Source: Exiguobacterium antarcticum DSM 14480 (lineage in GTDB: Bacteria; Bacillota; Bacilli; Exiguobacteriales; Exiguobacteriaceae). From it: a stretch of DNA of 64,000 nt. The position numbers and the translations under genes are program-made. Under the pieces are notes generated by a model. That model saw only the letters and a list, made by a program, of their open reading frames with translations, had not been told where the DNA came from and searched no databases. Location of the stretch: contig NZ_JMKS01000005.1 of NCBI RefSeq assembly GCF_000685865.1, forward strand, positions 744,001-808,000, written 5' to 3'. Shown in pieces: positions 1 to 64,000 of this stretch (the stretch's first letter is position 1; the number at the start of each line of letters is the position of its first letter).

Positions 1-1
1 C

Positions 2-466
2 CTGGTCATCGACGGAATCGACCAAATTGATCGCCAGTTCCAGGTGCTAAAAGGGGGCGGCGGCGCCTTGTTTCGGGAAAAAGTTGTCGCCTTGATGAGC
101 CGTGAAGTGCTCTACCTCGCAGATGCGTCGAAGTTCGTCCATCATCTCAGTGGACCGTTGCCGGTTGAAGTCGAGCCGTTTGCGGGACCTTATGTCGAGC
201 AACGTCTGCAGGAGAAACATCTTGTCTTTACGTTACGTCAACAAGACGGACAACTTTTTGTCACGGATGGTGGCCACTTGATTATTGATGTGGATCTAGA
301 ACGTATACAAGATGTGCGTCATTTCGCACAAGAACTGAAGGGATGGTCAGGTGTCGTCGAGACAGGATACTTTGAACGCCAGCCGGATCACGTCTTGACG
401 GTGGAGCAGGGGAACGTCCGGCAGCTCGCTCATCCGAATCTGCGGGATGGCGGAGGTCTTGTCTAG
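2..466 (+). CDS. rpiA: Ribose-5-phosphate isomerase A, 3' part
   Basis: The frame is open from the window edge, so the N-terminus lies outside. It interconverts ribose-5-phosphate and ribulose-5-phosphate in the cytosolic pentose phosphate pathway. Visible RpiA signatures are DGIDQID near the edge, then [12 protein letters not shown] with the conserved Lys and Glu of the active site, then [16 protein letters not shown] and a late TDGGH stretch. These match the second half of the roughly 225-residue family. A GTG at 44 is internal and is not a start. The next gene begins 40 bp downstream on the same strand and may be cotranscribed. Confident by family signature. Confidence 0.93.
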
Positions 467-506
467 CGGGGCAAGTTGATGTTTGAAGCAGAAAGAAGGG
501 GAACAC

Positions 507-764
507 ATGCGATTACGAAAACGGTATTTGTTTGGTGCCAGTATGCTTGCCGGTGCCGGCCTCTTGTTATTAAAAAAGAAAGAGCCGGCCTCGACCAGCC
601 ACCTCAAGGAATATTTGTCACATCTGGACGAAGATTTGAGTCCGGATGCGGATAAAGATCCGGATGAAGTCGGGTTGACGAAACTGGATTCGATTTATCG
701 TGCCGAGTGGCAAGCGAACGGCTATCCACGTTCCAGAAAAGAACTCGAGGATTTAGAAAAATAA
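507..764 (+). CDS. Small membrane-anchored protein of unknown function
   Basis: This 85-residue protein is not recognised. The ATG at 507 is preceded by AGAAGGGG at good spacing; an in-frame TTG at 483 has no such site and is rejected. Residues 8-23 form one hydrophobic segment after a basic start (MRLRKR), so the protein is probably anchored with its charged tail outside or as a signal-anchor. The C-terminal 55 residues are acidic and lysine-rich (for example DEDLSPDADKDPDE) with no known motif. It follows rpiA and is closed by a strong hairpin terminator, so it may be the last gene of that transcript. Confidence 0.6.
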   Translation: MRLRKRYLFGASMLAGAGLLLLKKKEPASTSHLKEYLSHLDEDLSPDADKDPDEVGLTKLDSIYRAEWQANGYPRSRKELEDLEK

Positions 765-804
765 ATCACGCCAGCACTCCGGTTCGGGGCGCTGGCGTGA
801 TTTT
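765..804. terminator. Bidirectional intrinsic terminator
   Basis: An 11-bp perfect stem, ATCACGCCAGC paired with GCTGGCGTGAT at 791-801, is followed by TTTTA. It lies between two convergent genes and ends both transcripts. Confidence 0.85.
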
Positions 805-1207
805 AGTATGTAAGGGAACCGGCGATGATCAATCCGATTGAAATCGATAGAAACAGTAATAACAAACCAACCGCTTCGTTGTTGGCATCAATTTCTTTTG
901 TCATGCTGAGACGTGGAATGATCAAGTCAGCCAAGTAGAACAAGACGATCTGGAAAACAATCGCAAGCGCTCCCCACAACACCATGTCGAGAATGCTGAC
1001 GGAGTTCGTGATGCTTGAATAAAGAACGATCGCAAGACCAAGGATCCGTCCGCCGAACGCATAGACGGCTGCTTTTTTCCCTTGACGGATCAGCTCCATC
1101 TCTTTTGACTTCGTCGTCACTTCAAACAGGACGACCCCGATTGCTAGCAGGAGTGTTGCGACCCCGATATACGCAAGCGTCGATAAAAACAGTTCACTAA
1201 AACCCAC
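803..1207 (-). CDS. DUF350 family membrane protein
   Basis: This 134-residue integral membrane protein has four hydrophobic segments at about residues 8-28, 48-66, 74-96 and 112-132. The charged loop KSKEMELIRQGKKAAVYAFGG between the first two is typical of the DUF350 (YjfL/YshE-like) family, whose function is unknown. The start is GTG at 1207, with AAGGGGGAAG seven bases upstream. The next gene on this strand (1220-1396) lies just upstream and is probably cotranscribed. Family assignment is good; role is unknown. Confidence 0.75.
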   Translation of the reverse strand: MGFSELFLSTLAYIGVATLLLAIGVVLFEVTTKSKEMELIRQGKKAAVYAFGGRILGLAIVLYSSITNSVSILDMVLWGALAIVFQIVLFYLADLIIPRLSMTKEIDANNEAVGLLLLFLSISIGLIIAGSLTY

Positions 1208-1219
1208 TGTACTTCCCCC

Positions 1220-1396
1220 TTAGGAATGATTTGATTTGTTTCGTTCTTTTCGTTGTTGCCACGAGACATACCCTTCGAGCATCGCACCGACTAAAATCCC
1301 GGCTGAGACGTACAGATAAAAATTATCACCGATGAAGCCGAAGACCAGCCCGAGGATCAGACCGATTAAAATGTAAGGTCCTTTTGTTAATTGCAT
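1220..1396 (-). CDS. Small two-helix membrane protein
   Basis: This 58-residue protein has two hydrophobic segments (about residues 8-24 and 28-45) separated by the loop GDNFY and a basic tail QRKERNK. The ATG at 1396 is preferred over a GTG at 1405 because the AGGTG site is correctly spaced for the ATG. It lies 12 bp upstream of the DUF350 gene on the same strand, so the pair probably forms a membrane-protein operon. No known family is recognised. Confidence 0.55.
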   Translation of the reverse strand: MQLTKGPYILIGLILGLVFGFIGDNFYLYVSAGILVGAMLEGYVSWQQRKERNKSNHS

Positions 1397-1451
1397 CAAA
1401 TTCACCTACCTCACTGTCAAACGTAGCTGATTTTTTCAGATTCGTCCATCC

Positions 1452-2573
1452 CTAATCCGAATGATGTGTCGTCGCCACCTCTTGTTCGATTGAAAAAAGA
1501 GTGACTTGGTTCCGACCATTTTGTTTCGAATGGTAGAGGGCGGCATCGGCATCGGTGACAAGATGTTGGATCTCTGTTGTCGTTTTTGGAAAACTCGCGA
1601 CCCCGAACGAAGCGGTCAACGGCAGAAAGACACCGGTCGATAACTGAAAAGGGGAGGTCGCGATCCGTTCCCGTAACTGTTCTGCGAGAGCGACGACCTT
1701 AGCGATCGTCAGCTGCTCGACGAGAATCGAAAACTCTTCACCGCCGTTTCGGGAGACATACCCGGCATCCGTCACACCATCCCGCAGGCGGGCTGCGAAT
1801 TGACGTAACACTTCATCACCGGCCTCGTGCCCATACGTGTCGTTGACCTGCTTGAAATGATCGATATCAATCGTAATCAAAGCAATTTCGTGTTGGTGTA
1901 GGATGGTTTGTTGTTTCAAGTCATCAAAATGATCCGTGAAGGCACGGAAATTATGTAGACCGGTCAAAAAATCACGTTGAGCCGTCTGTTGTAACGTCCG
2001 CATTGACTGTTTCGTCAGCCGGATGTCACGGATGATGACAAGGGCGAGCCAGCTGCTGACGAATGAGGCGGGAAGGACGACGCTCAAAATCGTTGTCATC
2101 AGTCCGGTCGCCGCCAGCACGTAGGTCAGGACGGCACCGTGCAGAACAGTCGCATAAATCGTGACGAGCGTAAAGGTTCGTTTCGAGTAGATCGGGAACC
2201 AGTTGACGAGCAAAGACGTCCCGCCGGCAACCAATATGATGAAAAGCGTGGCGGCATAGGCGGCGGCGTTCGTACTGATACTGAACCGGTAGAGGACGAT
2301 GACCGCCGTGACGATGACCGTCGGTAAGGGTCCGGCAAAATAGGCGGCAACGATGACAGGAATATGTCGTAAATCGACAAGCACGCCGGGGACGGGCTCA
2401 ATCGTCAACTGCATTAACAGAAGCGACAGGACACTTAAACTGATGCCATAGAGAATCCGGACCGATCGTTTGGAGTCGACGGTGATCGGATGTGGTGATA
2501 ATTTACCAAGCAGATAAAAACCACTCATCAATAGAGTCACGTTATGCAGCACATCATATAAAATCACTTTCAA
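1452..2573 (-). CDS. Diguanylate cyclase with 5TMR-LYT membrane sensor
   Basis: It makes cyclic-di-GMP from two GTP at the membrane. The N-terminal ~190 residues hold five or six hydrophobic segments of the 5TMR-LYT type, beginning with the characteristic LHNVTLLMSGFYL. The C-terminal ~170 residues are a GGDEF domain: DFLTGLHNFRAF, DIDHFKQVNDTYGHEAGD and the active-site loop RNGGEEF are intact, so catalysis is expected. The 373-residue length is normal for this architecture. Start is TTG at 2573 with AAGGTGA seven bases upstream. No phosphodiesterase domain is present. The gene stands alone, divergent from the collapsed operon that starts at 2829. Confidence 0.9.
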   Translation of the reverse strand: MKVILYDVLHNVTLLMSGFYLLGKLSPHPITVDSKRSVRILYGISLSVLSLLLMQLTIEPVPGVLVDLRHIPVIVAAYFAGPLPTVIVTAVIVLYRFSISTNAAAYAATLFIILVAGGTSLLVNWFPIYSKRTFTLVTIYATVLHGAVLTYVLAATGLMTTILSVVLPASFVSSWLALVIIRDIRLTKQSMRTLQQTAQRDFLTGLHNFRAFTDHFDDLKQQTILHQHEIALITIDIDHFKQVNDTYGHEAGDEVLRQFAARLRDGVTDAGYVSRNGGEEFSILVEQLTIAKVVALAEQLRERIATSPFQLSTGVFLPLTASFGVASFPKTTTEIQHLVTDADAALYHSKQNGRNQVTLFSIEQEVATTHHSD

Positions 2574-2712
2574 GCTTATTCACCTTGCTTTCGTCAAACA
2601 AATCATACTTATCGTTAGAATACGCTAGTTGCTGTACAAAATCCTGTATTCTGATAAAAGATTTCTAGAAAAAGCATCTAAAAATCAAGTATGTCCATAA
2701 TGTGAACTTATA

Positions 2713-2739
2713 GAACCTATAAGCTGTACTTATAGGTTC
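2713..2739. repeat. Perfect 11-bp inverted repeat in divergent intergenic region
   Basis: GAACCTATAAG at 2713-2723 pairs perfectly with CTTATAGGTTC at 2729-2739 around a five-base loop. No T-run follows, so it is not a clear terminator. It could be an operator for the operon at 2829 or a 5' UTR hairpin. The rest of 2574-2828 shows no gene. Confidence 0.5.
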
Positions 2740-2828
2740 ATGGATTTTGATTGACCGTTGCCAGATTCAATTGTTAAATGATGAAGAAGCAATTGAAAGC
2801 GCTTACTAAAATTAAAAGGAGACACACC

Positions 2829-3368
2829 ATGGAACTTGTCATCATTCTTCTTGCCTTATCTTTATTGATGTTCGTGGCATATCGAGGGTTTTCGGTCATC
2901 TTGTTTGCTCCAATCTGTGCCTTGTTCGCTGTCTTACTGACGAACCCGGATTGGGTCTTACCATTCTTCTCCAACATCTTCATGGAAAAAATGGTCGGCT
3001 TTATCAAGGCCTATTTCCCTGTCTTCCTCCTCGGAGCGATTTTCGGGAAAGTCGTCGAGATGTCAGGGATCGCTGAATCGATCGCGAAGTCGATCATTCG
3101 GATGATCGGGACGAAACGGGTCGTCATCATCATGGAACACGTCAATAAGTACGGCGAGTCGAAGGTCAAGACGAGTTGTACGTTACCGTTGACCGGGAGC
3201 CAAGTCGTCAATCGGCTGATCACGGATAAAGCCGTCTTTGATTTCACGGAATCGGGGATGGTCCTGATCGAGGCGTTAAACGGACTCACCGTCGAAGACA
3301 TTCGCGCTGTCACAGAAGCGAACTTCACGGTCAGTCCGGAACTTGAACGAATGCCAGTAGGGGAGTGA
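2829..3368 (+). pseudogene. GntP-type permease N-terminus fused to CoA-transferase subunit B C-terminus
   Basis: The 179-residue frame is chimeric. Residues 1 to about 98 match the start of a GntP-family hydroxybutyrate/gluconate permease, with several membrane segments and the stretch FPVFLLGAIFGKVVEMSG. From about residue 100 the sequence is the C-terminus of 3-oxoacid CoA-transferase subunit B: MEHVNKYGESK, CTLPLTG, ITDKAVFDF, and the ending VEDIRAVTEANF. The rest of the permease, all of subunit A and the first part of subunit B are absent, consistent with one internal deletion of roughly 2 kb that kept frame. Neither half can work alone. AAAGGAG precedes the ATG at 2829. Confidence 0.8.
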
Positions 3369-3373
3369 GTCAA

Positions 3374-3619
3374 ATGGTCAAGGGAGATATCGTCCTCGTG
3401 ACGGGAGCAGGAAGCGGGATTGGTCTTGAAATTTCAAAAGCGTTTGCCGAGGCAGGGGCGAAGGTCGTCATCACGGACGTCATCTACCCGCTTGTTCCGC
3501 AAAAACGGTTGCTCGCCGTCGAAGAAATCGCCGACTATGCGTTATTCCTCGCCAGTCGGAAAGCAAAAGGCATCACGGGACAGGCCAACGTCTTGGACGG
3601 TGGTTATACGATTCAATAA
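3374..3619 (+). pseudogene. Internally deleted 3-hydroxybutyrate dehydrogenase (SDR)
   Basis: An 81-residue frame joins the first ~35 residues of a short-chain dehydrogenase ([16 protein letters not shown], the NAD-binding TGxxxGIG motif) directly to its last ~45 residues ([33 protein letters not shown]). Intact relatives are about 255 residues, so some 175 residues including the Ser-Tyr-Lys catalytic centre are missing, again in frame. The C-terminus is the kind found in 3-hydroxybutyrate dehydrogenases. The ATG at 3374 follows GGGGAG; an in-frame GTG at 3365 is too close. It lies between the fused remnant and the intact thiolase. Confidence 0.82.
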
Positions 3620-3632
3620 GGGGGAAATCAGG

Positions 3633-4823
3633 ATGAGTGAACAAGTTGTCATCGTCAGTGCGACACGAACGGCAATCGGCAGTTTTAACGGCAGTTTAAA
3701 AGATGTCAAGGCAACGACGCTTGGGGCGACGGTCATCCGGGCAGCACTGGAACAAGCGAACGTCGCGCCCAATCTCGTCGAAGAAGTCATCATGGGCAAC
3801 GTCCTTCAGGCAGGACTCGGACAAAATCCGGCGCGTCAGGCAAGTCTCCTCGCCGGTCTTCCGGAAACGGTTCCGGCGATGACGATCAATAAAGTCTGTG
3901 GTTCCGGCTTAAAGGCGATTCATCTCGCGTTTCAGGCGATCAAGTCCGGAGAGGCGGATATCATCGTCGCCGGCGGGATGGAAAACATGAGCCAGGCGCC
4001 GTACGTGTTAAGTGGTGCCCGGACCGGCTTACGGATGGGTGACCAGCCGCTTGTCGATACGATCATCAAGGACGGACTCGAATGTGCCTTTAACGATTAC
4101 CATATGGGGATCACAGCGGAAAATCTGGCCGAGCAATATACGATTTCCCGGGAGGCGCAAGACCAGTTTGCAGCGACAAGTCAACAAAAAGCAAGCCAAG
4201 CCATTGAAGCGGATCGTTTCCAAGCGGAAATCACACCGGTTGAAATTCCGCAACGTAAAGGCGAGCCTGTCGTATTCACGCAAGATGAGTTCCCGCGTGC
4301 CGGTACGACAAACGAGTCCCTCGCACGACTGCGCCCGGCCTTCAAGAAGGACGGGACGGTGACGGCCGGTAACGCATCCGGGATCAATGACGGAGCGGCA
4401 GCAGTCGTCGTCATGTCTGCTCGCAAAGCGAAAGAACTCGGACTGACACCCCTCGTCGAGATTGTCGCAAACGGCACGTCCGGCGTCGACCCGAGCATCA
4501 TGGGGATCGGTCCGGTCAAGGCGGTCGGACAGGCGTTGCAAAAAGCCGGTCTTGAACTTGACGCCATCGAGGTCATCGAGGCGAACGAAGCGTTTGCTGC
4601 GCAATCACTTGCGGTTGACGCGGAACTCCGGTTTGATCCGGCGAAGTTGAACCGTAACGGCGGAGCGATTGCACTCGGTCATCCGATCGGCGCCAGCGGA
4701 ACACGGATCATGGTGACATTGATCCACGAGATGTTACGGACCGGCGAAAGCCATGGTCTCGCGACACTCTGTATCGGCGGCGGTCAAGGGATTGCGACGA
4801 TCGTCAAGAAGTTTGAAGAATGA
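3633..4823 (+). CDS. atoB: Acetyl-CoA C-acetyltransferase (thiolase)
   Basis: This 396-residue thiolase, full length for the family, condenses or cleaves acetyl-CoA and acetoacetyl-CoA. Visible signatures are the acylation-site region [15 protein letters not shown] with its nucleophilic Cys, the [11 protein letters not shown] loop, [15 protein letters not shown] with the catalytic His, and the C-terminal CIGGGQGIA with the second Cys. The start ATG at 3633 follows GGGGAAATCAGG. It was the last gene of a hydroxybutyrate-degradation operon whose other members are now deleted remnants, so it may survive because thiolase is useful elsewhere. Confidence 0.93.
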
Positions 4824-4851
4824 TTCTGATTGTTAAACAGTAAAAATTGAA

Positions 4852-5020
4852 GAGGCTGACTCTAAAAGGAAGCACTCATTTTTTCACGCCCTTTCCTCAG
4901 GCGAGACACAAGCCAGCTTTCCTGCCTCAATCAGGCAGGAAAGCGGGTCTTGTTTGTCTCTGACAGCGCAACAATGCGCTTTTTCCTGCAGGAGTCGCGT
5001 GAAAAGAGTGTTTCTTTTTT
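4852..5020. repeat. Long imperfect palindrome (~165 bp), repeat-element-like
   Basis: The stretch from GAAGCACTC (about 4869) to GAGTGTTTC (about 5013) folds back on itself: outer arms around TTTTCACGC and GCGTGAAAA, inner arms AGCTTTCCTGCCT (from 4916) and AGGCAGGAAAGC (from 4933), with an extra small hairpin GCGCAACAATGCGC on one arm. It opens with GAGGCTGACTC. It codes for nothing obvious. It looks like a dispersed non-autonomous palindromic repeat acting as, or beside, a terminator. Confidence 0.65.
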
Positions 5021-5030
5021 TATGAGATCA

Positions 5031-5064
5031 GGGTGGCAGAATAAAAATCTGCCACCCTTCTTTT
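5031..5064 (+). terminator. Intrinsic terminator
   Basis: GGGTGGCAGA pairs perfectly with TCTGCCACCC around a seven-base loop and is followed by TTCTTTT. It ends the thiolase transcript and isolates the metN operon. Confidence 0.8.
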
Positions 5065-5128
5065 GCGTTTGGTTTAAATGATTTACTGGATTAGCGAAAT
5101 GACGCGGGAAAGAAAAAGAGCACAAGAC

Positions 5129-5158
5129 ATGACAAAAAGAAACGGCTTACGGTAAAAT
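5129..5158 (+). promoter_or_regulatory. Probable SigA promoter of the metNIQ operon
   Basis: ATGACA (5129-5134) and TAAAAT (5153-5158) are separated by 18 bp, 28 bp before the ATG. No S-box or T-box fold is visible upstream. Confidence 0.45.
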
Positions 5159-5185
5159 GAAACACGTTGTAAGGGAGGGTGTCAG

Positions 5186-5932
5186 ATGATTTTATTACAG
5201 AATGTCAGTAAAGCTTTTTCCGGACAACCGGTCATCCAGTCCGTCGCCCTCTCGATTGAACAGGGCGAGATTCATGGCATCATCGGTGCGAGCGGTGCCG
5301 GGAAATCGACCTTACTCCGGCTGATGAACCTGCTCGAACGGCCGGATACCGGGCGGGTCGAATTTGACGGGATGGATTTAACAAACCTGCCGAACCGACA
5401 GCTGCGGCAGACCCGACAAAATATCGGGATGATTTTTCAAGACTTTAATCTGGTCGGAAACAAGACGGTCGAACAAAACATTGGTGTTTCGCTTGAACTG
5501 GCCCGTGTCAAAAAATGTGAGCAGGCGGACCGGATTCAGGAGTGTCTCCGGTTTGTCGGACTGGAATCCTTTGCCCGGAAGTATCCGTCCGAACTGAGCG
5601 GAGGACAGAAGCAGCGTGTCGCGATTGCCCGGGCGCTCGCCAACCGCCCGCGCGTTTTGCTGTGTGACGAACCGACGTCTTCGCTTGATCCGAGTACGAC
5701 GTCGGAAATTTTAAGGGTGCTGCAGGACATCAATCAGACACTCGGGGTGACGATTGTCCTTGTCAGTCATGAGATGCAGGTGATTCAAAGCATTTGCAAT
5801 CGGGTCACGATCATGGCGGACGGGCAGATTGAAACGACGATTGCGACCGAACCGGCTGGAATCACGGAAATTACGAGTGATGCCGGTTGGTTCCTGACCC
5901 AATTGACGGAGCGGAGGGATCCACATGCCTGA
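5186..5932 (+). CDS. metN: Methionine-type ABC transporter ATP-binding protein
   Basis: This 248-residue ATPase powers an importer with the permease and lipoprotein that follow. The Walker A GASGAGKST, Q-loop IFQDFNLV, signature LSGGQKQR, Walker B VLLCDEP and the switch His in LVSHE are all intact. It is about 90 residues shorter than classic MetN because the C-terminal NIL/ACT regulatory domain is absent, so feedback by bound methionine is not expected. The start at 5186 follows AAGGGAGGG. The frame overlaps metI by 8 bp, which suggests translational coupling. The substrate (methionine or a related compound) is inferred from MetQ. Confidence 0.85.
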   Translation: MILLQNVSKAFSGQPVIQSVALSIEQGEIHGIIGASGAGKSTLLRLMNLLERPDTGRVEFDGMDLTNLPNRQLRQTRQNIGMIFQDFNLVGNKTVEQNIGVSLELARVKKCEQADRIQECLRFVGLESFARKYPSELSGGQKQRVAIARALANRPRVLLCDEPTSSLDPSTTSEILRVLQDINQTLGVTIVLVSHEMQVIQSICNRVTIMADGQIETTIATEPAGITEITSDAGWFLTQLTERRDPHA

Positions 5933-6587
5933 CATCGTGCTCGAATATGCTTCGGAAATCAGACTGGCGATCGGACAAACGTTCGTGATGGTCGGGATCT
6001 CGATTCTCGCGGCAGTTCTCGTTGGTTTACCGCTCGGAACCTGGCTCTATCTGTCACGCAAAGGCCAGTTATTGTCGAACCGGTTCGTCTTTTCAAGTTT
6101 GAACTTACTCGTCAATACAATCCGGTCATTTCCATTTTTATTGCTCGTCGTTTTCCTGATTCCGTTTACGCGGATCATCATCGGGACGGCGATTGGAACA
6201 GCAGCGGCGACCGTCCCGCTTGCGGTCATTGCGATCGCCCATTACTCACGGCTCGTCGAACAGTCGTTGCTTGAAGTGCCGAAAGGTGTCATCGAAGCGG
6301 CCGTCTCGATGGGGGCTTCGACACGCGAAGTCGTCGTAAAATTTTTATTTGTTGAAGCCCGGTCCGGTCTTGTGCTCGGTCTGACGACGTCGATCGTCAG
6401 CTTCATTTCCTATTCGACGATCATGGGAGTTGTCGGCGGCGGAGGAATCGGCGACTTTGCCGTCCGGTACGGCTACCAACAGTTTCAGACGGAATTGATG
6501 CTGTATATGATTTTAATTATGGTCATCCTGGTGCAACTGATTCAGTTTGCCGGGACGACCGTAGCACGCTTGCTCGATAAACGTTAA
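5925..6587 (+). CDS. metI: Methionine-type ABC transporter permease
   Basis: This 220-residue permease has five hydrophobic segments and the MetI-family EAA loop (VEAAVSMGASTREVVVKFLF-like region near residues 123-143), which contacts the ATPase. The stretch VNTIRSFPFLLLVVFLIPF and a C-terminal VGGGGIGDFAVRYGYQ are typical of D/L-methionine importers. Its start overlaps the end of metN and it precedes metQ by 18 bp, so the three form one operon. Confidence 0.88.
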   Translation: MPDIVLEYASEIRLAIGQTFVMVGISILAAVLVGLPLGTWLYLSRKGQLLSNRFVFSSLNLLVNTIRSFPFLLLVVFLIPFTRIIIGTAIGTAAATVPLAVIAIAHYSRLVEQSLLEVPKGVIEAAVSMGASTREVVVKFLFVEARSGLVLGLTTSIVSFISYSTIMGVVGGGGIGDFAVRYGYQQFQTELMLYMILIMVILVQLIQFAGTTVARLLDKR

Positions 6588-6605
6588 CCGAAAGTAGGAA
6601 TTCAA

Positions 6606-7424
6606 ATGAAAAAAATCATGATATTACTCAGCGTGTTTGTCCTGGCATTAGCCGGATGCGGGAACGCGGACAAGAAGGACGAACAAGGTTCGACGGAAAA
6701 AACGGAGACGTTAAAAGTCGCGTCACTGATCAAACCGATGACAGAAATTCTGGATCTCGTTAAACCCCAATTAAAAGAAGAGGGCATTAACCTGGAAGTC
6801 GTCGTCTTGAGTGATAACGTTCAACCGAACAGTGCCCTGGCGGCAAAAGAAGTGGATGCGAACTTCTTCCAACACGTCCCGTACATGGAAGAGTTTAACC
6901 GGAACAACGATGCCAAACTCGTCCCGATTGAACCGATCTACTTCGCGAACTACGGTCTTTATTCGAAAGAATACAAAAAGCTGGACCAATTGCCGAAAGG
7001 TGCCGTCATCGCAATCGCGAACGACGTCTCGAACATTGACCGCTCGCTGGCTTTACTTGCCCAACATGATGCGATCAAGTTGAAAAAGAAAACCGGTCCG
7101 TATTACACGATGAAAGACATCACGGAAAACAAACGTAACTTTAAGTTCAAGGAAGTGGATTTGTTGATGCTGGCCCGTCTCTATGACGATGCTGATGCGG
7201 TCATCATGACGCCGGCCTACGCTTCTCCACTCGGTCTGACGCCGAAGAAGGATGCCCTTGTCACGGAAGGCGTCGAGAATGACTTCGCGATCACGCTCGT
7301 CGCCCGGAAGGACAATCAGGATGCAGAAGCGATTCAAAAACTTGCGAAAGCGATGACAAGTCCGAAAGTCAAAAAGTTCCTCGAAGACAATTATGATGAA
7401 ACAGCGATTCCGGCCTTTAAATAA
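6606..7424 (+). CDS. metQ: MetQ/NlpA-family substrate-binding lipoprotein
   Basis: This 272-residue lipoprotein captures the substrate outside the membrane for MetNI. The signal peptide ends in the lipobox LAGC (Cys at residue 18), followed by a lysine-rich linker. The mature part shows the NlpA-family pattern: KVASLIKPMTEILDLVKP, VNFF-like DANFFQHVPYMEEF and the region IAIANDVSNIDRSLALL that shapes the ligand pocket. The start ATG at 6606 follows AAGTAGGA. A strong terminator comes 20 bp after the stop and closes the operon. Confidence 0.9.
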   Translation: MKKIMILLSVFVLALAGCGNADKKDEQGSTEKTETLKVASLIKPMTEILDLVKPQLKEEGINLEVVVLSDNVQPNSALAAKEVDANFFQHVPYMEEFNRNNDAKLVPIEPIYFANYGLYSKEYKKLDQLPKGAVIAIANDVSNIDRSLALLAQHDAIKLKKKTGPYYTMKDITENKRNFKFKEVDLLMLARLYDDADAVIMTPAYASPLGLTPKKDALVTEGVENDFAITLVARKDNQDAEAIQKLAKAMTSPKVKKFLEDNYDETAIPAFK

Positions 7425-7443
7425 GTGATCAGATGTAAGGACC

Positions 7444-7493
7444 AAAAACCACTGGATGCATGTCTTTAAACAGACACGCGATCAGTGGTTTTT
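7444..7493. terminator. Bidirectional intrinsic terminator
   Basis: AAAAACCACTG at 7444-7454 pairs with CAGTGGTTTTT at 7483-7493 between convergent genes. The A- and T-rich arms provide a U-run in either direction. Confidence 0.8.
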
Positions 7494-7518
7494 GCTTATA
7501 GTTTTATTAGAGTTTCGC

Positions 7519-8373
7519 TTATTGAGCGGTCAGTTTTTTCGCATAGCCGCTTTTTTGTAGAACGTCAGCTGTCGGCATATGGGTCCACTTGGTGACCGGG
7601 ACATCGGGATTCTTTTGAATGAATTCTGTCATGATTGTATTGCCGATGGCGTAATTCGACCAACTTGGAATCTGTAACTCATAATTTCCGTTTTGTAAGT
7701 CAGAATATTTGATATTGTACGCATTCACTTCATGTAAAACATGTTTTAAGGAATGTGCAACGAGTGGTTGTGTCCAAAGGGGATTCACGTCCGGGTACAG
7801 GTCTTTTGCGAAAAGGTCTGCTTTGCCTTCTGTAACGATGTTATCAGTAACTGAGGAAGTTGATAGTTGTTCGGCCACAACAGTGTGATGGTATTCATGA
7901 GCCGTCGTATAGGCTAACATCGGTTCTGCAAAATCGACATCGAGATACAGGACAAACAAATCTTTTGAAAGAGCGATTCCGCTAACTCCTTCCATTTTTT
8001 TGTTGTGACTTGGATCATCTGGACTGATTGGCGCAACGAGTACAACAAGATCATTCTGCCGTGGGAGTTCTTTGATTGAACGCTGTAAGGACTTCTTAAT
8101 TTGCTTATTAATACGTGTCTCATGTTTTTTCAAATAGGTTACGGATTCTTTTAAGTATTTTAAGTTGTTTGTCGGCTGGTCCAGCGGATTATAGACGCCA
8201 GATTGTTCGGATACCTTTTCTTGTTTCCGGACTCGTTCGTTTTCCGCCAAAACGTATTTTTCGAATAATGCTCCATTCTCGGTCGGTTTTTTCAATGCAG
8301 CATCGACATACGACTGATACGCGTCGTAGAGCGGAATGACGGTGATTGTCTGATTGTCTTGCTTGAAAGTCAA
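7519..8373 (-). CDS. DUF2268 (YjaZ-like) putative Zn-protease lacking an export signal
   Basis: The 284-residue frame carries HEYHH (residues ~167-171, HExxH zinc motif) followed by a downstream acidic EGKADLFA, the arrangement of the DUF2268 family of putative zinc proteases. Relatives such as B. subtilis YjaZ are normally secreted or lipid-anchored. Here the only start is a weak TTG at 8373. The frame stays open for nine more codons upstream and then meets TGA at about 8401, with no ATG and no signal peptide. The 5' end therefore looks truncated or frameshifted, and the protein may be non-functional or cytosolic. Family assignment is firm; expression is doubtful. Confidence 0.7.
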   Translation of the reverse strand: MTFKQDNQTITVIPLYDAYQSYVDAALKKPTENGALFEKYVLAENERVRKQEKVSEQSGVYNPLDQPTNNLKYLKESVTYLKKHETRINKQIKKSLQRSIKELPRQNDLVVLVAPISPDDPSHNKKMEGVSGIALSKDLFVLYLDVDFAEPMLAYTTAHEYHHTVVAEQLSTSSVTDNIVTEGKADLFAKDLYPDVNPLWTQPLVAHSLKHVLHEVNAYNIKYSDLQNGNYELQIPSWSNYAIGNTIMTEFIQKNPDVPVTKWTHMPTADVLQKSGYAKKLTAQ

Positions 8374-8616
8374 TTTCTGTGGTTCGTCATTTCCATTTAG
8401 TCAGATGAACTTATGTTACCGATTACATCATTCGAGCGGATCAGCAGTCATTATTTTAGAAAAGGGTGAAACAGCAAGTTTTTTTGAGAAATGTCAGAAT
8501 ATTCACCAGATAAACTCCTAGCACGAGGTCACAGACCTATGTTATCCTTTCGAACGAAGTACCTGATTCGTTGATAAAACATGAGTCAGGTCGTAATTAA
8601 ATCGTGGGGGTTTCTT

Positions 8617-9957
8617 ATGTCTAAAACAGTTCCAACATCCTTTATCGTCGTCATCGGTATGATGCTGTTTGCCTTGTTTTTCGGGGCCGGTAATCTGATT
8701 TTTCCACCGATGCTCGGGCAAATGGCAGGGGAGAACGTCTGGATTGCCAATGCCGGGTTCCTGGTCACAGGCGTCGGCTTACCGTTGCTTGCGATCTTAG
8801 CCTTTGCCTATTCCGGTGAACCGGACTTACGGGCGATGGCGTCCCGGGTCCATCCGATCTTCGGTCTTGTCTTTGCCATCATCCTGTACTTAGCAATTGG
8901 TCCATTTTTTGCGATTCCGCGCGCCGGAACCGTTTCCTATGAAATCGGGATCAAACCATTCTTCGGAGAATCGGCGTCATCAACACCACTGTTGATCTTT
9001 TCGATTCTGTTTTATACGCTTGCTTGCCTGTTGTCGCTGAATCCGACAAAAATCGTGGATGTCGTCGGAAAGATTTTGACACCAATCAAGATTACATTCA
9101 TCGGGCTGTTGATTCTCGTTGCCGTCATTAAGCCAATTGGAAGTTTTCAGAATCCTTTGACGACGTATCAACACAACGCTTTTTTTAACGGCTTCCAGGA
9201 AGGATATCTGACGCTTGATGCCCTCGGCGCGTTTGTCTTCGGCATCATCATCATCTCGGCAATCAAGGAAAAAGGGGTTACGTCGAAAAAACAACTGCTG
9301 ATCATCTGTTCGAAAGCAGCTCTGATTGCGGCAAGCTTGCTGGCCATCACCTATTCGGCCCTTGCGTTCATGGGGGCTTCCAGTGTCTCGAAAATCGGTC
9401 CGTTGAAGAACGGAGCGGAAATCTTGTCTGCCGTCTCCGATTATTACTTCGGTTCGTACGGTTCGATTCTACTCGGTCTGATGATCACGGTCGCGTGTCT
9501 GACGACGAGTGTCGGTCTGATCACGGCCTGTGCGTCCTTCTTCTCCCTCTTGTTGCCACGGATTTCATACGTCAAGTGGACGATTGGACTGTCGATCTTC
9601 AGCGCGCTCGTCGCCAACATCGGTCTGACACAGTTGATCGCGATTTCGAAACCGGTTCTGCTGACACTTTATCCACTGGCAATCTGTCTGATTTTCCTGA
9701 CGTTCTTACATAACGTCTTTAAAGGAAAACCGGCTGTCTACCAGGGCGCGATGTGGATGACGTTTGCCGTCAGTCTGTTTGACGGACTGAAGGTCGCGGA
9801 AGCACCGGTTGGACCGGTCTTACGTGTTTTTGAAAACGTGTTGCCGTTCTTTTCCGTCGGACTCGGTTGGGTCGTTCCGGCCATCATCGGAGCCATCTTA
9901 GGCGGATTATTCGGGCGGAAAAAAGCGTACCGCTCGGAAGAATCACGTGTTGCTTAA
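8617..9957 (+). CDS. brnQ: Branched-chain amino acid:cation symporter
   Basis: This 446-residue, 12-segment membrane protein imports leucine, isoleucine and valine with Na+ or H+. The N-terminal GMMLFALFFGAGNLIFPPMLG and the later AIGPFFAIPRAGTVSYEIG are BrnQ hallmarks. The ATG at 8617 follows GTGGGGG at seven bases. An in-frame ATG at 8581 has no ribosome site and would add a polar leader, so it is rejected. The gene stands alone, with its own terminator downstream. No T-box or other leader RNA could be recognised upstream. Confidence 0.92.
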   Translation: MSKTVPTSFIVVIGMMLFALFFGAGNLIFPPMLGQMAGENVWIANAGFLVTGVGLPLLAILAFAYSGEPDLRAMASRVHPIFGLVFAIILYLAIGPFFAIPRAGTVSYEIGIKPFFGESASSTPLLIFSILFYTLACLLSLNPTKIVDVVGKILTPIKITFIGLLILVAVIKPIGSFQNPLTTYQHNAFFNGFQEGYLTLDALGAFVFGIIIISAIKEKGVTSKKQLLIICSKAALIAASLLAITYSALAFMGASSVSKIGPLKNGAEILSAVSDYYFGSYGSILLGLMITVACLTTSVGLITACASFFSLLLPRISYVKWTIGLSIFSALVANIGLTQLIAISKPVLLTLYPLAICLIFLTFLHNVFKGKPAVYQGAMWMTFAVSLFDGLKVAEAPVGPVLRVFENVLPFFSVGLGWVVPAIIGAILGGLFGRKKAYRSEESRVA

Positions 9958-9978
9958 TTTCAATTTTATTTAGACGGA

Positions 9979-10013
9979 AGCTGTTTCGATTTTAAAATCG
10001 AAGCAGCTTTTTT
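9979..10013 (+). terminator. Intrinsic terminator of brnQ
   Basis: AGCTG-TTTCGATTTT and AAAATCGAA-GCAGCT form a long stem with almost no loop, followed by TTTTT. Confidence 0.85.
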
Positions 10014-10057
10014 GCTGTCTGCCCAACTATCATCGATGGAAACAAATTGGAATGGTA

Positions 10058-10114
10058 TTGACAAAGGGAACAGGATCGATGATATAGTAGTATTGCAAAT
10101 GAGATTCATTATCA
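10058..10114 (+). promoter_or_regulatory. SigA promoter and Fur box of hmoA
   Basis: TTGACA (10058-10063) and GATATA (10081-10086) are 17 bp apart. TGAGATTCATTATCA at 10100-10114 fits the Bacillus 7-1-7 Fur box (TGATAAT-N-ATTATCA) with two mismatches, and overlaps the expected transcription start. Confidence 0.75.
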
Positions 10115-10134
10115 ATTAAAAGGGAGTGGTTTTT

Positions 10135-10452
10135 CTGTTTATTCAACTTAAAACAATCCGGGTGGAAACCGGTCATGCCGAGTCAATGATTGAACGGTTC
10201 GCAGGCGAAGGCATCATCGAACAACAACCCGGCTTCATCGATCTCAGTGTCCTGCAAAAAAAGCGGACGCGGGGCGAGGAAGAAGTCATCGTACTGATTC
10301 GCTGGGAGTCGGAAGACGACTGGAAAGCGTGGGAGACGAGTGACGTCCATCTTGCAGGTCACCGTGCACGTCGTGGTCAACCGGTGCCGTCGTTCATTTT
10401 AGGAAGTGACCAGCAGTATTACGAGGTCCTTGGTCAAAAAGTAAAAAGTTAA
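10135..10452 (+). CDS. hmoA: Heme-degrading monooxygenase, HmoA-like
   Basis: This ~105-residue ABM-domain protein resembles B. subtilis HmoA, which opens heme to release iron in the cytosol. Matching stretches are FIQLKTIRVETG, IERFAGEGIIE, EEVIVLIRWESEDDWKAWE and the segment DVHLAGHRA with the likely heme-ligand His. AGGGAG at 10121-10126 overlaps an in-frame GTG at 10126, so that GTG is a poor start. A CTG at 10135, eight bases downstream, would give MFIQL, like the MFVQL start I recall for HmoA; this is probably a non-canonical CTG start. The Fur box upstream implies expression in iron starvation. Confidence 0.82.
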   Translation: MFIQLKTIRVETGHAESMIERFAGEGIIEQQPGFIDLSVLQKKRTRGEEEVIVLIRWESEDDWKAWETSDVHLAGHRARRGQPVPSFILGSDQQYYEVLGQKVKS

Positions 10453-10456
10453 AAAA

Positions 10457-10489
10457 AGACCGATCCGTCGATTCGTGACAGATCGGTCT
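10457..10489. terminator. Bidirectional intrinsic terminator
   Basis: AGACCGATC pairs perfectly with GATCGGTCT between convergent hmoA and the permease operon. An A-run on one side and T-rich sequence on the other serve both strands. Confidence 0.8.
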
Positions 10490-10493
10490 GCCT

Positions 10494-11489
10494 TTATTTT
10501 CGGAACAATAATACGATGAAATAAGGTGCCCCAAGAATTGCGATGACAATCCCGACCGGAATGTCGGCCGGAGCAAGCAGATTTTTCCCGATCAAGTCGG
10601 CGAGCAACACGAGCAGACTGCCGAGCAGGGCGGCGACCGGAATCAGACTGTAATGATTTGGTCCGACGAGACGCCGGGCGATGTGCGGGGCGAGCAATCC
10701 GATAAAGGAAATTCCGCCACCGGCAGCGACACAGGAACCGGCAAGTGCGGCAGCGATCAATAAAATCCGTTTCCGTGTCCGTTCGACTCGGAGTCCTAAC
10801 GTCTGCGGGAGCGAGCCGCTCAGTTGCAACAGATTCAACGACCGGCTGTGTAAAAAGGCAAGCGGCACCAAACTGACGATCCAAGGGGCAAGCGTCAAGA
10901 CGGATGACCAATCTGCCTGCCAGATGCTTCCGGTCAACCAGACCGTCGCCTGCTGAAAATCGCGAGGATCCATCTTCAACTGAAAAATGATCAAGAGAGC
11001 GCCGCAGAGGGCGTTGATTCCGACCCCAACCAACAACAGACGTCCCGGTTGGACCGCTTTTCCCGCCAACCGGTAAATCGTCCAGGCGACAAGCGTCGCA
11101 CCGAAAAAAGCGACGAACGGCAGAACCGGAAGTTGATGTGTAGCGGAGCGAAAGAAAAACAGCGTCAAGACCACGAACAGTCCGGCACCGGCATTGATTC
11201 CGAGAATGCCGGGATCAGCGAGGGCATTGCGTGACATCCCTTGAAGTAATGTCCCGGAGACAGCCAGTCCGGCACCAATCAACAAGGCGAGCAACATCCG
11301 CGGTAGCCGGAGATCGATGAGAATCAATCGTTCCGCTTCCGTCCCTTGTCCGATCAACGTTCGGCCGATCGCACCAAACGAAACGGGAAGAATTCCGGTC
11401 GACAGACTGTACACGAATGTCAAAATGAGCAGACTACATAAACAAACCAGCGTCAATCGCGCCTGTTTTACGGCATGCCAGACATCCAT
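10494..11489 (-). CDS. Siderophore ABC transporter permease (FecCD family), second gene
   Basis: This 331-residue FecCD permease has about ten hydrophobic segments. RLPRMLLALLIGAGLAVSG near residue 55 and the motif NALADPGILGINAGA are family marks, and the GxxFIGLLAPHIARRLVG loop near the C-terminus contacts the ATPase. The start ATG at 11489 overlaps the upstream gene's TGA (TGATG), so translation is coupled. The open frame continues upstream to 11948, but that extension is a shadow of the other permease. It forms a heterodimer with the product of 11489-12496. No ATPase gene lies nearby, so a distant one must energise it. Confidence 0.9.
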   Translation of the reverse strand: MDVWHAVKQARLTLVCLCSLLILTFVYSLSTGILPVSFGAIGRTLIGQGTEAERLILIDLRLPRMLLALLIGAGLAVSGTLLQGMSRNALADPGILGINAGAGLFVVLTLFFFRSATHQLPVLPFVAFFGATLVAWTIYRLAGKAVQPGRLLLVGVGINALCGALLIIFQLKMDPRDFQQATVWLTGSIWQADWSSVLTLAPWIVSLVPLAFLHSRSLNLLQLSGSLPQTLGLRVERTRKRILLIAAALAGSCVAAGGGISFIGLLAPHIARRLVGPNHYSLIPVAALLGSLLVLLADLIGKNLLAPADIPVGIVIAILGAPYFIVLLFRK

Positions 11490-12496
11490 CAGACGGACAA
11501 CTCCTTTCGGCGGGCGAGATAAAGAAAGTAGGGTACCCCGACCAAGGCGGTGACGGCTCCAAGCGGGGTTTCGAACGGCGGATTGATCATGCGCGCCAGC
11601 AAATCGGAAGCGATCAATAACGTCATGCCGAACAGAGCGCTGACCGGTAGCAACAGGTAATAGTTCGTTCCGACTAAAAAGCGGCTGATATGGGGAATGA
11701 TCAAGCCGACAAAGCCGATGACACCGGCGACCGACACGGCAACACCGGCAAGCAGGACGATGCTGCAAAATCCAAGCAGCCGGACTTTCGTCAACGAGGA
11801 ACCGAGCCCGGTCGCAACATCTTCTCCGAGCGAGAGGACGGTCATGCTGCGGGCGATATGTAAGGAAATGAGGAGTCCAAGCAGGACGACCGGAAGCAAG
11901 ACAAACACGTGCGCCCATTTTGCCCCGGATAACCCGCCGGCATACCAAAAGCTGAGATCTTGGGCGACTTGGTGAAACAGAGTGATGCCGGTCGACAAGG
12001 CGCTGAATAAAGCACTCAGTGCCGCACCGGCTACGGTCAACGTGACTGGTGAAAAGCGACCGCGGGCAAACACCGTGATCAGCAGAATGACGGCTGTTCC
12101 AAGTGCAGCGCCGCCAAACGAAAAGGCAAGCGAAGTCACAAATGAATGCTCCGAGACAAAGGCTAGCGACAAGGCGACTCCAAGTCCCGCTCCGTGGGTG
12201 ATGCCAAGCAGGGAGGGGTCAGCCAGCGCATTCCGGGTCAACCCTTGCATCATCGTTCCCGACAGCGCCAGTGCAATGCCGACAAGCCCGGCGCAAATCA
12301 GACGCGGAAGCCGGACTTCTTGGACGAGTTGATGCTGCAGATTACCGGCGTCAAAGGCATGAAACGAGGCGAGGACGGTCGCCCGGGAAATCGGCACGGC
12401 ACCGTAAAACAAGGACAGTGTACTGAGTAGCGTGAGCAGTCCAACCGTGAGAACAACAATCGTCAGGATTGAGCGTGGTCGAACGGATGTAGTCAT
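11489..12496 (-). CDS. Siderophore ABC transporter permease (FecCD family), first gene
   Basis: This 335-residue FecCD permease is the partner of the next gene. It shows RLPRLICAGLVGIALALSG, the shared NALADPSLLGITHGA motif and the coupling loop GVIGFVGLIIPHISRFLVG. Roughly ten membrane segments are visible. GGAGAGACG precedes the ATG at 12496. A double Fur box at 12517-12537 sits between this gene and the divergent AraC regulator, so iron status controls the operon. By context it imports ferric petrobactin or a close relative, though substrate cannot be read from the permease itself. Confidence 0.9.
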   Translation of the reverse strand: MTTSVRPRSILTIVVLTVGLLTLLSTLSLFYGAVPISRATVLASFHAFDAGNLQHQLVQEVRLPRLICAGLVGIALALSGTMMQGLTRNALADPSLLGITHGAGLGVALSLAFVSEHSFVTSLAFSFGGAALGTAVILLITVFARGRFSPVTLTVAGAALSALFSALSTGITLFHQVAQDLSFWYAGGLSGAKWAHVFVLLPVVLLGLLISLHIARSMTVLSLGEDVATGLGSSLTKVRLLGFCSIVLLAGVAVSVAGVIGFVGLIIPHISRFLVGTNYYLLLPVSALFGMTLLIASDLLARMINPPFETPLGAVTALVGVPYFLYLARRKELSV

Positions 12497-12516
12497 AGAC
12501 GTCTCTCCTTTTTAAT

Positions 12517-12537
12517 TGAGAATCAGATTCATTATCA
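12517..12537. promoter_or_regulatory. Double (overlapping) Fur box, divergent promoter region
   Basis: Read on the minus strand, the 21 bp hold two overlapping 7-1-7 motifs, TGATAAT-G-AATCTGA and TGAATCT-G-ATTCTCA. They lie 20 bp before the permease operon and 63 bp before araC, so Fur may control both directions. Confidence 0.75.
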
Positions 12538-12600
12538 ACGCGATTAAACGTACATCGAAGACCAATTTTTTGTCAAATGTTTTTTTAAGGAGTGGGCAGG

Positions 12601-14085
12601 ATGGAGTTACAGATCAAACCGTTACCAATCGAGAAGCACTGGTTGCTTGAAGGCGACCGGCGATCAGTCAAGCCGGGACTGGTCATTGTCGTTGCGGGGA
12701 GCGGATTTTTATACAGCAACCGGCACCGATTATACCCGGGCGACGCCGTCTGGATCGAACAAATCGATGAGGTGTTGCCAACTGTAAAAGAAACCTGTTT
12801 GTTCTATCACCTGACGTTGACAGGACACCGGTGTGCGCTGTACCGACAAGATGCAGGCATCCTGCATGACTGGTTACGGCAACTGCATGTCAGCCCGACT
12901 TCGGAACAGGAAGGGTTGACTCAACTACGAATTCTGTATCAATTGCTTGAGACATTGAGCCGCGAACAGGAGAATCATGTGTTTGAGGAAGTGGTCGCTT
13001 CGTGGCTGAAGGACTTGTCGATGCAACGGTCCGTCCATGAGCTGGCGCTTGATCTCGGAATGTCGGTCCCGACATTTAACCGGCTGTTTAAAGAGCGGTA
13101 TCACGCAACACCAAAAGAATATGTGACGCAACTGCGGATTCGCACGGCAAAGGAGTGGATGCTCGCTTCACACGAGATGACGTTGGCGCAAATCGCACAA
13201 AAAGTGGGGCTGCAGGACGAATTTTACTTCAGCCGCCTCTTCAAAAAACGGACCGGCTTGTCGCCGACCTATTTTTTACAACGGATTACGCCCCGGATCG
13301 GCATTGCCAGCCGCCTCTTATTGCAGGATCATCTGTTGGCACTTGGTCTGCAACCGATCCTGGCACCGAGTTATCCGACGGAATACGGAGCAAGCGGATT
13401 ACCCGTGTTTTTGACCGGACTGGACGGAACCCTTTTGTACGACGCCAATCAACCGCTTCAACGGGAATGGTTCGAGACGACGGCACTCGATTTGATTATC
13501 AAGACACCGAGTTTAGAGAAGGGACAGGATATCAGCTGGTTGCCGGCGGACCATGTCCTTGAACTGCCGCATCAAACCTGCTGGAGTGACTATCTCCGAC
13601 TGATTGCCGTCGCGACGAATCGGGAAGACCGGATCGAGCCGATCGTCGCGCAGATTACAGCGCTCGAACAAACGGTCAAGGAACGTCTGACGTGGAACAA
13701 GACCGGAACATGGGCTGTCGTCTGGATTCGACCGGATGAGGTGCGGTTATACGGGACGAAGCAACATACAATGCTCGATTTTTTATTTCATGATTTGGGT
13801 CTGACACCGGCACCGGGATTACCGGAAACCATTTATGAGATTGTCACGCTGGAGACGTTACAACGAGTTGATCCCGAAAACCTGCTGATCTTATGGAGTC
13901 AACCGGTTGATGTCGAGCGGATTCAGCAAGAAGAGTCGTGGCAGACCTTGCAGGCGGTCAGGCGCCATCAAGTCCATTATCCGGACAGCGTTGATTGGGA
14001 TCCTTGGGGACCACTCGGGCGCACCCACATGCTGAAGCAATTGTTAGACTACATCGAAAATGAACCACGCTTGATTTGTCCATGA
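12601..14085 (+). CDS. AraC-type regulator fused to siderophore-binding domain (Btr-like)
   Basis: This 494-residue regulator has three parts: an N-terminal cupin-like region (about 1-125), an AraC double helix-turn-helix (about 133-230; VHELALDLGMSVPTFNRLFKE and TLAQIAQKVGLQDEFYFSRLF), and a C-terminal TroA/FecB-type periplasmic-binding fold (about 235-490). This is the architecture of B. subtilis Btr, where ferric siderophore binding in the cytosol turns the protein into an activator of uptake genes. The ATG at 12601 follows AAGGAG at eight bases. It is divergent from the permeases and upstream of the binding lipoprotein, so it most likely senses imported ferric petrobactin. Confidence 0.88.
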   Translation: MELQIKPLPIEKHWLLEGDRRSVKPGLVIVVAGSGFLYSNRHRLYPGDAVWIEQIDEVLPTVKETCLFYHLTLTGHRCALYRQDAGILHDWLRQLHVSPTSEQEGLTQLRILYQLLETLSREQENHVFEEVVASWLKDLSMQRSVHELALDLGMSVPTFNRLFKERYHATPKEYVTQLRIRTAKEWMLASHEMTLAQIAQKVGLQDEFYFSRLFKKRTGLSPTYFLQRITPRIGIASRLLLQDHLLALGLQPILAPSYPTEYGASGLPVFLTGLDGTLLYDANQPLQREWFETTALDLIIKTPSLEKGQDISWLPADHVLELPHQTCWSDYLRLIAVATNREDRIEPIVAQITALEQTVKERLTWNKTGTWAVVWIRPDEVRLYGTKQHTMLDFLFHDLGLTPAPGLPETIYEIVTLETLQRVDPENLLILWSQPVDVERIQQEESWQTLQAVRRHQVHYPDSVDWDPWGPLGRTHMLKQLLDYIENEPRLICP

Positions 14086-14117
14086 AAGTTGATCGGTTCG
14101 TCCATGTTGCTCTTTAG

Positions 14118-14132
14118 TGATAATGATTATCA
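14118..14132 (+). promoter_or_regulatory. Perfect 7-1-7 Fur box
   Basis: TGATAATGATTATCA is a perfect TGATAAT-N-ATTATCA operator, 41 bp before the binding-protein ATG. Confidence 0.88.
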
Positions 14133-14172
14133 TTACTAATGAAGAACGAGAGTGAGAGGGGAAAAGAACCAC

Positions 14173-15090
14173 ATGAAAAAAATCATCAGTGTCACATCAG
14201 TCCTCGCGACGTGTGTTGTATTAGCCGCCTGTGGAGGCGAGGCAAGCGAACAACCGACAAAAAAAGCAGCCGCCGTCCACACCGTTGAACATATTTTTGG
14301 AAAGACGGAAGTTCCGAATGATCCGAAGAAAGTGGTTGTCCTGTCGCACGTATCGTGGGAAGGGTCGCTCGTCTCCGTCGGTGTCAAACCGTATGCCGTG
14401 ATGGCGTACGATAATGAGTTTCCACCACACTTGACGAAAGAACTCGAAGGAACGAAGGCGTTGCCGTACGCGGACGAAATCAATCCGGAAGAAATCGTCA
14501 AACTGGATCCGGACTTGTTGATCATCAGTGACCGGTACAAACCGCTGTATGACAAACTGGCTAAAACAATCCCGACAGTCGTCGTCGAGGTGGGGGGTGA
14601 CTGGAAAGAGGATCACCTAAAGGTTGCGGAAGCGGTCAACAAGAAAGAAGAAGGACAGGCAGTCATCGATGACTTGGCGAAAGAAGCAAAAGACATCGGT
14701 CAACGGATTAAGGAAAACGTCAAGGACGAGACGTTTATGGCGGTCTCGGTCAACAAAAAAGATATTCGTGTCTACGGTCTGACGAACCACGCGACGAACT
14801 CGCTCTTGTTTGATGATATCGGGCTGACACCGACGAAAGGTCTGCCAAAAGACTTCGGGGAAAACATTTCGATCGAAGGACTGGCGAAATACAATCCCGA
14901 CCACATCATTGATCTGTCGTACTTCAACAGTGGACCGTACTACGATGAAGTGACGAACGGGAAGGTCTGGAAAGGGCTGACAGCAGTCAAACAAGATCAA
15001 GTCCATCAATTGTCGACGACGTGGGGCTTCTGGGATCCAATCGAACGCCAAAAAGGATTAATGGAACTGGAAGACGTCTTATTGAAATGA
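14173..15090 (+). CDS. Ferric siderophore-binding lipoprotein (FatB/YclQ-like)
   Basis: This 305-residue TroA-fold lipoprotein delivers a ferric siderophore to the FecCD permeases. The signal peptide ends in the lipobox LAAC (Cys20). The mature part shows FGKTEVPNDPKKVVVLSH, NPEEIVKLDPDLLIISDRY and VNKKDIRVYGLTNHATNSLLFDDIG, a pattern like the catechol/petrobactin binders YclQ and FatB. The ATG at 14173 follows AGAGGGGAA. It is followed by its own terminator, so it is transcribed separately from asb. The perfect Fur box upstream means iron repression. Petrobactin as ligand is inferred from the adjoining asb operon. Confidence 0.9.
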   Translation: MKKIISVTSVLATCVVLAACGGEASEQPTKKAAAVHTVEHIFGKTEVPNDPKKVVVLSHVSWEGSLVSVGVKPYAVMAYDNEFPPHLTKELEGTKALPYADEINPEEIVKLDPDLLIISDRYKPLYDKLAKTIPTVVVEVGGDWKEDHLKVAEAVNKKEEGQAVIDDLAKEAKDIGQRIKENVKDETFMAVSVNKKDIRVYGLTNHATNSLLFDDIGLTPTKGLPKDFGENISIEGLAKYNPDHIIDLSYFNSGPYYDEVTNGKVWKGLTAVKQDQVHQLSTTWGFWDPIERQKGLMELEDVLLK

Positions 15091-15105
15091 CCAGATGAAG
15101 AGCAG

Positions 15106-15139
15106 GAGAAAGAACGGGGAAACCCGTTTTTCTCTTTTT
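15106..15139 (+). terminator. Intrinsic terminator
   Basis: GAGAAAGAACGGG pairs with CCCGTTTTTCTC around a short GAAA loop, followed by TTTTT. It separates the binding-protein gene from the asb promoter. Confidence 0.8.
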
Positions 15140-15145
15140 CAAGAG

Positions 15146-15160
15146 TGAGAATGATTATCA
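15146..15160 (+). promoter_or_regulatory. Fur box of the asb operon
   Basis: TGAGAATGATTATCA matches the 7-1-7 Fur consensus with a single mismatch, 24 bp before asbA. Confidence 0.85.
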
Positions 15161-15184
15161 ATTGTTAGAAGGAGTGTGACAGTC

Positions 15185-16912
15185 ATGACGACACGTACAG
15201 AACGAACCGAAGAGATTGCAACCCATGCAACGCTCCAAGCATTCGGCAACAGCTACCTCCGTGAAATCGACATGATCGAGTGGTTCATTCCAACAGACGA
15301 GGAGAATGTCCGGTTCGGTGATACCGCCTGCCGGATCGACGTTGGGACCGTCTACGTCCTTGAAATCCGCCGCCGTTCACGGATCGGTCGTCACGAAATC
15401 GGACGGATTTACCGGCAAACGACGAGCGGGTGGACAGAGGAAGCACCGTTGACTTTCATTATCGCTTGTTGCCAACATCTGCAACGGCTTGCTCCCGGCG
15501 TGACGGATTTATTGTACCGGGTTCTCGACAGTCACCGGGGTATGTGTCACATCATCGCGCATGAGCTGAACGAGCCGGTTTGTCCTGAGACGTTTCTTGA
15601 ACACGAGCAGACGGTCCGGTTCGGACATTGGTTCCACCCGACGCCGAAAAGCCGGGTCGGGATGCATGACTGGGAGCAAGTCGCGTATGCACCGGAATTC
15701 AGGAACGGGTTTCAACTCGATTATTTTGCGGTTGATGAGTCCCTGCTGACGGAAGCCAGTGCGACGGATCAATGGATCAGCGAACAGATGCGGAAGCAAC
15801 TCGGATCAGCAGTGGCACTGTCAGCGTCAGAACGCCTGTTACCCGCGCATCCTTTGCAGGCACAACATCTTTTGTTGCAACCGACCGTGCAACAGTTGCT
15901 CGCGACGAACCAACTCCGCCATCTCGGCCGCCTGGGTCCGATGTACTTCGCGACATCCTCGATCCGGACAGTCCTGCAAGCGGATCGGTCGCACATGCTG
16001 AAGTTTTCGATTCCGGTTCAAGTCACCAATTCGCGCCGGGTCAATAAACGGCACGAACTGACGGCGGGATTCGTCATGCGACGTCTCGCTGAACAGTTGA
16101 CGTTGCCAAAGAGATTTTCAATTACGCACGATCCGGCCTATGCGACGATTCGGACGGAGGCGGAAGAATCCGGTTTTGAGGTCATCTACCGCGAAGCGCA
16201 AGGCGATGCGATCAACGTCGCGGCACTCGTTCAGGAACCGCTCGATCAAGAACCATCTGTCTTGATGTCGCTTGTCCACGAAGCCAGACAATCGGGTCAA
16301 TCGTTAGACGAAGCTGCCTGGGAGTGGTTTGCAGCGTATATCGAACTGACCGCCGGAGCGCTGATTGAATTGTATGAGACTTACGGGATTGCTCTCGAAG
16401 CGCACCAACAGAACAGTTTGATCCGCGTCGAACAGGGACGTCCGGTCAGCTATCAGTTCCGCGATAATCAAGGATATTATCTCGCCCGGTCACATGAAGA
16501 ACGGTTAATACGACTGGAACCCTCACTCGCACAGGCACCAGATCTGTTTTATGACGAAACGACGATTCAAGAACGGTTGACCTATTACGTGATCTGGAAT
16601 CACTTGGCGGGTCTGATTCATCGGTTCGACCGTGATGGACTTTTGCCGGAACAAGAGTTGCTCGATTGGCTCGGGAATTGGTTCGACGACCGACAAGCGA
16701 TGTTATTCGGACTCGGAAAAGACTGGATCGAGTATCTCCGTTCGCGTCAGACGTTACCTTACAAGGCAAACTTGTTGACGCGCCTGCATGCACTTGACGA
16801 ACTGGAAGTCAGCGGGGAACGGGTCATCTTCATTGATATCGATAATCCATTACAGCGGGAGGGGTACCATGTCACGACTGAGCGAACGACGTGTCTGCAA
16901 ACAACTTCTTGA
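15185..16912 (+). CDS. asbA: Petrobactin biosynthesis NIS synthetase AsbA
   Basis: This 575-residue IucA/IucC-family (NIS) synthetase, slightly shorter than the ~600-residue B. anthracis protein, should condense citrate with spermidine using ATP in the cytosol. Family marks are HPLQAQ (ATP-site HP motif, about residue 220), the SSIRTVL stretch with KFSIPVQVTNSRR, and the C-terminal EAHQQNSLIR region ahead of a basic FRDNQG. The ATG at 15185 follows AAGGAG at ten bases. It heads the asbABCDEF operon just behind a Fur box; asbB overlaps its end by 44 bp. Confidence 0.93.
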   Translation: MTTRTERTEEIATHATLQAFGNSYLREIDMIEWFIPTDEENVRFGDTACRIDVGTVYVLEIRRRSRIGRHEIGRIYRQTTSGWTEEAPLTFIIACCQHLQRLAPGVTDLLYRVLDSHRGMCHIIAHELNEPVCPETFLEHEQTVRFGHWFHPTPKSRVGMHDWEQVAYAPEFRNGFQLDYFAVDESLLTEASATDQWISEQMRKQLGSAVALSASERLLPAHPLQAQHLLLQPTVQQLLATNQLRHLGRLGPMYFATSSIRTVLQADRSHMLKFSIPVQVTNSRRVNKRHELTAGFVMRRLAEQLTLPKRFSITHDPAYATIRTEAEESGFEVIYREAQGDAINVAALVQEPLDQEPSVLMSLVHEARQSGQSLDEAAWEWFAAYIELTAGALIELYETYGIALEAHQQNSLIRVEQGRPVSYQFRDNQGYYLARSHEERLIRLEPSLAQAPDLFYDETTIQERLTYYVIWNHLAGLIHRFDRDGLLPEQELLDWLGNWFDDRQAMLFGLGKDWIEYLRSRQTLPYKANLLTRLHALDELEVSGERVIFIDIDNPLQREGYHVTTERTTCLQTTS

Positions 16913-18518
16913 AGCGATCCTGTTCGAACGGATCGAGCCGTTCATCGAACACCGGCGACCAAAGGGGAAAACGACATTTCGGTTCGTCCGACCGCCCTAC
17001 GAACTGACGATCGAGGGTGGACGTGGGGCATTCGACCGTGTCTGGCTCGAACTCGAGACGGCCGTCTTGACACAACACCAACAAGTCCAACCGCTGACGC
17101 TTAAGCATGTGCTCGATTGCTTTCAAATCGAGGACCAATTGCGACAAGAACTGAAGCAGACGGTTCAGTTGGATGAAATCTGTCCAAGACTGATCGTCGC
17201 CCGAACGAACTTGTCGTATGAAGTATTGGAACAAGCGTTAGTCGAAGGACATCCGTATCATCCCTGTTTTAAGTCACGGATCGGCTTCTCAAACGAAGAT
17301 CATTGGCGATATGGACCGGAAGCGGGACAACGATTCCGATTACGGTTCGTCGCCCTTCCGACTTCAGTCGTCCGTGCGACACGGATGGACGGGGTGATGG
17401 AGAAGACGTTTGGTCGAACGATCCTGGCCCAATTAGAGACCAGACTGACAAGCTTGACGAGTAAGTGGGAAAACTACCAGATCCTGCCCGTCCATCCATG
17501 GCAGTGGGCGCGGGTCGAGCGGGAAGTCGAACGGTGCGGAGGAATCGATCTTGGGGAAACGGGTCCTCATTTTCAAGCGACCCAGTCGATCCGGACGGTC
17601 TTTCAACCGGAGGCACCGGATGTACCGCATCTTAAATTTCCGCTCGATTTGATGCAGACGTCAGCACGGCGGACGTTCACCGTCCCGAACATCATGGCGG
17701 CACCTTCTGTATCGGACTGGTTGACCCGTTGGACAGACGGGAAACATGTCACCTTACTGCGTGAATTTGCCAGTCAGGTCGTCGAGACGGAAGACGGACG
17801 ATTATCCGGACGGATCGGCTGCCTTTATCGTGACAATGTGTTGGCAAACGTGACGGCGAACGAAACCGTCGTCCCCTTGACGGCACTACCCCTCCGTGAA
17901 ACGACCGGGGCACTGTTTCTGGATCCTTGGGTGAAGACATACGGTCTCGAGCCCTGGCTGAAACAGTTTCTGAGCGTGTATCTAGAACCGGTTTTTCAGT
18001 TGCTGATCGAAGAAGGGATTGCCATCGAGGCACATGCCCAAAATACCTTACTGGTGTTAGAGGACGGGTGGCCGACGCGACTGATCGTCCGGGACTTTCA
18101 CGACAGCGTCGAGTACGTCACATCGTTTGTCCGTCAACGGGAGGACATACCTGATTTTGAAGCCATTCATCCCGCTTTTCGTTCGTCACTGAATACGTAT
18201 TATGAGATGGCAGACGTCGAAGCGTTACGTGAACTCATCATGGATACGGTGTTTGTCTTCCATCTGACGGAATTATCACATCAGCTGGAGGCACAGTACG
18301 GCTTAAAAGAAGCGACGTTTTTTGATTGGGTCGTCGAGACACTCGCCGGACTGCAGTTGCCACCGGACCGTCTCGCTGTTCTCGAGCTGGACGCGCCGAT
18401 GATTCAAGCTGAATCGCTGGTCACCCGGAAATTCAAGACAACTCAGACCCAACATCTTGTCCGCAATCCCTTGGCGGCAGAAACGAAGAAAGGAAGCGAA
18501 ACGTATGCTATACATTGA
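16869..18518 (+). CDS. asbB: Petrobactin biosynthesis NIS synthetase AsbB
   Basis: This 549-residue second IucA/IucC-family synthetase acts with AsbA to join the citrate-spermidine backbone (and dihydroxybenzoyl-spermidine arms). It carries the same marks: HPWQWARVE, SIRTVFQ, LKFPLDLMQTSARR and EAHAQNTLLVLEDGWPTRLIVRDF-type C-terminal region. The ATG at 16869 has GGGAGGGG just upstream; the frame continues to 16788 but without a ribosome site. It starts inside asbA (44-bp overlap) and ends inside asbC (14-bp overlap), so the three are translationally coupled. Confidence 0.92.
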   Translation: MSRLSERRVCKQLLEAILFERIEPFIEHRRPKGKTTFRFVRPPYELTIEGGRGAFDRVWLELETAVLTQHQQVQPLTLKHVLDCFQIEDQLRQELKQTVQLDEICPRLIVARTNLSYEVLEQALVEGHPYHPCFKSRIGFSNEDHWRYGPEAGQRFRLRFVALPTSVVRATRMDGVMEKTFGRTILAQLETRLTSLTSKWENYQILPVHPWQWARVEREVERCGGIDLGETGPHFQATQSIRTVFQPEAPDVPHLKFPLDLMQTSARRTFTVPNIMAAPSVSDWLTRWTDGKHVTLLREFASQVVETEDGRLSGRIGCLYRDNVLANVTANETVVPLTALPLRETTGALFLDPWVKTYGLEPWLKQFLSVYLEPVFQLLIEEGIAIEAHAQNTLLVLEDGWPTRLIVRDFHDSVEYVTSFVRQREDIPDFEAIHPAFRSSLNTYYEMADVEALRELIMDTVFVFHLTELSHQLEAQYGLKEATFFDWVVETLAGLQLPPDRLAVLELDAPMIQAESLVTRKFKTTQTQHLVRNPLAAETKKGSETYAIH

Positions 18519-19713
18519 AGAAACGATTTACACCGAACAGATGCTGACCGATCATCCGGTCTGTCGATTAAGCTGGCTCACGGATCCTGCTCGGACGGTC
18601 GTCGCCGTCTGCGTGAAGGATGCTGCGAGCTGGATTGCGTTTTGCCTGTACATGAAACGAATCAATGGGACGGTCGTACCGCTTCATCCTGATTTACCGG
18701 AAGCAGGAGCACGCCGTCTGGCCGAACAAGCCGGGTGCGATTATTTGGTCTATCACGATTTTCAGCAACCGATCCGCTTGACCGCAGCGAAACCTCGTCC
18801 AGGTGGACTGATCCAGTTCAGCTCCGGGACGACGGGAGACGCCAAAGTCATTCACCGGACATGGGCATCGATTGAGCAGGAGTTGACCGCATACGATCAA
18901 TGTTTTCCGTTACCACGCACGACCGGAACGATCGTCGCCTGTCCGACGTCGCATTCCTACGGCTTGATTTGTGGTATCCTCGCGACGTTGCATCGCGGCG
19001 CGACACCGGTCATTCTCGAAAACCTGTCGCCACGCCATGTCTTACAGGTTTGTCAGACACACCCGGACGCGATTTTGTATGCCGGACCGGGACTTGTTTA
19101 TCTGCTCAGTCAATTTAAACAACGGCTGTTCGCGGTGATGATCTCCGGAATGACGTTGCCTGCCGTCTGGTTTGAAGCAATTCAGAACGTGACGGATCAT
19201 CTCCTGCAACAATATGGTTGTTCGGAAGTCGGCTGTATCGCCTTACATCCTGCGCCTAAAACCGCGCAAGCAATCGGTTATCCGTTACCACATCTGCAAA
19301 TCGAGACCGGAACAAGCGATCAGCCGGCGGAATTACGGGTCAAATCGGATGGAATATGGATCGGGACAAAGGATTTGATGAGTCAGTCGGAAGACGGCGA
19401 ACTGTTTTTCCTCAGTCGTCTGGACGAGATGATCAACGTGTCCGGTTTGGCGGTCTATCCGGCAGACGTCGAGGATGTGTTGTTACGTCACGTCGACGTC
19501 GAAGAAGCCGTCGTCTTTAAACGAAGTGATCGGCTGCAGGGGGAACGGGTTTGTGTGCAACTCGTCAGCACGGCGACGGAAGAGACGTTACGGCACTATT
19601 GCCGGGAACAGCTCGCCCCACATCAATGTCCGACCGATTGGACGTTTGTCCCGGCAATTGAAAAATTACCGAACGGAAAAGTGAGCCGGATCCGACTGGG
19701 GGTGACGTCATGA
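18505..19713 (+). CDS. asbC: 3,4-dihydroxybenzoate-AMP ligase AsbC
   Basis: This 402-residue adenylating enzyme activates 3,4-dihydroxybenzoate and loads it onto AsbD. The ANL-superfamily phosphate loop FSSGTTGDAK (about residues 107-116), SHSYG, the GCSEVG stretch, a hinge region SRLDEMINVSGLAVYP and the C-terminal catalytic lysine in LPNGKVSR are visible. It is short for the superfamily, as AsbC is. The ATG at 18505 lies inside the end of asbB, and the stop overlaps asbD in an ATGA arrangement. Confidence 0.92.
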   Translation: MLYIEETIYTEQMLTDHPVCRLSWLTDPARTVVAVCVKDAASWIAFCLYMKRINGTVVPLHPDLPEAGARRLAEQAGCDYLVYHDFQQPIRLTAAKPRPGGLIQFSSGTTGDAKVIHRTWASIEQELTAYDQCFPLPRTTGTIVACPTSHSYGLICGILATLHRGATPVILENLSPRHVLQVCQTHPDAILYAGPGLVYLLSQFKQRLFAVMISGMTLPAVWFEAIQNVTDHLLQQYGCSEVGCIALHPAPKTAQAIGYPLPHLQIETGTSDQPAELRVKSDGIWIGTKDLMSQSEDGELFFLSRLDEMINVSGLAVYPADVEDVLLRHVDVEEAVVFKRSDRLQGERVCVQLVSTATEETLRHYCREQLAPHQCPTDWTFVPAIEKLPNGKVSRIRLGVTS

Positions 19714-19967
19714 AGCGAGTACTCAATCACCTGGCATTTCGGCAACTCGTCCGGGACCACCTGGATGTCGTGCTGCCGGAAGAACTGACGGGACAGGAAC
19801 GCCTTCGTGACGAGCTGCAACTCGACTCGATGCGCCTGTTACAGTTGCTCGTCCATCTCGAACTTGAACTGGATTTGATTCTGGCCGATGAAAAACTCGG
19901 TCAGCTTCCGCAGATGACGGTCGACCAGTTCCTTCAGTCACTTCAGAAAAAGGAGGTCCTCCGATGA
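19710..19967 (+). CDS. asbD: Aryl carrier protein AsbD
   Basis: This 85-residue carrier holds 3,4-dihydroxybenzoate as a thioester on a phosphopantetheine arm. The attachment serine is in LQLDSMRLLQLL (about residue 40), the usual DS(M/L) motif. Size and helical, acidic composition fit. It begins at ATGA overlapping asbC and ends in ATGA overlapping asbE, so its supply is locked to its partner enzymes. A phosphopantetheinyl transferase is needed from elsewhere. Confidence 0.92.
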   Translation: MKRVLNHLAFRQLVRDHLDVVLPEELTGQERLRDELQLDSMRLLQLLVHLELELDLILADEKLGQLPQMTVDQFLQSLQKKEVLR

Positions 19968-20962
19968 TTAAGGTGCATTGTCTCGTCAGCTGCGTCTGTG
20001 AAACGATCAAACGGTCGGAAGCCGACCATCGCCCGTATTATTTTGGGGTCTGGGATGCGGATTTTGCCGTGACACCTGACTTTATCTTGTCGCATCATGA
20101 CGAACGGATCGATCATCAAGCGATGCTTGAGTGGTATCGTTTGCTGTACGGTATCACGGTCCATCGTTGGTATGAGCCGAGCCGATCAAAAGCGGAAAAT
20201 CTTGCGCGTCTGGACGAGTTGATGGCGACGAAACGACCAGAACAATCCATCATCGTCATGCTGGATCTCGCCCGGTTACCGGAGCGGGAAAATAAGTTCC
20301 ACCATGACGTCTTTCCACATTATGTGATGCTCGAGCCGACCGCTGACGAGGAGACGTGGCAGATGCTGGACCCGGATTTCCGGTACGAAGGGGAATTTGA
20401 TCGGATGCGGATCATCCAGGCGATTAATCAGCCCACTGTTTCTGGAGGGTTTTGGTTTGATTCGAGTCAGGTCCAGCTGCCGGACGCAGAAACCGTTTCG
20501 GCCTATTTCATGAGTGGTCTCAAGCGACATCATCCCTTGACGGAAGCGGTAGAACAAATCGTCCTGCATCATATCGAGACTCCGGACCGGCTGCCGGCTG
20601 CGTTAAAACAACTGCCGGTCATTGCGATTCGGAAGTACGCCTATGAGCATGCCTTCGCCTATTTTTATGAACACCTAGCGATCGATCTCGTGACTTCCGA
20701 TTTTGAAGACTGGTGTGACCAAATCGAACGGCTTGTCCATCAATATACGGTCATTCAGCATCGGGCGATTAAATACAGCGTGACACGCGACAGCGCAGTC
20801 CTAAGGGAAATCCAGGACTTGCTTGCGGCACAGACGACATCAGAAGACACCATCAAACGGAAGCTCGTCGACTTGTTCAGCCAATATCGTCAGAAAGAAG
20901 GGGACACGGATGCAACTTGCACTTTGTACGATCAGCTACCGCCATCATCTACGCTCATTTGA
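19964..20962 (+). CDS. asbE: Petrobactin biosynthesis protein AsbE
   Basis: This 332-residue protein belongs to the AsbE family, which transfers 3,4-dihydroxybenzoyl from AsbD to the spermidine amine. I recognise it by operon position, length and the family-like start VSCVCETIKRSEADHRPYYFG; no broader domain with known catalytic residues can be named. It overlaps asbD by four bases and reaches 53 bp into asbF. High aromatic and histidine content is evident (HHDERIDHQ, HHDVFPHYVML). Confidence 0.88.
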   Translation: MIKVHCLVSCVCETIKRSEADHRPYYFGVWDADFAVTPDFILSHHDERIDHQAMLEWYRLLYGITVHRWYEPSRSKAENLARLDELMATKRPEQSIIVMLDLARLPERENKFHHDVFPHYVMLEPTADEETWQMLDPDFRYEGEFDRMRIIQAINQPTVSGGFWFDSSQVQLPDAETVSAYFMSGLKRHHPLTEAVEQIVLHHIETPDRLPAALKQLPVIAIRKYAYEHAFAYFYEHLAIDLVTSDFEDWCDQIERLVHQYTVIQHRAIKYSVTRDSAVLREIQDLLAAQTTSEDTIKRKLVDLFSQYRQKEGDTDATCTLYDQLPPSSTLI

Positions 20963-21737
20963 AGACCTGTTGACCTTTGCGGCGACGGAACAGTTCGACG
21001 CGATGGACGTTTGGGGTGTCCATGCGAAACACCTGCGGGCAGACGAAATCACCGCCTTACAGGAAAGTACGATTCAAGTCAGTATGCTCAGTCATTATGT
21101 TTCGTTTGATGCCCCTTTATCGGTTTTGTTGGAGCAAACAAAGGAGTTATCGTACCTGGCACAACGAATCGGAACGCGCCGGATTCGGATTTTTGCGGGA
21201 AACAAGGCCAGTCATCAACTCACTGAAGCAGAACGGGCGCGCCTTGTTTATCAACTGAGCGGCATTTGCAAAATCCTCGATCAAAACAACCAGTTGGTTT
21301 TACTTGAAATTCATCCGAACACAGCGGCCGATACGATTGAGTCAACGGAACGATTGTTGCGAGAAGTCAATCATCCCGCATGCCGGATTAATTTTGATGT
21401 TCTGCACGTCGTCGAATCCGGTGCCGATCCGGTCAGTTCCTATCTCCGGCTCGAGCCCATCATCGAGCATCTGCATTTAAAGAGTATCGCCCGGATGGAT
21501 CAATTTTCTGTGTTCGCGCCGGAAAACGTCTATGCGGCAAGCGGGACGCGAGACGGAATGGTCCCGTTGTTTGATGGCATCGTCGACTACGAGACCTTTT
21601 TTAGCGAACTGGGTTCGATCCTTATCCACAAAACGGCGAGTCTTGAATGGTTCGGGGACGCCCCGGATGAAAGTGTCGCAAACGACCGCCGCTTGATTGC
21701 AAAAGCATTGACGCTGCGTGTTCCCCAGTTCATCTAA
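20910..21737 (+). CDS. asbF: 3-dehydroshikimate dehydratase AsbF
   Basis: This 275-residue xylose-isomerase-like TIM barrel converts 3-dehydroshikimate to 3,4-dihydroxybenzoate, the catechol of petrobactin. The metal-binding pattern is visible: LLEIHPNTAADT with the Glu, INFDVLHV with Asp and His, EHLHLKS, and a C-terminal ASLEWFG with the last Glu. The ATG at 20910 follows GAAAGAAGGGG. It closes the asb operon; no clear terminator was found before gldA 103 bp downstream. Confidence 0.92.
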   Translation: MQLALCTISYRHHLRSFEDLLTFAATEQFDAMDVWGVHAKHLRADEITALQESTIQVSMLSHYVSFDAPLSVLLEQTKELSYLAQRIGTRRIRIFAGNKASHQLTEAERARLVYQLSGICKILDQNNQLVLLEIHPNTAADTIESTERLLREVNHPACRINFDVLHVVESGADPVSSYLRLEPIIEHLHLKSIARMDQFSVFAPENVYAASGTRDGMVPLFDGIVDYETFFSELGSILIHKTASLEWFGDAPDESVANDRRLIAKALTLRVPQFI

Positions 21738-21840
21738 TGTTCACACAGTCCAGTGTTTAGCGAAGTGACTGAAAAGGAATGGAACATAATGTAAGTCTAT
21801 TGTTCGTTGCGCCTGGTTTACTCTTGAGAGGATGTTGATC

Positions 21841-22950
21841 ATGTCAGAACGTGTATTCATCAGTCCAGCAAAGTATGTCCAAGGAAAAAATGTCATCGAC
21901 CGGCTCGGTACATACGTGAGCCCATTCGGTGAGACGGCCCTCGTCATTGCCGACGATGTCGTTTGGGGAATTGTCGAGGAACGAGTAAAAACGTCACTAG
22001 CGACGGCTGGCATCAAGATTGAGAAAGCGGATTTCAGTGGGGAAGCTTCGCGGCATGAGGTCGAACGGATTGCTTCCGCAGCGAAAGACGTCGGTGTCCA
22101 GTTCGTCATCGGTGTGGGCGGCGGGAAGACGCTCGATACAGCGAAGGCCGTCTCGGACGAACTGCATCACCCGGTCGTCATCGTACCGACACTTGCGTCG
22201 ACCGATGCGCCGACGAGTGCGTTATCCGTCATTTATTCCGATGAAGGCATTTTTGAGAGTTACCGCTTCTATAATAAAAATCCGGATCTCGTCTTAGTTG
22301 ATACGAAATTGATTTCCGAAGCACCGGCCCGCTTCTTTGCGTCCGGTATTGCCGATGCACTGGCGACATGGGTCGAAGTCCGTAGTGTCATTGCCTTTGG
22401 AGGTTCGACGATGGCGGGGGGGCGCCCGACGATCGCGGCAGAAGCAATCGCAAAACGTTGTGAAGAAGTGCTGTTTGAACATGGACGCCTCGCCTACGAA
22501 TCCGTTCAGGCGAAAGTCGTCACCCCGGCGCTTGAAGCCGTCGTCGAAGCGAATACCCTGCTTAGTGGACTCGGATTCGAAAGTGGTGGACTCGCAGCGG
22601 CTCATGCGATTCACAATGGGTTTACGGCACTTGACGGGGACATCCACCATTTGACACACGGCGAAAAGGTGGCATTTGGTACACTTGTTCAGTTGGCACT
22701 TGAAGAACATCCTCAAGAAGAGATCGAGCGCTACATCGCGTTTTATATGGATTTAGGTCTGCCGGTCACGCTCGAAGACGTGAAACTGAAAGACGCTTCT
22801 CGCGAAGACATCCTGAAAGTCGGTCAGGCAGCGACGGCTGAAGGAGAGACGATCCACAGTGGTTTTGCTGTCACGGCGGACGAAGTGGCGGATGCGATCA
22901 TTGCAGCCGATCGTTATTCAAAAGCGTATCAGGCAAAACTAAAGAACTGA
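21841..22950 (+). CDS. gldA: Glycerol dehydrogenase
   Basis: This 369-residue member of the iron/zinc-dependent alcohol dehydrogenase family oxidises glycerol to dihydroxyacetone with NAD+. The NAD-binding [14 protein letters not shown], the [16 protein letters not shown] stretch, and metal ligands in [11 protein letters not shown] (Asp), AAAHAIHNG (His) and [10 protein letters not shown] (His) are in place. The ATG at 21841 is preferred: GAGAGG directly abuts an earlier in-frame ATG at 21832 but is well placed for 21841. It is a single gene closed by a hairpin shared with the convergent metal exporter. Confidence 0.92.
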
Positions 22951-23030
22951 CTTGACGTTATGTATTCAAACAGCGGACACTCCCTGATTTTAATTCTAAA
23001 ATGAGAGCGTGTTGTATGAACGGTCATTAA

Positions 23031-23070
23031 AAAAGGCAATCCTTCTCGATGAAGAGAAGAATTGCCTTTT
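23031..23070. terminator. Bidirectional intrinsic terminator
   Basis: AAAAGGCAATCCTTCTC pairs with GAGAAGAATTGCCTTTT (one mismatch) between convergent gldA and the cation exporter. Confidence 0.8.
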
Positions 23071-23098
23071 AGCTTTTAGTTGGAGAAAAAAATGACTT

Positions 23099-24028
23099 TT
23101 AGTGAACGTGCGGTTCCTGTTCGCCGTGACAGTAGAGTTGATCTTCATGGTCATGCTGTGCTGTCTCGACTTGAATCGTCGCATGTGTGATGCCGACATG
23201 TTTTAAGTCATGATCCAATTGTTTACGAATCGTCTCAGACTCGTGGACCGTCATGTCGTCTTTGACGACAACGTGGCAGGACAACGCATTGTAGCCGCTC
23301 GTAATCGACCAAATGTGGAGGTCGTGCAGACCAAGGATTGCTTCGTTTTTCTGAATGGTCGAGAGGACCTGTTCGATGTCGATGTCACTTGGCGTCCCTT
23401 CCATCAACACATGGACTGCGGCCTTCGTCACATAATAGCCGCTGCGCAGGACGAGGATGGCGACGATGACACTCGCGAGTGGGTCCGCCCAGCCCCAGCC
23501 GAAGAAAAGAATCAATAGGGCGGCAACGATGGCACCAATCGACCCGAACATATCGCTTAAGACGTGCAGGTAGGCGCCGCGCATGTTTAGATTATCTTCA
23601 TGCCCGCTGCCGCGGGTCATGATCCAAGCAACAAGCAGATTGACGAGGAGTCCAAGAACGCTGATGATCAACATCCCGGTCGTTGCGACAGCCGGTGGAT
23701 TTACAAACCGTTGCACGGCTTCGACGAAGATATAAAGCGAAATACCGATCAGGGCGACACCGTTGAAAATTGCCGCGAGAATTTCAAACCGCTTCGAACC
23801 GAACGTCTTATTCGCATCCGGTTTTTGGTTTGAGAAGTGAAAGGCTGCGAGAGCGATCGCAAGCGAAATCGAGTCACTCAGCATATGCCCGGCGTCTGAC
23901 AAAAGGGCGAGACTGTTCGTCCAAAACCCGCCGATTACCTCGACAATCATAAACAGCGTGATGATGATAAACGATAGACGCAAAACTTTTTTGTTGTCGG
24001 TGTGATGGTGGTGATGATCATGCGTCAT
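23099..24028 (-). CDS. czcD: CDF-family divalent metal exporter, CzcD-like
   Basis: This 309-residue six-segment cation diffusion facilitator exports Zn2+, and probably Cd2+ or Co2+, in exchange for H+. A His-rich start (MTHDHHHHHTD), LLSDAGHMLSDSISL with the HxxxD site in segment II, and LHVLSDMFGSIGA with the matching HxxxD in segment V are visible. The C-terminal domain (HDLHIWSITSG) ends in another His/Cys-containing tail. GGAGGCATCG precedes the ATG at 24028. A CadC/CzrA-type operator lies just upstream. Confidence 0.92.
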   Translation of the reverse strand: MTHDHHHHHTDNKKVLRLSFIIITLFMIVEVIGGFWTNSLALLSDAGHMLSDSISLAIALAAFHFSNQKPDANKTFGSKRFEILAAIFNGVALIGISLYIFVEAVQRFVNPPAVATTGMLIISVLGLLVNLLVAWIMTRGSGHEDNLNMRGAYLHVLSDMFGSIGAIVAALLILFFGWGWADPLASVIVAILVLRSGYYVTKAAVHVLMEGTPSDIDIEQVLSTIQKNEAILGLHDLHIWSITSGYNALSCHVVVKDDMTVHESETIRKQLDHDLKHVGITHATIQVETAQHDHEDQLYCHGEQEPHVH

Positions 24029-24046
24029 AACGATGCCTCCCTATAC

Positions 24047-24066
24047 ATTCAAATGTCTATTTGAAT
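24047..24066 (-). promoter_or_regulatory. CadC/CzrA-type operator
   Basis: ATTCAAAT-GTCT-ATTTGAAT is a perfect 8-bp inverted repeat, resembling the operators of ArsR/SmtB metal sensors (CadC sites contain TCAAATAAATATTTGA). It overlaps the czcD promoter region, 19 bp from the start codon. Confidence 0.7.
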
Positions 24067-24113
24067 TATAGGATGTTACACGTCTTTGGTCAACCGACGT
24101 ATGTTTCATCGAC

Positions 24114-24149
24114 AACACCCCCTCACTTCAAGAGAAATGAGAGGGTGTT
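24114..24149 (-). terminator. Hairpin after the M23 peptidase gene
   Basis: AACACCCCCTCA and TGAGAGGGTGTT form a stem with one mismatch, just after the stop at 24155. The following bases are not T-rich, so termination strength is uncertain. Confidence 0.55.
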
Positions 24150-24154
24150 CAGAG

Positions 24155-25084
24155 TCATAGATAATTCAGGGGATTGACACTGCTCGCAGCAGAAGTCGCA
24201 CTGTAGACATACGTGCCACGGTGAAGTTCGAAGTGAAGGTGCGCACCGAACGCGTTACCAGTCGCTCCGACCGTTCCAAGAACTTGACCTTTAGAGACCG
24301 ATTGTCCGACAGAAACCGAGCGGCTGTTCAAATGAGCATACAGGCTCGTAAACGAGGCACCGTCAATCGTATGTTTGACCATGACGTAATTACCGTACGC
24401 TCCTTTGAGTTGGGACGTGATGATTTTTCCGGCTGCCGTCGCATAGACAGGTGTGCCTTTCGGTGCGCCGTAATCGATCCCGTTATGGAATGTGTAACCA
24501 TACACGCCACTGGCTTTTCCATATCCTTGTGTGATCGGACCGCTCGTCGGCGTAATGAAATCGTTTGACGCTTTTGTTGCGCCACCTGAACTTGTTAAGC
24601 TGGTGACCGTATATTTTTTTGCATAATCCGCATGAACAAACCGCTTGTTTCCATTATATAAAAACTTGATCCAATCGCCGGTCCGTCCGAGGTAACGGAA
24701 CGTTTGCCCACTGTTGACCGTTCCGACGTGCTGGCTGCTTGTCGAGGAACTGCTTCGAACCCGTAAGTTGTCGACCATGATCTTGATTTTGTACGATGTC
24801 GTGACGGAATATTTTTTGACATATGTAGAAGAGACGTAAACTTTCCTGGAACCGTAAAGGATTTTCGTCCAATTTCCGGTCCGACCTAAGTATTTGTATG
24901 TATCCCCTTTATCGAGACCCGTGATGACACCAGCTGTCGTCGAAGGGCCCGTCCGGACACGGAGTCCATCATTCATCACTTTGACTTTATAAAAGGTTGC
25001 GGCTTCTGCTTTTGGAACCGCATATGTCGAGAATCCGGCGACGGCAATGGCTGAGACCGTCAACGTGGTCAGTAATTTTTTCAA
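24155..25084 (-). CDS. Secreted SH3b-SH3b-M23 peptidoglycan endopeptidase
   Basis: This 309-residue secreted protein cuts peptide cross-bridges in the wall. It has a Sec signal peptide (about residues 1-28, ending AEA), two bacterial SH3 repeats (about 31-90 and 97-155; each GLRVRTGPS or NLRVRSSSS then WTK or WIK) and a C-terminal M23 (LytM) domain (about 175-309). Zinc ligands are in FHNGIDYG (His and Asp) and LHFELH (HxH). Start is TTG at 25084 with AAAGGAGG upstream. It is a paralogue of the next gene on this strand, which has one SH3 repeat. Confidence 0.92.
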   Translation of the reverse strand: MKKLLTTLTVSAIAVAGFSTYAVPKAEAATFYKVKVMNDGLRVRTGPSTTAGVITGLDKGDTYKYLGRTGNWTKILYGSRKVYVSSTYVKKYSVTTSYKIKIMVDNLRVRSSSSTSSQHVGTVNSGQTFRYLGRTGDWIKFLYNGNKRFVHADYAKKYTVTSLTSSGGATKASNDFITPTSGPITQGYGKASGVYGYTFHNGIDYGAPKGTPVYATAAGKIITSQLKGAYGNYVMVKHTIDGASFTSLYAHLNSRSVSVGQSVSKGQVLGTVGATGNAFGAHLHFELHRGTYVYSATSAASSVNPLNYL

Positions 25085-25437
25085 TTCAGTAAATCCTCCT
25101 TTGAATCTATCGGGCTGTTTCGTATGTGGTTCATGTCGTACGGTATGTAAAACACTGATTGGAATTTCTTAGATGAGTGTACCATCTGTGAAAATGTTTA
25201 AATATTACAATATTATTTCTAAAATGTTTCAGTATTTTATATTTTATCGAATAAAAATCATTAATTTACTTAATATGGTAATTTTATACCGGTGTTCAAG
25301 TGTAACTGAAATCAAAGGAAATCCTATCGGAATAGACTTTAGGAAAAAAAGACAAAAAAACGTACCATGTTATGATAAGATGAATTTTACAATAATTAGG
25401 ATGAGTTTATTTCAGTGGACCTATTTTCAAAAAGGTT
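25085..25437. other. AT-rich intergenic region, no gene seen
   Basis: About 350 bp, much richer in A and T than its surroundings. It holds the leader of the M23 gene at 25084 and the end of the next transcription unit. A frame on the plus strand (25173-25529) runs through a terminator and into the antisense of the second M23 gene; it is not credible. Confidence 0.6.
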
Positions 25438-25467
25438 TAAAAAAAGAACACCCGTTGCAGGGTGTCC
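25438..25467 (-). terminator. Intrinsic terminator of second M23 gene
   Basis: On the minus strand GGACACCC and GGGTGTTC form a stem followed by TTTTTTT, just after the stop at 25478. Confidence 0.8.
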
Positions 25468-25477
25468 GAGAGTTAAC

Positions 25478-26212
25478 TTATAAGACGTTGAGTGGGTTGA
25501 TGCTGTTTGCAGCTGACGATCCGCTGTAGACGTAACCACCACGGTGGAGTTCGAAGTGAAGGTGTGACCCTGTTGAGTTTCCTGTGCTGCCGACGTTTCC
25601 GATTTTTGTCCCTTTGGCAATCGATTGACCGGCATAAACCGAACGACTGCTAAGGTGTGCATAGACACTTGTGTAGGAAAGTCCGTTCACTTTATGTGTC
25701 ATCATGACATAGTTACCGTATGCAGCTTGATAACCAGATGTGATCACTTTACCTGAAGCAGTCGCACGGACCGTTGTCCCTGTTGCTGCTGCGATATCAA
25801 TGCCGTTATGGAACGTATATCCGTAGCGGCCGCTTGCATTGCCATATCCTTGTGTGACAGGTCCACTTGTCGGACGTAAGAAGCCGGTCGAGACAGAAGC
25901 TTTAGCAGCATATACTTTTTTGCCGGCGCTATAACGTTTTACATAACCGGAATAGACATATCGTTTTTTGCCGCCGTATGAAATCTTCGTCCAGTTGCCT
26001 GTTTTACCATAATACTTAAAGGTTTGACCGGCGTTGACACCAGCGATGACCTTGTATTTCGTTGAAGGGCCGGTCCGAACGCGTAGCCCGTCTGCCATGA
26101 TCTTGACTTTATAAGAAGAAGAGCTAGCAGCCTCAACTTTACCTGTACCCGTGCTTGCAAATCCTGAAACGACGAGTGCGCTCATCGTGACTGTTGTTAA
26201 AATACGTTTCAT
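25478..26212 (-). CDS. Secreted SH3b-M23 peptidoglycan endopeptidase
   Basis: This 244-residue secreted hydrolase has a signal peptide (about 1-27, ending VEA), one SH3b repeat (about 30-90, GLRVRTGPSTKYKV then NWTKISYGGKKRYV) and an M23 domain (about 105-244). Zinc ligands sit in FHNGIDIA and LHFELHRGG. The last ~135 residues closely match the neighbour at 24155-25084, so the two arose by duplication, with gain or loss of an SH3 unit. The ATG at 26212 follows AGGAGGAACT; an upstream in-frame extension to 26251 has no site. Confidence 0.92.
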   Translation of the reverse strand: MKRILTTVTMSALVVSGFASTGTGKVEAASSSSYKVKIMADGLRVRTGPSTKYKVIAGVNAGQTFKYYGKTGNWTKISYGGKKRYVYSGYVKRYSAGKKVYAAKASVSTGFLRPTSGPVTQGYGNASGRYGYTFHNGIDIAAATGTTVRATASGKVITSGYQAAYGNYVMMTHKVNGLSYTSVYAHLSSRSVYAGQSIAKGTKIGNVGSTGNSTGSHLHFELHRGGYVYSGSSAANSINPLNVL

Positions 26213-26564
26213 GTTGTAGTTCCTCCTGATGGTGAAAAAAGTGACGGTCAATGAAAGTGGATGACAGAAGATATTCTGCCTGTTTGATGTGAGTTATATG
26301 TGTGGGCTGTATATGAATACTGCGTCGTAGTAGTGAATTGAATAAATCGAGTATAGCATCGGTCGTTTTGAAAATAACATTTCAGTTTGATTTCTGAATT
26401 ATACTCAAATAAGTTATATTGTAATCTTTTGTTTTGAATAATTCTGAAATGAAGGTGTACCAACAATTCATTTGTTACAAACAACACGAATCTTGACATA
26501 TTCGAAAATGTGGGAAAATGTGAAAAAGTATGGGTCGATAACAAAAACCGAGGAGTGAAAGTAG
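26213..26564. other. AT-rich divergent intergenic region, no gene seen
   Basis: About 350 bp between the divergent M23 and Nudix genes. It must hold both promoters, but no strong match or palindrome stands out. A minus-strand frame here (26248-26544) has protein-unlike composition. Confidence 0.55.
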
Positions 26565-27026
26565 ATGGATATTAATTTTACCGTGGAGCAGCAACGATTT
26601 AATCACCGGGCCGCTGCCGTGATCGTGAAAGAAGGTCATCTGTTGATACATCGAAATGTCCGGGATGACTTTTGGGCATTGCCGGGGGGACGGATTCAAC
26701 TGATGGAGTACGGCGAACAGGCAATCGTGCGGGAAATCGAAGAAGAGTTGGGTAAGACGGCTCGTGTCAAACGATTTTTATCCGCTCAGGAAAACTTTTT
26801 TGAATATGACGGGATTCAGTTCCATGAAGTTGCCTTTTTCTATGGAGTGGAGTTGATGACACCAGAGGAACTGACGTTAGAGCCGTTTCATGGGATCGAA
26901 GGAGAACAATTCATCTATCAATATGTACCGATTGATCGCCTGCAATCCGTGAAGTTGTATCCAGTCCAACTCACAGAAATGATTCAGTCCGGCGAATGGT
27001 CAGGACTATTTTCGAATGAAGGATGA
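26565..27026 (+). CDS. Nudix hydrolase
   Basis: This 153-residue enzyme hydrolyses a nucleoside diphosphate linked to another moiety; substrate cannot be told. The Nudix box GGRIQLMEYGEQAIVREIEE then ELG (about residues 43-65) matches GX5EX7REUXEEXGU completely, so it should be active with Mg2+. GAGGAGTGAAAG precedes the ATG at 26565. It is monocistronic with an A-to-T rich hairpin after it. It resembles the YjhB/MutT-like single-domain proteins common in Bacilli. Confidence 0.88.
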   Translation: MDINFTVEQQRFNHRAAAVIVKEGHLLIHRNVRDDFWALPGGRIQLMEYGEQAIVREIEEELGKTARVKRFLSAQENFFEYDGIQFHEVAFFYGVELMTPEELTLEPFHGIEGEQFIYQYVPIDRLQSVKLYPVQLTEMIQSGEWSGLFSNEG

Positions 27027-27060
27027 ATTACATATCATCCTATAGAAGAAACCGATTCTG

Positions 27061-27088
27061 AAAAAACGACGAATTTTGTCGTTTTTTT
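27061..27088 (+). terminator. Intrinsic terminator
   Basis: AAAAAACGAC pairs with GTCGTTTTTT around a GAATTTT loop. Confidence 0.8.
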
Positions 27089-27098
27089 GTGTCTGGAC

Positions 27099-27123
27099 GT
27101 TTATTGATACATGGCAAGGGAAT
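27099..27123 (+). promoter_or_regulatory. SigB-type general stress promoter
   Basis: GTTTAT at 27099-27104 and GGGAAT at 27118-27123 are 13 bp apart, matching the SigB consensus GTTTaa-N12-15-GGGwAw. It lies 46 bp before the dehydrogenase gene. Confidence 0.7.
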
Positions 27124-27168
27124 GTTAATGAAGGTAGCCATTCATTAATCAAAAAGGGGTTGGATTAG

Positions 27169-28044
27169 ATGCGTGAAGAAGAATTGGAACAGATGCATCA
27201 ACAAGCACGGGGACAAACACAGGATCAGCAACCGGGAATCGAATCCGAAATGAATCCTGAACCGGTCTACGACGACCCGGAATATGTCGGTTCTGGCAAA
27301 TTAAAAGGGAAAGTCGCCTTGGTGACGGGTGGAGATAGCGGCATTGGGCGTGCCGTCGCGATTGCTTATGCCAAAGAAGGCGCTGATGTTGCCATCGTAT
27401 ACTTAAATGAAGGACAGGACGCTGAAAAAACGAAACAGTTGATTGAAGGGTATGGCGTCAAGGCGTTGGCACTGGCGAAAGACGTCAGTCGTCCGGAAAA
27501 CGCCCAACCGATTATCGAGGCCGTCATCCAAGAATTTGGTCAGCTGAATATCTTAGTCAATAACGCCGGAAAACAATTTCCGCAGGACGACTTCTTAGCG
27601 ATCACACCAGAACAATTAAAAGAGACATTCGAAACGAACTTGTTCTCCATGTTCTATTTGACGCAGGCCGCACTACCGCATTTGAAAAAAGAAGATACGA
27701 TCATCAATACATCGTCCGTCACGGCGTACCGGGGAGCACCGTCGTTGATTGATTATTCAGCAACCAAAGGGGCGATTACGACGTTGACCCGTTCACTGGC
27801 GTCGAACTTGATTGAAAAAGGGATTCGTGTCAATGCCGTCGCACCGGGTCCGATCTGGACACCTTTGATTCCGGCAACGTTCTCAAAAGAAAAAGTAGAA
27901 GCACACGGGGAAGACACACTGATGAAGCGACGGGGACAACCGTCTGAGAATGCGCCAGCCTATGTCTACCTGGCGTCACGCGACTCGAGTTATGTCACAG
28001 GTCAGACGATTCATATCAACGGCGGCGACTACATCACATCATAA
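27169..28044 (+). CDS. SDR-family general stress oxidoreductase (GSP39/YdaD-like)
   Basis: This 291-residue short-chain dehydrogenase carries a ~45-residue acidic and Gln-rich extension before the Rossmann fold. The cofactor site VTGGDSGIGRAVA, NNAGKQFPQ, the catalytic Ser in NTSSVTAYRG and the Tyr-Lys pair in YSATKGA are all present. The C-terminus GQTIHINGGDYITS is typical of the YhdF/YdaD/YhxC group, whose members are SigB-dependent stress proteins with unknown substrate. A SigB-like promoter upstream agrees. AAAAAGGGG precedes the ATG at 27169. The small proline-rich gene 13 bp downstream is cotranscribed. Confidence 0.9.
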   Translation: MREEELEQMHQQARGQTQDQQPGIESEMNPEPVYDDPEYVGSGKLKGKVALVTGGDSGIGRAVAIAYAKEGADVAIVYLNEGQDAEKTKQLIEGYGVKALALAKDVSRPENAQPIIEAVIQEFGQLNILVNNAGKQFPQDDFLAITPEQLKETFETNLFSMFYLTQAALPHLKKEDTIINTSSVTAYRGAPSLIDYSATKGAITTLTRSLASNLIEKGIRVNAVAPGPIWTPLIPATFSKEKVEAHGEDTLMKRRGQPSENAPAYVYLASRDSSYVTGQTIHINGGDYITS

Positions 28045-28057
28045 GGAGGAAATAATC

Positions 28058-28243
28058 ATGAAGAAAAATCCGAATGAAGTCCCGGAACACGAACCGAATC
28101 AACCGGACGAGATTCCGACGACACCTCCGTCGGAGATTCCGGAGACACCGCAGGAAGATCCGATCCGTCAACCCGAGCCGGATACGTTCCCGGAACCAAC
28201 CGAAATTCCGGAGACGCCACAGGAAGACCCAACACCATACTAA
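28058..28243 (+). CDS. Small proline/glutamate-rich repeat protein
   Basis: This 61-residue protein is almost entirely Pro, Glu, Thr, Asn and Asp. It contains two exact copies of EIPETPQEDP (about residues 26-35 and 49-58) separated by a related spacer. It has no membrane segment or signal and should be unfolded or extended. AAGGAGG sits ideally before the ATG at 28058. It is probably made under stress with the upstream dehydrogenase. Function is unknown; it may be a hydrophilin-like or spacer protein. Confidence 0.7.
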   Translation: MKKNPNEVPEHEPNQPDEIPTTPPSEIPETPQEDPIRQPEPDTFPEPTEIPETPQEDPTPY

Positions 28244-28360
28244 ACAAGAGAGGCTGATTCTGGACATCGTTCATTGGGCTAACCTAAAATTTTGAGACAA
28301 TATAAAACACCTTCGGAGTGGTACACTTTTAAAAAGTACTAACATCGGAGGTGTTTTTGC

Positions 28361-28684
28361 ATGGGCAAAAACGTATATTCAAGTGAAGTGAAATGGGCAG
28401 TAGTCAAAGATAAGCTGAGTGGTGAGTTAACAACGAAAGAGATCATGGAGAAGTACGGAATCAAAAACAAATCGCAAGTCGAAACATGGATGAGATGGTA
28501 TCGGTCTAATGAACTCTATCGATTCGATCAGCCGATTGGAAAACAATATACCTATGGACATGGACCAGATTCTGCGAGTGAGGATGACAAGAGAGAACGA
28601 CAAATATCTCATCTGAAGATGGAAAACGAGATCTTAAAAAAGTACATGGAGATCGAAAGAGAGTTGAGAAAGAAGCAGTCATAA
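28361..28684 (+). CDS. IS3-family transposase OrfA
   Basis: This 107-residue DNA-binding subunit has an N-terminal helix-turn-helix (about residues 8-50; LTTKEIMEKYGIKNKSQVETW) and a leucine-zipper-like C-terminal coil (SHLKMENEILKKYMEIEREL). The end of the gene contains the in-phase slip site A_AAA_AAG at 28636-28642, where a share of ribosomes shift by -1 into orfB. Start ATG at 28361 follows CGGAGGTG. Confidence 0.9.
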   Translation: MGKNVYSSEVKWAVVKDKLSGELTTKEIMEKYGIKNKSQVETWMRWYRSNELYRFDQPIGKQYTYGHGPDSASEDDKRERQISHLKMENEILKKYMEIERELRKKQS

Positions 28685-29523
28685 AAATTGTAGAGTTTCT
28701 TCGGGGGAAGTATACAGTCATCGCTATTCTTAGTGCTTTGAATGTATCAAGAGCAAGCTATTACCGTTGGATTAAAGAATCTGTGAAAGCACCTTCGGTG
28801 CTAGAAAAAGCCATCATTGAACTAAGTAAACAGACGAAGTATCGGAATGGACATCGAAAAATAAAGGCATTATTACAGCAAATCTATCAGTTGAAAGCCA
28901 ATCGGAATACCGTACAGAAAATCATGCAAAAACACCATCTCCAATGTCGGATCAAGCCGAAACGAAGATGGAAGTCTCAAGGTGAGCGCATCATAACGGC
29001 ACCGGATCTTATCAAGCGTGATTTCACAGCAAGTAAACCGAATCAGAAGTGGGTGACGGATATCACCTATATCCAATACGGCAGCACGACGAAATATCTT
29101 TCAACTATCATGGACCTATTCAATAACGAAATCATTGCCTATAAGTTATACGAGCATCAACAAACGCCTCTTGTGATCGATACGTTGAAGATAGCGCTTG
29201 AGAATCGAAACTACCCCGAAGGGGTCATCCTTCATTCGGATCAAGGAAGTGTCTATACGTCATACGCCTTTCAAGAATTCGTTAAGAGGAATCACCTAAC
29301 AAGCAGCATGTCTCGTAGAGGAAACTGTTGGGACAACGCAGTTATCGAATCGTTCCACTCTAATTTAAAGTCCGAGGAGTTTCAGTACGTCAAATTTAAT
29401 TCACTAAGAGACCATGAGGTCTCTGAACGCGTTATCAATTACTTAAATTACTATAACGAAGAACGAATTCAAGAAAAATTAGGCTACCTGACACCTAAAA
29501 AATATGGTGTACTGGCAGCCTAA
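28639..29523 (+). CDS. IS3-family transposase OrfB (made as OrfAB by -1 frameshift)
   Basis: This catalytic part is joined to OrfA through -1 slippage at 28636-28642; the shifted frame reads through to 29523 and restores the expected family start (VEFLRGKYTVIAILSALNVS). The rve integrase core has all three acidic residues: Asp in KWVTDITYIQYG, Asp in LHSDQGSVYTS, and Glu in NAVIESFHSNLKSE. A TTG at 28738 could start a separate OrfB, but it lacks a good ribosome site. No stop or indel interrupts the frame, so the element looks capable of movement. Confidence 0.88.
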   Translation, partial: KVHGDRKRVEKEAVIKIVEFLRGKYTVIAILSALNVSRASYYRWIKESVKAPSVLEKAIIELSKQTKYRNGHRKIKALLQQIYQLKANRNTVQKIMQKHHLQCRIKPKRRWKSQGERIITAPDLIKRDFTASKPNQKWVTDITYIQYGSTTKYLSTIMDLFNNEIIAYKLYEHQQTPLVIDTLKIALENRNYPEGVILHSDQGSVYTSYAFQEFVKRNHLTSSMSRRGNCWDNAVIESFHSNLKSEEFQYVKFNSLRDHEVSERVINYLNYYNEERIQEKLGYLTPKKYGVLAA

Positions 29524-29671
29524 TCAAGGTGTTTTATATGTGTCTCATATTGCTAGGTCAGTCTACAGAGTCAGTTTTTTAGTTCGTGAATTCACAAAAA
29601 AATTTCAAGTGATTTGGGAACCCTTACATTATCTTGAACGTAAAATAAGGTATCAAAAGGGGGAAAAGCAA

Positions 29672-29962
29672 ATGGGGGTTATCCTAGTTTTTCTAGCAGT
29701 TGGGGCAGTATTTTGGTTTTTCTTCAGTTACTTACTGGGTTATCGGAATAAAAACATCACGATGACATTTGACGATCGGTTCTACACGCTCGAGGAACAT
29801 GTGAAGGCGATTGAAGAGAAACTAACACAAGACGGGAAACAAGTGGAATACATCGGAAACCGTCAATTTCTCGTCGATGGTAAAAAGTACCTGTTCGTTG
29901 AACGGACCGTTTCGATGTCAGGGGTACCGATGCAGCAAACGATCTTAGAATTTCAAAAATAA
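29672..29962 (+). CDS. Small membrane-anchored protein of unknown function
   Basis: This 96-residue protein has one N-terminal membrane segment (about residues 3-23, VILVFLAVGAVFWFFFSYLL) and a ~70-residue soluble domain with alternating strands and helices (TFDDRFYTLEEHVKAIEEKL, then YIGNRQFLVDGKKYLFVE). No family is recognised. GGGGGAAAAGC precedes the ATG at 29672; the frame extends up to 29504 only through the IS end. The IS inserted 125 bp upstream may have altered its promoter. Confidence 0.6.
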   Translation: MGVILVFLAVGAVFWFFFSYLLGYRNKNITMTFDDRFYTLEEHVKAIEEKLTQDGKQVEYIGNRQFLVDGKKYLFVERTVSMSGVPMQQTILEFQK

Positions 29963-29973
29963 ATCAAACCATG

Positions 29974-30006
29974 ATACCGCCTCCATTCGGAGTGCGGTAT
30001 TTTTTT
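29974..30006 (+). terminator. Intrinsic terminator
   Basis: ATACCGC pairs with GCGGTAT, followed by TTTTTT. Confidence 0.75.
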
Positions 30007-30015
30007 GGAAATGGA

Positions 30016-30076
30016 TTGACAGTCAACTGTACTATGGGTATGATACAGAAAGGAAGTGTATTACTGTTTTAATACA
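30016..30076 (+). promoter_or_regulatory. SigA promoter with GntR operator
   Basis: TTGACA (30016-30021) and TATGAT (30039-30044) are 17 bp apart, an almost ideal SigA promoter. TGTATTA-N6-TAATACA at 30057-30076 is a perfect 7-bp inverted repeat right at or after the start site, well placed for autorepression by the YtrA-type regulator encoded next. Confidence 0.8.
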
Positions 30077-30105
30077 GTGAACGGAAAAGGGAGGTCAAGA
30101 CCACG

Positions 30106-30486
30106 ATGCAATTTGACCAAAGAAGCCCGGTGTATCTTCAGGTCGTCCGATGGTTCAAGGAACAAATCGCGACAGAAGAACTCAAGTGCGGGCAGGAAAT
30201 TCCATCGCGCCGGGAAATCGCGGCACAACTCGGAATCAATCCGAATACGGCACAAAAAGCGTACAAAGAAATGGAGGATCAACAATTGATTACGACTGAA
30301 CGAAATGTACCGAGTAAAATCACGATGGATCAGGAAATTGTCAAAAAAGTCCGGACGGAGATGCTCGACGAAGCGGTCGCACAATTCATCGAGGCAGTCC
30401 AGGCGATTCAGATTCCGCTTGGCGAAGTCGTCACGAAAGTCGAAACGGTGTATCACTCAACAGAACGGAGGAAACTAGATGCTTGA
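30106..30486 (+). CDS. GntR-family repressor, YtrA subfamily
   Basis: This 126-residue cytosolic repressor has the winged helix of the GntR family at residues 9-75 (SPVYLQVVRWFKEQI, PSRREIAAQLGINPNTAQKAYKEMEDQ) followed by the short helical C-terminal part of the YtrA group. That group controls adjoining ABC transporters, often responding to cell-wall antibiotics or envelope stress. The start ATG at 30106 follows GGGAGG. Its last codons overlap the ATPase gene, so it heads the operon and probably represses it through the palindrome at 30057-30076. Confidence 0.88.
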   Translation: MQFDQRSPVYLQVVRWFKEQIATEELKCGQEIPSRREIAAQLGINPNTAQKAYKEMEDQQLITTERNVPSKITMDQEIVKKVRTEMLDEAVAQFIEAVQAIQIPLGEVVTKVETVYHSTERRKLDA

Positions 30487-31159
30487 AGTCCATGGTTTAA
30501 AGAAACGATATGGTCGGAAGAAACCGATTTTAGAAGGTGTCTCCTTTTCGGTTCGCCCGGACAGCATCACCTGTCTGATTGGTTTAAACGGGGAGGGGAA
30601 ATCAACGATCCTAAAGGCCATCATGGGTCTTGTCCCGGTCGATGCCGGAACGGTCTTAGTAGACGGCGAAGTCTCACGCGAAAAAATCGCCTTCGTTCCG
30701 GATCTGCAGACGATGCCGAGTTACATGACGATTGGTGACGCTTTGACGTATATGAGTGATTATTATCCGGACTGGAATCCGAAGGTCGCGGAAGAGTTGA
30801 TGGGTCTGTTCAAGTTATTGACGACCGACAAAATCTTGGAACTGTCGAAAGGGAATCAGGCGAAGTTCAGTTTGGTACTCGGCTTTTCACTCGACCGTCC
30901 GTATCTGTTGCTCGACGAACCGTTTGCGGGGATTGATTTGTTTACGAAAGAACAGATTGCCTGGATCTTTTCAAGTCATTTCATGGAAGGGCGCGCCATC
31001 TTGATGACGACACATGAAATCACCGAAATTGAACATCTGATTGACCGGGTTGTCTTTTTACAAGACGGTCGCATCATTGATGAACACGATACGGAAGAGA
31101 TGCGGGAAGTATACGGAAAATCGGTCCAGGACCGGATGCGGGAGGTCTATCAACGATGA
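30479..31159 (+). CDS. ABC transporter ATP-binding protein (YtrB-like)
   Basis: This 226-residue ATPase has Walker A GLNGEGKST (about 37-45), a slightly unusual signature LSKGNQAK in place of LSGGQ, Walker B YLLLDEP and the switch His in TTHE. It starts at ATG 30479 inside the end of the repressor gene, and its stop overlaps the permease ATG (ATGA at 31156). With that permease it forms a two-component ABC-2-like transporter, cargo unknown. The signature deviation (K for G, N for Q-1) is common in the YtrB/EcsA-like set, so it is probably active. Confidence 0.85.
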   Translation: MLEVHGLKKRYGRKKPILEGVSFSVRPDSITCLIGLNGEGKSTILKAIMGLVPVDAGTVLVDGEVSREKIAFVPDLQTMPSYMTIGDALTYMSDYYPDWNPKVAEELMGLFKLLTTDKILELSKGNQAKFSLVLGFSLDRPYLLLDEPFAGIDLFTKEQIAWIFSSHFMEGRAILMTTHEITEIEHLIDRVVFLQDGRIIDEHDTEEMREVYGKSVQDRMREVYQR

Positions 31160-31968
31160 AACAATATCTGATGTTAACGAACGAAGAGTTAAAAAGAAGC
31201 TGGAAAATGATCGTATCGGTCATCCTTGCGATGGCGAGTATCGAAATCTTGACCGTCGTCGGACGGGTTATCTACGAAGAAAACCAGGTGCAGGAATATA
31301 TGGTCTATGCGAAATTGTCCGAATCGGAAGCCCTGCGTTCAATTGGAAAGTTATCGTTTGAGCAGGCTAGTTCTTATTTTAGTTATATCATTATGATTGG
31401 AGTCGTTCTCGTCATTTTGTATGCAATTCAAATCTGGTACCGGGATTGGTTCGGTGAATCCAAGTACATATACCGCTTACTATTGTTACCGGGCGGCCGG
31501 GCGAAAATCTTTTTTGCCAAATGGACATCACTGGCTCTCGTCATCATCAGTTTCATCGGATTACAATGGGTGGTCATCCAGCTCAGTTATGTCATTTTCA
31601 ACTGGCTGATCAAAGATGACTACCGGGAATCGTCCTCACTCGGCCTCTCGATGACACTAAAACAGCTGTATACGATGAGTTTAGTCGATCTGCTTATCTT
31701 TATTGTTTTATCATTATTCATTGTCAGTTTTTTGTTTATGCTCGTGTTACTGGAACGGTCTTACCGCAACGCTAAAGGAATGCTATTTATCGTTCTTGAA
31801 GTTGCGTTTCTTCTCCTCGTTACGATAGGCAGCATGTATGTGATTGAAAAGCTGGATATCTTTTTATCACAGGAAATATCAGCAATCATGATGGCAATCT
31901 TTGTTCTCTACTTTGTCTATATGATTTGGAAAAGTTTGCGCCTATTAAAATGGAAAATTTCGGTCTGA
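31156..31968 (+). CDS. ABC transporter membrane subunit
   Basis: This 270-residue membrane protein has about six hydrophobic segments (around residues 16-34, 72-95, 115-150, 175-205, 208-228 and 235-258) and no recognised catalytic site. Position between the ATPase and the anchored protein marks it as the permease of the YtrA-type operon. The loop YRDWFGESKYIYRLLLLPG, between segments 2 and 3, resembles that of ABC-2-type permeases that contact the ATPase. Overlap with the ATPase gene is four bases. Confidence 0.75.
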   Translation: MKQYLMLTNEELKRSWKMIVSVILAMASIEILTVVGRVIYEENQVQEYMVYAKLSESEALRSIGKLSFEQASSYFSYIIMIGVVLVILYAIQIWYRDWFGESKYIYRLLLLPGGRAKIFFAKWTSLALVIISFIGLQWVVIQLSYVIFNWLIKDDYRESSSLGLSMTLKQLYTMSLVDLLIFIVLSLFIVSFLFMLVLLERSYRNAKGMLFIVLEVAFLLLVTIGSMYVIEKLDIFLSQEISAIMMAIFVLYFVYMIWKSLRLLKWKISV

Positions 31969-31978
31969 GGAGGACGTC

Positions 31979-33058
31979 ATGCGAAAATTTAACTTTGTAC
32001 TTATACTGGCTGTCGTCAGCTTCCTGACGATAGGAGTCTACACCATATTTATTCAATCAATCGATGAATCCGACTTTACCGTTGAGACGGTCAAAGGCGA
32101 TCCAACACAACCGGCTGTCCGGTCTGTTCAAGCGGAACTTTATGATCAAGGATTAAAAAAGGTGGATTACAACGTTGGACTGGACGGTCGTGTCGAAAAA
32201 ACGACGGATAATTTGATTAGTGGCTTGTTTGAAAGTCCATATAATGAGAATGGTGCACCGGCAGACTTCCGGCGCTTCATGCGTTCCGATTACGTCAGTA
32301 CGTTGGAACAGGAATGCACCTCATATGCGATGGGTACGCCGGACAATAACAAATGGGAACTGCAGTATTGGGAGAATGGCAAACAGCGTGTTGTCAAAAA
32401 AATCTTTCCGGCACCTGCTGAAGCTCGGAAGTTAGGTGAAACCCAGCTCTATCCGTATAAACAGATTGGAAACAGTTTATATGTCCTTGCAGAGGATTAT
32501 CAAATCGATTCAGAAACGTTGTTGTACAAAATTGATTTAAAAGGCGATACGATTCAAAAAATCAATTTATCCGTTACTTCTAAAGATGAAGTATCTCTTT
32601 TAGGAATTCATGATGAAACGGTTGTCTACTATACGACGGAAAGCATTGAAGGATCAGATGAGACTGAGGAAAAATTATACCTGAGCGATGGGGAAAAAAT
32701 CCAACGCTTAAAAGGATTAAAGTCGTTCAGTACTGAGCAAACTGGACTGAGTGCGGATGGAACAAAACTGATTGTGGTTGAACGTGAAATGAAAGATTTC
32801 AACTGGACCGTCTATGATCTGGCGTCAAAAAAATCAGAAAAACATAAGCTGGATATCCCATTAGTGACAGACGAGTTCGGGTTAGACGAGTTCACCGAGC
32901 TGAAAGATGGTTTGATTTACACGGCGAATCGAACCGGTAACGGTGTCATCAATGTTCTTGTCATTGACCCAATATCAAAACGTGTCTTGTATGAAGGGAA
33001 TATCAAAGACAAACTGAAACGAAAAGAAACGTCATTAAATTCTCTTATTCTTGATTGA
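31979..33058 (+). CDS. Membrane-anchored extracytoplasmic protein of unknown function
   Basis: This 359-residue protein has an uncleaved-looking N-terminal segment (about residues 6-26) and a long outer domain. The outer domain repeats short strand-rich stretches such as LYVLAEDYQIDSETLLYKIDLKGD and TVYDLASKKSEKH, suggestive of an irregular beta-propeller. No catalytic motif is seen. AGGAGG lies before the ATG at 31979, 10 bp after the permease, so it is the last gene of the GntR-ABC operon and probably an accessory sensor or binding component. Confidence 0.6.
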   Translation: MRKFNFVLILAVVSFLTIGVYTIFIQSIDESDFTVETVKGDPTQPAVRSVQAELYDQGLKKVDYNVGLDGRVEKTTDNLISGLFESPYNENGAPADFRRFMRSDYVSTLEQECTSYAMGTPDNNKWELQYWENGKQRVVKKIFPAPAEARKLGETQLYPYKQIGNSLYVLAEDYQIDSETLLYKIDLKGDTIQKINLSVTSKDEVSLLGIHDETVVYYTTESIEGSDETEEKLYLSDGEKIQRLKGLKSFSTEQTGLSADGTKLIVVEREMKDFNWTVYDLASKKSEKHKLDIPLVTDEFGLDEFTELKDGLIYTANRTGNGVINVLVIDPISKRVLYEGNIKDKLKRKETSLNSLILD

Positions 33059-33080
33059 TTGACCTCTTACGTTCTACACA

Positions 33081-33126
33081 AAAACGCAATCTGAAACTCA
33101 CAAAGAGTTCCGGATTGCGTTTTTTG
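33081..33126. terminator. Bidirectional intrinsic terminator
   Basis: AAAACGCAATC-TGAAACTC and GAGTTC-CGGATTGCGTTTT form a stem between convergent genes, with T-run on the plus strand. Confidence 0.8.
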
Positions 33127-33128
33127 TT

Positions 33129-33626
33129 TCACTGATATGATTTGAGGAGGATGTCTTGTTTTGTATAGTAACTCCACGTCAGGTCTTGCGATTCGACCTT
33201 TTTCGTCGTCACGGCAACAAATGTATTTTTACCGGTATAGATCCCGACGAAGTTCGGCGTTTTCGCTTTTTTCGCTTGTACGAACAACAAGTCACCCGGC
33301 ATTGCTTTTTTCAGTGTGACGGTTTTCAACGGCATCGCGGCCTGTTTCGCAATCGTCCGCTCGAGTGTCAGACCACTCTTTTGATAGACATATTGTGTGA
33401 AGCCCGACGCGTCAAAACCTTTTATCGTCGTGCCACCTTCTTTATACGGAGTCCCGATTAACGACGTCGCCAGTTTAGCGATCGCTGCTTTCTTTTTGGC
33501 GAGTGCTTTTTCCGACAACGGTTTTTTCGTTTCGACCTTTGTTGGTGTCGCAGCGAACGTGGCGACCGGACTGACTGTCGCCGTCAGTAACAAAGCGGTT
33601 AATGGAAGAGTGTAATACGATTTCAT
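33129..33626 (-). CDS. Secreted NlpC/P60-fold protein lacking catalytic residues
   Basis: This 165-residue exported protein has a signal peptide (about 1-26, ending ATFAA) and an NlpC/P60 fold: LIGTPYKEGGTTIKGFDASGF, QAAMPLKTVTLKKAMPGDLLF and NFVGIYTGKNTFVAV. In active endopeptidases these read FDCSGF, HVGIY and F(I/V)H. Here the Cys is Ala (codon GCG), the His is Phe (TTC), and the third polar position is Val. It is therefore predicted to bind wall but not cut it. AAAGGAG precedes the ATG at 33626; an in-frame TTG at 33632 is less likely. Confidence 0.85.
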   Translation of the reverse strand: MKSYYTLPLTALLLTATVSPVATFAATPTKVETKKPLSEKALAKKKAAIAKLATSLIGTPYKEGGTTIKGFDASGFTQYVYQKSGLTLERTIAKQAAMPLKTVTLKKAMPGDLLFVQAKKAKTPNFVGIYTGKNTFVAVTTKKVESQDLTWSYYTKQDILLKSYQ

Positions 33627-33773
33627 AATCAAAACTCCTTTAAGTAGTTGGAATGGATAAGCTGTCCTTACCGTACCACGGTGATTGACAGATTAAGCAA
33701 CAAATTGGATACGTTCACCTAACAAAGTTGTAAGGTTCGGTCTGAGGAGCACTACACGTCCAGTCCCATGACG

Positions 33774-33828
33774 AAAAAAATCCTTTCACGTGCGCCTCGT
33801 CCGAGAACACATAGGAAAGGATTTCTTT
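33774..33828. terminator. Hairpin terminator, convergent side of the MFS gene
   Basis: AAAAAAATCCTTTC and GAAAGGATTTCTTTT are complementary across a ~27-base loop, after the MFS stop at 33843. On the minus strand a U-run follows. Confidence 0.6.
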
Positions 33829-33842
33829 TAAATGAATCTTCG

Positions 33843-35030
33843 TCACGCCCGCTGATCGAGCCGATGACTGACAGCCGTCAAAGCGGCTGCGAGTAAGGCA
33901 ACGGCACCACCAACGAGGGCGATATTCATGATCGGACCGTTTGCATAGACCAGTCCGCCGAGGGCAGAACCGAAGGCAATCCCGACATTGCTTGCGACGG
34001 GCATCAAGGACGCGGCCAGTCCTTTTGCTTCCGGATTGAACTTTTCCGCTAAATCAATCAGATAAATTTGCGTCGATGTCGTCAGTAAGATCGACATCAG
34101 CGACATCAAGGCAATGTTGATCAGACCCAGTGAGACGGATGCCGTCGTCACGTAGAGTGCGGCAAGAACGATCGCCTGGACGATAAAGACGAACCGCAAT
34201 CGACCGATCGGATTCCGGCTGGCGATTTTCCCCGCTAAGATATTACTGAAAATCGAGACAACCCCGTACGCAAGTAAAATCGGACTGATCCAGGTCGACG
34301 GCAACTTCAGTTCCAGCTCGAGAACCGGGACGAGATACGTGTAGACGACATACGTCGCACCAAATCCGAACGACGGGATGAAAAAGGCAATCATGATTCG
34401 CGGATTGGCGAGTAGACGAAGTTGATCCCGAATCGAACTGGTTGCTGCTGATTGCTGGACCGGAATGACCTTCAGGACAGCGAGCAGAGCGATGATACCG
34501 AGACTGCTTGTCAGCCAAAACGATGCGGCGTACCCGGCATGCTGACCAATGAAGGTACCAATTGGAACACCGAGGACATTTGCCATCGTAAATCCGCCGA
34601 AGATGAATGAAACGGCGACACCGCGTTTTGCGATCGGGACACTGTCGCTTGCGACGACCATTGCAAGTGAAATCAGGACGCCTGTCAGAACAGCCGTCAC
34701 GATCCGTGACAACAACAACAGTTCATAATTCGGTGCGATCCCGCTACAGATGTTCAGGATGATCCAGACGAAAATCAGACTGAGCATTAACTTCCGTCGC
34801 TCAAGGTGTCCGGTCAAGGACATCGTAATCGGTGTCCCGATCGCGAAAGCAATCGCAAAGGCAGAAACGAGCGTGCCGGCTTTGGCAATCGTGATGTTCA
34901 GACCGTCTGCGACTTCAGATAAAATACCGACGATGACGAATTCGCTTGTTCCCAGGACAAAGGTCAACATGGATAACGTAGCGATCAACAGCCAGTCGGC
35001 TTGACTCAAACGAGTCGATGATGATGACAT
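33843..35030 (-). CDS. MFS drug/sugar exporter (AraJ/YdhP-like)
   Basis: This ~395-residue 12-segment major facilitator belongs to the DHA1 drug:H+ antiporter group: segment 1 TLSMLTFVLGTSEFVIVGIL, the motif-A loop LERRKLMLSL and segment 5 GVPIGTFIGQHAGYAASFWL are typical of AraJ/YdhP/NepI proteins. Substrate is unknown. Two in-frame ATGs exist at 35036 and 35030; GAGGA abuts the first and is better spaced for the second. A small palindrome lies upstream. Confidence 0.85.
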   Translation of the reverse strand: MSSSSTRLSQADWLLIATLSMLTFVLGTSEFVIVGILSEVADGLNITIAKAGTLVSAFAIAFAIGTPITMSLTGHLERRKLMLSLIFVWIILNICSGIAPNYELLLLSRIVTAVLTGVLISLAMVVASDSVPIAKRGVAVSFIFGGFTMANVLGVPIGTFIGQHAGYAASFWLTSSLGIIALLAVLKVIPVQQSAATSSIRDQLRLLANPRIMIAFFIPSFGFGATYVVYTYLVPVLELELKLPSTWISPILLAYGVVSIFSNILAGKIASRNPIGRLRFVFIVQAIVLAALYVTTASVSLGLINIALMSLMSILLTTSTQIYLIDLAEKFNPEAKGLAASLMPVASNVGIAFGSALGGLVYANGPIMNIALVGGAVALLAAALTAVSHRLDQRA

Positions 35031-35048
35031 ATACATTCCTCACTTCTG

Positions 35049-35060
35049 GCGCATGTGCGC
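35049..35060 (-). promoter_or_regulatory. Short palindrome upstream of the MFS gene
   Basis: GCGCA-TG-TGCGC lies just before the ribosome site of the exporter gene. It could be a repressor operator, but it is short. Confidence 0.35.
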
Positions 35061-35233
35061 AAAAAAACTATCGTTTATCAGAATAGCATGATTTGCACCG
35101 GTCGGAAACCGGATTTAGAGGACGGTGAAAAAGAAGAATTATTGCGAATAGCATGTCAATTTCACTTGCTGAATATTCGGGTATACTGAAGAAGTAAAGA
35201 CAACTAAAAAACGAGTAAAGGACGTGACGGAAC

Positions 35234-35659
35234 ATGCAAGCAACAGTCACTTGGAATCAGAAGATGGGCTTTAGCGGTGAGACCGAATCCGGGCATCACC
35301 TGGCGATGGATGCGGCACCCGACAACGGAGGCGACAATCAAGCTCCGCGCCCGACGGAGTTGTTACTTCACGCCGTTGCCGGCTGTACCGGCATCGATAT
35401 CGTCTCGATTTTAGAAAAGATGCGCTTGACGCTGACGTCATTTGAAATGGATATCGAAGGCGAACGGGCGGATGATCATCCCCGGCGTTTCACGACGATC
35501 TCGATTCATTACCGGCTCGAAGGTGATTTACCGGACGATAAAGTCCGCCGGGCGATTGCCTTATCAAAAGACAAATACTGCTCGGTCTCGCAATCGCTGA
35601 ACGCGGAGATTGAAGTTTATTACTCGATCAACGGCGTCCGGAACGAGGAACCGATTTGA
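35234..35659 (+). CDS. OsmC/Ohr-family protein
   Basis: This 141-residue protein belongs to the OsmC/YhfA branch of thiol-dependent peroxidases. The two redox cysteines are in VAGCTGIDI (about residue 52) and DKYCSVSQ (about residue 116), and the dimer-forming helix RPTELLLHAVAG is present. It probably reduces organic hydroperoxides in the cytosol, though the YhfA branch is less well characterised than Ohr. The start ATG at 35234 follows a weak GTGACGGAAC. Its stop overlaps the TTG start of the lipoprotein that follows, so the two are coupled. Confidence 0.85.
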   Translation: MQATVTWNQKMGFSGETESGHHLAMDAAPDNGGDNQAPRPTELLLHAVAGCTGIDIVSILEKMRLTLTSFEMDIEGERADDHPRRFTTISIHYRLEGDLPDDKVRRAIALSKDKYCSVSQSLNAEIEVYYSINGVRNEEPI

Positions 35660-36894
35660 AACGGATGGTTCCTGTTCTGTTAGCAAGCGTTCTGCTCGCC
35701 GGTTGCGCCGACGAGCCCGCAAAACCGGCTGCACCGGAACCGAAGCCGGCGAAGAAAACAAAGCCACCGCAACCGGACCGGCCTTCTGCAGCTGAACGGG
35801 CGGAAAAACAACTGAAAGAGACCATCTCGAAGATGTCGACAGCGGAAAAAGTTGATCAGTTGCTATACATCGGCGTGACGGGAACAGCTCTGACGCAAGC
35901 GGACCGTCAATTACTGCAGGACCATGTGCTTGGAGGCGTCTTGTTACTCGGTGGCAATATCACCTCGACCGATCAGCTGAAAACCTTTACGGCAGCGATT
36001 GGCGAAGCGCAAACGGCGGACGAAAAAGCGTTCCTTGGTTTTGATGAAGAAGGCGGGCGTGTCAGCCGGGTCCCGGATGCCCGACTCAAATTATCACCAA
36101 GTCTGTCGTTTGGTCATAAAAATGATCCTGGTTTGATGAAGGAAGTCGGACGGACACTCGGTTCAATTTCCCGTTTTTACGGCTTTAATATGGACTTCGC
36201 TCCAGTTCTTGACGTCAACAGTAATCCGGCGAATCCAATCATCGGCGACCGGGCGCTCAGTGCGGACCCGCAACAAGTGGCACGGCTTGGTGTGCCATTG
36301 ATGCAGGGCATGAAGGAAGAGGATATCGTGCCGGTCGTCAAACATTTTCCGGGACACGGCGATACGACCGTCGACTCGCATGTCGGTCTGCCGCGGGTCG
36401 ATGCGACGAAAGCGGAACTTGAGAAGACGGAGCTGGTCCCGTTTAAACGGGCGATTCAAGACGGGGCTGAAATGGTCATGGTCGCGCATATCCTGTTCCC
36501 GGCTCTCGACAAAAATCGTCCGTCCTCATTATCGAAAGAAGTCATGACCGGTGTGTTACGGAGTGAACTGAAATTTGATGGTGTCATCATCACGGACGAT
36601 CTCGTCATGGGAGCCATCACAGAACGGTACGGATTAGCTCAAGCGGCAGGTCTTGCACTTGAAAACGGTGCGGACATGGCGATGTTTTCCTCACCCGGCG
36701 CGTACGCGTCCGTTCACAAGGAAATCATGGCGCGGATCAAACAAGGGAAATTGTCGGCAGCCGATCTCAATCAGAAAGTCATGCGGGTCTTACGCTTAAA
36801 ACAAACGTATGACTTGTCGCAAACGAAACGTGTCGACGAATACCAACGCTTGATCGAGCAGGTCAAAGCGGTCGAATCGGACATGCGACACTAA
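35656..36894 (+). CDS. Glycoside hydrolase family 3 lipoprotein (NagZ-like beta-N-acetylhexosaminidase)
   Basis: This 412-residue lipoprotein removes terminal N-acetylglucosamine from wall fragments outside the cell. The start is TTG at 35656: only this start provides the basic MKR before the hydrophobic core and lipobox LAGC (Cys17). A Pro/Lys-rich linker follows, then the GH3 barrel with FGFDEEGGRVSR, VVKHFPGHGDTTVDSHVGLP (the His/Asp loop unique to NagZ enzymes) and the nucleophile Asp in VIITDDLVMGA. There is no second GH3 domain. GAGGAA precedes the start, which overlaps the OsmC stop. Confidence 0.88.
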   Translation: MKRMVPVLLASVLLAGCADEPAKPAAPEPKPAKKTKPPQPDRPSAAERAEKQLKETISKMSTAEKVDQLLYIGVTGTALTQADRQLLQDHVLGGVLLLGGNITSTDQLKTFTAAIGEAQTADEKAFLGFDEEGGRVSRVPDARLKLSPSLSFGHKNDPGLMKEVGRTLGSISRFYGFNMDFAPVLDVNSNPANPIIGDRALSADPQQVARLGVPLMQGMKEEDIVPVVKHFPGHGDTTVDSHVGLPRVDATKAELEKTELVPFKRAIQDGAEMVMVAHILFPALDKNRPSSLSKEVMTGVLRSELKFDGVIITDDLVMGAITERYGLAQAAGLALENGADMAMFSSPGAYASVHKEIMARIKQGKLSAADLNQKVMRVLRLKQTYDLSQTKRVDEYQRLIEQVKAVESDMRH

Positions 36895-36960
36895 TCAAGG
36901 GTAGAACAAATCGGACTACCCGTGGTAAACTACAGGCGTACCATACAAATCAATATCTAC

Positions 36961-37045
36961 ACTAGGGGAGTCTCGTAGCAGACTGAGACGGAAGTATCCG
37001 GACCCTTTGAACCTGATCTAGTTCGTACTAGCGGAGGGAAGTGGT
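36961..37045 (+). promoter_or_regulatory. TPP riboswitch (THI element)
   Basis: The conserved order is present: GGGGAGTC, CTGAGA, then GACCCTTTGAACCTGATCTA, GTTCGTACTAGCG and AGGGAAGTG. Together these are the P2-P3 and P4-P5 arms that bind thiamine pyrophosphate. It lies about 100 bp before tenI, and a terminator hairpin lies between. Confidence 0.95.
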
Positions 37046-37089
37046 ATCCGATCATCTATCGAGGGAACGCCAAGCGTCGCCCTTTTCGT

Positions 37090-37125
37090 AGGACCACTCC
37101 ATCAGTTCATGGGGTGGTCCTTTTT
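37090..37125 (+). terminator. Riboswitch-controlled intrinsic terminator
   Basis: AGGACCACTCC pairs with GGGGTGGTCCT, followed by TTTT, 22 bp before the tenI start. This gives transcriptional control: with TPP bound, the operon should stop here. Confidence 0.85.
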
Positions 37126-37147
37126 CGTGTGGAAAGGAGGGGGAACG

Positions 37148-37744
37148 ATGTCACATTTACACCTGATTACAACCGGACGCGACAGTAAGGAAGTGTTGGA
37201 ACAGACCCTTCCACAGCTCGCAATGTCCGTCGATCGCATCCACTTACGGGAGCCAACCTGGTCAGTCCGGGAATTGGTTTCCTGCATTGATACGTTGCTC
37301 GATCAAGGAGTCCGGGCAGACCAGCTGGTAGTCCATGACCGGCTCGATGCAGCACTCGTCACCGGCACGACCGTCCAGTTGACACGCCGCAGTCTGTCGG
37401 TCGAGCGTGTCCGGGCACAGTTTCCGACGATTTTCATCGGTCAATCGGTTCACTCGTTGACCGAAGCGATGGTGGCGGAACAAGCCGGCGCCGATTACGT
37501 GATGTATGGTCATATTTTTGAGACGGATTCGAAACCCGGCGTGGCGCCACGGGGGCTCGATGCGTTACAGCAAGTCGTCGACTGGACATCAATCCCGGTC
37601 ATCGCCATCGGCGGAATCAAACCGGAAAATCTGTCTGATGTCTTAACCACCGGGTGCAGCGGAGTTGCCATCCTGTCCGGGATTTTGGGTCAAGCCGATC
37701 CGGCGGAAGCAGCCGGACGGTTCCGGACGGTGATTGGACGATGA
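37148..37744 (+). CDS. tenI: Thiazole tautomerase TenI
   Basis: This 198-residue TIM-barrel protein of the ThiE/TenI superfamily aromatises the thiazole phosphate carboxylate made by ThiG. Marks include IHLREPTWS, VVHDRLDAAL, IGQSVHSLTEA, GADYVMYGHIFETDSKPG and VIAIGGIKPENL. As the first gene of a thiO-thiS-thiG-thiF operon, TenI fits better than ThiE. AAAGGAGGGGG precedes the ATG at 37148. Control is by the TPP riboswitch. The stop overlaps thiO (ATGA at 37741). Confidence 0.9.
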   Translation: MSHLHLITTGRDSKEVLEQTLPQLAMSVDRIHLREPTWSVRELVSCIDTLLDQGVRADQLVVHDRLDAALVTGTTVQLTRRSLSVERVRAQFPTIFIGQSVHSLTEAMVAEQAGADYVMYGHIFETDSKPGVAPRGLDALQQVVDWTSIPVIAIGGIKPENLSDVLTTGCSGVAILSGILGQADPAEAAGRFRTVIGR

Positions 37745-38745
37745 AACAACCGGATGTATTAATCGTCGGCGCCGGTATCATCGGTTTGACGCTCGGATAT
37801 GAATTGTTGCAGCGGGGACAAAGTGTTCACGTGCTCGATCAGTCGGCTGTCGGACAAGGTGCGACACGGGCGGCAGCGGGGATGCTCGCGACGGACGAAG
37901 AACTGTCGGAACCGTTACATGCGTTAGCGGCAGTGAGTCGCGTACTTTATCCGAAGCTTGTCCGTCAATTGTTCGACGAGACCGGGTTGACGAGCGGCTA
38001 TCTCGAACTGCCGTTTCAGCTGCGCCAGACAAAGCAAACCGTCCAATTTGAACGGGTCGGTCAAGTCGATCCTCCATTGCTTGTCCGGGCGTTACGGCAA
38101 GCGATTGAGCAGCGGGGCGGAGTGATTGAAGAACAGGTAAGTGTCTTGCGTCTTCTGCGGGACGAAGGGACGGTAACCGGGGTGGAGACAAGCCGGGGAC
38201 AACAGGTTGGACGGCAGGTCGTCATTGCTAGTGGACGAGGGTCGGAACCGTTGTTGCAAACAATCGGGATTCCGATTGATACGCTTCCGGTCAAAGGTGA
38301 ATGCCTATCTGTCCGTCTCACAACCGGTCGACTTGAGCAGACTTTGTTTCATGAGACGGTGTATCTTGTCCCGAAAGCAGACGGACGGATTATCATCGGC
38401 GCAACGGAACACGTGGGTGAGGAGTCGACGACGGTCAACGCGGGCAGCGTCTCGGACCTGTTGGCGGCAGCAATTGACGTGTATCCGCCGATCCGTGATG
38501 CGGCATTGATCGACATCTGGTCCGGTGTTCGCCCGCAGACCCGTGACGGGTTACCGTATCTTGGACGGGTCAAAGGAATTGACGGTTTGTTGGTCGCGAC
38601 GGGACATCACCGGCACGGCATCTTGCTCGCTCCGGTGACAGCACAAGTCCTCGCTGATTGTGTCATGAACCGAAAACCGGAAGTTGCACTGGAGGCATTT
38701 TGTTGCAGACGACACGAGGAGGAGAATACATGCAAATCCGATTAA
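37741..38745 (+). CDS. thiO: Glycine oxidase ThiO
   Basis: This 334-residue FAD enzyme of the DAO family oxidises glycine to the imine that ThiG needs for the thiazole ring. It begins with the FAD-binding DVLIVGAGIIGLTLGYELLQ, then GQGATRAAAGMLA, and has the later IIIGATEH and GVRPQTRDGLPYLG stretches with GHHRHGILLAP near the end. It overlaps tenI by four bases and thiS by 16. Length is slightly below the usual ~370. Confidence 0.9.
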   Translation: MKQPDVLIVGAGIIGLTLGYELLQRGQSVHVLDQSAVGQGATRAAAGMLATDEELSEPLHALAAVSRVLYPKLVRQLFDETGLTSGYLELPFQLRQTKQTVQFERVGQVDPPLLVRALRQAIEQRGGVIEEQVSVLRLLRDEGTVTGVETSRGQQVGRQVVIASGRGSEPLLQTIGIPIDTLPVKGECLSVRLTTGRLEQTLFHETVYLVPKADGRIIIGATEHVGEESTTVNAGSVSDLLAAAIDVYPPIRDAALIDIWSGVRPQTRDGLPYLGRVKGIDGLLVATGHHRHGILLAPVTAQVLADCVMNRKPEVALEAFCCRRHEEENTCKSD

Positions 38746-38933
38746 ATGGGAAAGACTATCGACTGGCGGAACAAACGAAGACGCTACACGACTTGATTCA
38801 GCAGTTAAACATTGATGAAGAGGTCGTCATCATCGAACAAAATCATCAAATCATCGACCGGTTCCGGTATACGGACACGAACGTCCAACCCGGTGATGTC
38901 GTTGAAATCGTTCATTTTGTAGGAGGCGGATAA
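38730..38933 (+). CDS. thiS: Sulfur carrier protein ThiS
   Basis: This 67-residue ubiquitin-fold protein carries sulfur as a C-terminal thiocarboxylate, adenylated by ThiF and delivered to ThiG. It ends in VHFVGGG, so the required Gly-Gly tail is present. The preceding [18 protein letters not shown] and GDVVEIV are typical. GAGGAGGAG precedes the ATG at 38730. It starts within the end of thiO and lies one base before thiG. Confidence 0.9.
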
Positions 38934-38934
38934 C

Positions 38935-39702
38935 ATGTTAGAAATTGGCGGAAAAACATTTGCATCACGATTATTACTCGGAACGGGAAAATACCCGGAC
39001 GCTGAGACGCAACAACAAGCGGTCGAAGCATCGGAAACGAACATTTTAACGTTTTCCGTCCGGCGTTTTGACGTCTTTGCGAAGGAACAGACGAATCCAC
39101 TTGCGGCACTCGACTTAAGTCGCTATGACCTGTTGCCGAACACGGCGGGCGCAAAAACGGCGGAAGAAGCCGTCCGGCTGGCAAGGCTCGCCCGGGCATC
39201 CGGCATGTGTGACATGGTCAAGGTCGAGGTGATCGGTTGCGACAAGACATTATTGCCGGATCCGATCGAAACCTTACGGGCGGCAGAGGAATTAATCAAG
39301 GACGGTTTCATCGTCTTGCCGTATACATCGGATGATTTGTTGCTCGCCCGTCGGCTCGAGGAACTGGGCTGTCACGCCATCATGCCGGCAGCGTCACCGA
39401 TTGGTTCGGGACAGGGAATTCTGAACCCGCTCGCGCTCAGTTTCATCATCGAACAAATGACGGTCCCGGTCATCGTCGACGCGGGAATTGGTTCACCGGC
39501 CGATGCGGCTTACGCGATGGAGCTTGGTGCTGATGGTGTCTTGTTGAATTCTGCGGTCGCCCATGCCACCGATCCGGTCAAAATGGCGCAAGCGATGAAA
39601 CTGGCGATCGAAGCCGGGCGTCTTGGTTTTGAAGCGGGGCGGATCGAGAAAAAACGGTATGCGACAGCAAGCAGTCCGACGACTGGAATCAGCCGCCCAT
39701 GA
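38935..39702 (+). CDS. thiG: Thiazole synthase ThiG
   Basis: This 255-residue TIM-barrel enzyme builds thiazole phosphate from deoxyxylulose phosphate, dehydroglycine and ThiS-thiocarboxylate. Marks are [13 protein letters not shown] at the start, [23 protein letters not shown] with the Schiff-base lysine, [11 protein letters not shown] and [31 protein letters not shown] precedes the ATG at 38935. It overlaps thiF by four bases. Confidence 0.93.
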
Positions 39703-40727
39703 CAGACCGGTACAGTCGCCAAATCCGCTTCCGTCCGATCGGCCAAGGTGGACAAAATCAACTGGCTGAGCGCCGCGTCGTCATCATCGGTCTCGGTGCG
39801 CTCGGGACGGCGGGGGCGGAACAACTCGTCCGAGCCGGTGTCGGACACGTCACACTCGTCGACCGGGATTATGTTGAGTGGAGTAACCTGCAACGGCAAC
39901 AGTTGTATACGGAACAGGATGCAGAAGAACGACTTCCGAAAGTCATCGCGGCGCAACGGCGTTTGCGTCAAGTGAATGCGACGGTGACGATTCAGCCGGT
40001 GGTCATGGATGTGACGGCTGAGACGATTGAAGCGCTCATCGCCGGAATGGATTTGATCATCGATGGAACCGATAATTTTTCAATCCGGCTGCTGATCAAC
40101 GATGCGGCGGCGAGGCAGGGAATTCCCTGGATTTACGGGGCATGTGTCGCCAGTTACGGCATGACATACACCGTTTTGCCGAAGGAAACGCCTTGTCTGC
40201 ATTGTTTGCTGAATCACCTGCCGAAGCAACAGGATACGTGTGATACTCGGGGCATCATCAGTCCGGCCGTCCAACTGGTCGCCTCGCATCAAGTGACGGA
40301 AGCATTGAAACTGTTGACGGGTGCGAAACCGGTACTACGTCAGACGTTGCTGTCGTTTGATCTTTGGACGAATCAGCAGAGCCAGATCGATGTCACGTCC
40401 TTAAAGCAAACGACATGTCCTTCGTGCGGTGACGCTGCCGTCTATCCTTATCTCAACGGAACGCCGCTCCAATTCGTGACGTTGTGCGGTCGGGATACCG
40501 TTCAAGTCCGGGGAGAAGGGAAACGGGATTTGGTCCGGCTTGAAAACGAGATGGTGGCACGTGGGATTAAAAGTCAACGGAACCCGTATTTACTGATGTT
40601 CGAAACGGAACAGAACCGGATTGTCGCCTTTGCAGACGGGCGGATCTTGATTCATGGGGAACCGGATGTTGAACAGGCAAAGCAGGTATACGAGACGTAT
40701 TTCACGAAAGCGTTCACAAAAAAGTAA
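39699..40727 (+). CDS. thiF: ThiS adenylyltransferase ThiF (MoeB/HesA family)
   Basis: This 342-residue E1-like enzyme adenylates ThiS. The ATP site [21 protein letters not shown], the substrate loop [16 protein letters not shown] and [14 protein letters not shown] are intact. The zinc cysteines form two pairs, CLHC (about residue 166) and CPSC (about residue 242). The ~80-residue C-terminal tail is rhodanese-like in position but lacks a clear active Cys. A weak AT-rich hairpin (AAAACAT/ATGTTTT, 40727-40751) follows. ThiC, ThiD and ThiE are not in the window. Confidence 0.9.
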
Positions 40728-40839
40728 AACATTTTTTTGAATACATGTTTTAGATGTTTGAAAAAGAGGTAAATAAGACTTCAGACGTAAGTCGGAGCTT
40801 TATTTGGAACGATTTGAATTGTGAAGAGGAGTGATTACG

Positions 40840-41235
40840 ATGAAACAAGAATTCGATCAATCGATCCAGTCATTGGATCAGACGAAGCGGACAGACCATG
40901 CAGCTGATGCTGTTCAGCAAGCGAATTGGAATCCAGACCGATATCGGACGAATCTGAATCCATTTTATCTGTCACCTTGCAGCGTCGAACGTCGGGAAGA
41001 CCGTCAGCAAGAAGTTGACCGGATCGTCGAAGTCGAGCCTACATCCTCCCCTCTCCAACAGTTATTCGAGCAGAAACAGGAAGAGCATATAACAAAAACT
41101 GGATCAGGTGCTGCGAAACATTCACATTCCGGTGGTAAATTCACGACTGGGATCGTCGTCGGTGCAATCATCGGAGGATCCGTATCGATCTTCACCTCGG
41201 TGAAGCGATTTCGTAAAAAGCGTCAGACGCACTAA
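40840..41235 (+). CDS. Small protein with C-terminal glycine-zipper membrane segment
   Basis: This 131-residue protein has a polar Gln/Asp/Arg-rich N-terminal three-quarters and one C-terminal segment, TTGIVVGAIIGGSVSIF, followed by a basic tail KRFRKKRQTH. That Gly-rich segment resembles YtxH-type proteins, but the long N-terminal part does not. AGAGGAGTGA precedes the ATG at 40840; an in-frame GTG at 40831 overlaps the site. It is monocistronic between two terminators. Function is unknown. Confidence 0.6.
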   Translation: MKQEFDQSIQSLDQTKRTDHAADAVQQANWNPDRYRTNLNPFYLSPCSVERREDRQQEVDRIVEVEPTSSPLQQLFEQKQEEHITKTGSGAAKHSHSGGKFTTGIVVGAIIGGSVSIFTSVKRFRKKRQTH

Positions 41236-41263
41236 CAACTAACTGTTAGCAGGATCACGAAAG

Positions 41264-41298
41264 ACCGTCACCTTACTCAATAGGGTGACGGTTTTTTT
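41264..41298 (+). terminator. Intrinsic terminator
   Basis: ACCGTCACC pairs with GGTGACGGT, with extra CCTTA/TAGGG pairing, followed by TTTTTTT. Confidence 0.85.
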
Positions 41299-41327
41299 GT
41301 CGTATCCAGCAAAAGGAGGGGAACTAC

Positions 41328-41528
41328 ATGGAGAAAAAACAGCAGGAGGTCTTTTCCATGCTTGGTCAGCCGGCGAAACGCGCCCTGGCAGAGCATGGTG
41401 TCACGTCGCTCGTCCTCCTCGCGACGCACTCGGAACAAGAGGTTCGAAGATGGCACGGCATTGGTCCTTCTTCGATGCCGAAGCTTAAACAAGCGTTAGC
41501 GGAGCAAGGACTGACCTTTAAGAAATGA
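41328..41528 (+). CDS. Small RNA-polymerase alpha-CTD-like protein
   Basis: This 66-residue protein looks like the helix-hairpin-helix half of the RNA polymerase alpha C-terminal domain: LGQPAKRALAEHGVTSLVLL, then HSEQEVRRWHGIGPSSMPKL and KQALAEQGLTF. In alpha the matching region is (G/S)VRALNCLKRAGI...LLKVRNLGRKSLEEI. Such stand-alone domains occur in Bacilli; function is not established, and DNA or protein binding is a guess. AAAGGAGGGG precedes the ATG at 41328. An overlapping frame at 41285-41488 is a shadow. Confidence 0.7.
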   Translation: MEKKQQEVFSMLGQPAKRALAEHGVTSLVLLATHSEQEVRRWHGIGPSSMPKLKQALAEQGLTFKK

Positions 41529-41590
41529 ATCGTCCGGCAGAACCGTTCCAAGTCATGCTAAAATAAGGATATTATAGAGGAAAAGTGAGC

Positions 41591-42721
41591 GTGATACAGG
41601 TGAAATGGATTCATACTGCCGATTGGCACTTAGGAAAAATCGTTCATGGCGAATCGATGCTTGAAAATCAACGTTTCGTCCTGCAGGAATTGTTACAACT
41701 GATTGACCGGGAACAGCCCGATGCCGTCGTTATCGCCGGTGATTTATATGACCGTGCCGTCCCGCCGACGGAAGCTGTCGAATTGTTGGACCAGACCTTT
41801 GCCGAGATCGTCCTCGAACGAAACATCCCGATCATCGCGATCAGCGGCAATCATGACTCGGCTGAACGGCTGAGTTTCGGAACGACGATGTTACAACGGG
41901 CGGGGCTTCATCTGGCAGGGAAATTAACGCCGGCAATCGAGCCGATCACGATCCAAGGCGTTCGGTTCTATCCGGTCCCGTTCGCGGATCCTGCCACTGT
42001 ACGTTATGTCTACCAGGATGAATCGATCCGGACGCACGATGAAGCGATGCGAAAAATCATCGAGTCGATGCCGATCGAAGGACCAAGTGTCCTCGTCGGT
42101 CATGCGTTTGTAATCGGTGGACTCGAAACGGACTCGGAACGGCAACTGTCGGTCGGGACGGCCGGGCAAGTCAGTGCTAGTGCCTTTGCACCGTTTACGT
42201 ATACGGCGCTTGGTCATTTGCATAATCCACTGGCGATTCGCTCGGAGACGATCCGCTACAGCGGCTCATTGCTGAAATACTCGTTTTCGGAAGCGAATCA
42301 TCTCAAAGGTGTCGATATCCTGACGCTCAACGAGACCGGGACATTTGATCGCCGGTTCGAGCCGTTGGCAGCCAAACGGGATTTACGGGAACTGACCGGG
42401 AACCTTGCTGAACTGACGGACCCGGCGTTTGTCACGACACAAACGACGGACGATTACATCAAAATCAACCTGACGGACGCAGAAGCCTTGATTGATCCGA
42501 TGGGGAAACTGAAAAAAATCTATCCGAACATCTTGCATCTGGAGCGAACCGGTTTTACACGCGAAAGTACACGCGCTGTGCAAGCCTCACGTGATCAGGT
42601 CCAGGCGGCGACGATTACGGATTTGTTCAGTGAATTTTATGAAGCCGTCCGCGAAAAACAACCAACGGATGCGATGCAGACCGTTTTAGAGGAGGAAGCA
42701 GCATGCGTCCAGAACGATTAA
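41591..42721 (+). CDS. sbcD: DNA repair exonuclease SbcD
   Basis: This ~376-residue Mn2+ nuclease subunit works with SbcC to cut hairpins and blocked DNA ends. The calcineurin-like phosphoesterase motifs are all present: HTADWHLGK, IAGDLYDRAVPP, ISGNHDSAERL, LVGHAF and ALGHLHNP. Several in-frame GTG codons (41585, 41591, 41600) could start it; 41591 fits AGAGG best. It overlaps sbcC by 19 bp, so the pair is coupled. Confidence 0.92.
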   Translation: MIQVKWIHTADWHLGKIVHGESMLENQRFVLQELLQLIDREQPDAVVIAGDLYDRAVPPTEAVELLDQTFAEIVLERNIPIIAISGNHDSAERLSFGTTMLQRAGLHLAGKLTPAIEPITIQGVRFYPVPFADPATVRYVYQDESIRTHDEAMRKIIESMPIEGPSVLVGHAFVIGGLETDSERQLSVGTAGQVSASAFAPFTYTALGHLHNPLAIRSETIRYSGSLLKYSFSEANHLKGVDILTLNETGTFDRRFEPLAAKRDLRELTGNLAELTDPAFVTTQTTDDYIKINLTDAEALIDPMGKLKKIYPNILHLERTGFTRESTRAVQASRDQVQAATITDLFSEFYEAVREKQPTDAMQTVLEEEAACVQND

Positions 42722-45711
42722 CGTTACGTGCTTTCGGACCGTTTGCGGACGAAGAGACGATTGATTTCCGTCAACTCGCCGGTCGAACGATGTTTGTCAT
42801 CTCCGGCAATACCGGAGCCGGTAAAACGACGATCTTTGATGCATTGACGTTTGCGTTGTACGGGGAGACGTCCGGCGGTGAACGGGAAATGAGCGATTTG
42901 CGCAGTCATTTCGCAAAACCGGACCAAAAGACGGAAGTCGAACTGGAGTTCCTCTTAAAAGGCGAGCGGTACCGGATCATCCGCCAACCGAGTCAACCCC
43001 ATCCGGTCAATAAGACGGATTATGGACACGAAGCGGAACTGGCACGACACGATGGAGAAGCATGGAAACCACTCGCCTTAAAGATTCCGGAAATCCGCCA
43101 ACAGGTCCAGGAGTTATTGCAACTGGACCATAAACAGTTTTCGCAAATTCTCTTGTTGCCGCAAAATAAATTCCGGGAACTGTTGATGGCAGAGTCAAAA
43201 GACAAGCTCCAGATTTTGAAGCAACTGTTCAAGACGGAACAGTATGGTGAGTTCCAACAACGTTTGCACCGCAAAGCGCTGGATCTCGCAGCAGCCATCA
43301 AAGAAACGAAGACGAAGCAGTTGTCGAAACTTGAAGAACTGCCGCTTGAGCTGAACTGGGCAGAGGCGACGGAAACGACAATCCGGCATCAGACGGATCA
43401 GTTACTCACATCACTTGATGAGAAAATCGAACAGACGAAAACGGTGGAACAGACTGTCCGTCAATCGGTTCAACAGCTGGTAGAACGTTTGCGTCAGGCG
43501 GAACAACTTGAACAGACGTTCCGTGAGTATGATCAGTTGTTGCGACTCGAACAACAACTCGCGGTGACATTGCCGGATATGAAACGTCAGACGGAACGGT
43601 ACGACGCGGCGACGCGGGCGGCGGCAATCAGTGGAGTTTTCGAGACGTTTCAATCGGAACAGCAAACGGTCCAGCAGTTGACGGCTACGAAACAACACGT
43701 CTCGACAGAACTGGAGCAATTGTTGCATCGGCTCGATCAGGTGAATCAAGACGTCGATCGGTTGTCGGCAGAGGAACCGGAAATGCGTGAGGTGATGCGT
43801 CGCTTAGAGCAAATCGAAGAAGAATTACAGCGGTTGCAGGATCAAGAACAGCTGTTAAAACAACAACAGCAGTTAACCCGGGCGATTGCTGAGCTGAATC
43901 CTGAAGCGTTACGCAAGGAACGTGATCAGAAGCGCAGTGAACGGACGACACTTCAAACAAGAGTCGGCGCGATGACGGACGAGTCGAGCAACCGCCTGAC
44001 GATTCAGGAACGGCGTTTCCTCTTACAGACTGCTGAGCAAAAACAGCAGGAATGGCAACGAAACGAAGCGGAACGGCTTCGGTTGATCGAACAGGGAACG
44101 CGGGTCAAACAGGAAAAAGAGCAGGCGGAACTTGCCTATACGACAGGGCGGCAAAACGAACGCCGTCAACTGGCCGCAGAACTGGCGGCGCATCTGCATG
44201 ACGGAGACGCTTGCCCGGTCTGTGGAAGTACGTCACATCCGCAACTTGCGGTCAAAACAGAACCACTTGATGTCGAGGCCTTACACCACGTCTACTTAAA
44301 AGCTCAGACGGCGCATCAGGAACTGCAGGCAACCTACCGGACGGTCGCGGAACGTAAACGACAACTCGAACACGACATCACGACGCTTGGTCAAGGCAAG
44401 GAGCTTCCGACCAATCTGACGACGATCCGGACAGAAATCGAGTCCTTGCAGGCTCAGGAAACCGAATTGCAACGGCAACAGGAACAAAAACAACAGCTCG
44501 AGCAACAAGTACGGACGATCGAGAAGGTACTGGAACGGTTGGACCGTCAGATCGAGGAAGAGACAGATCGTCAGTCGAAACTGCAGCTGGAACTGGCACG
44601 GCTCGAAGGTACGTTGACCCGGAATCCGGATGCTCCGTCGCGCCGGGAATTAGAGACGGAACAGCAGACGTTAAGCAAACGGTTGGCGTCGTTTGAAGAA
44701 GCACGGACGGAAGCGCACAATCAGAAAAAACAACTGGATCAAGACGTCGCGGTGCGGCGCGATCGGTTGGAGCACATCAAAACAGACTTGACGGAGCGTA
44801 CATCGAAGTGGACGGAAGCGAAAGAATTGTTTGAGCGTAGCCTGCAAGAAGAACGGTTTGCGACGATCGAACAGTTTGAACAGGCGCGGATGACGCGGCA
44901 AGACATTGCGCAATTGGCGGAACGTCTGGAAGCCGACCGGCGGAAACGGCAGGACGTCGAGACGGGACTGGAGCGAATCCGTCAGATCATAAAAGCGCAG
45001 GACCGACCGGACTTAGCGACGATCCGACTGTCTGTCGGGCAGGCGGAAACCGAACTGACCGAAGCGACGGACCAGCGAATCGGTGTCGAAAAAGAACGGC
45101 TCCACGTCAAACAATTGGTCGATGCCTGGTCGAACCTACAACAGCAAATCGAGGAAGAAGATGCACGGTACGGCATCATCGGTGAGCTGGCACGGGTCGG
45201 GGTCGGAGAAAATGCACAACGGATGACGTTTGAGACGTATGTCCAAACCGCCTATTTCGATGAGATCCTGCAAGCCGCGAACCGGCATCTGCACGGAATG
45301 ACGTCGGGCCGTTTCCTGCTTGAACGGAAGACGGAAGCCGGAAAGGGCTTGAAAAAGTACGGACTCGATTTAAACGTCTTTGATGCCTATACGTCGCAGA
45401 CACGGCACGTCAAGACGTTGTCCGGCGGGGAAAGTTTCAAGGCCTCACTCGCCTTGGCGCTTGGTCTGTCGGAAGTCGTGCAGGAAGCAAGCGGCGGCGT
45501 GTCGCTTGAAACGATGTTCATCGATGAAGGGTTTGGTACACTTGACCCGGAATCGCTTGAACAGGCGATCGAAACATTGTTATCGATTCAGGCAAGCGGT
45601 CGGATGGTCGGAATCATCAGCCACGTCCAGGAACTAAAATCGCGGGTCGATGCGAAAATTGAAGTCACGCAAGGTAAAACAGGATCGACGATTCGCCTTG
45701 TCGTCGAGTGA
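42703..45711 (+). CDS. sbcC: DNA repair ATPase SbcC
   Basis: This 1002-residue SMC-like ATPase forms the SbcCD complex on DNA ends. The N-terminal Walker A is SGNTGAGKTT; a long coiled coil follows (about 180-500 and 520-850, extremely Gln/Glu/Leu-rich), broken by the zinc hook CPVCGSTSHP at about residue 505. The C-terminal lobe has LSGGESFKASLALALGL and the Walker B MFIDEGFGTLDPES. All pieces are intact and the length is normal. The ATG at 42703 lies inside sbcD behind GAGGAGG. Confidence 0.94.
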   Translation: MRPERLTLRAFGPFADEETIDFRQLAGRTMFVISGNTGAGKTTIFDALTFALYGETSGGEREMSDLRSHFAKPDQKTEVELEFLLKGERYRIIRQPSQPHPVNKTDYGHEAELARHDGEAWKPLALKIPEIRQQVQELLQLDHKQFSQILLLPQNKFRELLMAESKDKLQILKQLFKTEQYGEFQQRLHRKALDLAAAIKETKTKQLSKLEELPLELNWAEATETTIRHQTDQLLTSLDEKIEQTKTVEQTVRQSVQQLVERLRQAEQLEQTFREYDQLLRLEQQLAVTLPDMKRQTERYDAATRAAAISGVFETFQSEQQTVQQLTATKQHVSTELEQLLHRLDQVNQDVDRLSAEEPEMREVMRRLEQIEEELQRLQDQEQLLKQQQQLTRAIAELNPEALRKERDQKRSERTTLQTRVGAMTDESSNRLTIQERRFLLQTAEQKQQEWQRNEAERLRLIEQGTRVKQEKEQAELAYTTGRQNERRQLAAELAAHLHDGDACPVCGSTSHPQLAVKTEPLDVEALHHVYLKAQTAHQELQATYRTVAERKRQLEHDITTLGQGKELPTNLTTIRTEIESLQAQETELQRQQEQKQQLEQQVRTIEKVLERLDRQIEEETDRQSKLQLELARLEGTLTRNPDAPSRRELETEQQTLSKRLASFEEARTEAHNQKKQLDQDVAVRRDRLEHIKTDLTERTSKWTEAKELFERSLQEERFATIEQFEQARMTRQDIAQLAERLEADRRKRQDVETGLERIRQIIKAQDRPDLATIRLSVGQAETELTEATDQRIGVEKERLHVKQLVDAWSNLQQQIEEEDARYGIIGELARVGVGENAQRMTFETYVQTAYFDEILQAANRHLHGMTSGRFLLERKTEAGKGLKKYGLDLNVFDAYTSQTRHVKTLSGGESFKASLALALGLSEVVQEASGGVSLETMFIDEGFGTLDPESLEQAIETLLSIQASGRMVGIISHVQELKSRVDAKIEVTQGKTGSTIRLVVE

Positions 45712-45721
45712 GGGGTGTAAG

Positions 45722-46513
45722 ATGGAAACCAAACAAATGGTAACGAAATCGATGTTGATCGCTGATTTAAAACAGCTCGGCGTGACGGCAGGAATGAAAG
45801 TATTTGTCCACAGCTCGATGAAGGAAATCGGTTGGATTCCGGGCGGCGCACAATCGATCATCGAAGCGTTGCAAGAGGTCGTCACAGCAGACGGTCTGAT
45901 CATGATGGCGGCACAAAGCACCGATAATTCAGACCCGAAAAACTGGAGTCGTCCCGCCGTACCGGAAGACTGGTGGGAGACGATCCGTCAGGAAATGCCG
46001 GCGTACGATCCGGCCAAGACGCCGACGCGCGGAATCGGGAAAGTACCGGAACTGTTTCGGACATTCCCGGACGTCAAACGCAGTGAGCATCCGATGTGGT
46101 CGGTTACGGCGTGGGGCAAAGACGCAGCGTCATTCGTTGCCGGACATACGATTGAAAATGGATTTGGTCCGGGTTCACCGCTTGAGAAGTTCATCGAAGC
46201 GGACGGTCAGATTCTTCATCTCGGTTCACCGTGGGATGCGACAACCGTTTGGCATTATGCCGAATACGGGATTGTCCGCCCGGATGAAGAGTCGGGCTGT
46301 AGAGTCAATCAAGCCGGTCAAGAGGTCTTCATCACGTACCGTCACCGGATGATCGACAGTGATCCGTTTGGACCGATCGGTGAAGGATTGACGGATGAGA
46401 CATTCGTGACGATAGGCAAAGTCGGACAAGCGACATCGCACCTCGTCTCGGCAAAGGAATCGATTCCCGTCGTCATGTTTCAGCTGAATGCCTTAAATAG
46501 TTGGTTAAGCTGA
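45722..46513 (+). CDS. AAC(3)-family N-acetyltransferase
   Basis: This 263-residue protein belongs to the aminoglycoside 3-N-acetyltransferase / YokD family, which transfers acetyl from CoA to an amine. Family marks are VFVHSSMKEIGWIPGG, MMAAQSTDNSDP, RSEHPMWSVTAWG and ILHLGSPWDATTVWHYAEY. Chromosomal YokD-like members in Bacilli are not generally linked to resistance, so the natural substrate is open. AGGGGTGTAAG precedes the ATG at 45722, 10 bp after sbcC. It ends 58 bp before the Bax-inhibitor-family gene, just ahead of the repeat that recurs at the window end. Confidence 0.85.
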   Translation: METKQMVTKSMLIADLKQLGVTAGMKVFVHSSMKEIGWIPGGAQSIIEALQEVVTADGLIMMAAQSTDNSDPKNWSRPAVPEDWWETIRQEMPAYDPAKTPTRGIGKVPELFRTFPDVKRSEHPMWSVTAWGKDAASFVAGHTIENGFGPGSPLEKFIEADGQILHLGSPWDATTVWHYAEYGIVRPDEESGCRVNQAGQEVFITYRHRMIDSDPFGPIGEGLTDETFVTIGKVGQATSHLVSAKESIPVVMFQLNALNSWLS

Positions 46514-46529
46514 AACTTTTCCGGGAAAC

Positions 46530-46692
46530 AACCGTATTAAGAAATACAAAAACAGAAGGAGTGAACGCAAGATGGCAACACGATTCAAAGTTAATCCTGC
46601 CTTGCGCCGTGGTTTTGAGACGGCGCGCGCTGGTGAACGACCGATGACAAAAGCAGGGACGATGAGTAAGATTTTCCTCTTACTTGCCCTCG
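46530..46692 (+). repeat. First copy of a 163-bp direct repeat
   Basis: This stretch is identical, base for base, to 63838-64000 (offset 17308) and the match runs to the window edge. It covers the last 42 bp before the Bax-inhibitor-family gene and its first 121 bp. Confidence 0.97.
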
Positions 46693-47309
46693 TCACGGCA
46701 GCAGCCGGTGGAACGTGGTTCTTCTTAGCTGCGAATCCGCAATTTTTAGTCCCCGCCTTGATTGGTGGCGTCGTCCTCGGCTTGATTCTCGCCCTGATCA
46801 TCACGTTTAAACCACGGACAGCACCGGTTCTTTCACCGGTCTACGCGATTGTCGAAGGGGTCGCCGTCGGAGCGATTTCGTTGATGTTTGAAAGCATGTA
46901 CCCAGGGTTAGTCGGGAAAGCGGTCCTCGCGACATTCGTCGTCTCGTTTGCGATGTGGTTCGTCTATTCGACGGGCATGATCAAAGTGACGCAACGGTTC
47001 CGTTCGGCCGTCACGGCTGCTATCCTGTCGATTCTCGTCCTGTACGGGGTTAACTTACTCTTGACGTTGTTCGGCATCAGCTTACCGTTCATGACGGGCA
47101 GCTCGCCGCTTGCAATCGGGATCCAGTTCGTCATCGTCATCGTCGCCTCACTCTCACTTGTGATGGACTTTGATTTCATCGCCCGACAAGTCGAGGCGCG
47201 GGCACCAAAATCGATGGAGTGGGTCGCAGCGTTCGGATTGATCGTCACGATCATCTGGCTGTACATCGAAATGCTTGATTTACTATACCGTTTGGCAGCG
47301 CGTGATTGA
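46572..47309 (+). CDS. Bax inhibitor-1/YccA family membrane protein
   Basis: This 245-residue integral membrane protein has seven hydrophobic segments after a basic cytosolic start (ATRFKVNPALRRGFE). SPVYAIVEGVAVGAISLMFE, the MIKVTQRFRSAVTAAI stretch and the C-terminal MDFDFIARQVEARAP with EWVAAFGLIVTIIWLYIEML are typical of the family, whose bacterial members include the Ca2+/H+ leak channel YetJ; this sequence is nearer the YccA-type branch. AGAAGGAG lies before the ATG at 46572. Its promoter-proximal part recurs at 63838-64000. Confidence 0.88.
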   Translation: MATRFKVNPALRRGFETARAGERPMTKAGTMSKIFLLLALVTAAAGGTWFFLAANPQFLVPALIGGVVLGLILALIITFKPRTAPVLSPVYAIVEGVAVGAISLMFESMYPGLVGKAVLATFVVSFAMWFVYSTGMIKVTQRFRSAVTAAILSILVLYGVNLLLTLFGISLPFMTGSSPLAIGIQFVIVIVASLSLVMDFDFIARQVEARAPKSMEWVAAFGLIVTIIWLYIEMLDLLYRLAARD

Positions 47310-47339
47310 TCCCGGTTGATCTGTGAGGAGTAAATATCA

Positions 47340-47729
47340 ATGAAACCACTGATTTTATTTGATGGGGACTGCAATTTGTGTGATGCCAGTGTCCAGTTCA
47401 TCCTAAAACGCGATCAAGGTTATTATGACTTTGCGTCGCTGCAAGGAACAATTGGTCAACAGATGATTCAAAAACACCGGTTGTCGACGGATTTAAATAG
47501 TGTCGTCGTGATTGAACAGGGAGTGCCGTACGTCAGATCGGATGCGGCGCTTCGGATTACCAAGCATTTAAACAGTGCTTGGCCGCTTCTGTCAGGTTTT
47601 CGATGGATGCCACGACCGTTACGAGATGTCGTGTATGATTTCATAGCCAAGCACCGGCATGAATGGTTCGGACAAAAACAGCAATGTTTGTTACCGGATC
47701 TAAAGACATGGGCACGGTTTCACGATTAA
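47340..47729 (+). CDS. DCC-family (DUF393) thiol-disulfide oxidoreductase-like protein
   Basis: This 129-residue protein opens with LILFDGDCNLCDASVQFIL, the DxLCxxC-like signature of the DUF393 family (DGDCNLC). Relatives such as B. subtilis YuxK are annotated as predicted thiol-disulfide oxidoreductases, but no reaction is proven. The rest (SDAALRITKHLNSAWPLL, RDVVYDFIAKHRHEWFG) matches the family end to end. GTGAGGAG precedes the ATG at 47340, 30 bp after the Bax-inhibitor-family gene, so they may be cotranscribed. Confidence 0.88.
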   Translation: MKPLILFDGDCNLCDASVQFILKRDQGYYDFASLQGTIGQQMIQKHRLSTDLNSVVVIEQGVPYVRSDAALRITKHLNSAWPLLSGFRWMPRPLRDVVYDFIAKHRHEWFGQKQQCLLPDLKTWARFHD

Positions 47730-47765
47730 AGTCACGGATAGAGACGTAATTAAAACCCGTTCGAT

Positions 47766-47814
47766 GAACAAAACAACAGGCAAGTCCTCCTCTCGGAAGA
47801 CTTGCCTGTTGTTC
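47766..47814. terminator. Bidirectional intrinsic terminator
   Basis: GAACAAAACAACAGGCAAGTC and GACTTGCCTGTTGTTC form a long stem between convergent genes. Confidence 0.8.
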
Positions 47815-47816
47815 GT

Positions 47817-48131
47817 TCAGCTTCTGTCCGACGATGTCTCTTTGATCGCATCGACATATTGTTTTGCTTCAAGTAATGGATACCCGAGAGTACCCCGAAC
47901 CAGTTTAATCGCTTCCACCGTCTCATGGTCAGACAGAAGTTGCTCAATCTGTTCATTCAGTAGGCTGTGACTGCTTTCGGCATCAGTCATGCCGAGATGT
48001 TCTTGAATACGTGTCAGTTCACGTAGTGTTTGCTGTTGTGTCATGCGAAGTTTTGCGAGTTGCTGGGAAACGGATTGCCAAACGATGATTAGCAGGATCA
48101 AGGGCAACCATGTGGAAAAAAATGAGTCCAT
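47817..48131 (-). CDS. Membrane-anchored protein with ribosomal L7/L12 C-terminal-like domain
   Basis: This 104-residue protein has an N-terminal membrane segment (about residues 6-22), a coiled Gln/Leu-rich linker (KLRMTQQQTLRELTRIQEHLG) and a last 30 residues (ETVEAIKLVRGTLGYPLLEA) that resemble the L7/L12 C-terminal domain, where the pattern is (K/I)IxVIKxVRxxTGLGLKEAKxxV. In L7/L12 this domain recruits translation factors; what it does when membrane-tethered is unknown. AAGGAGGG precedes the ATG at 48131. Confidence 0.7.
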   Translation of the reverse strand: MDSFFSTWLPLILLIIVWQSVSQQLAKLRMTQQQTLRELTRIQEHLGMTDAESSHSLLNEQIEQLLSDHETVEAIKLVRGTLGYPLLEAKQYVDAIKETSSDRS

Positions 48132-48262
48132 TATCAAAAACCCTCCTTTTTCTTACCGTACCACAGCATGTACTCTGTAACAATTAGTGGAAATCCTAAA
48201 GAATTCCGTTTATTCTAGGATAGTGGAAAATTAAGGGTTACATAAAGAAAGGAATGAAATTA

Positions 48263-48997
48263 GTGGAAGAACTGTTAGCTGCACTGATTCCAACATTACT
48301 TCTCATCGGAAGTATCCTAATTGTTGGATTCATCGTCACGCTCGGAAGTTTGTTTTATTTCCGGCGACGATCGTTTGAAAAAAGTACATACAAGCAAGTC
48401 ACGCAGGAAGGTTTCCTGAAAGCCGTCCGCGACAAAGGCATTTGGGGAGAATACTTGACGACGCGTCAGCTTGAAAAAGTCGAGGGCTACGGGAAGTTTG
48501 TCATGAACACCTATTTACCAAAAGTACGGGGGAAGGGTCTAACGGAAATCGATATCACGTTTATTCACGAAAGCGGCATCTACGTCTTAGAGTCGAAAAA
48601 CTACAGTGGTTGGATTTTTGGAAAAGAAGCCGACCGGCAGTGGACACAAATGTTTAAAAACCGCTACAAGCAACGGTTTTACAACCCGATCAAACAAAAC
48701 GAGCAACACCTCAAAAGCATGGAACAGTTTTTAGCCAAAACAGTGGAAGACAATGTCTTTCAATCTGTCATCGTCTTCAGTGAACGGTGTGAACTGAAAA
48801 AGATTACGATTGATTCCAGTCATGTCCACGTCATCAAACGAAACGATTTACGTCGTACGATCAAGCGGCTGGCGACAGTCAAACGTTTGACATCAATGCA
48901 AGTTGATTCGGTCTACGAGCAACTCAAACAGCAATCTCAAGTCGATCAACAGGTCAAGGACGCGCATATCGAAGCGATTAAATCGTTTTCGTCGTGA
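48263..48997 (+). CDS. Membrane-anchored NERD-domain protein
   Basis: This ~244-residue protein has an N-terminal membrane segment (about residues 8-32) and a NERD (nuclease-related) domain at about 55-170: GIWGEYLTTRQLE, LTEIDITFIHESGIYVLESKN with the PD-(D/E)xK-like D...ExK core, then RQWTQ and NPIKQNEQH. The C-terminal third is helical. NERD proteins are predicted nucleases; biological role is unclear. The GTG at 48263 is well spaced from AAAGGA, though an ATG at 48254 abuts that site and is the alternative. The next gene follows closely. Confidence 0.82.
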   Translation: MEELLAALIPTLLLIGSILIVGFIVTLGSLFYFRRRSFEKSTYKQVTQEGFLKAVRDKGIWGEYLTTRQLEKVEGYGKFVMNTYLPKVRGKGLTEIDITFIHESGIYVLESKNYSGWIFGKEADRQWTQMFKNRYKQRFYNPIKQNEQHLKSMEQFLAKTVEDNVFQSVIVFSERCELKKITIDSSHVHVIKRNDLRRTIKRLATVKRLTSMQVDSVYEQLKQQSQVDQQVKDAHIEAIKSFSS

Positions 48998-49023
48998 AAA
49001 AAATTAGAGATGGAAGTGAAATT

Positions 49024-49332
49024 ATGGCCATTCATCAAACCCCAATCGATTATATTGATATTCCTGCACCACAGCATAGTGAAGATGCTTATTATCGTGT
49101 TGTGTATGGTGATGTAGATTGGCAAGAAATTCAACAATATAACCGTGCTGTCTATGTATTGATGGGATACGGAAAAACCATTGCTTATCGTAGAGTAGCC
49201 CATATCTTGACGACTCCGAATACACCGAACGATCTATCCGATTTTGATAAAGTCATGGCTGCAATGCAACGGTTGAAAGACCGCAATGCTGTCTATAACG
49301 ACAAACGGAGAGAGAATCACTTATCCGTTTGA
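49024..49332 (+). CDS. Hypothetical protein, 102 residues
   Basis: No family is recognised. The protein is soluble with no signal or membrane segment, rich in Tyr, Asp and His in its first half (YIDIPAPQHSEDAYYRVVYG). A short central stretch, AVYVLMGYGKTIAYRRVAHI, looks amphipathic. The ATG at 49024 is preceded by TGGAAGTG. The frame also opens at a GTG at 48994 that overlaps the NERD stop, giving ten more residues. Its tight spacing to the NERD gene suggests one transcript. AT content is higher than in its neighbours. Confidence 0.55.
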   Translation: MAIHQTPIDYIDIPAPQHSEDAYYRVVYGDVDWQEIQQYNRAVYVLMGYGKTIAYRRVAHILTTPNTPNDLSDFDKVMAAMQRLKDRNAVYNDKRRENHLSV

Positions 49333-49379
49333 CAAACCACCTCATCCGGCATATAGTAAATAAGTTGAAATAATAAGTA

Positions 49380-49392
49380 GTGCAACTATTTA
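49380..49392 (+). promoter_or_regulatory. Putative MarR operator, copy 1
   Basis: GTGCAACTATTTA lies 22 bp before marR. Its exact reverse complement occurs at 49856-49868 before the next gene, so one regulator probably binds both. Confidence 0.6.
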
Positions 49393-49413
49393 TTTCGAAA
49401 GTGGGGAGTTCAA

Positions 49414-49836
49414 GTGAAAGAGGCAGATTGGTCACTTGGTATGCAACTGTCACGCAGCTATCATTCCTTCAAGCGTGCCGCGACGAAACGGATGGCAGAA
49501 CACGATCTGACACCGGAACAGTTTTCGGTTTTGAGTGAACTTCATAAGCAAGAAGGAATCTCGCAAAAGCAGTTGGCCCTGTTCACGGAACGGGATCAGA
49601 CGACGGTCGGAAAGATCCTGGATAAACTGGTGAAGAAGGAACTTGTCATCCGTTCTGCTGATCCACGGGACCGGCGGGCGTTCATCCTACTGACGACAAA
49701 AGCAGGGGCAGAGGTCATCCGAATGTTGGAACCGACGCTCGGTGAACTGCAGCAACAAGCTTTTTCCGGTCTCTCCAAAAAAGAAATCAAACATTTTATC
49801 AAAACACTTGAAACCATTCACAAAAACGTGACGTAA
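49414..49836 (+). CDS. MarR-family transcriptional regulator
   Basis: This 140-residue winged-helix repressor has the MarR layout: LTPEQFSVLSELHKQEGISQ, recognition helix region QKQLALFTERDQTTVGKILD, and the wing with DPRDRRAFILLTTKAG. No conserved redox cysteine is visible, so a small ligand rather than oxidation is the likely signal. The start is GTG at 49414 after GTGGGGAG. It sits 72 bp before the membrane protein it most likely controls, with matching operator half-sites ahead of both genes. Confidence 0.88.
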   Translation: MKEADWSLGMQLSRSYHSFKRAATKRMAEHDLTPEQFSVLSELHKQEGISQKQLALFTERDQTTVGKILDKLVKKELVIRSADPRDRRAFILLTTKAGAEVIRMLEPTLGELQQQAFSGLSKKEIKHFIKTLETIHKNVT

Positions 49837-49855
49837 GTGGTTTCTCTTTTTTAAG

Positions 49856-49868
49856 TAAATAGTTGCAC
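49856..49868 (+). promoter_or_regulatory. Putative MarR operator, copy 2
   Basis: TAAATAGTTGCAC is the exact reverse complement of 49380-49392 and lies 40 bp before the membrane-protein gene, overlapping where a promoter is expected (TATTAT at 49873). Confidence 0.6.
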
Positions 49869-49908
49869 GTGCTATTATAAGTAATGCATATAAAAAGGAG
49901 CAAAACAC

Positions 49909-50937
49909 ATGAAGACCTTTAAAGATGTTTTTTCAATCACCCAAACGAAAGTCGGGTTGATGTTTGCCTTGATCGTCCCGACTTTATTTCTCGTCGTCTG
50001 GATGACGGGGTACCAAGGGGCAACTGAGCGCCTCGACCAATTACGTGTCGCCGTCGTCAAGGAAAGTTCGACGGCCGGTTTGTATGAAAACCTGCAAAAG
50101 GAAAGTCCCTTTACCGCCAAATCCGTCTCGTCGGAAACAGAAGGGCTGAAACAACTCGATGCAGGAAAAGTCGAGATGGTCCTCGTTGCCGACTTAGCGG
50201 ATCAAAAGAAATTGACGTTCCATGTTAATCAGGCAAATGCCGAGTTCGCGAACGGCATTCTTAAACAGGCGACGTCTGAGATCAGCCAGATGTTAAATGG
50301 AAAACCCGTGATTACGTCTGACGTCATCGTCGAGCATCAAGTATCTGATTTTTCGACATCGATGTTACCGATTCTGTTGGGATTCGTCATCTACATCGCC
50401 GTCATGACGATGGGGATCCAGTTTAACCTCGTGATACAGATTCTAAAAAACCAGCATTCGAAGTGGTCGCTCTTTTGGAGTAAACAACTGTTGCACGGCA
50501 TCGTGCTTTTGGTCGTCCCGCTTGTGATGGTGTCGCTTGCCTTTGCGTTTTCTGACATCGAAGCGTCCTTTATCAAGGTATGGGCCTTCCAACTGTTGTT
50601 GACGGCAGCCTGTATCGGTGTCACCCAGATGAACTTCACGATTTTCGGTCCGATTGCGCCCCTCGTCAATGTCGCCTTGATTCCGTTTCAGTTGATGACG
50701 GCAGGAAACATCGTCCCGCCATCGATGCTGGCCCCGTTCTATCAGACAATCGGACACTATCTGCCAGTCCCGAATGCAGTCGCCGGATTGACCCGGTTGA
50801 TTTACTTTAATGGCGATATCTCGTCCTTTGTCGTCCGCCTGACGGTCATCTTGCTGATCACAGTTGCTGTTACCTTGATTCTGACTGCGCTACGCCGGGA
50901 GCAGGCCCATATCATTGAAGTAAAACAAGCATCGTAA
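49909..50937 (+). CDS. YhgE/Pip-like or ABC-2-type membrane protein (DUF3533-like)
   Basis: This 342-residue protein has one N-terminal membrane segment (about 17-34), a ~115-residue extracytoplasmic part, and five C-terminal segments (about 150-172, 195-218, 230-250, 260-282 and 305-330). That is the topology of the YhgE/Pip/SNG1 and ABC-2 export families. No ATPase is adjacent, so it may export or act as a phage- or drug-interaction protein on its own. AAAAGGAGC precedes the ATG at 49909. Expression is probably set by the adjacent MarR regulator. Family placement is approximate. Confidence 0.7.
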   Translation: MKTFKDVFSITQTKVGLMFALIVPTLFLVVWMTGYQGATERLDQLRVAVVKESSTAGLYENLQKESPFTAKSVSSETEGLKQLDAGKVEMVLVADLADQKKLTFHVNQANAEFANGILKQATSEISQMLNGKPVITSDVIVEHQVSDFSTSMLPILLGFVIYIAVMTMGIQFNLVIQILKNQHSKWSLFWSKQLLHGIVLLVVPLVMVSLAFAFSDIEASFIKVWAFQLLLTAACIGVTQMNFTIFGPIAPLVNVALIPFQLMTAGNIVPPSMLAPFYQTIGHYLPVPNAVAGLTRLIYFNGDISSFVVRLTVILLITVAVTLILTALRREQAHIIEVKQAS

Positions 50938-50945
50938 CCAAAAAC

Positions 50946-50977
50946 GAGCTCGATCCATTTGGATTGAGCTCATTTTT
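50946..50977. terminator. Bidirectional intrinsic terminator
   Basis: GAGCTCGATCC pairs with GGATTGAGCTC around ATTT, followed by ATTTTT, between convergent genes. Confidence 0.85.
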
Positions 50978-50981
50978 CATA

Positions 50982-51623
50982 TTAAGCAAAAATATCGGCA
51001 ATCGGTGTCGTTCCTTCGAGCAGGGGAATCGTTTGACGGTACGCAGATTCCTGTTCAATCGATGCAATGACGACACGAGCGACATCGACGCGTGCGATCG
51101 TCGTCTTGTCCGTTGAAGCCGGGTCTGTCGTGACGGCACCTGTTCCAGCGTCATCGGTCAAACCACCCGGACGTAAGATCGTATAGGCAAGCGAGCTGTC
51201 CCGAAGCAGACGGTCGGCATAATGTTTCGCGACATAATATGGTTTCATGCTGTCTGACCATGTTTCCGGTGAGTCGGCGTTCAAGGCACTGACCATGATG
51301 AATTGTTTCGCCTGGACTTGTTCAGCTGCTGCGATTGATTTCGCTGCTCCGTCTAAATCGATCAAAATCGTTTTATCGGCACCGGTATGTCCACCCGATC
51401 CAGCCGTGAAGATGATGACGTCACTCCCATTGATGGCATCTGTAAGGGCTGAGACGTCCTGTTCCAGGTCGAGTAGGATCGGTGTTGCGCCAAGCGCTTC
51501 GAAATCTGCGAATTGTTCGGGCGAGCGCAAGCCGACACGGACATCATGGATGGATCCACTCAATTGCTTCGCCACCTGACGACCGACTTTTCCGTTTGCT
51601 CCAATAATGAATACGTTACTCAT
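50982..51623 (-). CDS. NAD(P)-binding SDR-like oxidoreductase (YhfK-like)
   Basis: This 213-residue atypical short-chain dehydrogenase opens with FIIGANGKVGRQVAKQL, a GxxGxxG NAD(P)-binding loop. DVIIFTAGSGG, DLDGAAKSIAAAEQ, FIMVSALNADSPETW and YTILRPGGLTDD are typical of the YhfK/YwnB group, whose substrates are unknown. The usual YxxxK appears as YVAKHYADRLLRDS. GGAATGGAAG precedes the ATG at 51623; an upstream in-frame start at 51689 adds an implausible leader. Confidence 0.85.
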   Translation of the reverse strand: MSNVFIIGANGKVGRQVAKQLSGSIHDVRVGLRSPEQFADFEALGATPILLDLEQDVSALTDAINGSDVIIFTAGSGGHTGADKTILIDLDGAAKSIAAAEQVQAKQFIMVSALNADSPETWSDSMKPYYVAKHYADRLLRDSSLAYTILRPGGLTDDAGTGAVTTDPASTDKTTIARVDVARVVIASIEQESAYRQTIPLLEGTTPIADIFA

Positions 51624-51829
51624 CTTCCATTCCTCCCATTCGTTGATTCGTTCTTTACCAGTATGGAAGAAAGTAGTTGCTTCCTGCAATCAAGAGGGCT
51701 TGACAATTGGACATGAAAGGTAAGAACTGCCGAAATAATCAAAAAACTCTTGGATAAGATAAAAGAATATGATACTGTTTTGAGTATTATACAGAAAACA
51801 GCGTGAGACAGAGAGAGGATGCGAGTGGA

Positions 51830-52636
51830 GTGAATAAACGACAAGGATTGGCGCTTGGTGGAGGACTGTTGCTTTCGAGCCTGCTCGCAGTGACGAAGCT
51901 GAAGGATTTGCCGGATACGCTTGGAGTCAGTAAACAAAACGTCTTCACGACGAAGAAGATCGTTGTCGGGACGACGGGTGATTATAAACCGTTTACGTAC
52001 TTGAACCGTCAGACGAATGAGTACGAAGGATTCGATATTGAAGTCATCCGCTCGTTCGCGAAGACGGCCGGACTTGAAGTCGAGTTCGTCCCGACGACCT
52101 GGGCGACATTGACACGTGACTTACGGGCAGGGCGGTTCCATATGGTCGTCGGTGGCGTCACGAAAAACATCGAACGCGAAATCGTCGGCGACTTCACGAA
52201 AAGTTACTTGTCGTTCCAAAAAACGCCGCTCGTCCGTTTAGAAGACAAACACCGTCTGACCTCAATCGAAACGATCAATCGTCCGGATGTGACGATTGGC
52301 TTGAATCCGGGCGGGACAAATGAACAATTCGTCCGGCAGACGTTTGATCAGGCGAATATCGTCATGTATGCGGACAATCTTACCATCCCGGCAGCTGTTG
52401 CGACGGGGGAGGTCGATGTCATGATCACCGATACCGTCGAAGCGATTTATTATGCGTCTTTGGACACGCGGTTAGGTGCTCCGAAGATTAGTGAAAAGTG
52501 GATTCCAGCCGAAAAAAGTTATCTCGTCCAGGATCGTCAAACGGAAGTGATCGATGTGATGAACCTCTGGATGAATTCATATGAAGGAAGCGAACGTATT
52601 CAAGAATTAAAAGAAAAATGGAAGGTTGCGTCGTGA
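51830..52636 (+). CDS. Solute-binding-fold protein resembling cyclohexadienyl dehydratase (PheC)
   Basis: This ~268-residue protein has a membrane-targeting N-terminus (about residues 8-24) and a type II periplasmic-binding fold. Compared from memory with Pseudomonas PheC, it keeps VGTTGDYKPFTYL, EFVPTTWATLTRDL, MVVGGVTKNIER, LNPGGTNEQFVRQTF, DNLTIPAAVATGEVDVMITD. PheC makes phenylpyruvate from prephenate outside the cytoplasm; the likeness makes catalysis possible, but it could be an amino-acid binding protein. No permease or ATPase lies beside it. The GTG at 51830 overlaps the TGA of a four-codon frame (ATG at 51818). Confidence 0.75.
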   Translation: MNKRQGLALGGGLLLSSLLAVTKLKDLPDTLGVSKQNVFTTKKIVVGTTGDYKPFTYLNRQTNEYEGFDIEVIRSFAKTAGLEVEFVPTTWATLTRDLRAGRFHMVVGGVTKNIEREIVGDFTKSYLSFQKTPLVRLEDKHRLTSIETINRPDVTIGLNPGGTNEQFVRQTFDQANIVMYADNLTIPAAVATGEVDVMITDTVEAIYYASLDTRLGAPKISEKWIPAEKSYLVQDRQTEVIDVMNLWMNSYEGSERIQELKEKWKVAS

Positions 52637-52662
52637 CCGATGTCTCTAACCTAGTATGAGCC

Positions 52663-52695
52663 GAGCGAATCCGAAAGTGGGTTTGCTCTTTTTTT
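52663..52695 (+). terminator. Intrinsic terminator
   Basis: GAGCGAATCC pairs with GGGTTTGCTC (with G-T pairs), followed by TTTTTTT. Confidence 0.7.
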
Positions 52696-52777
52696 GTACA
52701 AATGTCTAAAAAGGGGTAAAGGTAATGTAGTCGCTTAAGTATCGAACCGATCTCTCTAGCAGAAAGGAAGGGTGACC

Positions 52778-53695
52778 GTGATCCAGGTAGAGCAGTTGAC
52801 GAAGGAATACAACGGGAAAAAAGTCGTGGATCAGATTTCGTTTCAGGTGAAAAAAGGTGAGATTTTTGCCTTTTTAGGGCCAAACGGTGCCGGGAAGTCG
52901 ACGATGGTTCAGATGTTGACGACCTTGATTTCTGTTTCGTCCGGTCACGCGACGATTAATGAGTATGACATACAACGGGATCAAAAAAATGTCCGTCTCC
53001 AAATCGGTGTCGCGCTGCAGGAGACGGGCATCGACAATGATTTAACCGGACGAGAATTGCTTGTCCTGCAAGGGAAATTATTTGGGTTTTCGCAAGCCAA
53101 GGCGACGACTCGGGCAACCGAACTGTTGGAATTGGTCGGGTTATCAAACGACGGCAATCGTCGAGCCGGTAAGTATTCCGGCGGGATGAAACGGCGTCTT
53201 GATTTGGCGTTGACGCTTGTCCATCAACCGGCTGTCCTCTTTTTGGACGAACCGACGACGGGACTTGACCCGGCGAGCCGGCAACAAATCTGGACGGAGG
53301 TCCGGCGCTTGAACGAAGAATACGGGACGACGATTTTTTTGACGACACAATACTTGGAAGAAGCCGATCAGTTGGCAGACCGGATTGCGATCATCAATGA
53401 AGGGAAATTGATTGCCGAAGGGACGGCGACGGAACTGAAGGCGATGAATGGGGCAGAACGGATTGAGGTCGTGCTCGAAGACGACCGAGCGACGGAAGCG
53501 TTTAGACAGGCGTTTGCCGGACGACTCGAAAAAGGAATGATTCTGCTTCCGTCAGAGGGGACGGAAACGCTGAAACAAGTTGTCCGTTACCTGGATGAAC
53601 ATCAGTTGACGGCACGCTCGCTCGTCGTCAAGCAACCGTCGCTCGACGATGTCTTCATCCAACTGACCGGTCAAGCCTATAAGGAGGAGAAGTGA
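52778..53695 (+). CDS. ABC-2 exporter ATP-binding protein (DrrA-like)
   Basis: This 305-residue ATPase of the DrrA/daunorubicin type has Walker A GPNGAGKST, QETGIDNDLTGRELL, signature YSGGMKRRLDLAL, Walker B VLFLDEPTTGLDP and the stretch LTTQYLEEAD where Gln replaces the usual switch His, as in DrrA proteins. A ~90-residue C-terminal domain ends in PSLDDVFIQLTG, the DrrA C-terminal mark. The GTG at 52778 fits AAGGAAGG better than the GTG at 52772. It pairs with the permease one base downstream; cargo is unknown. Confidence 0.9.
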   Translation: MIQVEQLTKEYNGKKVVDQISFQVKKGEIFAFLGPNGAGKSTMVQMLTTLISVSSGHATINEYDIQRDQKNVRLQIGVALQETGIDNDLTGRELLVLQGKLFGFSQAKATTRATELLELVGLSNDGNRRAGKYSGGMKRRLDLALTLVHQPAVLFLDEPTTGLDPASRQQIWTEVRRLNEEYGTTIFLTTQYLEEADQLADRIAIINEGKLIAEGTATELKAMNGAERIEVVLEDDRATEAFRQAFAGRLEKGMILLPSEGTETLKQVVRYLDEHQLTARSLVVKQPSLDDVFIQLTGQAYKEEK

Positions 53696-53696
53696 G

Positions 53697-54464
53697 ATGT
53701 GGCGCGAGACGATGATTTTGACACGACGCAGTTTACTCGTAACGTTACGGAATCCGTTTTCATTCATCCCGAACTTGATCATCAGCGTCTTCTTTTTACT
53801 CGTTTATACGAGCGGATTATCCGGCATCTCCAGTCTGCCTCAGTTCGGCGGGGTCGACTACCTGAACTTCATCTTACCGGTCTCGATCGTTTCCGGTGCG
53901 GTGGGTGGTGCGGGGGGAGCCGGTCAAGCTCTTGTCAAGGATATCGAAAGTGGTTATTTCGCAAGGCTCTTGCTGACACCGGTCTCTCGGACGGCGATTG
54001 TCCTCGGACCGATGCTTGCCGGCATGTTGCAATTGTTTGTTCAGACGTTGTTGATCTTCGGAATGGGGTTTTTACTTGGTCTGTCGATCCCGGCAGGAGC
54101 GGCCGGTTTCTTCCTGACGATCGTTCTGGCGCTTGGCTTTGGTCTCGCATTCGCCGGGTACTCGGTCGGTGTCGCCTTGAAAACCCGGAACGCACAGGCA
54201 GCACAAGCGGGGACGTTATTATTTTTCCCGTTGATTTTCTTATCGACGACATTCGTCCCCAAGGAACTGATCGAAGCCGAATGGCTGAAGGTTGCGGCGA
54301 CGCTCAATCCGACGACCTATATCATGGAAGGAATGCGGGCAGTTTTGTTACGTGACGCAATCGACTGGAGTGTCTATACGCAAGGTGTAATCGTCGCGGC
54401 CGTGCTCAGTATCGCGATGGTCGTATTTGCGGCAATGAATGCTAGAGGAGCGCTTAAAAAATAA
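53697..54464 (+). CDS. ABC-2 exporter permease (DrrB-like)
   Basis: This 255-residue membrane protein has six hydrophobic segments and the ABC-2 pattern: RNPFSFIPNLIISVFFLLVY, the loop VKDIESGYFARLLLTPVSR that contacts the ATPase, and FPLIFLSTTFVPKELIEAEWLK near segment 5. AAGGAGGAGAA precedes the ATG at 53697, just past the ATPase stop. A 218-residue frame in the +2 phase across this gene is a shadow. A terminator follows directly. Confidence 0.88.
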   Translation: MWRETMILTRRSLLVTLRNPFSFIPNLIISVFFLLVYTSGLSGISSLPQFGGVDYLNFILPVSIVSGAVGGAGGAGQALVKDIESGYFARLLLTPVSRTAIVLGPMLAGMLQLFVQTLLIFGMGFLLGLSIPAGAAGFFLTIVLALGFGLAFAGYSVGVALKTRNAQAAQAGTLLFFPLIFLSTTFVPKELIEAEWLKVAATLNPTTYIMEGMRAVLLRDAIDWSVYTQGVIVAAVLSIAMVVFAAMNARGALKK

Positions 54465-54465
54465 A

Positions 54466-54509
54466 AAACAGCCGGACACGCCATGATTTGGCGAGCGTTC
54501 GGCTGTTTT
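54466..54509. terminator. Bidirectional intrinsic terminator
   Basis: AAAACAGCCG and CGGCTGTTTT pair across a loop that itself folds (CGCCA/TGGCG), between convergent genes. Confidence 0.8.
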
Positions 54510-54510
54510 C

Positions 54511-55380
54511 TTACTCAACGATGAAGTCACTAAACGTTCCGGCATATAAACGTGTCTCGGTCGACAGGACGATCCGGTCCTGACGCATCTTGATCGTCCC
54601 TTGAAGCGGCGTTCCTTTTTCCGATTCAAATTGAATCCGGGCCTGCTCGTCATAACGATTGCCGTCACGTTTCAATAGATAAGTGTTGTCATTATCAGTT
54701 GAAATCAAATGCTCGCCGTGGACGATGAAATCGGAAAACTGTCGTAAAGGAGCGGCGTAACTGGTACCTTTCCCGTTTTCAAGGTGAACGATCCGGTAAT
54801 CCGGATGGTAGAAAAACCACGCATCGTTTGACGAACAGACGTTTAACGCATAACAATCATCGATCGGATAATCCTTATTTTTAAAGACAGCCTGACCGTG
54901 TTCGTCAAAGACGGCTAAACCAAACGATCCGATCGAGTTGGTTGCGGCATCCGCAAAGACGCCTTCGTCAAAATAACTGACCCAAATCTGATCTTTTTCA
55001 TCGACATGGACATTTTGAATGCCGTCATCGAGACAAAAACGATCCAATAAATGACCGGATGAATCATAAATGAAAGCATTCGGTAACCACGATCCATCGA
55101 CATCATCGTCACACCGTGAGGCGACAAGCAGGATCCGACCGTCTGAAAACGCATCAACATAACTGAACTCCGTTTCTGCTTGCGCGACGATCGTTGTCGT
55201 CCGCCACTGATCAAACAGCCGGTGGACGTGTAGCACATCACGATGGCGTTTTGTATCGTAAATCTGTTCAATCATCATGATCTGTCCTGAAATCGTCAGT
55301 CCGGTCGCTACGTGCTTGCCCGTCACTTGAGAAGCCGTGACACGGTCGAGGTGAATTTTTAATGTGTTGGAAGTATCCAA
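54511..55380 (-). CDS. Hypothetical protein, probable beta-propeller
   Basis: This 289-residue soluble protein is not assigned to a known family. It repeats blocks of the kind found in beta-propellers: FSYVDAFSDGRILLVASRC, IQNVHVDEKDQIWVSYFDEG, FGLAVFDEHGQAVFKN and DCYALNVCSSNDAWFFYHPD. Spacing is about 45-60 residues, which would suit five or six blades. No signal peptide or metal motif is seen. Similar stand-alone WD/NHL-like proteins occur in Firmicutes with unknown role. AAGGAGCG lies 13 bases before the ATG at 55380. Confidence 0.6.
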   Translation of the reverse strand: MDTSNTLKIHLDRVTASQVTGKHVATGLTISGQIMMIEQIYDTKRHRDVLHVHRLFDQWRTTTIVAQAETEFSYVDAFSDGRILLVASRCDDDVDGSWLPNAFIYDSSGHLLDRFCLDDGIQNVHVDEKDQIWVSYFDEGVFADAATNSIGSFGLAVFDEHGQAVFKNKDYPIDDCYALNVCSSNDAWFFYHPDYRIVHLENGKGTSYAAPLRQFSDFIVHGEHLISTDNDNTYLLKRDGNRYDEQARIQFESEKGTPLQGTIKMRQDRIVLSTETRLYAGTFSDFIVE

Positions 55381-55395
55381 GGTAAGTCGCTCCTT

Positions 55396-55427
55396 TTTAA
55401 AAACAGTCTGCCACGGAGGACAGACTG
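55396..55427 (-). terminator. Intrinsic terminator of dedA
   Basis: On the minus strand CAGTCTG and CAGACTG form a stem followed by TTTTT, 12 bp past the stop at 55439. Confidence 0.75.
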
Positions 55428-55438
55428 CAAAACTTGAA

Positions 55439-56041
55439 TTACGTTGTACGCTGCCGTTTTTTCAGCGTTACATAAAGAATGATCATGACGACGGCGGCGA
55501 TCAAGACCCCGTTCGTATAGGGAGCGGCGACTTCTTTGATCGAGCGCCAGTTCGTTCCGAGCGTCTCTCCGAGATAAAGAAACAAGATCGACCAGGGAAT
55601 GATCGCTAGGATCGTGTAGAGTGAGAATTTGGTCTGATCCATCTTGGCAAGACCAGCAGGGATCGAAATCGCGTGACGGACGACCGGGATAAAGCGGGCC
55701 CCAAAGATGACACCTTGTCCGTACTTCACGAACCAGCGTTCTGCGAGATCAAGGTGGTGTTCCGTAATCAACAGGTATTTCCCGTATTTCAAGATCAACG
55801 GTCGACCGCCGTAACGGGCAAACCAATATAAAAATAATTGCGAAAACAAACCACCAATGACAGCGGCGACGACAGCAAGCGGCCAGCCGATCGTTCCTTG
55901 GGAAATCATGAATCCACCATAGGATAAAACGATTTCGCTCGGAATGATTTCAATCATGAGACCAAGTGCAATCCCAAAATACCCTAAGTCGGCTAAATAT
56001 AATAAGACGTTGTTGACAACCTGAGATAACACATCGAACAC
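55439..56041 (-). CDS. DedA-family membrane protein
   Basis: This 200-residue protein of the DedA/SNARE-associated family has about five membrane segments. IEIIPSEIVLSYGGFMISQG near residue 30 holds the E/P motif; FARYGGRPLILKYGKYLLI and the F(G)ARFIPVVRHAISIPAG re-entrant hairpin carry the arginines found in family members. DedA proteins flip undecaprenyl phosphate or other lipids and support membrane potential and antimicrobial resistance. CAAAAGGAGTG precedes the ATG at 56041. Confidence 0.9.
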   Translation of the reverse strand: MFDVLSQVVNNVLLYLADLGYFGIALGLMIEIIPSEIVLSYGGFMISQGTIGWPLAVVAAVIGGLFSQLFLYWFARYGGRPLILKYGKYLLITEHHLDLAERWFVKYGQGVIFGARFIPVVRHAISIPAGLAKMDQTKFSLYTILAIIPWSILFLYLGETLGTNWRSIKEVAAPYTNGVLIAAVVMIILYVTLKKRQRTT

Positions 56042-56181
56042 TCCTTTTGCTTCACTTCATCCCTTTATATTAGAGAAGAAACGCAGAAATTGAAAGAAAA
56101 ACATGATGGACTCCACTAAACTGATATGCAGACAGCATCTTTAACGGAAAAAACGAGAAGCTGGATCGGACAAAGCAACCT

Positions 56182-56217
56182 AAAAAAAGAACCAACGTCA
56201 GCAAAAGACGTTGGTTC
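56182..56217 (-). terminator. Intrinsic terminator of the antiporter gene
   Basis: On the minus strand GAACCAACGTC pairs perfectly with GACGTTGGTTC, followed by TTTTTTT, 20 bp past the stop at 56237. Confidence 0.88.
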
Positions 56218-56236
56218 ATTGTCGTAGAAAGATCAG

Positions 56237-57559
56237 TTACAAGACCATCGCAGCAATCGTACCAAAGACGAGTAACGGCAGATTGTAGTGCAGGAACGTC
56301 GGGATGACGGTCTCACGCATGTGATCGTGTTGGCCGTCTGCATTCAGTCCGCTGGTCGGACCGAGTGTCGAATCCGATGCCGGACTACCAGCGTCACCGA
56401 GTGCACCAGCTGTTCCGATGATGGCGATCGTCGCTTCTAAACTGAATCCGTATTGGATACAAAGTGGGACGAAGATCGCGGCGATGACAGGGACGGTCGA
56501 GAAACTTGAACCGATGCCCATCGTGACGAGCAAACCAATCAACAGCATGACGAAGGCCGCAACGAGTTGCGAGTCCCCCATCAAGGATTTCGAATTCTCG
56601 ACGAGCGGGTTGATGTCGCCCGTTTTCCGGAGGACGTTTGAGAAACCGTTCGCGGAAATCATGACGAAACCGATGAACGACATCATCCGCATGCCGCGGG
56701 TAATGACGTCGTCCGCTTCACTGAATCGCACGAGTCGGAGGACGAGGAATAAAACAAGACCGGTCGTCGCAGCAATGATCATCGATTCTGTCGTCAACTG
56801 GACAGCCAGTGTCGCAAGGACGACAAGCCCGCTGAGGAATAACTTCGTTTTCGTGATGACGGGAATCTCGTAATCGTCCGGTGCGATATTGCGCATTTCA
56901 TACTCGCGCGGTTTCCGGTAATTATAGAGACCGATCAACAGTCCGATGAGCATCCCGAGTGCCGGAATCGCCATCGCTTGGACGACGGACGCGCCAGCGA
57001 TGTCCATTCCATTTTTTTCGATGTTCGGTAACAGGATTTGATTTAAATAAATATCACCAAAACCGATCGGCAGGAACATGTACGGTGTGACAAGACCAAA
57101 TGTCATGACGATCGCCATCAGACGACGGTCAATCTTCATTTCATTAAAGAGACCGAGTAATGGCGGAATGATGATCGGAATAAAGGCGATGTGGATCGGC
57201 AAGACGTTTTGCGAGCTGATGGCGAGCAAGAGAATCGCAAAGATGATGAATCCTTTGAGCTTTTTGACGGATGTCGCATCCGCTGATCCTTTGGAACGTG
57301 TGATCAAAGCGTGCGCCAAGGCATCCGGAAGACCGGTTTTTGACAAGGCGACGGCGAATGCGCCAAGCAGGGCGTAACTAAGAGCGATTTCGGCTCCGGC
57401 GCCAAGCCCTTCGGCAAACGTTCCGATCGTCGTATTGAGACCAAGACCGCCGATCAATCCACCGGCAAGAGCACTGAGGACCATCGCGAGGACGATATGG
57501 ACGCGGAAGATGGCTAAAACAAATAATAGAACAACGGCAATAATAACGGCATTAAACAT
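56237..57559 (-). CDS. YuiF-type Na+/H+ or amino acid antiporter family protein
   Basis: This ~440-residue protein of the NhaC-like ion transporter superfamily has about 12 hydrophobic segments. GLGAGAEIALSYALLGAFAVALSKTGLPD near residue 55 and GTAGALGDAGSPASDSTLGP then TSGLNADGQHDHMRETVIP near the end are strongly diagnostic of the YuiF group, annotated as Na+/H+ antiporter family or sodium:proton-linked amino acid exporter. Substrate is unsettled. The start at 57559 (ATG) has only a weak AAGCGTGG; an upstream in-frame extension to 57589 is less protein-like. Confidence 0.85.
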   Translation of the reverse strand: MFNAVIIAVVLLFVLAIFRVHIVLAMVLSALAGGLIGGLGLNTTIGTFAEGLGAGAEIALSYALLGAFAVALSKTGLPDALAHALITRSKGSADATSVKKLKGFIIFAILLLAISSQNVLPIHIAFIPIIIPPLLGLFNEMKIDRRLMAIVMTFGLVTPYMFLPIGFGDIYLNQILLPNIEKNGMDIAGASVVQAMAIPALGMLIGLLIGLYNYRKPREYEMRNIAPDDYEIPVITKTKLFLSGLVVLATLAVQLTTESMIIAATTGLVLFLVLRLVRFSEADDVITRGMRMMSFIGFVMISANGFSNVLRKTGDINPLVENSKSLMGDSQLVAAFVMLLIGLLVTMGIGSSFSTVPVIAAIFVPLCIQYGFSLEATIAIIGTAGALGDAGSPASDSTLGPTSGLNADGQHDHMRETVIPTFLHYNLPLLVFGTIAAMVL

Positions 57560-57643
57560 AACTAAAACCACGCTTTCTTTTGGTATCACTGTACTATACT
57601 AAAGTATCATACAGACCGTTCTTTTGACTGTCAAGAAAAAAAC

Positions 57644-57689
57644 ACAAAAAAGGTAGGCCTGACGTCAGATTGAGACAGGTCCTACCTTT
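57644..57689 (-). terminator. Intrinsic terminator of the carbonic anhydrase gene
   Basis: On the minus strand AAAGGTAGG and CCTACCTTT enclose a second inner pairing (ACCTG/CAGGC), followed by TTTT. Confidence 0.75.
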
Positions 57690-57708
57690 CTTCTTCATTA
57701 AATGGTCT

Positions 57709-58260
57709 TCAGCAATCGACTTGATCGAGTTTTCCGGTCCCTGGATCGATGACGAGTCCATGGACTTCTGTTCCCGGTGGTAACAACGGATGGTTTTTGA
57801 TCAGACCAACCGAGTGGCTGACGTTTTCCTCGACCGAAGTGAAGCCGCGTAACCATTGTTTCAAGTCGACACCGGAAGCATCCAGTGTATGCAACACCTG
57901 TTCATTGATTCCACGGTCTTGCATCTCGGCAATCATCTTTGCCGGATCAATCGTGCTCATGCCGCAGTCATGATGTCCGATGACAATGACTTCCTCTGCA
58001 CCAAGTGCATACAAAGCGACGAGGATCGACCGCATGACGGAACCAAACGGATGGGACAGAACGGCCCCGGCATTTTTGATGATTTTCGCATCACCGTTTT
58101 TAAGACCAAGGGCGTGTGGAAGGAGCTCCGTCAAACGTGCATCCATACAGGTCAGAATCACAACCTTCTTATCCGGGAATTTATCCGAGATGAACTGTTC
58201 GTATTGTTTTTCTTCAACGAACTGTTGATTAAACGCAAGCATTTGATTAACGATTGACAT
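57709..58260 (-). CDS. Beta-class carbonic anhydrase (YtiB-like)
   Basis: This 183-residue zinc enzyme interconverts CO2 and bicarbonate in the cytosol. The zinc ligands and catalytic dyad are visible: VVILTCMDARLTELLP (Cys, Asp-Arg) at about residue 38 and EVIVIGHHDCGMS (His, Cys) at about residue 96. The length fits the shorter YtiB/YvdA-type beta class. AAAGGAGGAAG precedes the ATG at 58260; the frame continues to 58365 without a start signal. It is divergent from adhE. Confidence 0.92.
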   Translation of the reverse strand: MSIVNQMLAFNQQFVEEKQYEQFISDKFPDKKVVILTCMDARLTELLPHALGLKNGDAKIIKNAGAVLSHPFGSVMRSILVALYALGAEEVIVIGHHDCGMSTIDPAKMIAEMQDRGINEQVLHTLDASGVDLKQWLRGFTSVEENVSHSVGLIKNHPLLPPGTEVHGLVIDPGTGKLDQVDC

Positions 58261-58350
58261 GAAACTTCCTCCTTTAAGACAAATGAATGATGGAACTATT
58301 CCTAGCGTACACGATGAACGATTGGTCAGACAAGCAGATTCATGAATTGT

Positions 58351-58366
58351 TGTGACAGTTGTCACA
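58351..58366. promoter_or_regulatory. Rex/FNR-like palindrome 1
   Basis: TGTGACAGTTGTCACA is a perfect TGTGA-N6-TCACA palindrome preceded by T. It fits Rex (TTGTGA-N6-TCACAA) and the Bacillus Fnr/CRP-type consensus. It lies between carbonic anhydrase and adhE. Confidence 0.7.
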
Positions 58367-58414
58367 GGAGAGGGATGAAAAGACGGATCCTTGCGTCAGA
58401 ACAGGTTGTTTTAA

Positions 58415-58428
58415 TGAAAACGTTCTCA
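58415..58428 (+). promoter_or_regulatory. cre site (CcpA operator)
   Basis: TGAAAACGTTCTCA matches the cre consensus TGWAANCGNTNWCA at every position. It implies carbon catabolite control of adhE. Confidence 0.75.
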
Positions 58429-58432
58429 TTCA

Positions 58433-58448
58433 TGTGAAATAGTTCACA
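58433..58448 (+). promoter_or_regulatory. Rex-binding site 2
   Basis: TGTGAAATAGTTCACA is a perfect inverted repeat TGTGAA-ATAG-TTCACA, the core of the Rex operator, about 145 bp before adhE and adjacent to the cre site. Confidence 0.75.
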
Positions 58449-58593
58449 GGATGGTCATGCACAAATTGAGCAAAAGGCGGTATGATTGATTTGTGAAGGA
58501 AAGCACAAACTACTCGATATCAGCTTGGCATTCCTAACATGTAGTAAGGAAATGCAGACTCAGATTCGTTCCAAAATAGGGAGGAAACCTAAC

Positions 58594-61188
58594 ATGGCTG
58601 TCAAAGAAAAAATCAAACAAGATGTCTCACCTGTCGAACAAGCAATCAATCAAATCGTCGCGAAAGGTCAAACGGCGTTACAAGAACTATTAACATTTGA
58701 TCAAACGAAAATCGATGTAATCGTCCGTGACATGGCGCTTGCCGGTCTCGAACGGCACGTCGAACTCGCACGACTTGCGGTTGAAGAAACAGGACGTGGT
58801 GTCTTTGAAGATAAAATGATCAAAAACATGTTTGCGACGGAATATATCTATAACAGTCTTCGTGATGAAAAAACGGTCGGGATCTTAGAAGAAGATGTCC
58901 AAAACGGGATCACCTACATCGCGGAACCGGTCGGTGTCGTCTGTGGCGTCACACCTGTGACGAATCCGACATCAACGACGATGTTCAAAGCGTTGATTGC
59001 GATCAAAACGCGCAACCCGATCATCTTCGCCTTTCATCCGTCCGCACAAAATTGCTCACTTGAAGCGGCCAAAACGTTACGTGACGCTGCCGTTAAAGCT
59101 GGTGCCCCGCAAGATTGTATCCAGTGGGTCGAACAACCGTCTCTCGAAGCAACAAAAGTCTTGATGAACCACACCGACATCGCGATGGTTCTTGCGACGG
59201 GTGGAGCCGGCATGGTCAAATCAGCGTATTCAACCGGCAAACCGGCACTTGGTGTTGGACCAGGGAACGTACCGTGTTACATCGAAAAATCAGCAAAAAT
59301 TAAGCGGGCCGTCAGTGATTTGGTCCTCTCGAAAACATTTGATAACGGAATGATCTGTGCCTCCGAGCAAGCGGTCATCGTCGATCAAGAGATTTATGCA
59401 GAAGTGCGGGCAGAGATGGAAGCGCTCGGTTGCTACTTCTGTACAGCAGACGAGAAAAAACGTCTTGAAGCACTTGTCATCAAAACCGACACATGTGCCG
59501 TCAATGCGGACATCGTCGGGAAACCGGCAACATGGATCGCAGCGAAAGCGGGCATCGAAGTCCCGAGCAATACGGTCATGCTCGTCGCCGAACTCGAAAA
59601 AGTCGGCACCGAAGAACCGCTCTCACATGAAAAGCTAAGTCCCGTCCTTGGTGCCTATAGCGTCCAATCAACAGAAGACGCCTTCCACGTCGCCGAACGG
59701 ATGCTTGAAATCGGTGGTCTCGGTCACACGGCGGTCATCCACACGACGAACGATGACTTGATGACAGCGTTCGGACTCCGGATGAAAGCCTGCCGAATCC
59801 TTGTCAACAGCCCGTCAGCACACGGTGGGATTGGTGACTTGTATAACGAATTGACTCCATCGCTGACACTTGGTTGCGGATCATACGGGAAAAACTCGGT
59901 CTCTGAAAACGTAACGGCGAAACATCTACTCAATATCAAGAAGGTGGCGAGACGACGCGTGAACATGCAGTGGTTCAAAGTACCGGAAAAGATTTTCTTT
60001 GAAAAAAACTCGGTTCAATACTTGAAATCAATTCAAAACGTCTCACGGGCCTTGATCGTCACTGATCAATCGATGGTCGAATTCGGTTACGCCGATAAAG
60101 TCATCCGAAACTTACCAGCAGGTGTCAGCTACCGGATTTTCGACCAAGTCGAACCTGACCCGTCAGTCACGACGGTCGAAATCGGGGCACAAGCGATGCG
60201 GGACTTCCAACCCGACTTAATCATCGCCCTTGGTGGGGGATCTGCGATGGATGCAGCGAAAGGCATGTGGCTGTTCTATGAGCAACCAAATGAGAAGTTC
60301 TCAAACTTACGTCAAAAATTCCTCGATATCCGGAAACGTGCTTATAAATTCCCGGAACTCGGAAACAAAGCGAAGTTCGTCGCGATTCCGACGACGTCAG
60401 GAACAGGTTCTGAAGTCACACCGTTCACGGTCATCACGGATAAAGAGAAAAACGTCAAATATCCGATTGCTGACTATGCATTGACACCAGACATCGCGAT
60501 CATCGATCCAGAATTCGTCATGACGGTGCCCGCTTCAATCACAGCTGATACAGGAATGGACGTCTTGACGCATGCGACAGAAGCGTTCGTCTCAGTCCTT
60601 GCGAACGACTATACGGACGGACTGGCATTAAAAGCAATCAAGATGATCTTCGACTACTTGCCACGCGCTTACGATAACGGTTCAGACGCGGAAGCACGCG
60701 AAAAAGTTCACAATGCGTCAACGATGGCAGGGATGGCGTTTGCCAATGCCTTCCTCGGCATCAACCACTCAATCGCGCACAAAATCGGTGGGGAGTTCCA
60801 CACACCACACGGTCGGACAAATGCGATTCTGATGCCGCACGTCATCCGCTACAATGCAGCGAAACCAACGAAACTTGCTTCATTCCCGAAATATGAATCA
60901 TTCATCGCGGATGAACGATATGCGGAAATCGCCCGTTACCTCGGTCTGCCGGCAGCAACGACGGAACAAGGTGTCGAATCACTCATCCAAGCGATCACAG
61001 AACTCGGACAACGCCTCAACATCAAGATGTCGTTTAAAGCCCAAGGCATCAAAAAAGCGGACTTCGAAGCGAAACTCGACAAGATGGCAGTCGATGCGTT
61101 TGAAGATCAATGTACAACAGCGAATCCGAAAATGCCGCTCGTGACGGAACTCCGTCAGATCATGGAACTCGCCTACGAAGGCATCTAA
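58594..61188 (+). CDS. adhE: Bifunctional acetaldehyde-CoA/alcohol dehydrogenase
   Basis: This 864-residue fermentative enzyme reduces acetyl-CoA to ethanol, regenerating NAD+. The N-terminal aldehyde dehydrogenase half (1 to ~440) has GVTPVTNPTST, TGGAGMVKSAYSTGKPALG and the acyl-thioester Cys in NGMICASEQAV. The C-terminal iron alcohol dehydrogenase half (~450-864) has ALGGGSAMDAAKGMW, TTSGTGSEVTPF and metal ligands in GMDVLTHATEAF and GINHSIAHKIGGEFHTPHG. AGGGAGGAAACC precedes the ATG at 58594. Rex and cre sites upstream predict induction when NADH builds up. Confidence 0.95.
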   Translation: MAVKEKIKQDVSPVEQAINQIVAKGQTALQELLTFDQTKIDVIVRDMALAGLERHVELARLAVEETGRGVFEDKMIKNMFATEYIYNSLRDEKTVGILEEDVQNGITYIAEPVGVVCGVTPVTNPTSTTMFKALIAIKTRNPIIFAFHPSAQNCSLEAAKTLRDAAVKAGAPQDCIQWVEQPSLEATKVLMNHTDIAMVLATGGAGMVKSAYSTGKPALGVGPGNVPCYIEKSAKIKRAVSDLVLSKTFDNGMICASEQAVIVDQEIYAEVRAEMEALGCYFCTADEKKRLEALVIKTDTCAVNADIVGKPATWIAAKAGIEVPSNTVMLVAELEKVGTEEPLSHEKLSPVLGAYSVQSTEDAFHVAERMLEIGGLGHTAVIHTTNDDLMTAFGLRMKACRILVNSPSAHGGIGDLYNELTPSLTLGCGSYGKNSVSENVTAKHLLNIKKVARRRVNMQWFKVPEKIFFEKNSVQYLKSIQNVSRALIVTDQSMVEFGYADKVIRNLPAGVSYRIFDQVEPDPSVTTVEIGAQAMRDFQPDLIIALGGGSAMDAAKGMWLFYEQPNEKFSNLRQKFLDIRKRAYKFPELGNKAKFVAIPTTSGTGSEVTPFTVITDKEKNVKYPIADYALTPDIAIIDPEFVMTVPASITADTGMDVLTHATEAFVSVLANDYTDGLALKAIKMIFDYLPRAYDNGSDAEAREKVHNASTMAGMAFANAFLGINHSIAHKIGGEFHTPHGRTNAILMPHVIRYNAAKPTKLASFPKYESFIADERYAEIARYLGLPAATTEQGVESLIQAITELGQRLNIKMSFKAQGIKKADFEAKLDKMAVDAFEDQCTTANPKMPLVTELRQIMELAYEGI

Positions 61189-61219
61189 TAGAGAGAAAAA
61201 CATCATGGCAATTCAAAAG

Positions 61220-61253
61220 AGCCTTGCTTCCGGTCGACGGAGGCAAGGCTTTC
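61220..61253 (+). terminator. Intrinsic terminator of adhE
   Basis: AGCCTTGCTTCCG pairs with CGGAGGCAAGGCT (one mismatch), followed by TTC. Confidence 0.8.
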
Positions 61254-61283
61254 GTGTGTTCATAATCGTGAAGTCGCGTTCAC

Positions 61284-61442
61284 TCATTTGTTAATCACAA
61301 TGGATAATTGATAGTTCACATGCACATTTAAATCAACTAAAAACGAATCCAATTCTTTGTTAGATGGAAAGCGACATTCGAGCAGGTAACAACTGTCCCC
61401 ACTGATTTTATAATTATTCAGAACTGGATGGTCTACAGTTAG
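61284..61442 (-). pseudogene. 3' remnant of an Lrp/AsnC-family regulator, cut by an IS
   Basis: On the minus strand the last ~52 codons of an Lrp/AsnC ligand-binding domain can be read: VDHPVLNNYKISGDSCYLL, then ECRFPSNKELDSFLVDL and QLSIVINK before TGA at 61284. The YxISGxxxYLL pattern and a final strand SIVI are typical of the family's C-terminal RAM domain. The frame ends at the left end of the IS3-type element at about 61443, and the DNA-binding half is not found on the other side of that element. The gene is therefore broken. Confidence 0.75.
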
Positions 61443-61508
61443 TTGGACATAAACCTTAAGGTCAATTAGACTTAGGAAAATTATGAACAGCAGAGGAGAA
61501 TCACCTTC

Positions 61509-61793
61509 ATGAATAAACGGGAACGAAGAATTTTTAGCGATTCATTCAAACAACAGATGGTTCAACTCCATTTGAATGGGAAGTCACGCGCCGATATCAT
61601 TCGGGAATATGACTTGACGCCTTCGGCATTTAATCGCTGGATCAACCAAAGTAAGACGACCGGATCTTTTAAGGAAGAAGATAATTTGTCAGATGAAGCG
61701 CGTGAGCTACGTGTGCTTCGGAAGCATGTCCAACAACTCGAGATGGAGAATGATATTTTAAAGCAAGCCGCGCTGATCATGGGACGAAAGTAA
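61509..61793 (+). CDS. IS3-family transposase OrfA
   Basis: This 94-residue subunit has an HTH_Tnp_1 domain (FSDSFKQQMVQLHLNGKSRA, IIREYDLTPSAFNRWINQ) and a C-terminal leucine-zipper coil (ELRVLRKHVQQLEMENDILK). The coil end holds the in-phase slippery heptamer T_TTA_AAG at 61757-61763, allowing -1 shift into orfB. GCAGAGGAGAA precedes the ATG at 61509. Confidence 0.9.
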   Translation: MNKRERRIFSDSFKQQMVQLHLNGKSRADIIREYDLTPSAFNRWINQSKTTGSFKEEDNLSDEARELRVLRKHVQQLEMENDILKQAALIMGRK

Positions 61794-62629
61794 GTGTGAT
61801 CAAGAATAATCGACATAAATACTCGGTATCAGCAATGTGCAGCGTCCTCCAATTACCCAGAAGTACGTTTTATTATGAAGCGAGACAGCGACCATCGGTC
61901 GACGATGTGACGGAAGCCATCCGTGAAATTTTCCGGCGCAGCCGAGAGAACTACGGCACGCGTAAAATCAAGATTGAACTCCAAAAACAAGGGAAATGCG
62001 TCTCTCGTCGCCGAATCGGACGCATCATGAAAGACCAAGGGCTCGTCTCTACGTACACGCTCGCGCAATTCAAGCCTAAAAAAGAAGCGTGCAACGAGTC
62101 GATGGAAGCCAATGAATTGAATCGCGCGTTCAAGCAAGGAGAAGAGCTATCCGTTGTCGTCAGTGACCTGACATACATCAAGGTCCGTCAAAAATGGCAT
62201 TATGTATGTGTATTTGTTGATTTCTTTAACCGAGAAATCATCGGTCACAGTGTGGGCGAGCGAAAGGATGCGCAACTGGTCCATCGTGCTTTCGCTTCCA
62301 TTCCTCATGATTTGCGTCGTATCCGGATGTTTCACACGGATCGAGGACGAGAGTTCAACAACCATCTGATTGAGGATGCCCTTCATACGTTCGGAATCCG
62401 TCGCTCGTTGAGCAAAAAGGGTTGTCCGTACGATAACGCAGTCGCGGAAGCCACGTTTAAAATCATCAAGACAGAGTTTGTCAAAAAACGAGTGTTCTCG
62501 AGTTTGACGGAGCTGGAACGCGAGTTCCAGGATTACGTGAATTGGTTCAACCACCTTCGCATACACGGTACATTGGATTATCAAAGCCCCGTTCGCTACA
62601 AACAATCACTCCTTAAGAAGATTGTCTAG
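61760..62629 (+). CDS. IS3-family transposase OrfB (via -1 frameshift or GTG 61796)
   Basis: After slippage at 61757-61763 the frame reads on to 62629. It has an HTH_21 region (SRENYGTRKIKIELQKQG) and an rve core with Asp in VVSDLTYIKVRQ, Asp in FHTDRGREFNN and Glu in DNAVAEATFKIIKTE. A GTG at 61796, three bases after the orfA stop, could start a separate 277-residue OrfB. The frame is undamaged, so the element may still be active. Confidence 0.88.
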   Translation, partial: KASRADHGTKVSVIKNNRHKYSVSAMCSVLQLPRSTFYYEARQRPSVDDVTEAIREIFRRSRENYGTRKIKIELQKQGKCVSRRRIGRIMKDQGLVSTYTLAQFKPKKEACNESMEANELNRAFKQGEELSVVVSDLTYIKVRQKWHYVCVFVDFFNREIIGHSVGERKDAQLVHRAFASIPHDLRRIRMFHTDRGREFNNHLIEDALHTFGIRRSLSKKGCPYDNAVAEATFKIIKTEFVKKRVFSSLTELEREFQDYVNWFNHLRIHGTLDYQSPVRYKQSLLKKIV

Positions 62630-62642
62630 TTTAGTGTTGACA

Positions 62643-62841
62643 ATCCATCTCCTACAATGATTATTATTTTTATGACTTCACGAGTTCTCAAAGAAAGCAC
62701 ACAGCACTTCATGAAATGGGACATGCTCTTGGATTAGATCATCACGGACTTGCTGGAAACGTGTTGAGATCTGGCTTTTACAGTTATGAAGTTTTAGGTT
62801 CGCACGATAAGTCAGATTATCGAACTCTTTGGGGCTATTAA
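62643..62841 (+). pseudogene. 3' remnant of a metzincin (M10/M57-like) metalloprotease
   Basis: Immediately right of the IS a frame reads SISYNDYYFYDFTSSQRKHT, then ALHEMGHALGLDHH and ends RTLWGY before TAA at 62839. HEMGHALGLDH is a complete HExxHxxGxxH zinc motif of metzincins. About 66 residues remain; signal peptide, propeptide and most of the fold are missing, and there is no ribosome site or start codon in place. It is the tail of a secreted protease gene whose front was lost on or before IS insertion. Confidence 0.75.
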
Positions 62842-62863
62842 TCCAATATAAGGAGCGTTAACT

Positions 62864-63456
62864 ATGAAAAAATTCTTAATAGGTTCAGTAGCAGCAGTTA
62901 TTGGCCTGACTGTTTATGGATTTGATCATTACCAATCAGAAAAGAAGCCGGTCAAAATTGTTAATGCATATTTAAATGAAGTGGCTGATTTTTCTGATGA
63001 TCGAATTTTAGTTGGTGCTGCTCAAAATGTGTTTGTTGGAGAAGTCATTCAAGAAGTTGGGAGTAAACGACTTGATGGAACGCCGGAAACACAGTATTCG
63101 GTAAAAGTGAACAAAAATTTAAAGGGCAAGTTAAAAGGAGAAGTCATTGTTAATCAGTTTGGTGGATATGATAAAGATTCGGAAGGAAATAGCGTCTTGA
63201 TTTTATATAATGAAGATGAGATGTTAAAAAAGGTCATCAATACATGTTCGCTACACGTTATTTAGAATCTGAGGACTGGCATACTGCAATTACTAACCAA
63301 GGTACGGTAGAACTTAAGAATGCTGAAGAAGAAAGCACTTCAGTTGGAAAGATCGTGAGTGCTTTAAAATCACCTATTGTTCCGGAAGCCATGAAAAATA
63401 AAGAAAAGTACAATAATCGGAAAAAAGACGATAAATCAAAATTAGATCAGGAATGA
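62864..63456 (+). pseudogene. Secreted protein of unknown function, broken by a frameshift
   Basis: Two frames join into one ~197-residue protein. The first (62864-63265) has a signal-type start (MKKFLIGSVAAVIGLTVYGF) and a domain with YSVKVNKNLKGKLKGEVIVNQ. At an A6G run (63226-63232) the frame breaks; one base earlier in phase the sequence continues HQYMFATRYLESEDWHTAI to 63456. The run is in phase as A_AAA_AAG, so -1 slippage could restore the full product, but a one-base deletion is simpler. No family is recognised. AAGGAGCG precedes the ATG. Confidence 0.7.
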
Positions 63457-63466
63457 TTAAAAAAGT

Positions 63467-63495
63467 AGGGACTTCTTTAATTGAAAGAAGTCCCT
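63467..63495 (+). terminator. Hairpin after the frameshifted gene
   Basis: AGGGACTTCTTT pairs with AAAGAAGTCCCT. No long T-run follows, but the next hairpin comes 10 bp later. Confidence 0.6.
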
Positions 63496-63505
63496 CAGAT
63501 TATAG

Positions 63506-63541
63506 ACAAACCCTCATTTCAATTACGAAATGAGGGTTTGT
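63506..63541. terminator. Perfect 15-bp hairpin
   Basis: ACAAACCCTCATTTC pairs perfectly with GAAATGAGGGTTTGT around six bases. It may be a bidirectional terminator or a repeat remnant. Confidence 0.6.
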
Positions 63542-63837
63542 TGTATGTATCGGTCATTAAAACGTTCAAGGTGCTTTTATTAAACTATCCAAACTCAAGG
63601 GCTCAGTTTATATTAAGAATATCTTTCATGTTTTTTAGAACAGATTCATCATATGTTATACAGACACAAAAGTAGAAAATGATTGATGTATTGAACCGCA
63701 CAAGCCTGCATTCCTTTTTTGCATTACACAAGTGTCCGCACTATTCCGATCAATCAGTTTAATAAGATACGTTCATTCGATTTAATATATTTTGAAGTAG
63801 AATCAAGCTTAGGATCTATACATACATTTAAAGTAAT
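63542..63837. other. AT-rich region, no gene seen
   Basis: About 300 bp of AT-rich sequence unlike the codon-biased DNA on either side. A frame at 63719 runs through the repeat junction into the antisense phase of the duplicated gene; it looks like decayed DNA rather than a gene. It stops sharply at the repeat boundary at 63837. Confidence 0.55.
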
Positions 63838-64000
63838 AACCGTATTAAGAAATACAAAAACAGAAGGAGTGAACGCAAGATGGCAACACGATTCAAAGTT
63901 AATCCTGCCTTGCGCCGTGGTTTTGAGACGGCGCGCGCTGGTGAACGACCGATGACAAAAGCAGGGACGATGAGTAAGATTTTCCTCTTACTTGCCCTCG
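63838..64000 (+). repeat. Second copy of the 163-bp direct repeat, running off the window
   Basis: Every base from 63838 to the window edge equals 46530-46692. The sequence left of 63838 is unrelated to that left of 46530, so the boundary is sharp. True length is unknown because the window ends. Confidence 0.97.
63880..64000 (+). CDS. Bax inhibitor-1/YccA family protein, second copy, 5' part
   Basis: The first 40 codons (ATG at 63880 behind AGAAGGAG) are identical in DNA to those of the gene at 46572-47309. The window ends before it can be seen whether the copy is complete. Identity at silent positions too means a very recent duplication or an assembly effect. Confidence 0.8.
   Translation, partial: MATRFKVNPALRRGFETARAGERPMTKAGTMSKIFLLLAL

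Follow-up and report, generated by a model that had tools for sequence, protein, structure and literature searches.

At its right end the window, that is, the whole 64,000-nucleotide stretch of Exiguobacterium antarcticum DSM 14480 analysed here (bases 744001-808000 of contig C5), falls back onto sequence it already contains, and the question is whether the chromosome carries a block twice in tandem, whether part of a gene was copied, or whether the assembly looped. The genome assembly comprises 3,219,480 bases in 7 contigs, and C5 totals 815,985 bases. As pointed out in the preliminary description, positions 63838-64000 repeat 46530-46692 without a difference (163/163 bases), and the repeat has a sharp left boundary: the leftward extension is 0, with a mismatch at the first base before it. 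That description also called for the sequence beyond 64000 to be read. The copy persisted there for 8,148 bases from the joint, up to the contig end at 815985, and these bases aligned to 46530-54603 of the window with 98.3% identity to copy 1 (BLAST). Pairwise alignment of this C5 tail with copy 1 gave 140 differing positions per 8,074 reference bases, the first of them at 50300. The C5 end had no match of at least 200 bases in the first 12 kb of C5, so that overlapping ends of a circular contig were rejected as the source of the repeat.

The right end of the block led to a second contig. The 138 bases that precede the joint 63837|46530 recur near the end of contig C1, where bases 123515-130319 (minus strand) correspond to window positions 57042-63837, and C1 afterwards departs into other sequence. 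Position 63837 has two continuations in the assembly, one back to 46530 and the other on into C1 (from 123514 downward), and two contig ends lie within one block (Table 1). Together the C5 and C1 ends cover 14,870 of the 17,308 block bases; 54604-57041 (2,438 bases) is present in neither.

Table 1. Features of the putatively duplicated block, its edges and its genes (window positions).
Feature	Position	Strand	Basis
Copy 1 of the putatively duplicated block (17,308 bp), from the Bax-inhibitor gene through the plasmid-like tail	46530..63837	+	Repeats in C5 tail; right part 57042-63837 at C1 end
Start of presumed copy 2, running past the window to the C5 end	63838..64000	+	163/163 identity to 46530-46692
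New head-to-tail joint in the assembly, 0 bp microhomology	63837..63838	.	Window self-comparison, contig-end alignment
Ancestral left edge of block	46529..46530	.	Single edge-spanning match in 18/18 same-genus genomes; aligned in 6 relatives
Bax inhibitor 1-like protein (BaxI_1)	46572..47309	+	Pfam
DCC1-like thiol-disulfide oxidoreductase	47340..47729	+	Pfam
NERD-domain protein	48254..48997	+	Pfam
MarR-family regulator	49414..49836	+	Pfam
ABC-2 family membrane protein	49909..50937	+	Pfam
NAD(P)H-binding (NAD_binding_10) protein	50982..51689	-	Pfam
Family 3 solute-binding protein	51803..52636	+	Pfam
ABC transporter ATPase (52772-53695) and ABC-2 type membrane protein (53697-54464)	52772..54464	+	Pfam
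289-aa protein without Pfam family	54511..55380	-	Pfam scan
VTT-domain membrane protein	55439..56041	-	Pfam
Na+/H+ antiporter family protein	56237..57589	-	Pfam
Carbonic anhydrase (Pro_CA)	57709..58365	-	Pfam
Aldehyde plus iron alcohol dehydrogenase, presumably AdhE-like	58486..61188	+	Aldedh + Fe-ADH domains
IS3-family insertion sequence (boundaries approximate)	61425..62648	+	Pfam; plasmid-record matches
Plasmid-like segment extending into C1	62649..63837	+	E. acetylicum plasmid and G011 contig C2 matches

The Pfam scan covered 17 of the larger proteins of the block; two of them were IS3-type transposase proteins and two had no family. The dehydrogenase with Aldedh and Fe-ADH domains is referred to here as AdhE-like. 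For the IS3 element, query positions 1-1223/1224 matched plasmid records, several of them annotated as IS3 family transposase, and the DNA that follows (~62646-63470) matched a plasmid of Exiguobacterium acetylicum at 95.3% identity.

We looked at which of the three junctions are old. With the left edge as query (45900-47300, at most 9 candidate places being scored per genome), a single edge-spanning match was obtained in each of 18/18 same-genus genomes, with identities of 70-93%; G001 held an additional match of 32 bases, and a second long match (774 bases) was present in the own genome only. None of the 18 genomes showed the duplication, within the 9 places at most scored in each and bearing in mind that repeats can go unseen in a draft assembly. 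For the 6 sister-genus genomes searched, sequence from either side of the left edge matched at separate places, meaning that the antiquity of this neighbourhood is demonstrated within the genus only. On the right side, the AdhE-like gene is followed by the genes of the C1 end, at a distance of ~0.1 to 4.1 kb, in all 8 relatives read (of the 18), in which the block shows lineage-specific gaps and inserts of up to ~12 kb. The insert of the own genome between the AdhE-like gene and the C1 genes consists of the IS3-family element and then of plasmid-like DNA that runs across 63837 into C1, and contig C2 of the relative G011 is contiguous across this same point (395/401 bases; 96.6% over 2,493 bp). 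The matches of the DNA adjacent to 63837 to that contig and to the E. acetylicum plasmid had raised the suspicion that C1 is a free plasmid. For the C1 end this was rejected, since its genes follow the AdhE-like gene in 8/8 relatives read; C1 was judged from its two ends. The left edge intact in 18/18 genomes, the AdhE-C1 order in 8/8 and the contiguity in G011 together indicate that 46529|46530 and 63837|C1 are old and that 63837|46530 is new. The assembly thus holds a new joint that links the right end of the block to its left end in the same orientation, between two outer edges that are both ancestral. As read from these alignments, old outer edges with a new inner joint are the signature of a 17,308-bp head-to-tail duplication.

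A joint of this kind could also be produced by the assembly, and we thus compared the differences along the contig ends. These were counted by pairwise alignment; MAFFT spread the indels into false mismatch blocks. The C5 tail matched copy 1 exactly for 3,775 bases right of the joint. From 50300 onwards it showed 6 mismatches, 30 deletions and 104 insertions, with a peak of 5.4% per 500 bases at 52030-53029 and 2.0-4.4% thereafter, the last 143 bases being exact. The C1 end behaved in a similar way: the 4,139 bases adjoining 63837 were exact, and farther out 1 mismatch, 14 deletions and 23 insertions were found, never above 2.2% per 500 bases; the outermost 330 bases were again free of differences. 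The switch from exact to error-rich sequence is therefore located at a similar distance from 63837 in both ends; the C1 end is tied to sequence confirmed in a relative (G011), and the C5 end behaves alike. Insertion-rich errors fit raw single-molecule reads. Except for their exact outermost bases, both ends look like a consensus that worsens as fewer anchored reads reach it. The error rate does not climb steadily, and the exact outermost ends (143 bases in C5, 330 in C1) are left unexplained by a simple thinning of reads.

As a control we used contig C7, a false inverted contig that is a foldback of C3:1379529-1389730. Its differences from C3 were densest where the false joint lies, with 12 in 193 and 26 in 312 bases against 16 in 500 for the next highest bin, and its first two bins (999 bases) were clean. 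By a yardstick that is our own and unpublished, with C7 as its single control, a chimeric joint should carry errors at and around it, whereas the sequence after 63837 is exact for 3,775 bases. The end of C3 and the start of C5 overlap by 9.7 kb in a dovetail that was left unmerged; of its 53 differences, 46 fall within the first 2 kb or the last 2.7 kb. A comparison of 13 contig-end stretches of up to 20 kb, taken from all 7 contigs, detected no further overlap of at least 200 bases between contigs.

Three other explanations were weighed against a duplication. One or a few chimeric reads might have joined 63837 to 46530 while the true chromosome runs from 63837 into C1. Such an origin would agree with a copy that extends to the contig end, with a joint of 0 bp homology and with the presence of at least one false contig (C7) in the assembly, and chimeric reads, to which the excerpt of PMC12870357 attributes ~70% of the split reads found in long-read data from genomic DNA, can arise repeatedly at the same position. 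A joint made from one or two reads should nevertheless be error-rich at once, instead of being followed by 3,775 exact bases. Correction by copy-1 reads could account for the exact last 143 bases of the C5 tail, but acting throughout it would have left 50300-54460 clean, and this stretch has errors. The peak of differences at the false joint of C7 (a single control, with two clean bins at the C7 start) and the like distance from 63837 at which the C5 and C1 ends turn error-rich argue in the same direction. Since the C7 foldback and the unmerged C3/C5 overlap show that artefacts do occur in this assembly, we keep the chimera as an unlikely but not negligible explanation.

The joint might instead exist in part of the culture, either as a duplication in a minority of the cells or as a 17.3-kb circle that was excised and coexists with an intact chromosome; either state would produce this joint and both paths from 63837. 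The assembler took the path to 46530 with an exact consensus over the path into C1, which suggests comparable read support for the two, and the recombinase-like proteins among the 17 scanned are the IS3 pair only; we thus consider a subpopulation or a circle very improbable. As for a copy made elsewhere of just the 5' end of the Bax-inhibitor gene, an option put forward in the preliminary description and compatible with the 163 bases visible within the window, it is refuted by the 8,074 block bases that the copy spans beyond the joint and is practically impossible. Of the three readings proposed in that description, the evidence most favours the head-to-tail duplication of 17,308 bp; the copy of the 5' end drops out, and both the error profile and the C7 control speak against the assembly loop.

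We therefore regard a real tandem duplication of 17,308 bp, in two or more copies that separate C5 from C1, as the likely state of the chromosome. The order would be ...46529|[46530-63837][46530-63837]| and then C1 from 123514 downward, with the joint present in the cell and copy 2 complete. A repeat longer than the useful read length would make the assembler halt inside it from both sides: C5 would stop 8.1 kb into copy 2, and the last 6.8 kb of the block would be retained in C1.

How the joint arose was approached through its sequence. When the left edge (46529/46530) was compared with the continuation of 63837 into C1, no matching base was found next to the joint on either side; the few shared bases supposed earlier at the breakpoint come down to none (0 bp of microhomology). 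The longest word shared by the block ends within 100 bp had 9 bases and was out of register, and BLAST of the stretch against itself gave no other direct repeats (E 1e-5). With 0 bp at the joint and a 9-base word out of register, a repeat-mediated duplication was rejected. No IS lies between the copies either: 63837 is joined directly to 46530 and the IS ends at ~62648. Since neither edge carries an IS, an IS-mediated duplication was also rejected. The proposal that IS-scarred DNA next to the junction supports a rearrangement is accordingly weakened: an IS3 element is indeed present inside the block, but it is ~1.2 kb off the joint, and in the own genome it matches only this locus and the overlapping C1 end. 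The joint was probably formed by illegitimate (homology-free) end joining or by template switching.

Other features were recorded around the edges. A near-palindrome (46517-46528) stops just left of the left breakpoint and is unchanged in six aligned relatives. The search for a new promoter at the joint gave one promoter-like site in 63500-64000, inside the gene and identical in place to that of copy 1; shuffled sequences gave 1.6 such sites for 63500-64000 and 0.3 for the copy-1 stretch, and we make no claim from these numbers. Rfam gave 0 matches at the gathering score in 61400-64000.

With a duplicated block, the dosage of at least 14 ordinary genes would be expected to double, and a benefit from this dosage is possible. 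Long direct copies can be lost, or can give rise to further gain, via homologous recombination. A more specific scenario, possible but doubtful, is that of a recent and perhaps adaptive amplification, free of homology and IS, of a block with Na+/H+ antiporter, carbonic anhydrase, AdhE-like and exporter genes, which might be present in more than two copies and be unstable in culture, the copy-2 Bax-inhibitor gene then lying behind plasmid-derived DNA.

Should the duplication prove real, the gene counts and copy numbers that the assembly yields are incorrect, a second copy has to be placed between C5 and C1 to link them, and the disrupted reading frames close to these two contig ends probably reflect consensus errors rather than pseudogenes. 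The locus would also exemplify how a tandem duplication that exceeds the reads looks in a draft genome, with two contig ends inside one block. Its value lies mainly in the correction of the assembly, since it is an ordinary case of a known type of event.

Duplications of this kind are biologically ordinary and already known. A literature search on tandem duplication in Exiguobacterium, judged by title, found nothing on the subject. Tandem duplications are described as rare in Escherichia coli mutation-accumulation lines in the excerpt of PMC10292909. The chimeric and foldback artefacts of long reads, as the excerpt of PMC12870357 presents them, resemble our locus by an abrupt joint near a contig end, but here the block is direct and not inverted, and 3,775 bases are exact past the joint. 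In the IS-associated amplifications outlined in the excerpt of PMC13423834, an IS lies between the copies, and flanked, hemi-flanked and unflanked types are distinguished; the unflanked type is like the present block in that the duplicated segment retains both ancestral edges, whereas here the joint has no IS and the IS3 element is internal. Close counterparts come from Bordetella pertussis: tandem amplifications that span 15-197 kb, including one of 16 kb with a copy number of ~4, whose assemblies could not be resolved by sequence data alone (PMC8942028, in the part available). Although the organism is another one, and the Exiguobacterium block is known from consensus sequence and has a joint without repeats or IS, the two cases share a multi-gene block in head-to-tail arrangement, the size range and an unresolved assembly.

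The two contig ends that stop inside the duplicated block (window 46530-63837) each carry an error-rich stretch, and in both cases the outermost bases match exactly again: 143 bases at the tail of contig C5 (815843-815985) and 330 bases at the end of contig C1 (129990-130319). Elsewhere in this assembly (G000), the end of C3 (locus L014) and the start of C5 (locus L015) share an unmerged dovetail overlap of 9.7 kb at 99.45%; these contigs are probably neighbours. Contig C7 (14,145 bp; locus L113) is an inverted, foldback artefact derived from C3 around 1379529-1389730 and should be removed from the assembly.

Features within and beside the duplicated block
Feature	Window position	Family or extent
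Aminoglycoside 3-N-acetyltransferase family gene	45650-46513	Pfam Antibiotic_NAT
IS3-family element and plasmid-like DNA	61425-63837	continues into C1, to about L010:7755
Strong hairpin	63494-63549	
Diverged copy of a multi-copy element's end	63697-63731	

The acetyltransferase gene adjoins the block on its outer side. Near the joint, where the sequence resumes at 46530, the RNA fold of 63485-63570 gave -27.2 kcal/mol (z -5.0). The sequence left of the hairpin is common to six other loci in the same genome, and the sequence right of the hairpin differs among them; by this pattern the hairpin resembles the end of a multi-copy element, and stretches similar to this region are present in many genomes of the genus. 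The feature at 63697-63731, which is a diverged copy of another multi-copy element's end, lies some 107 bp short of the joint. Five loci have in common the 100 bases on its left, with divergence directly after it.

The IS3-family element and plasmid-like DNA are inserted to the right of the AdhE-like gene. At the same place, the eight relatives read have stretches of 0.1-4.1 kb without a match.
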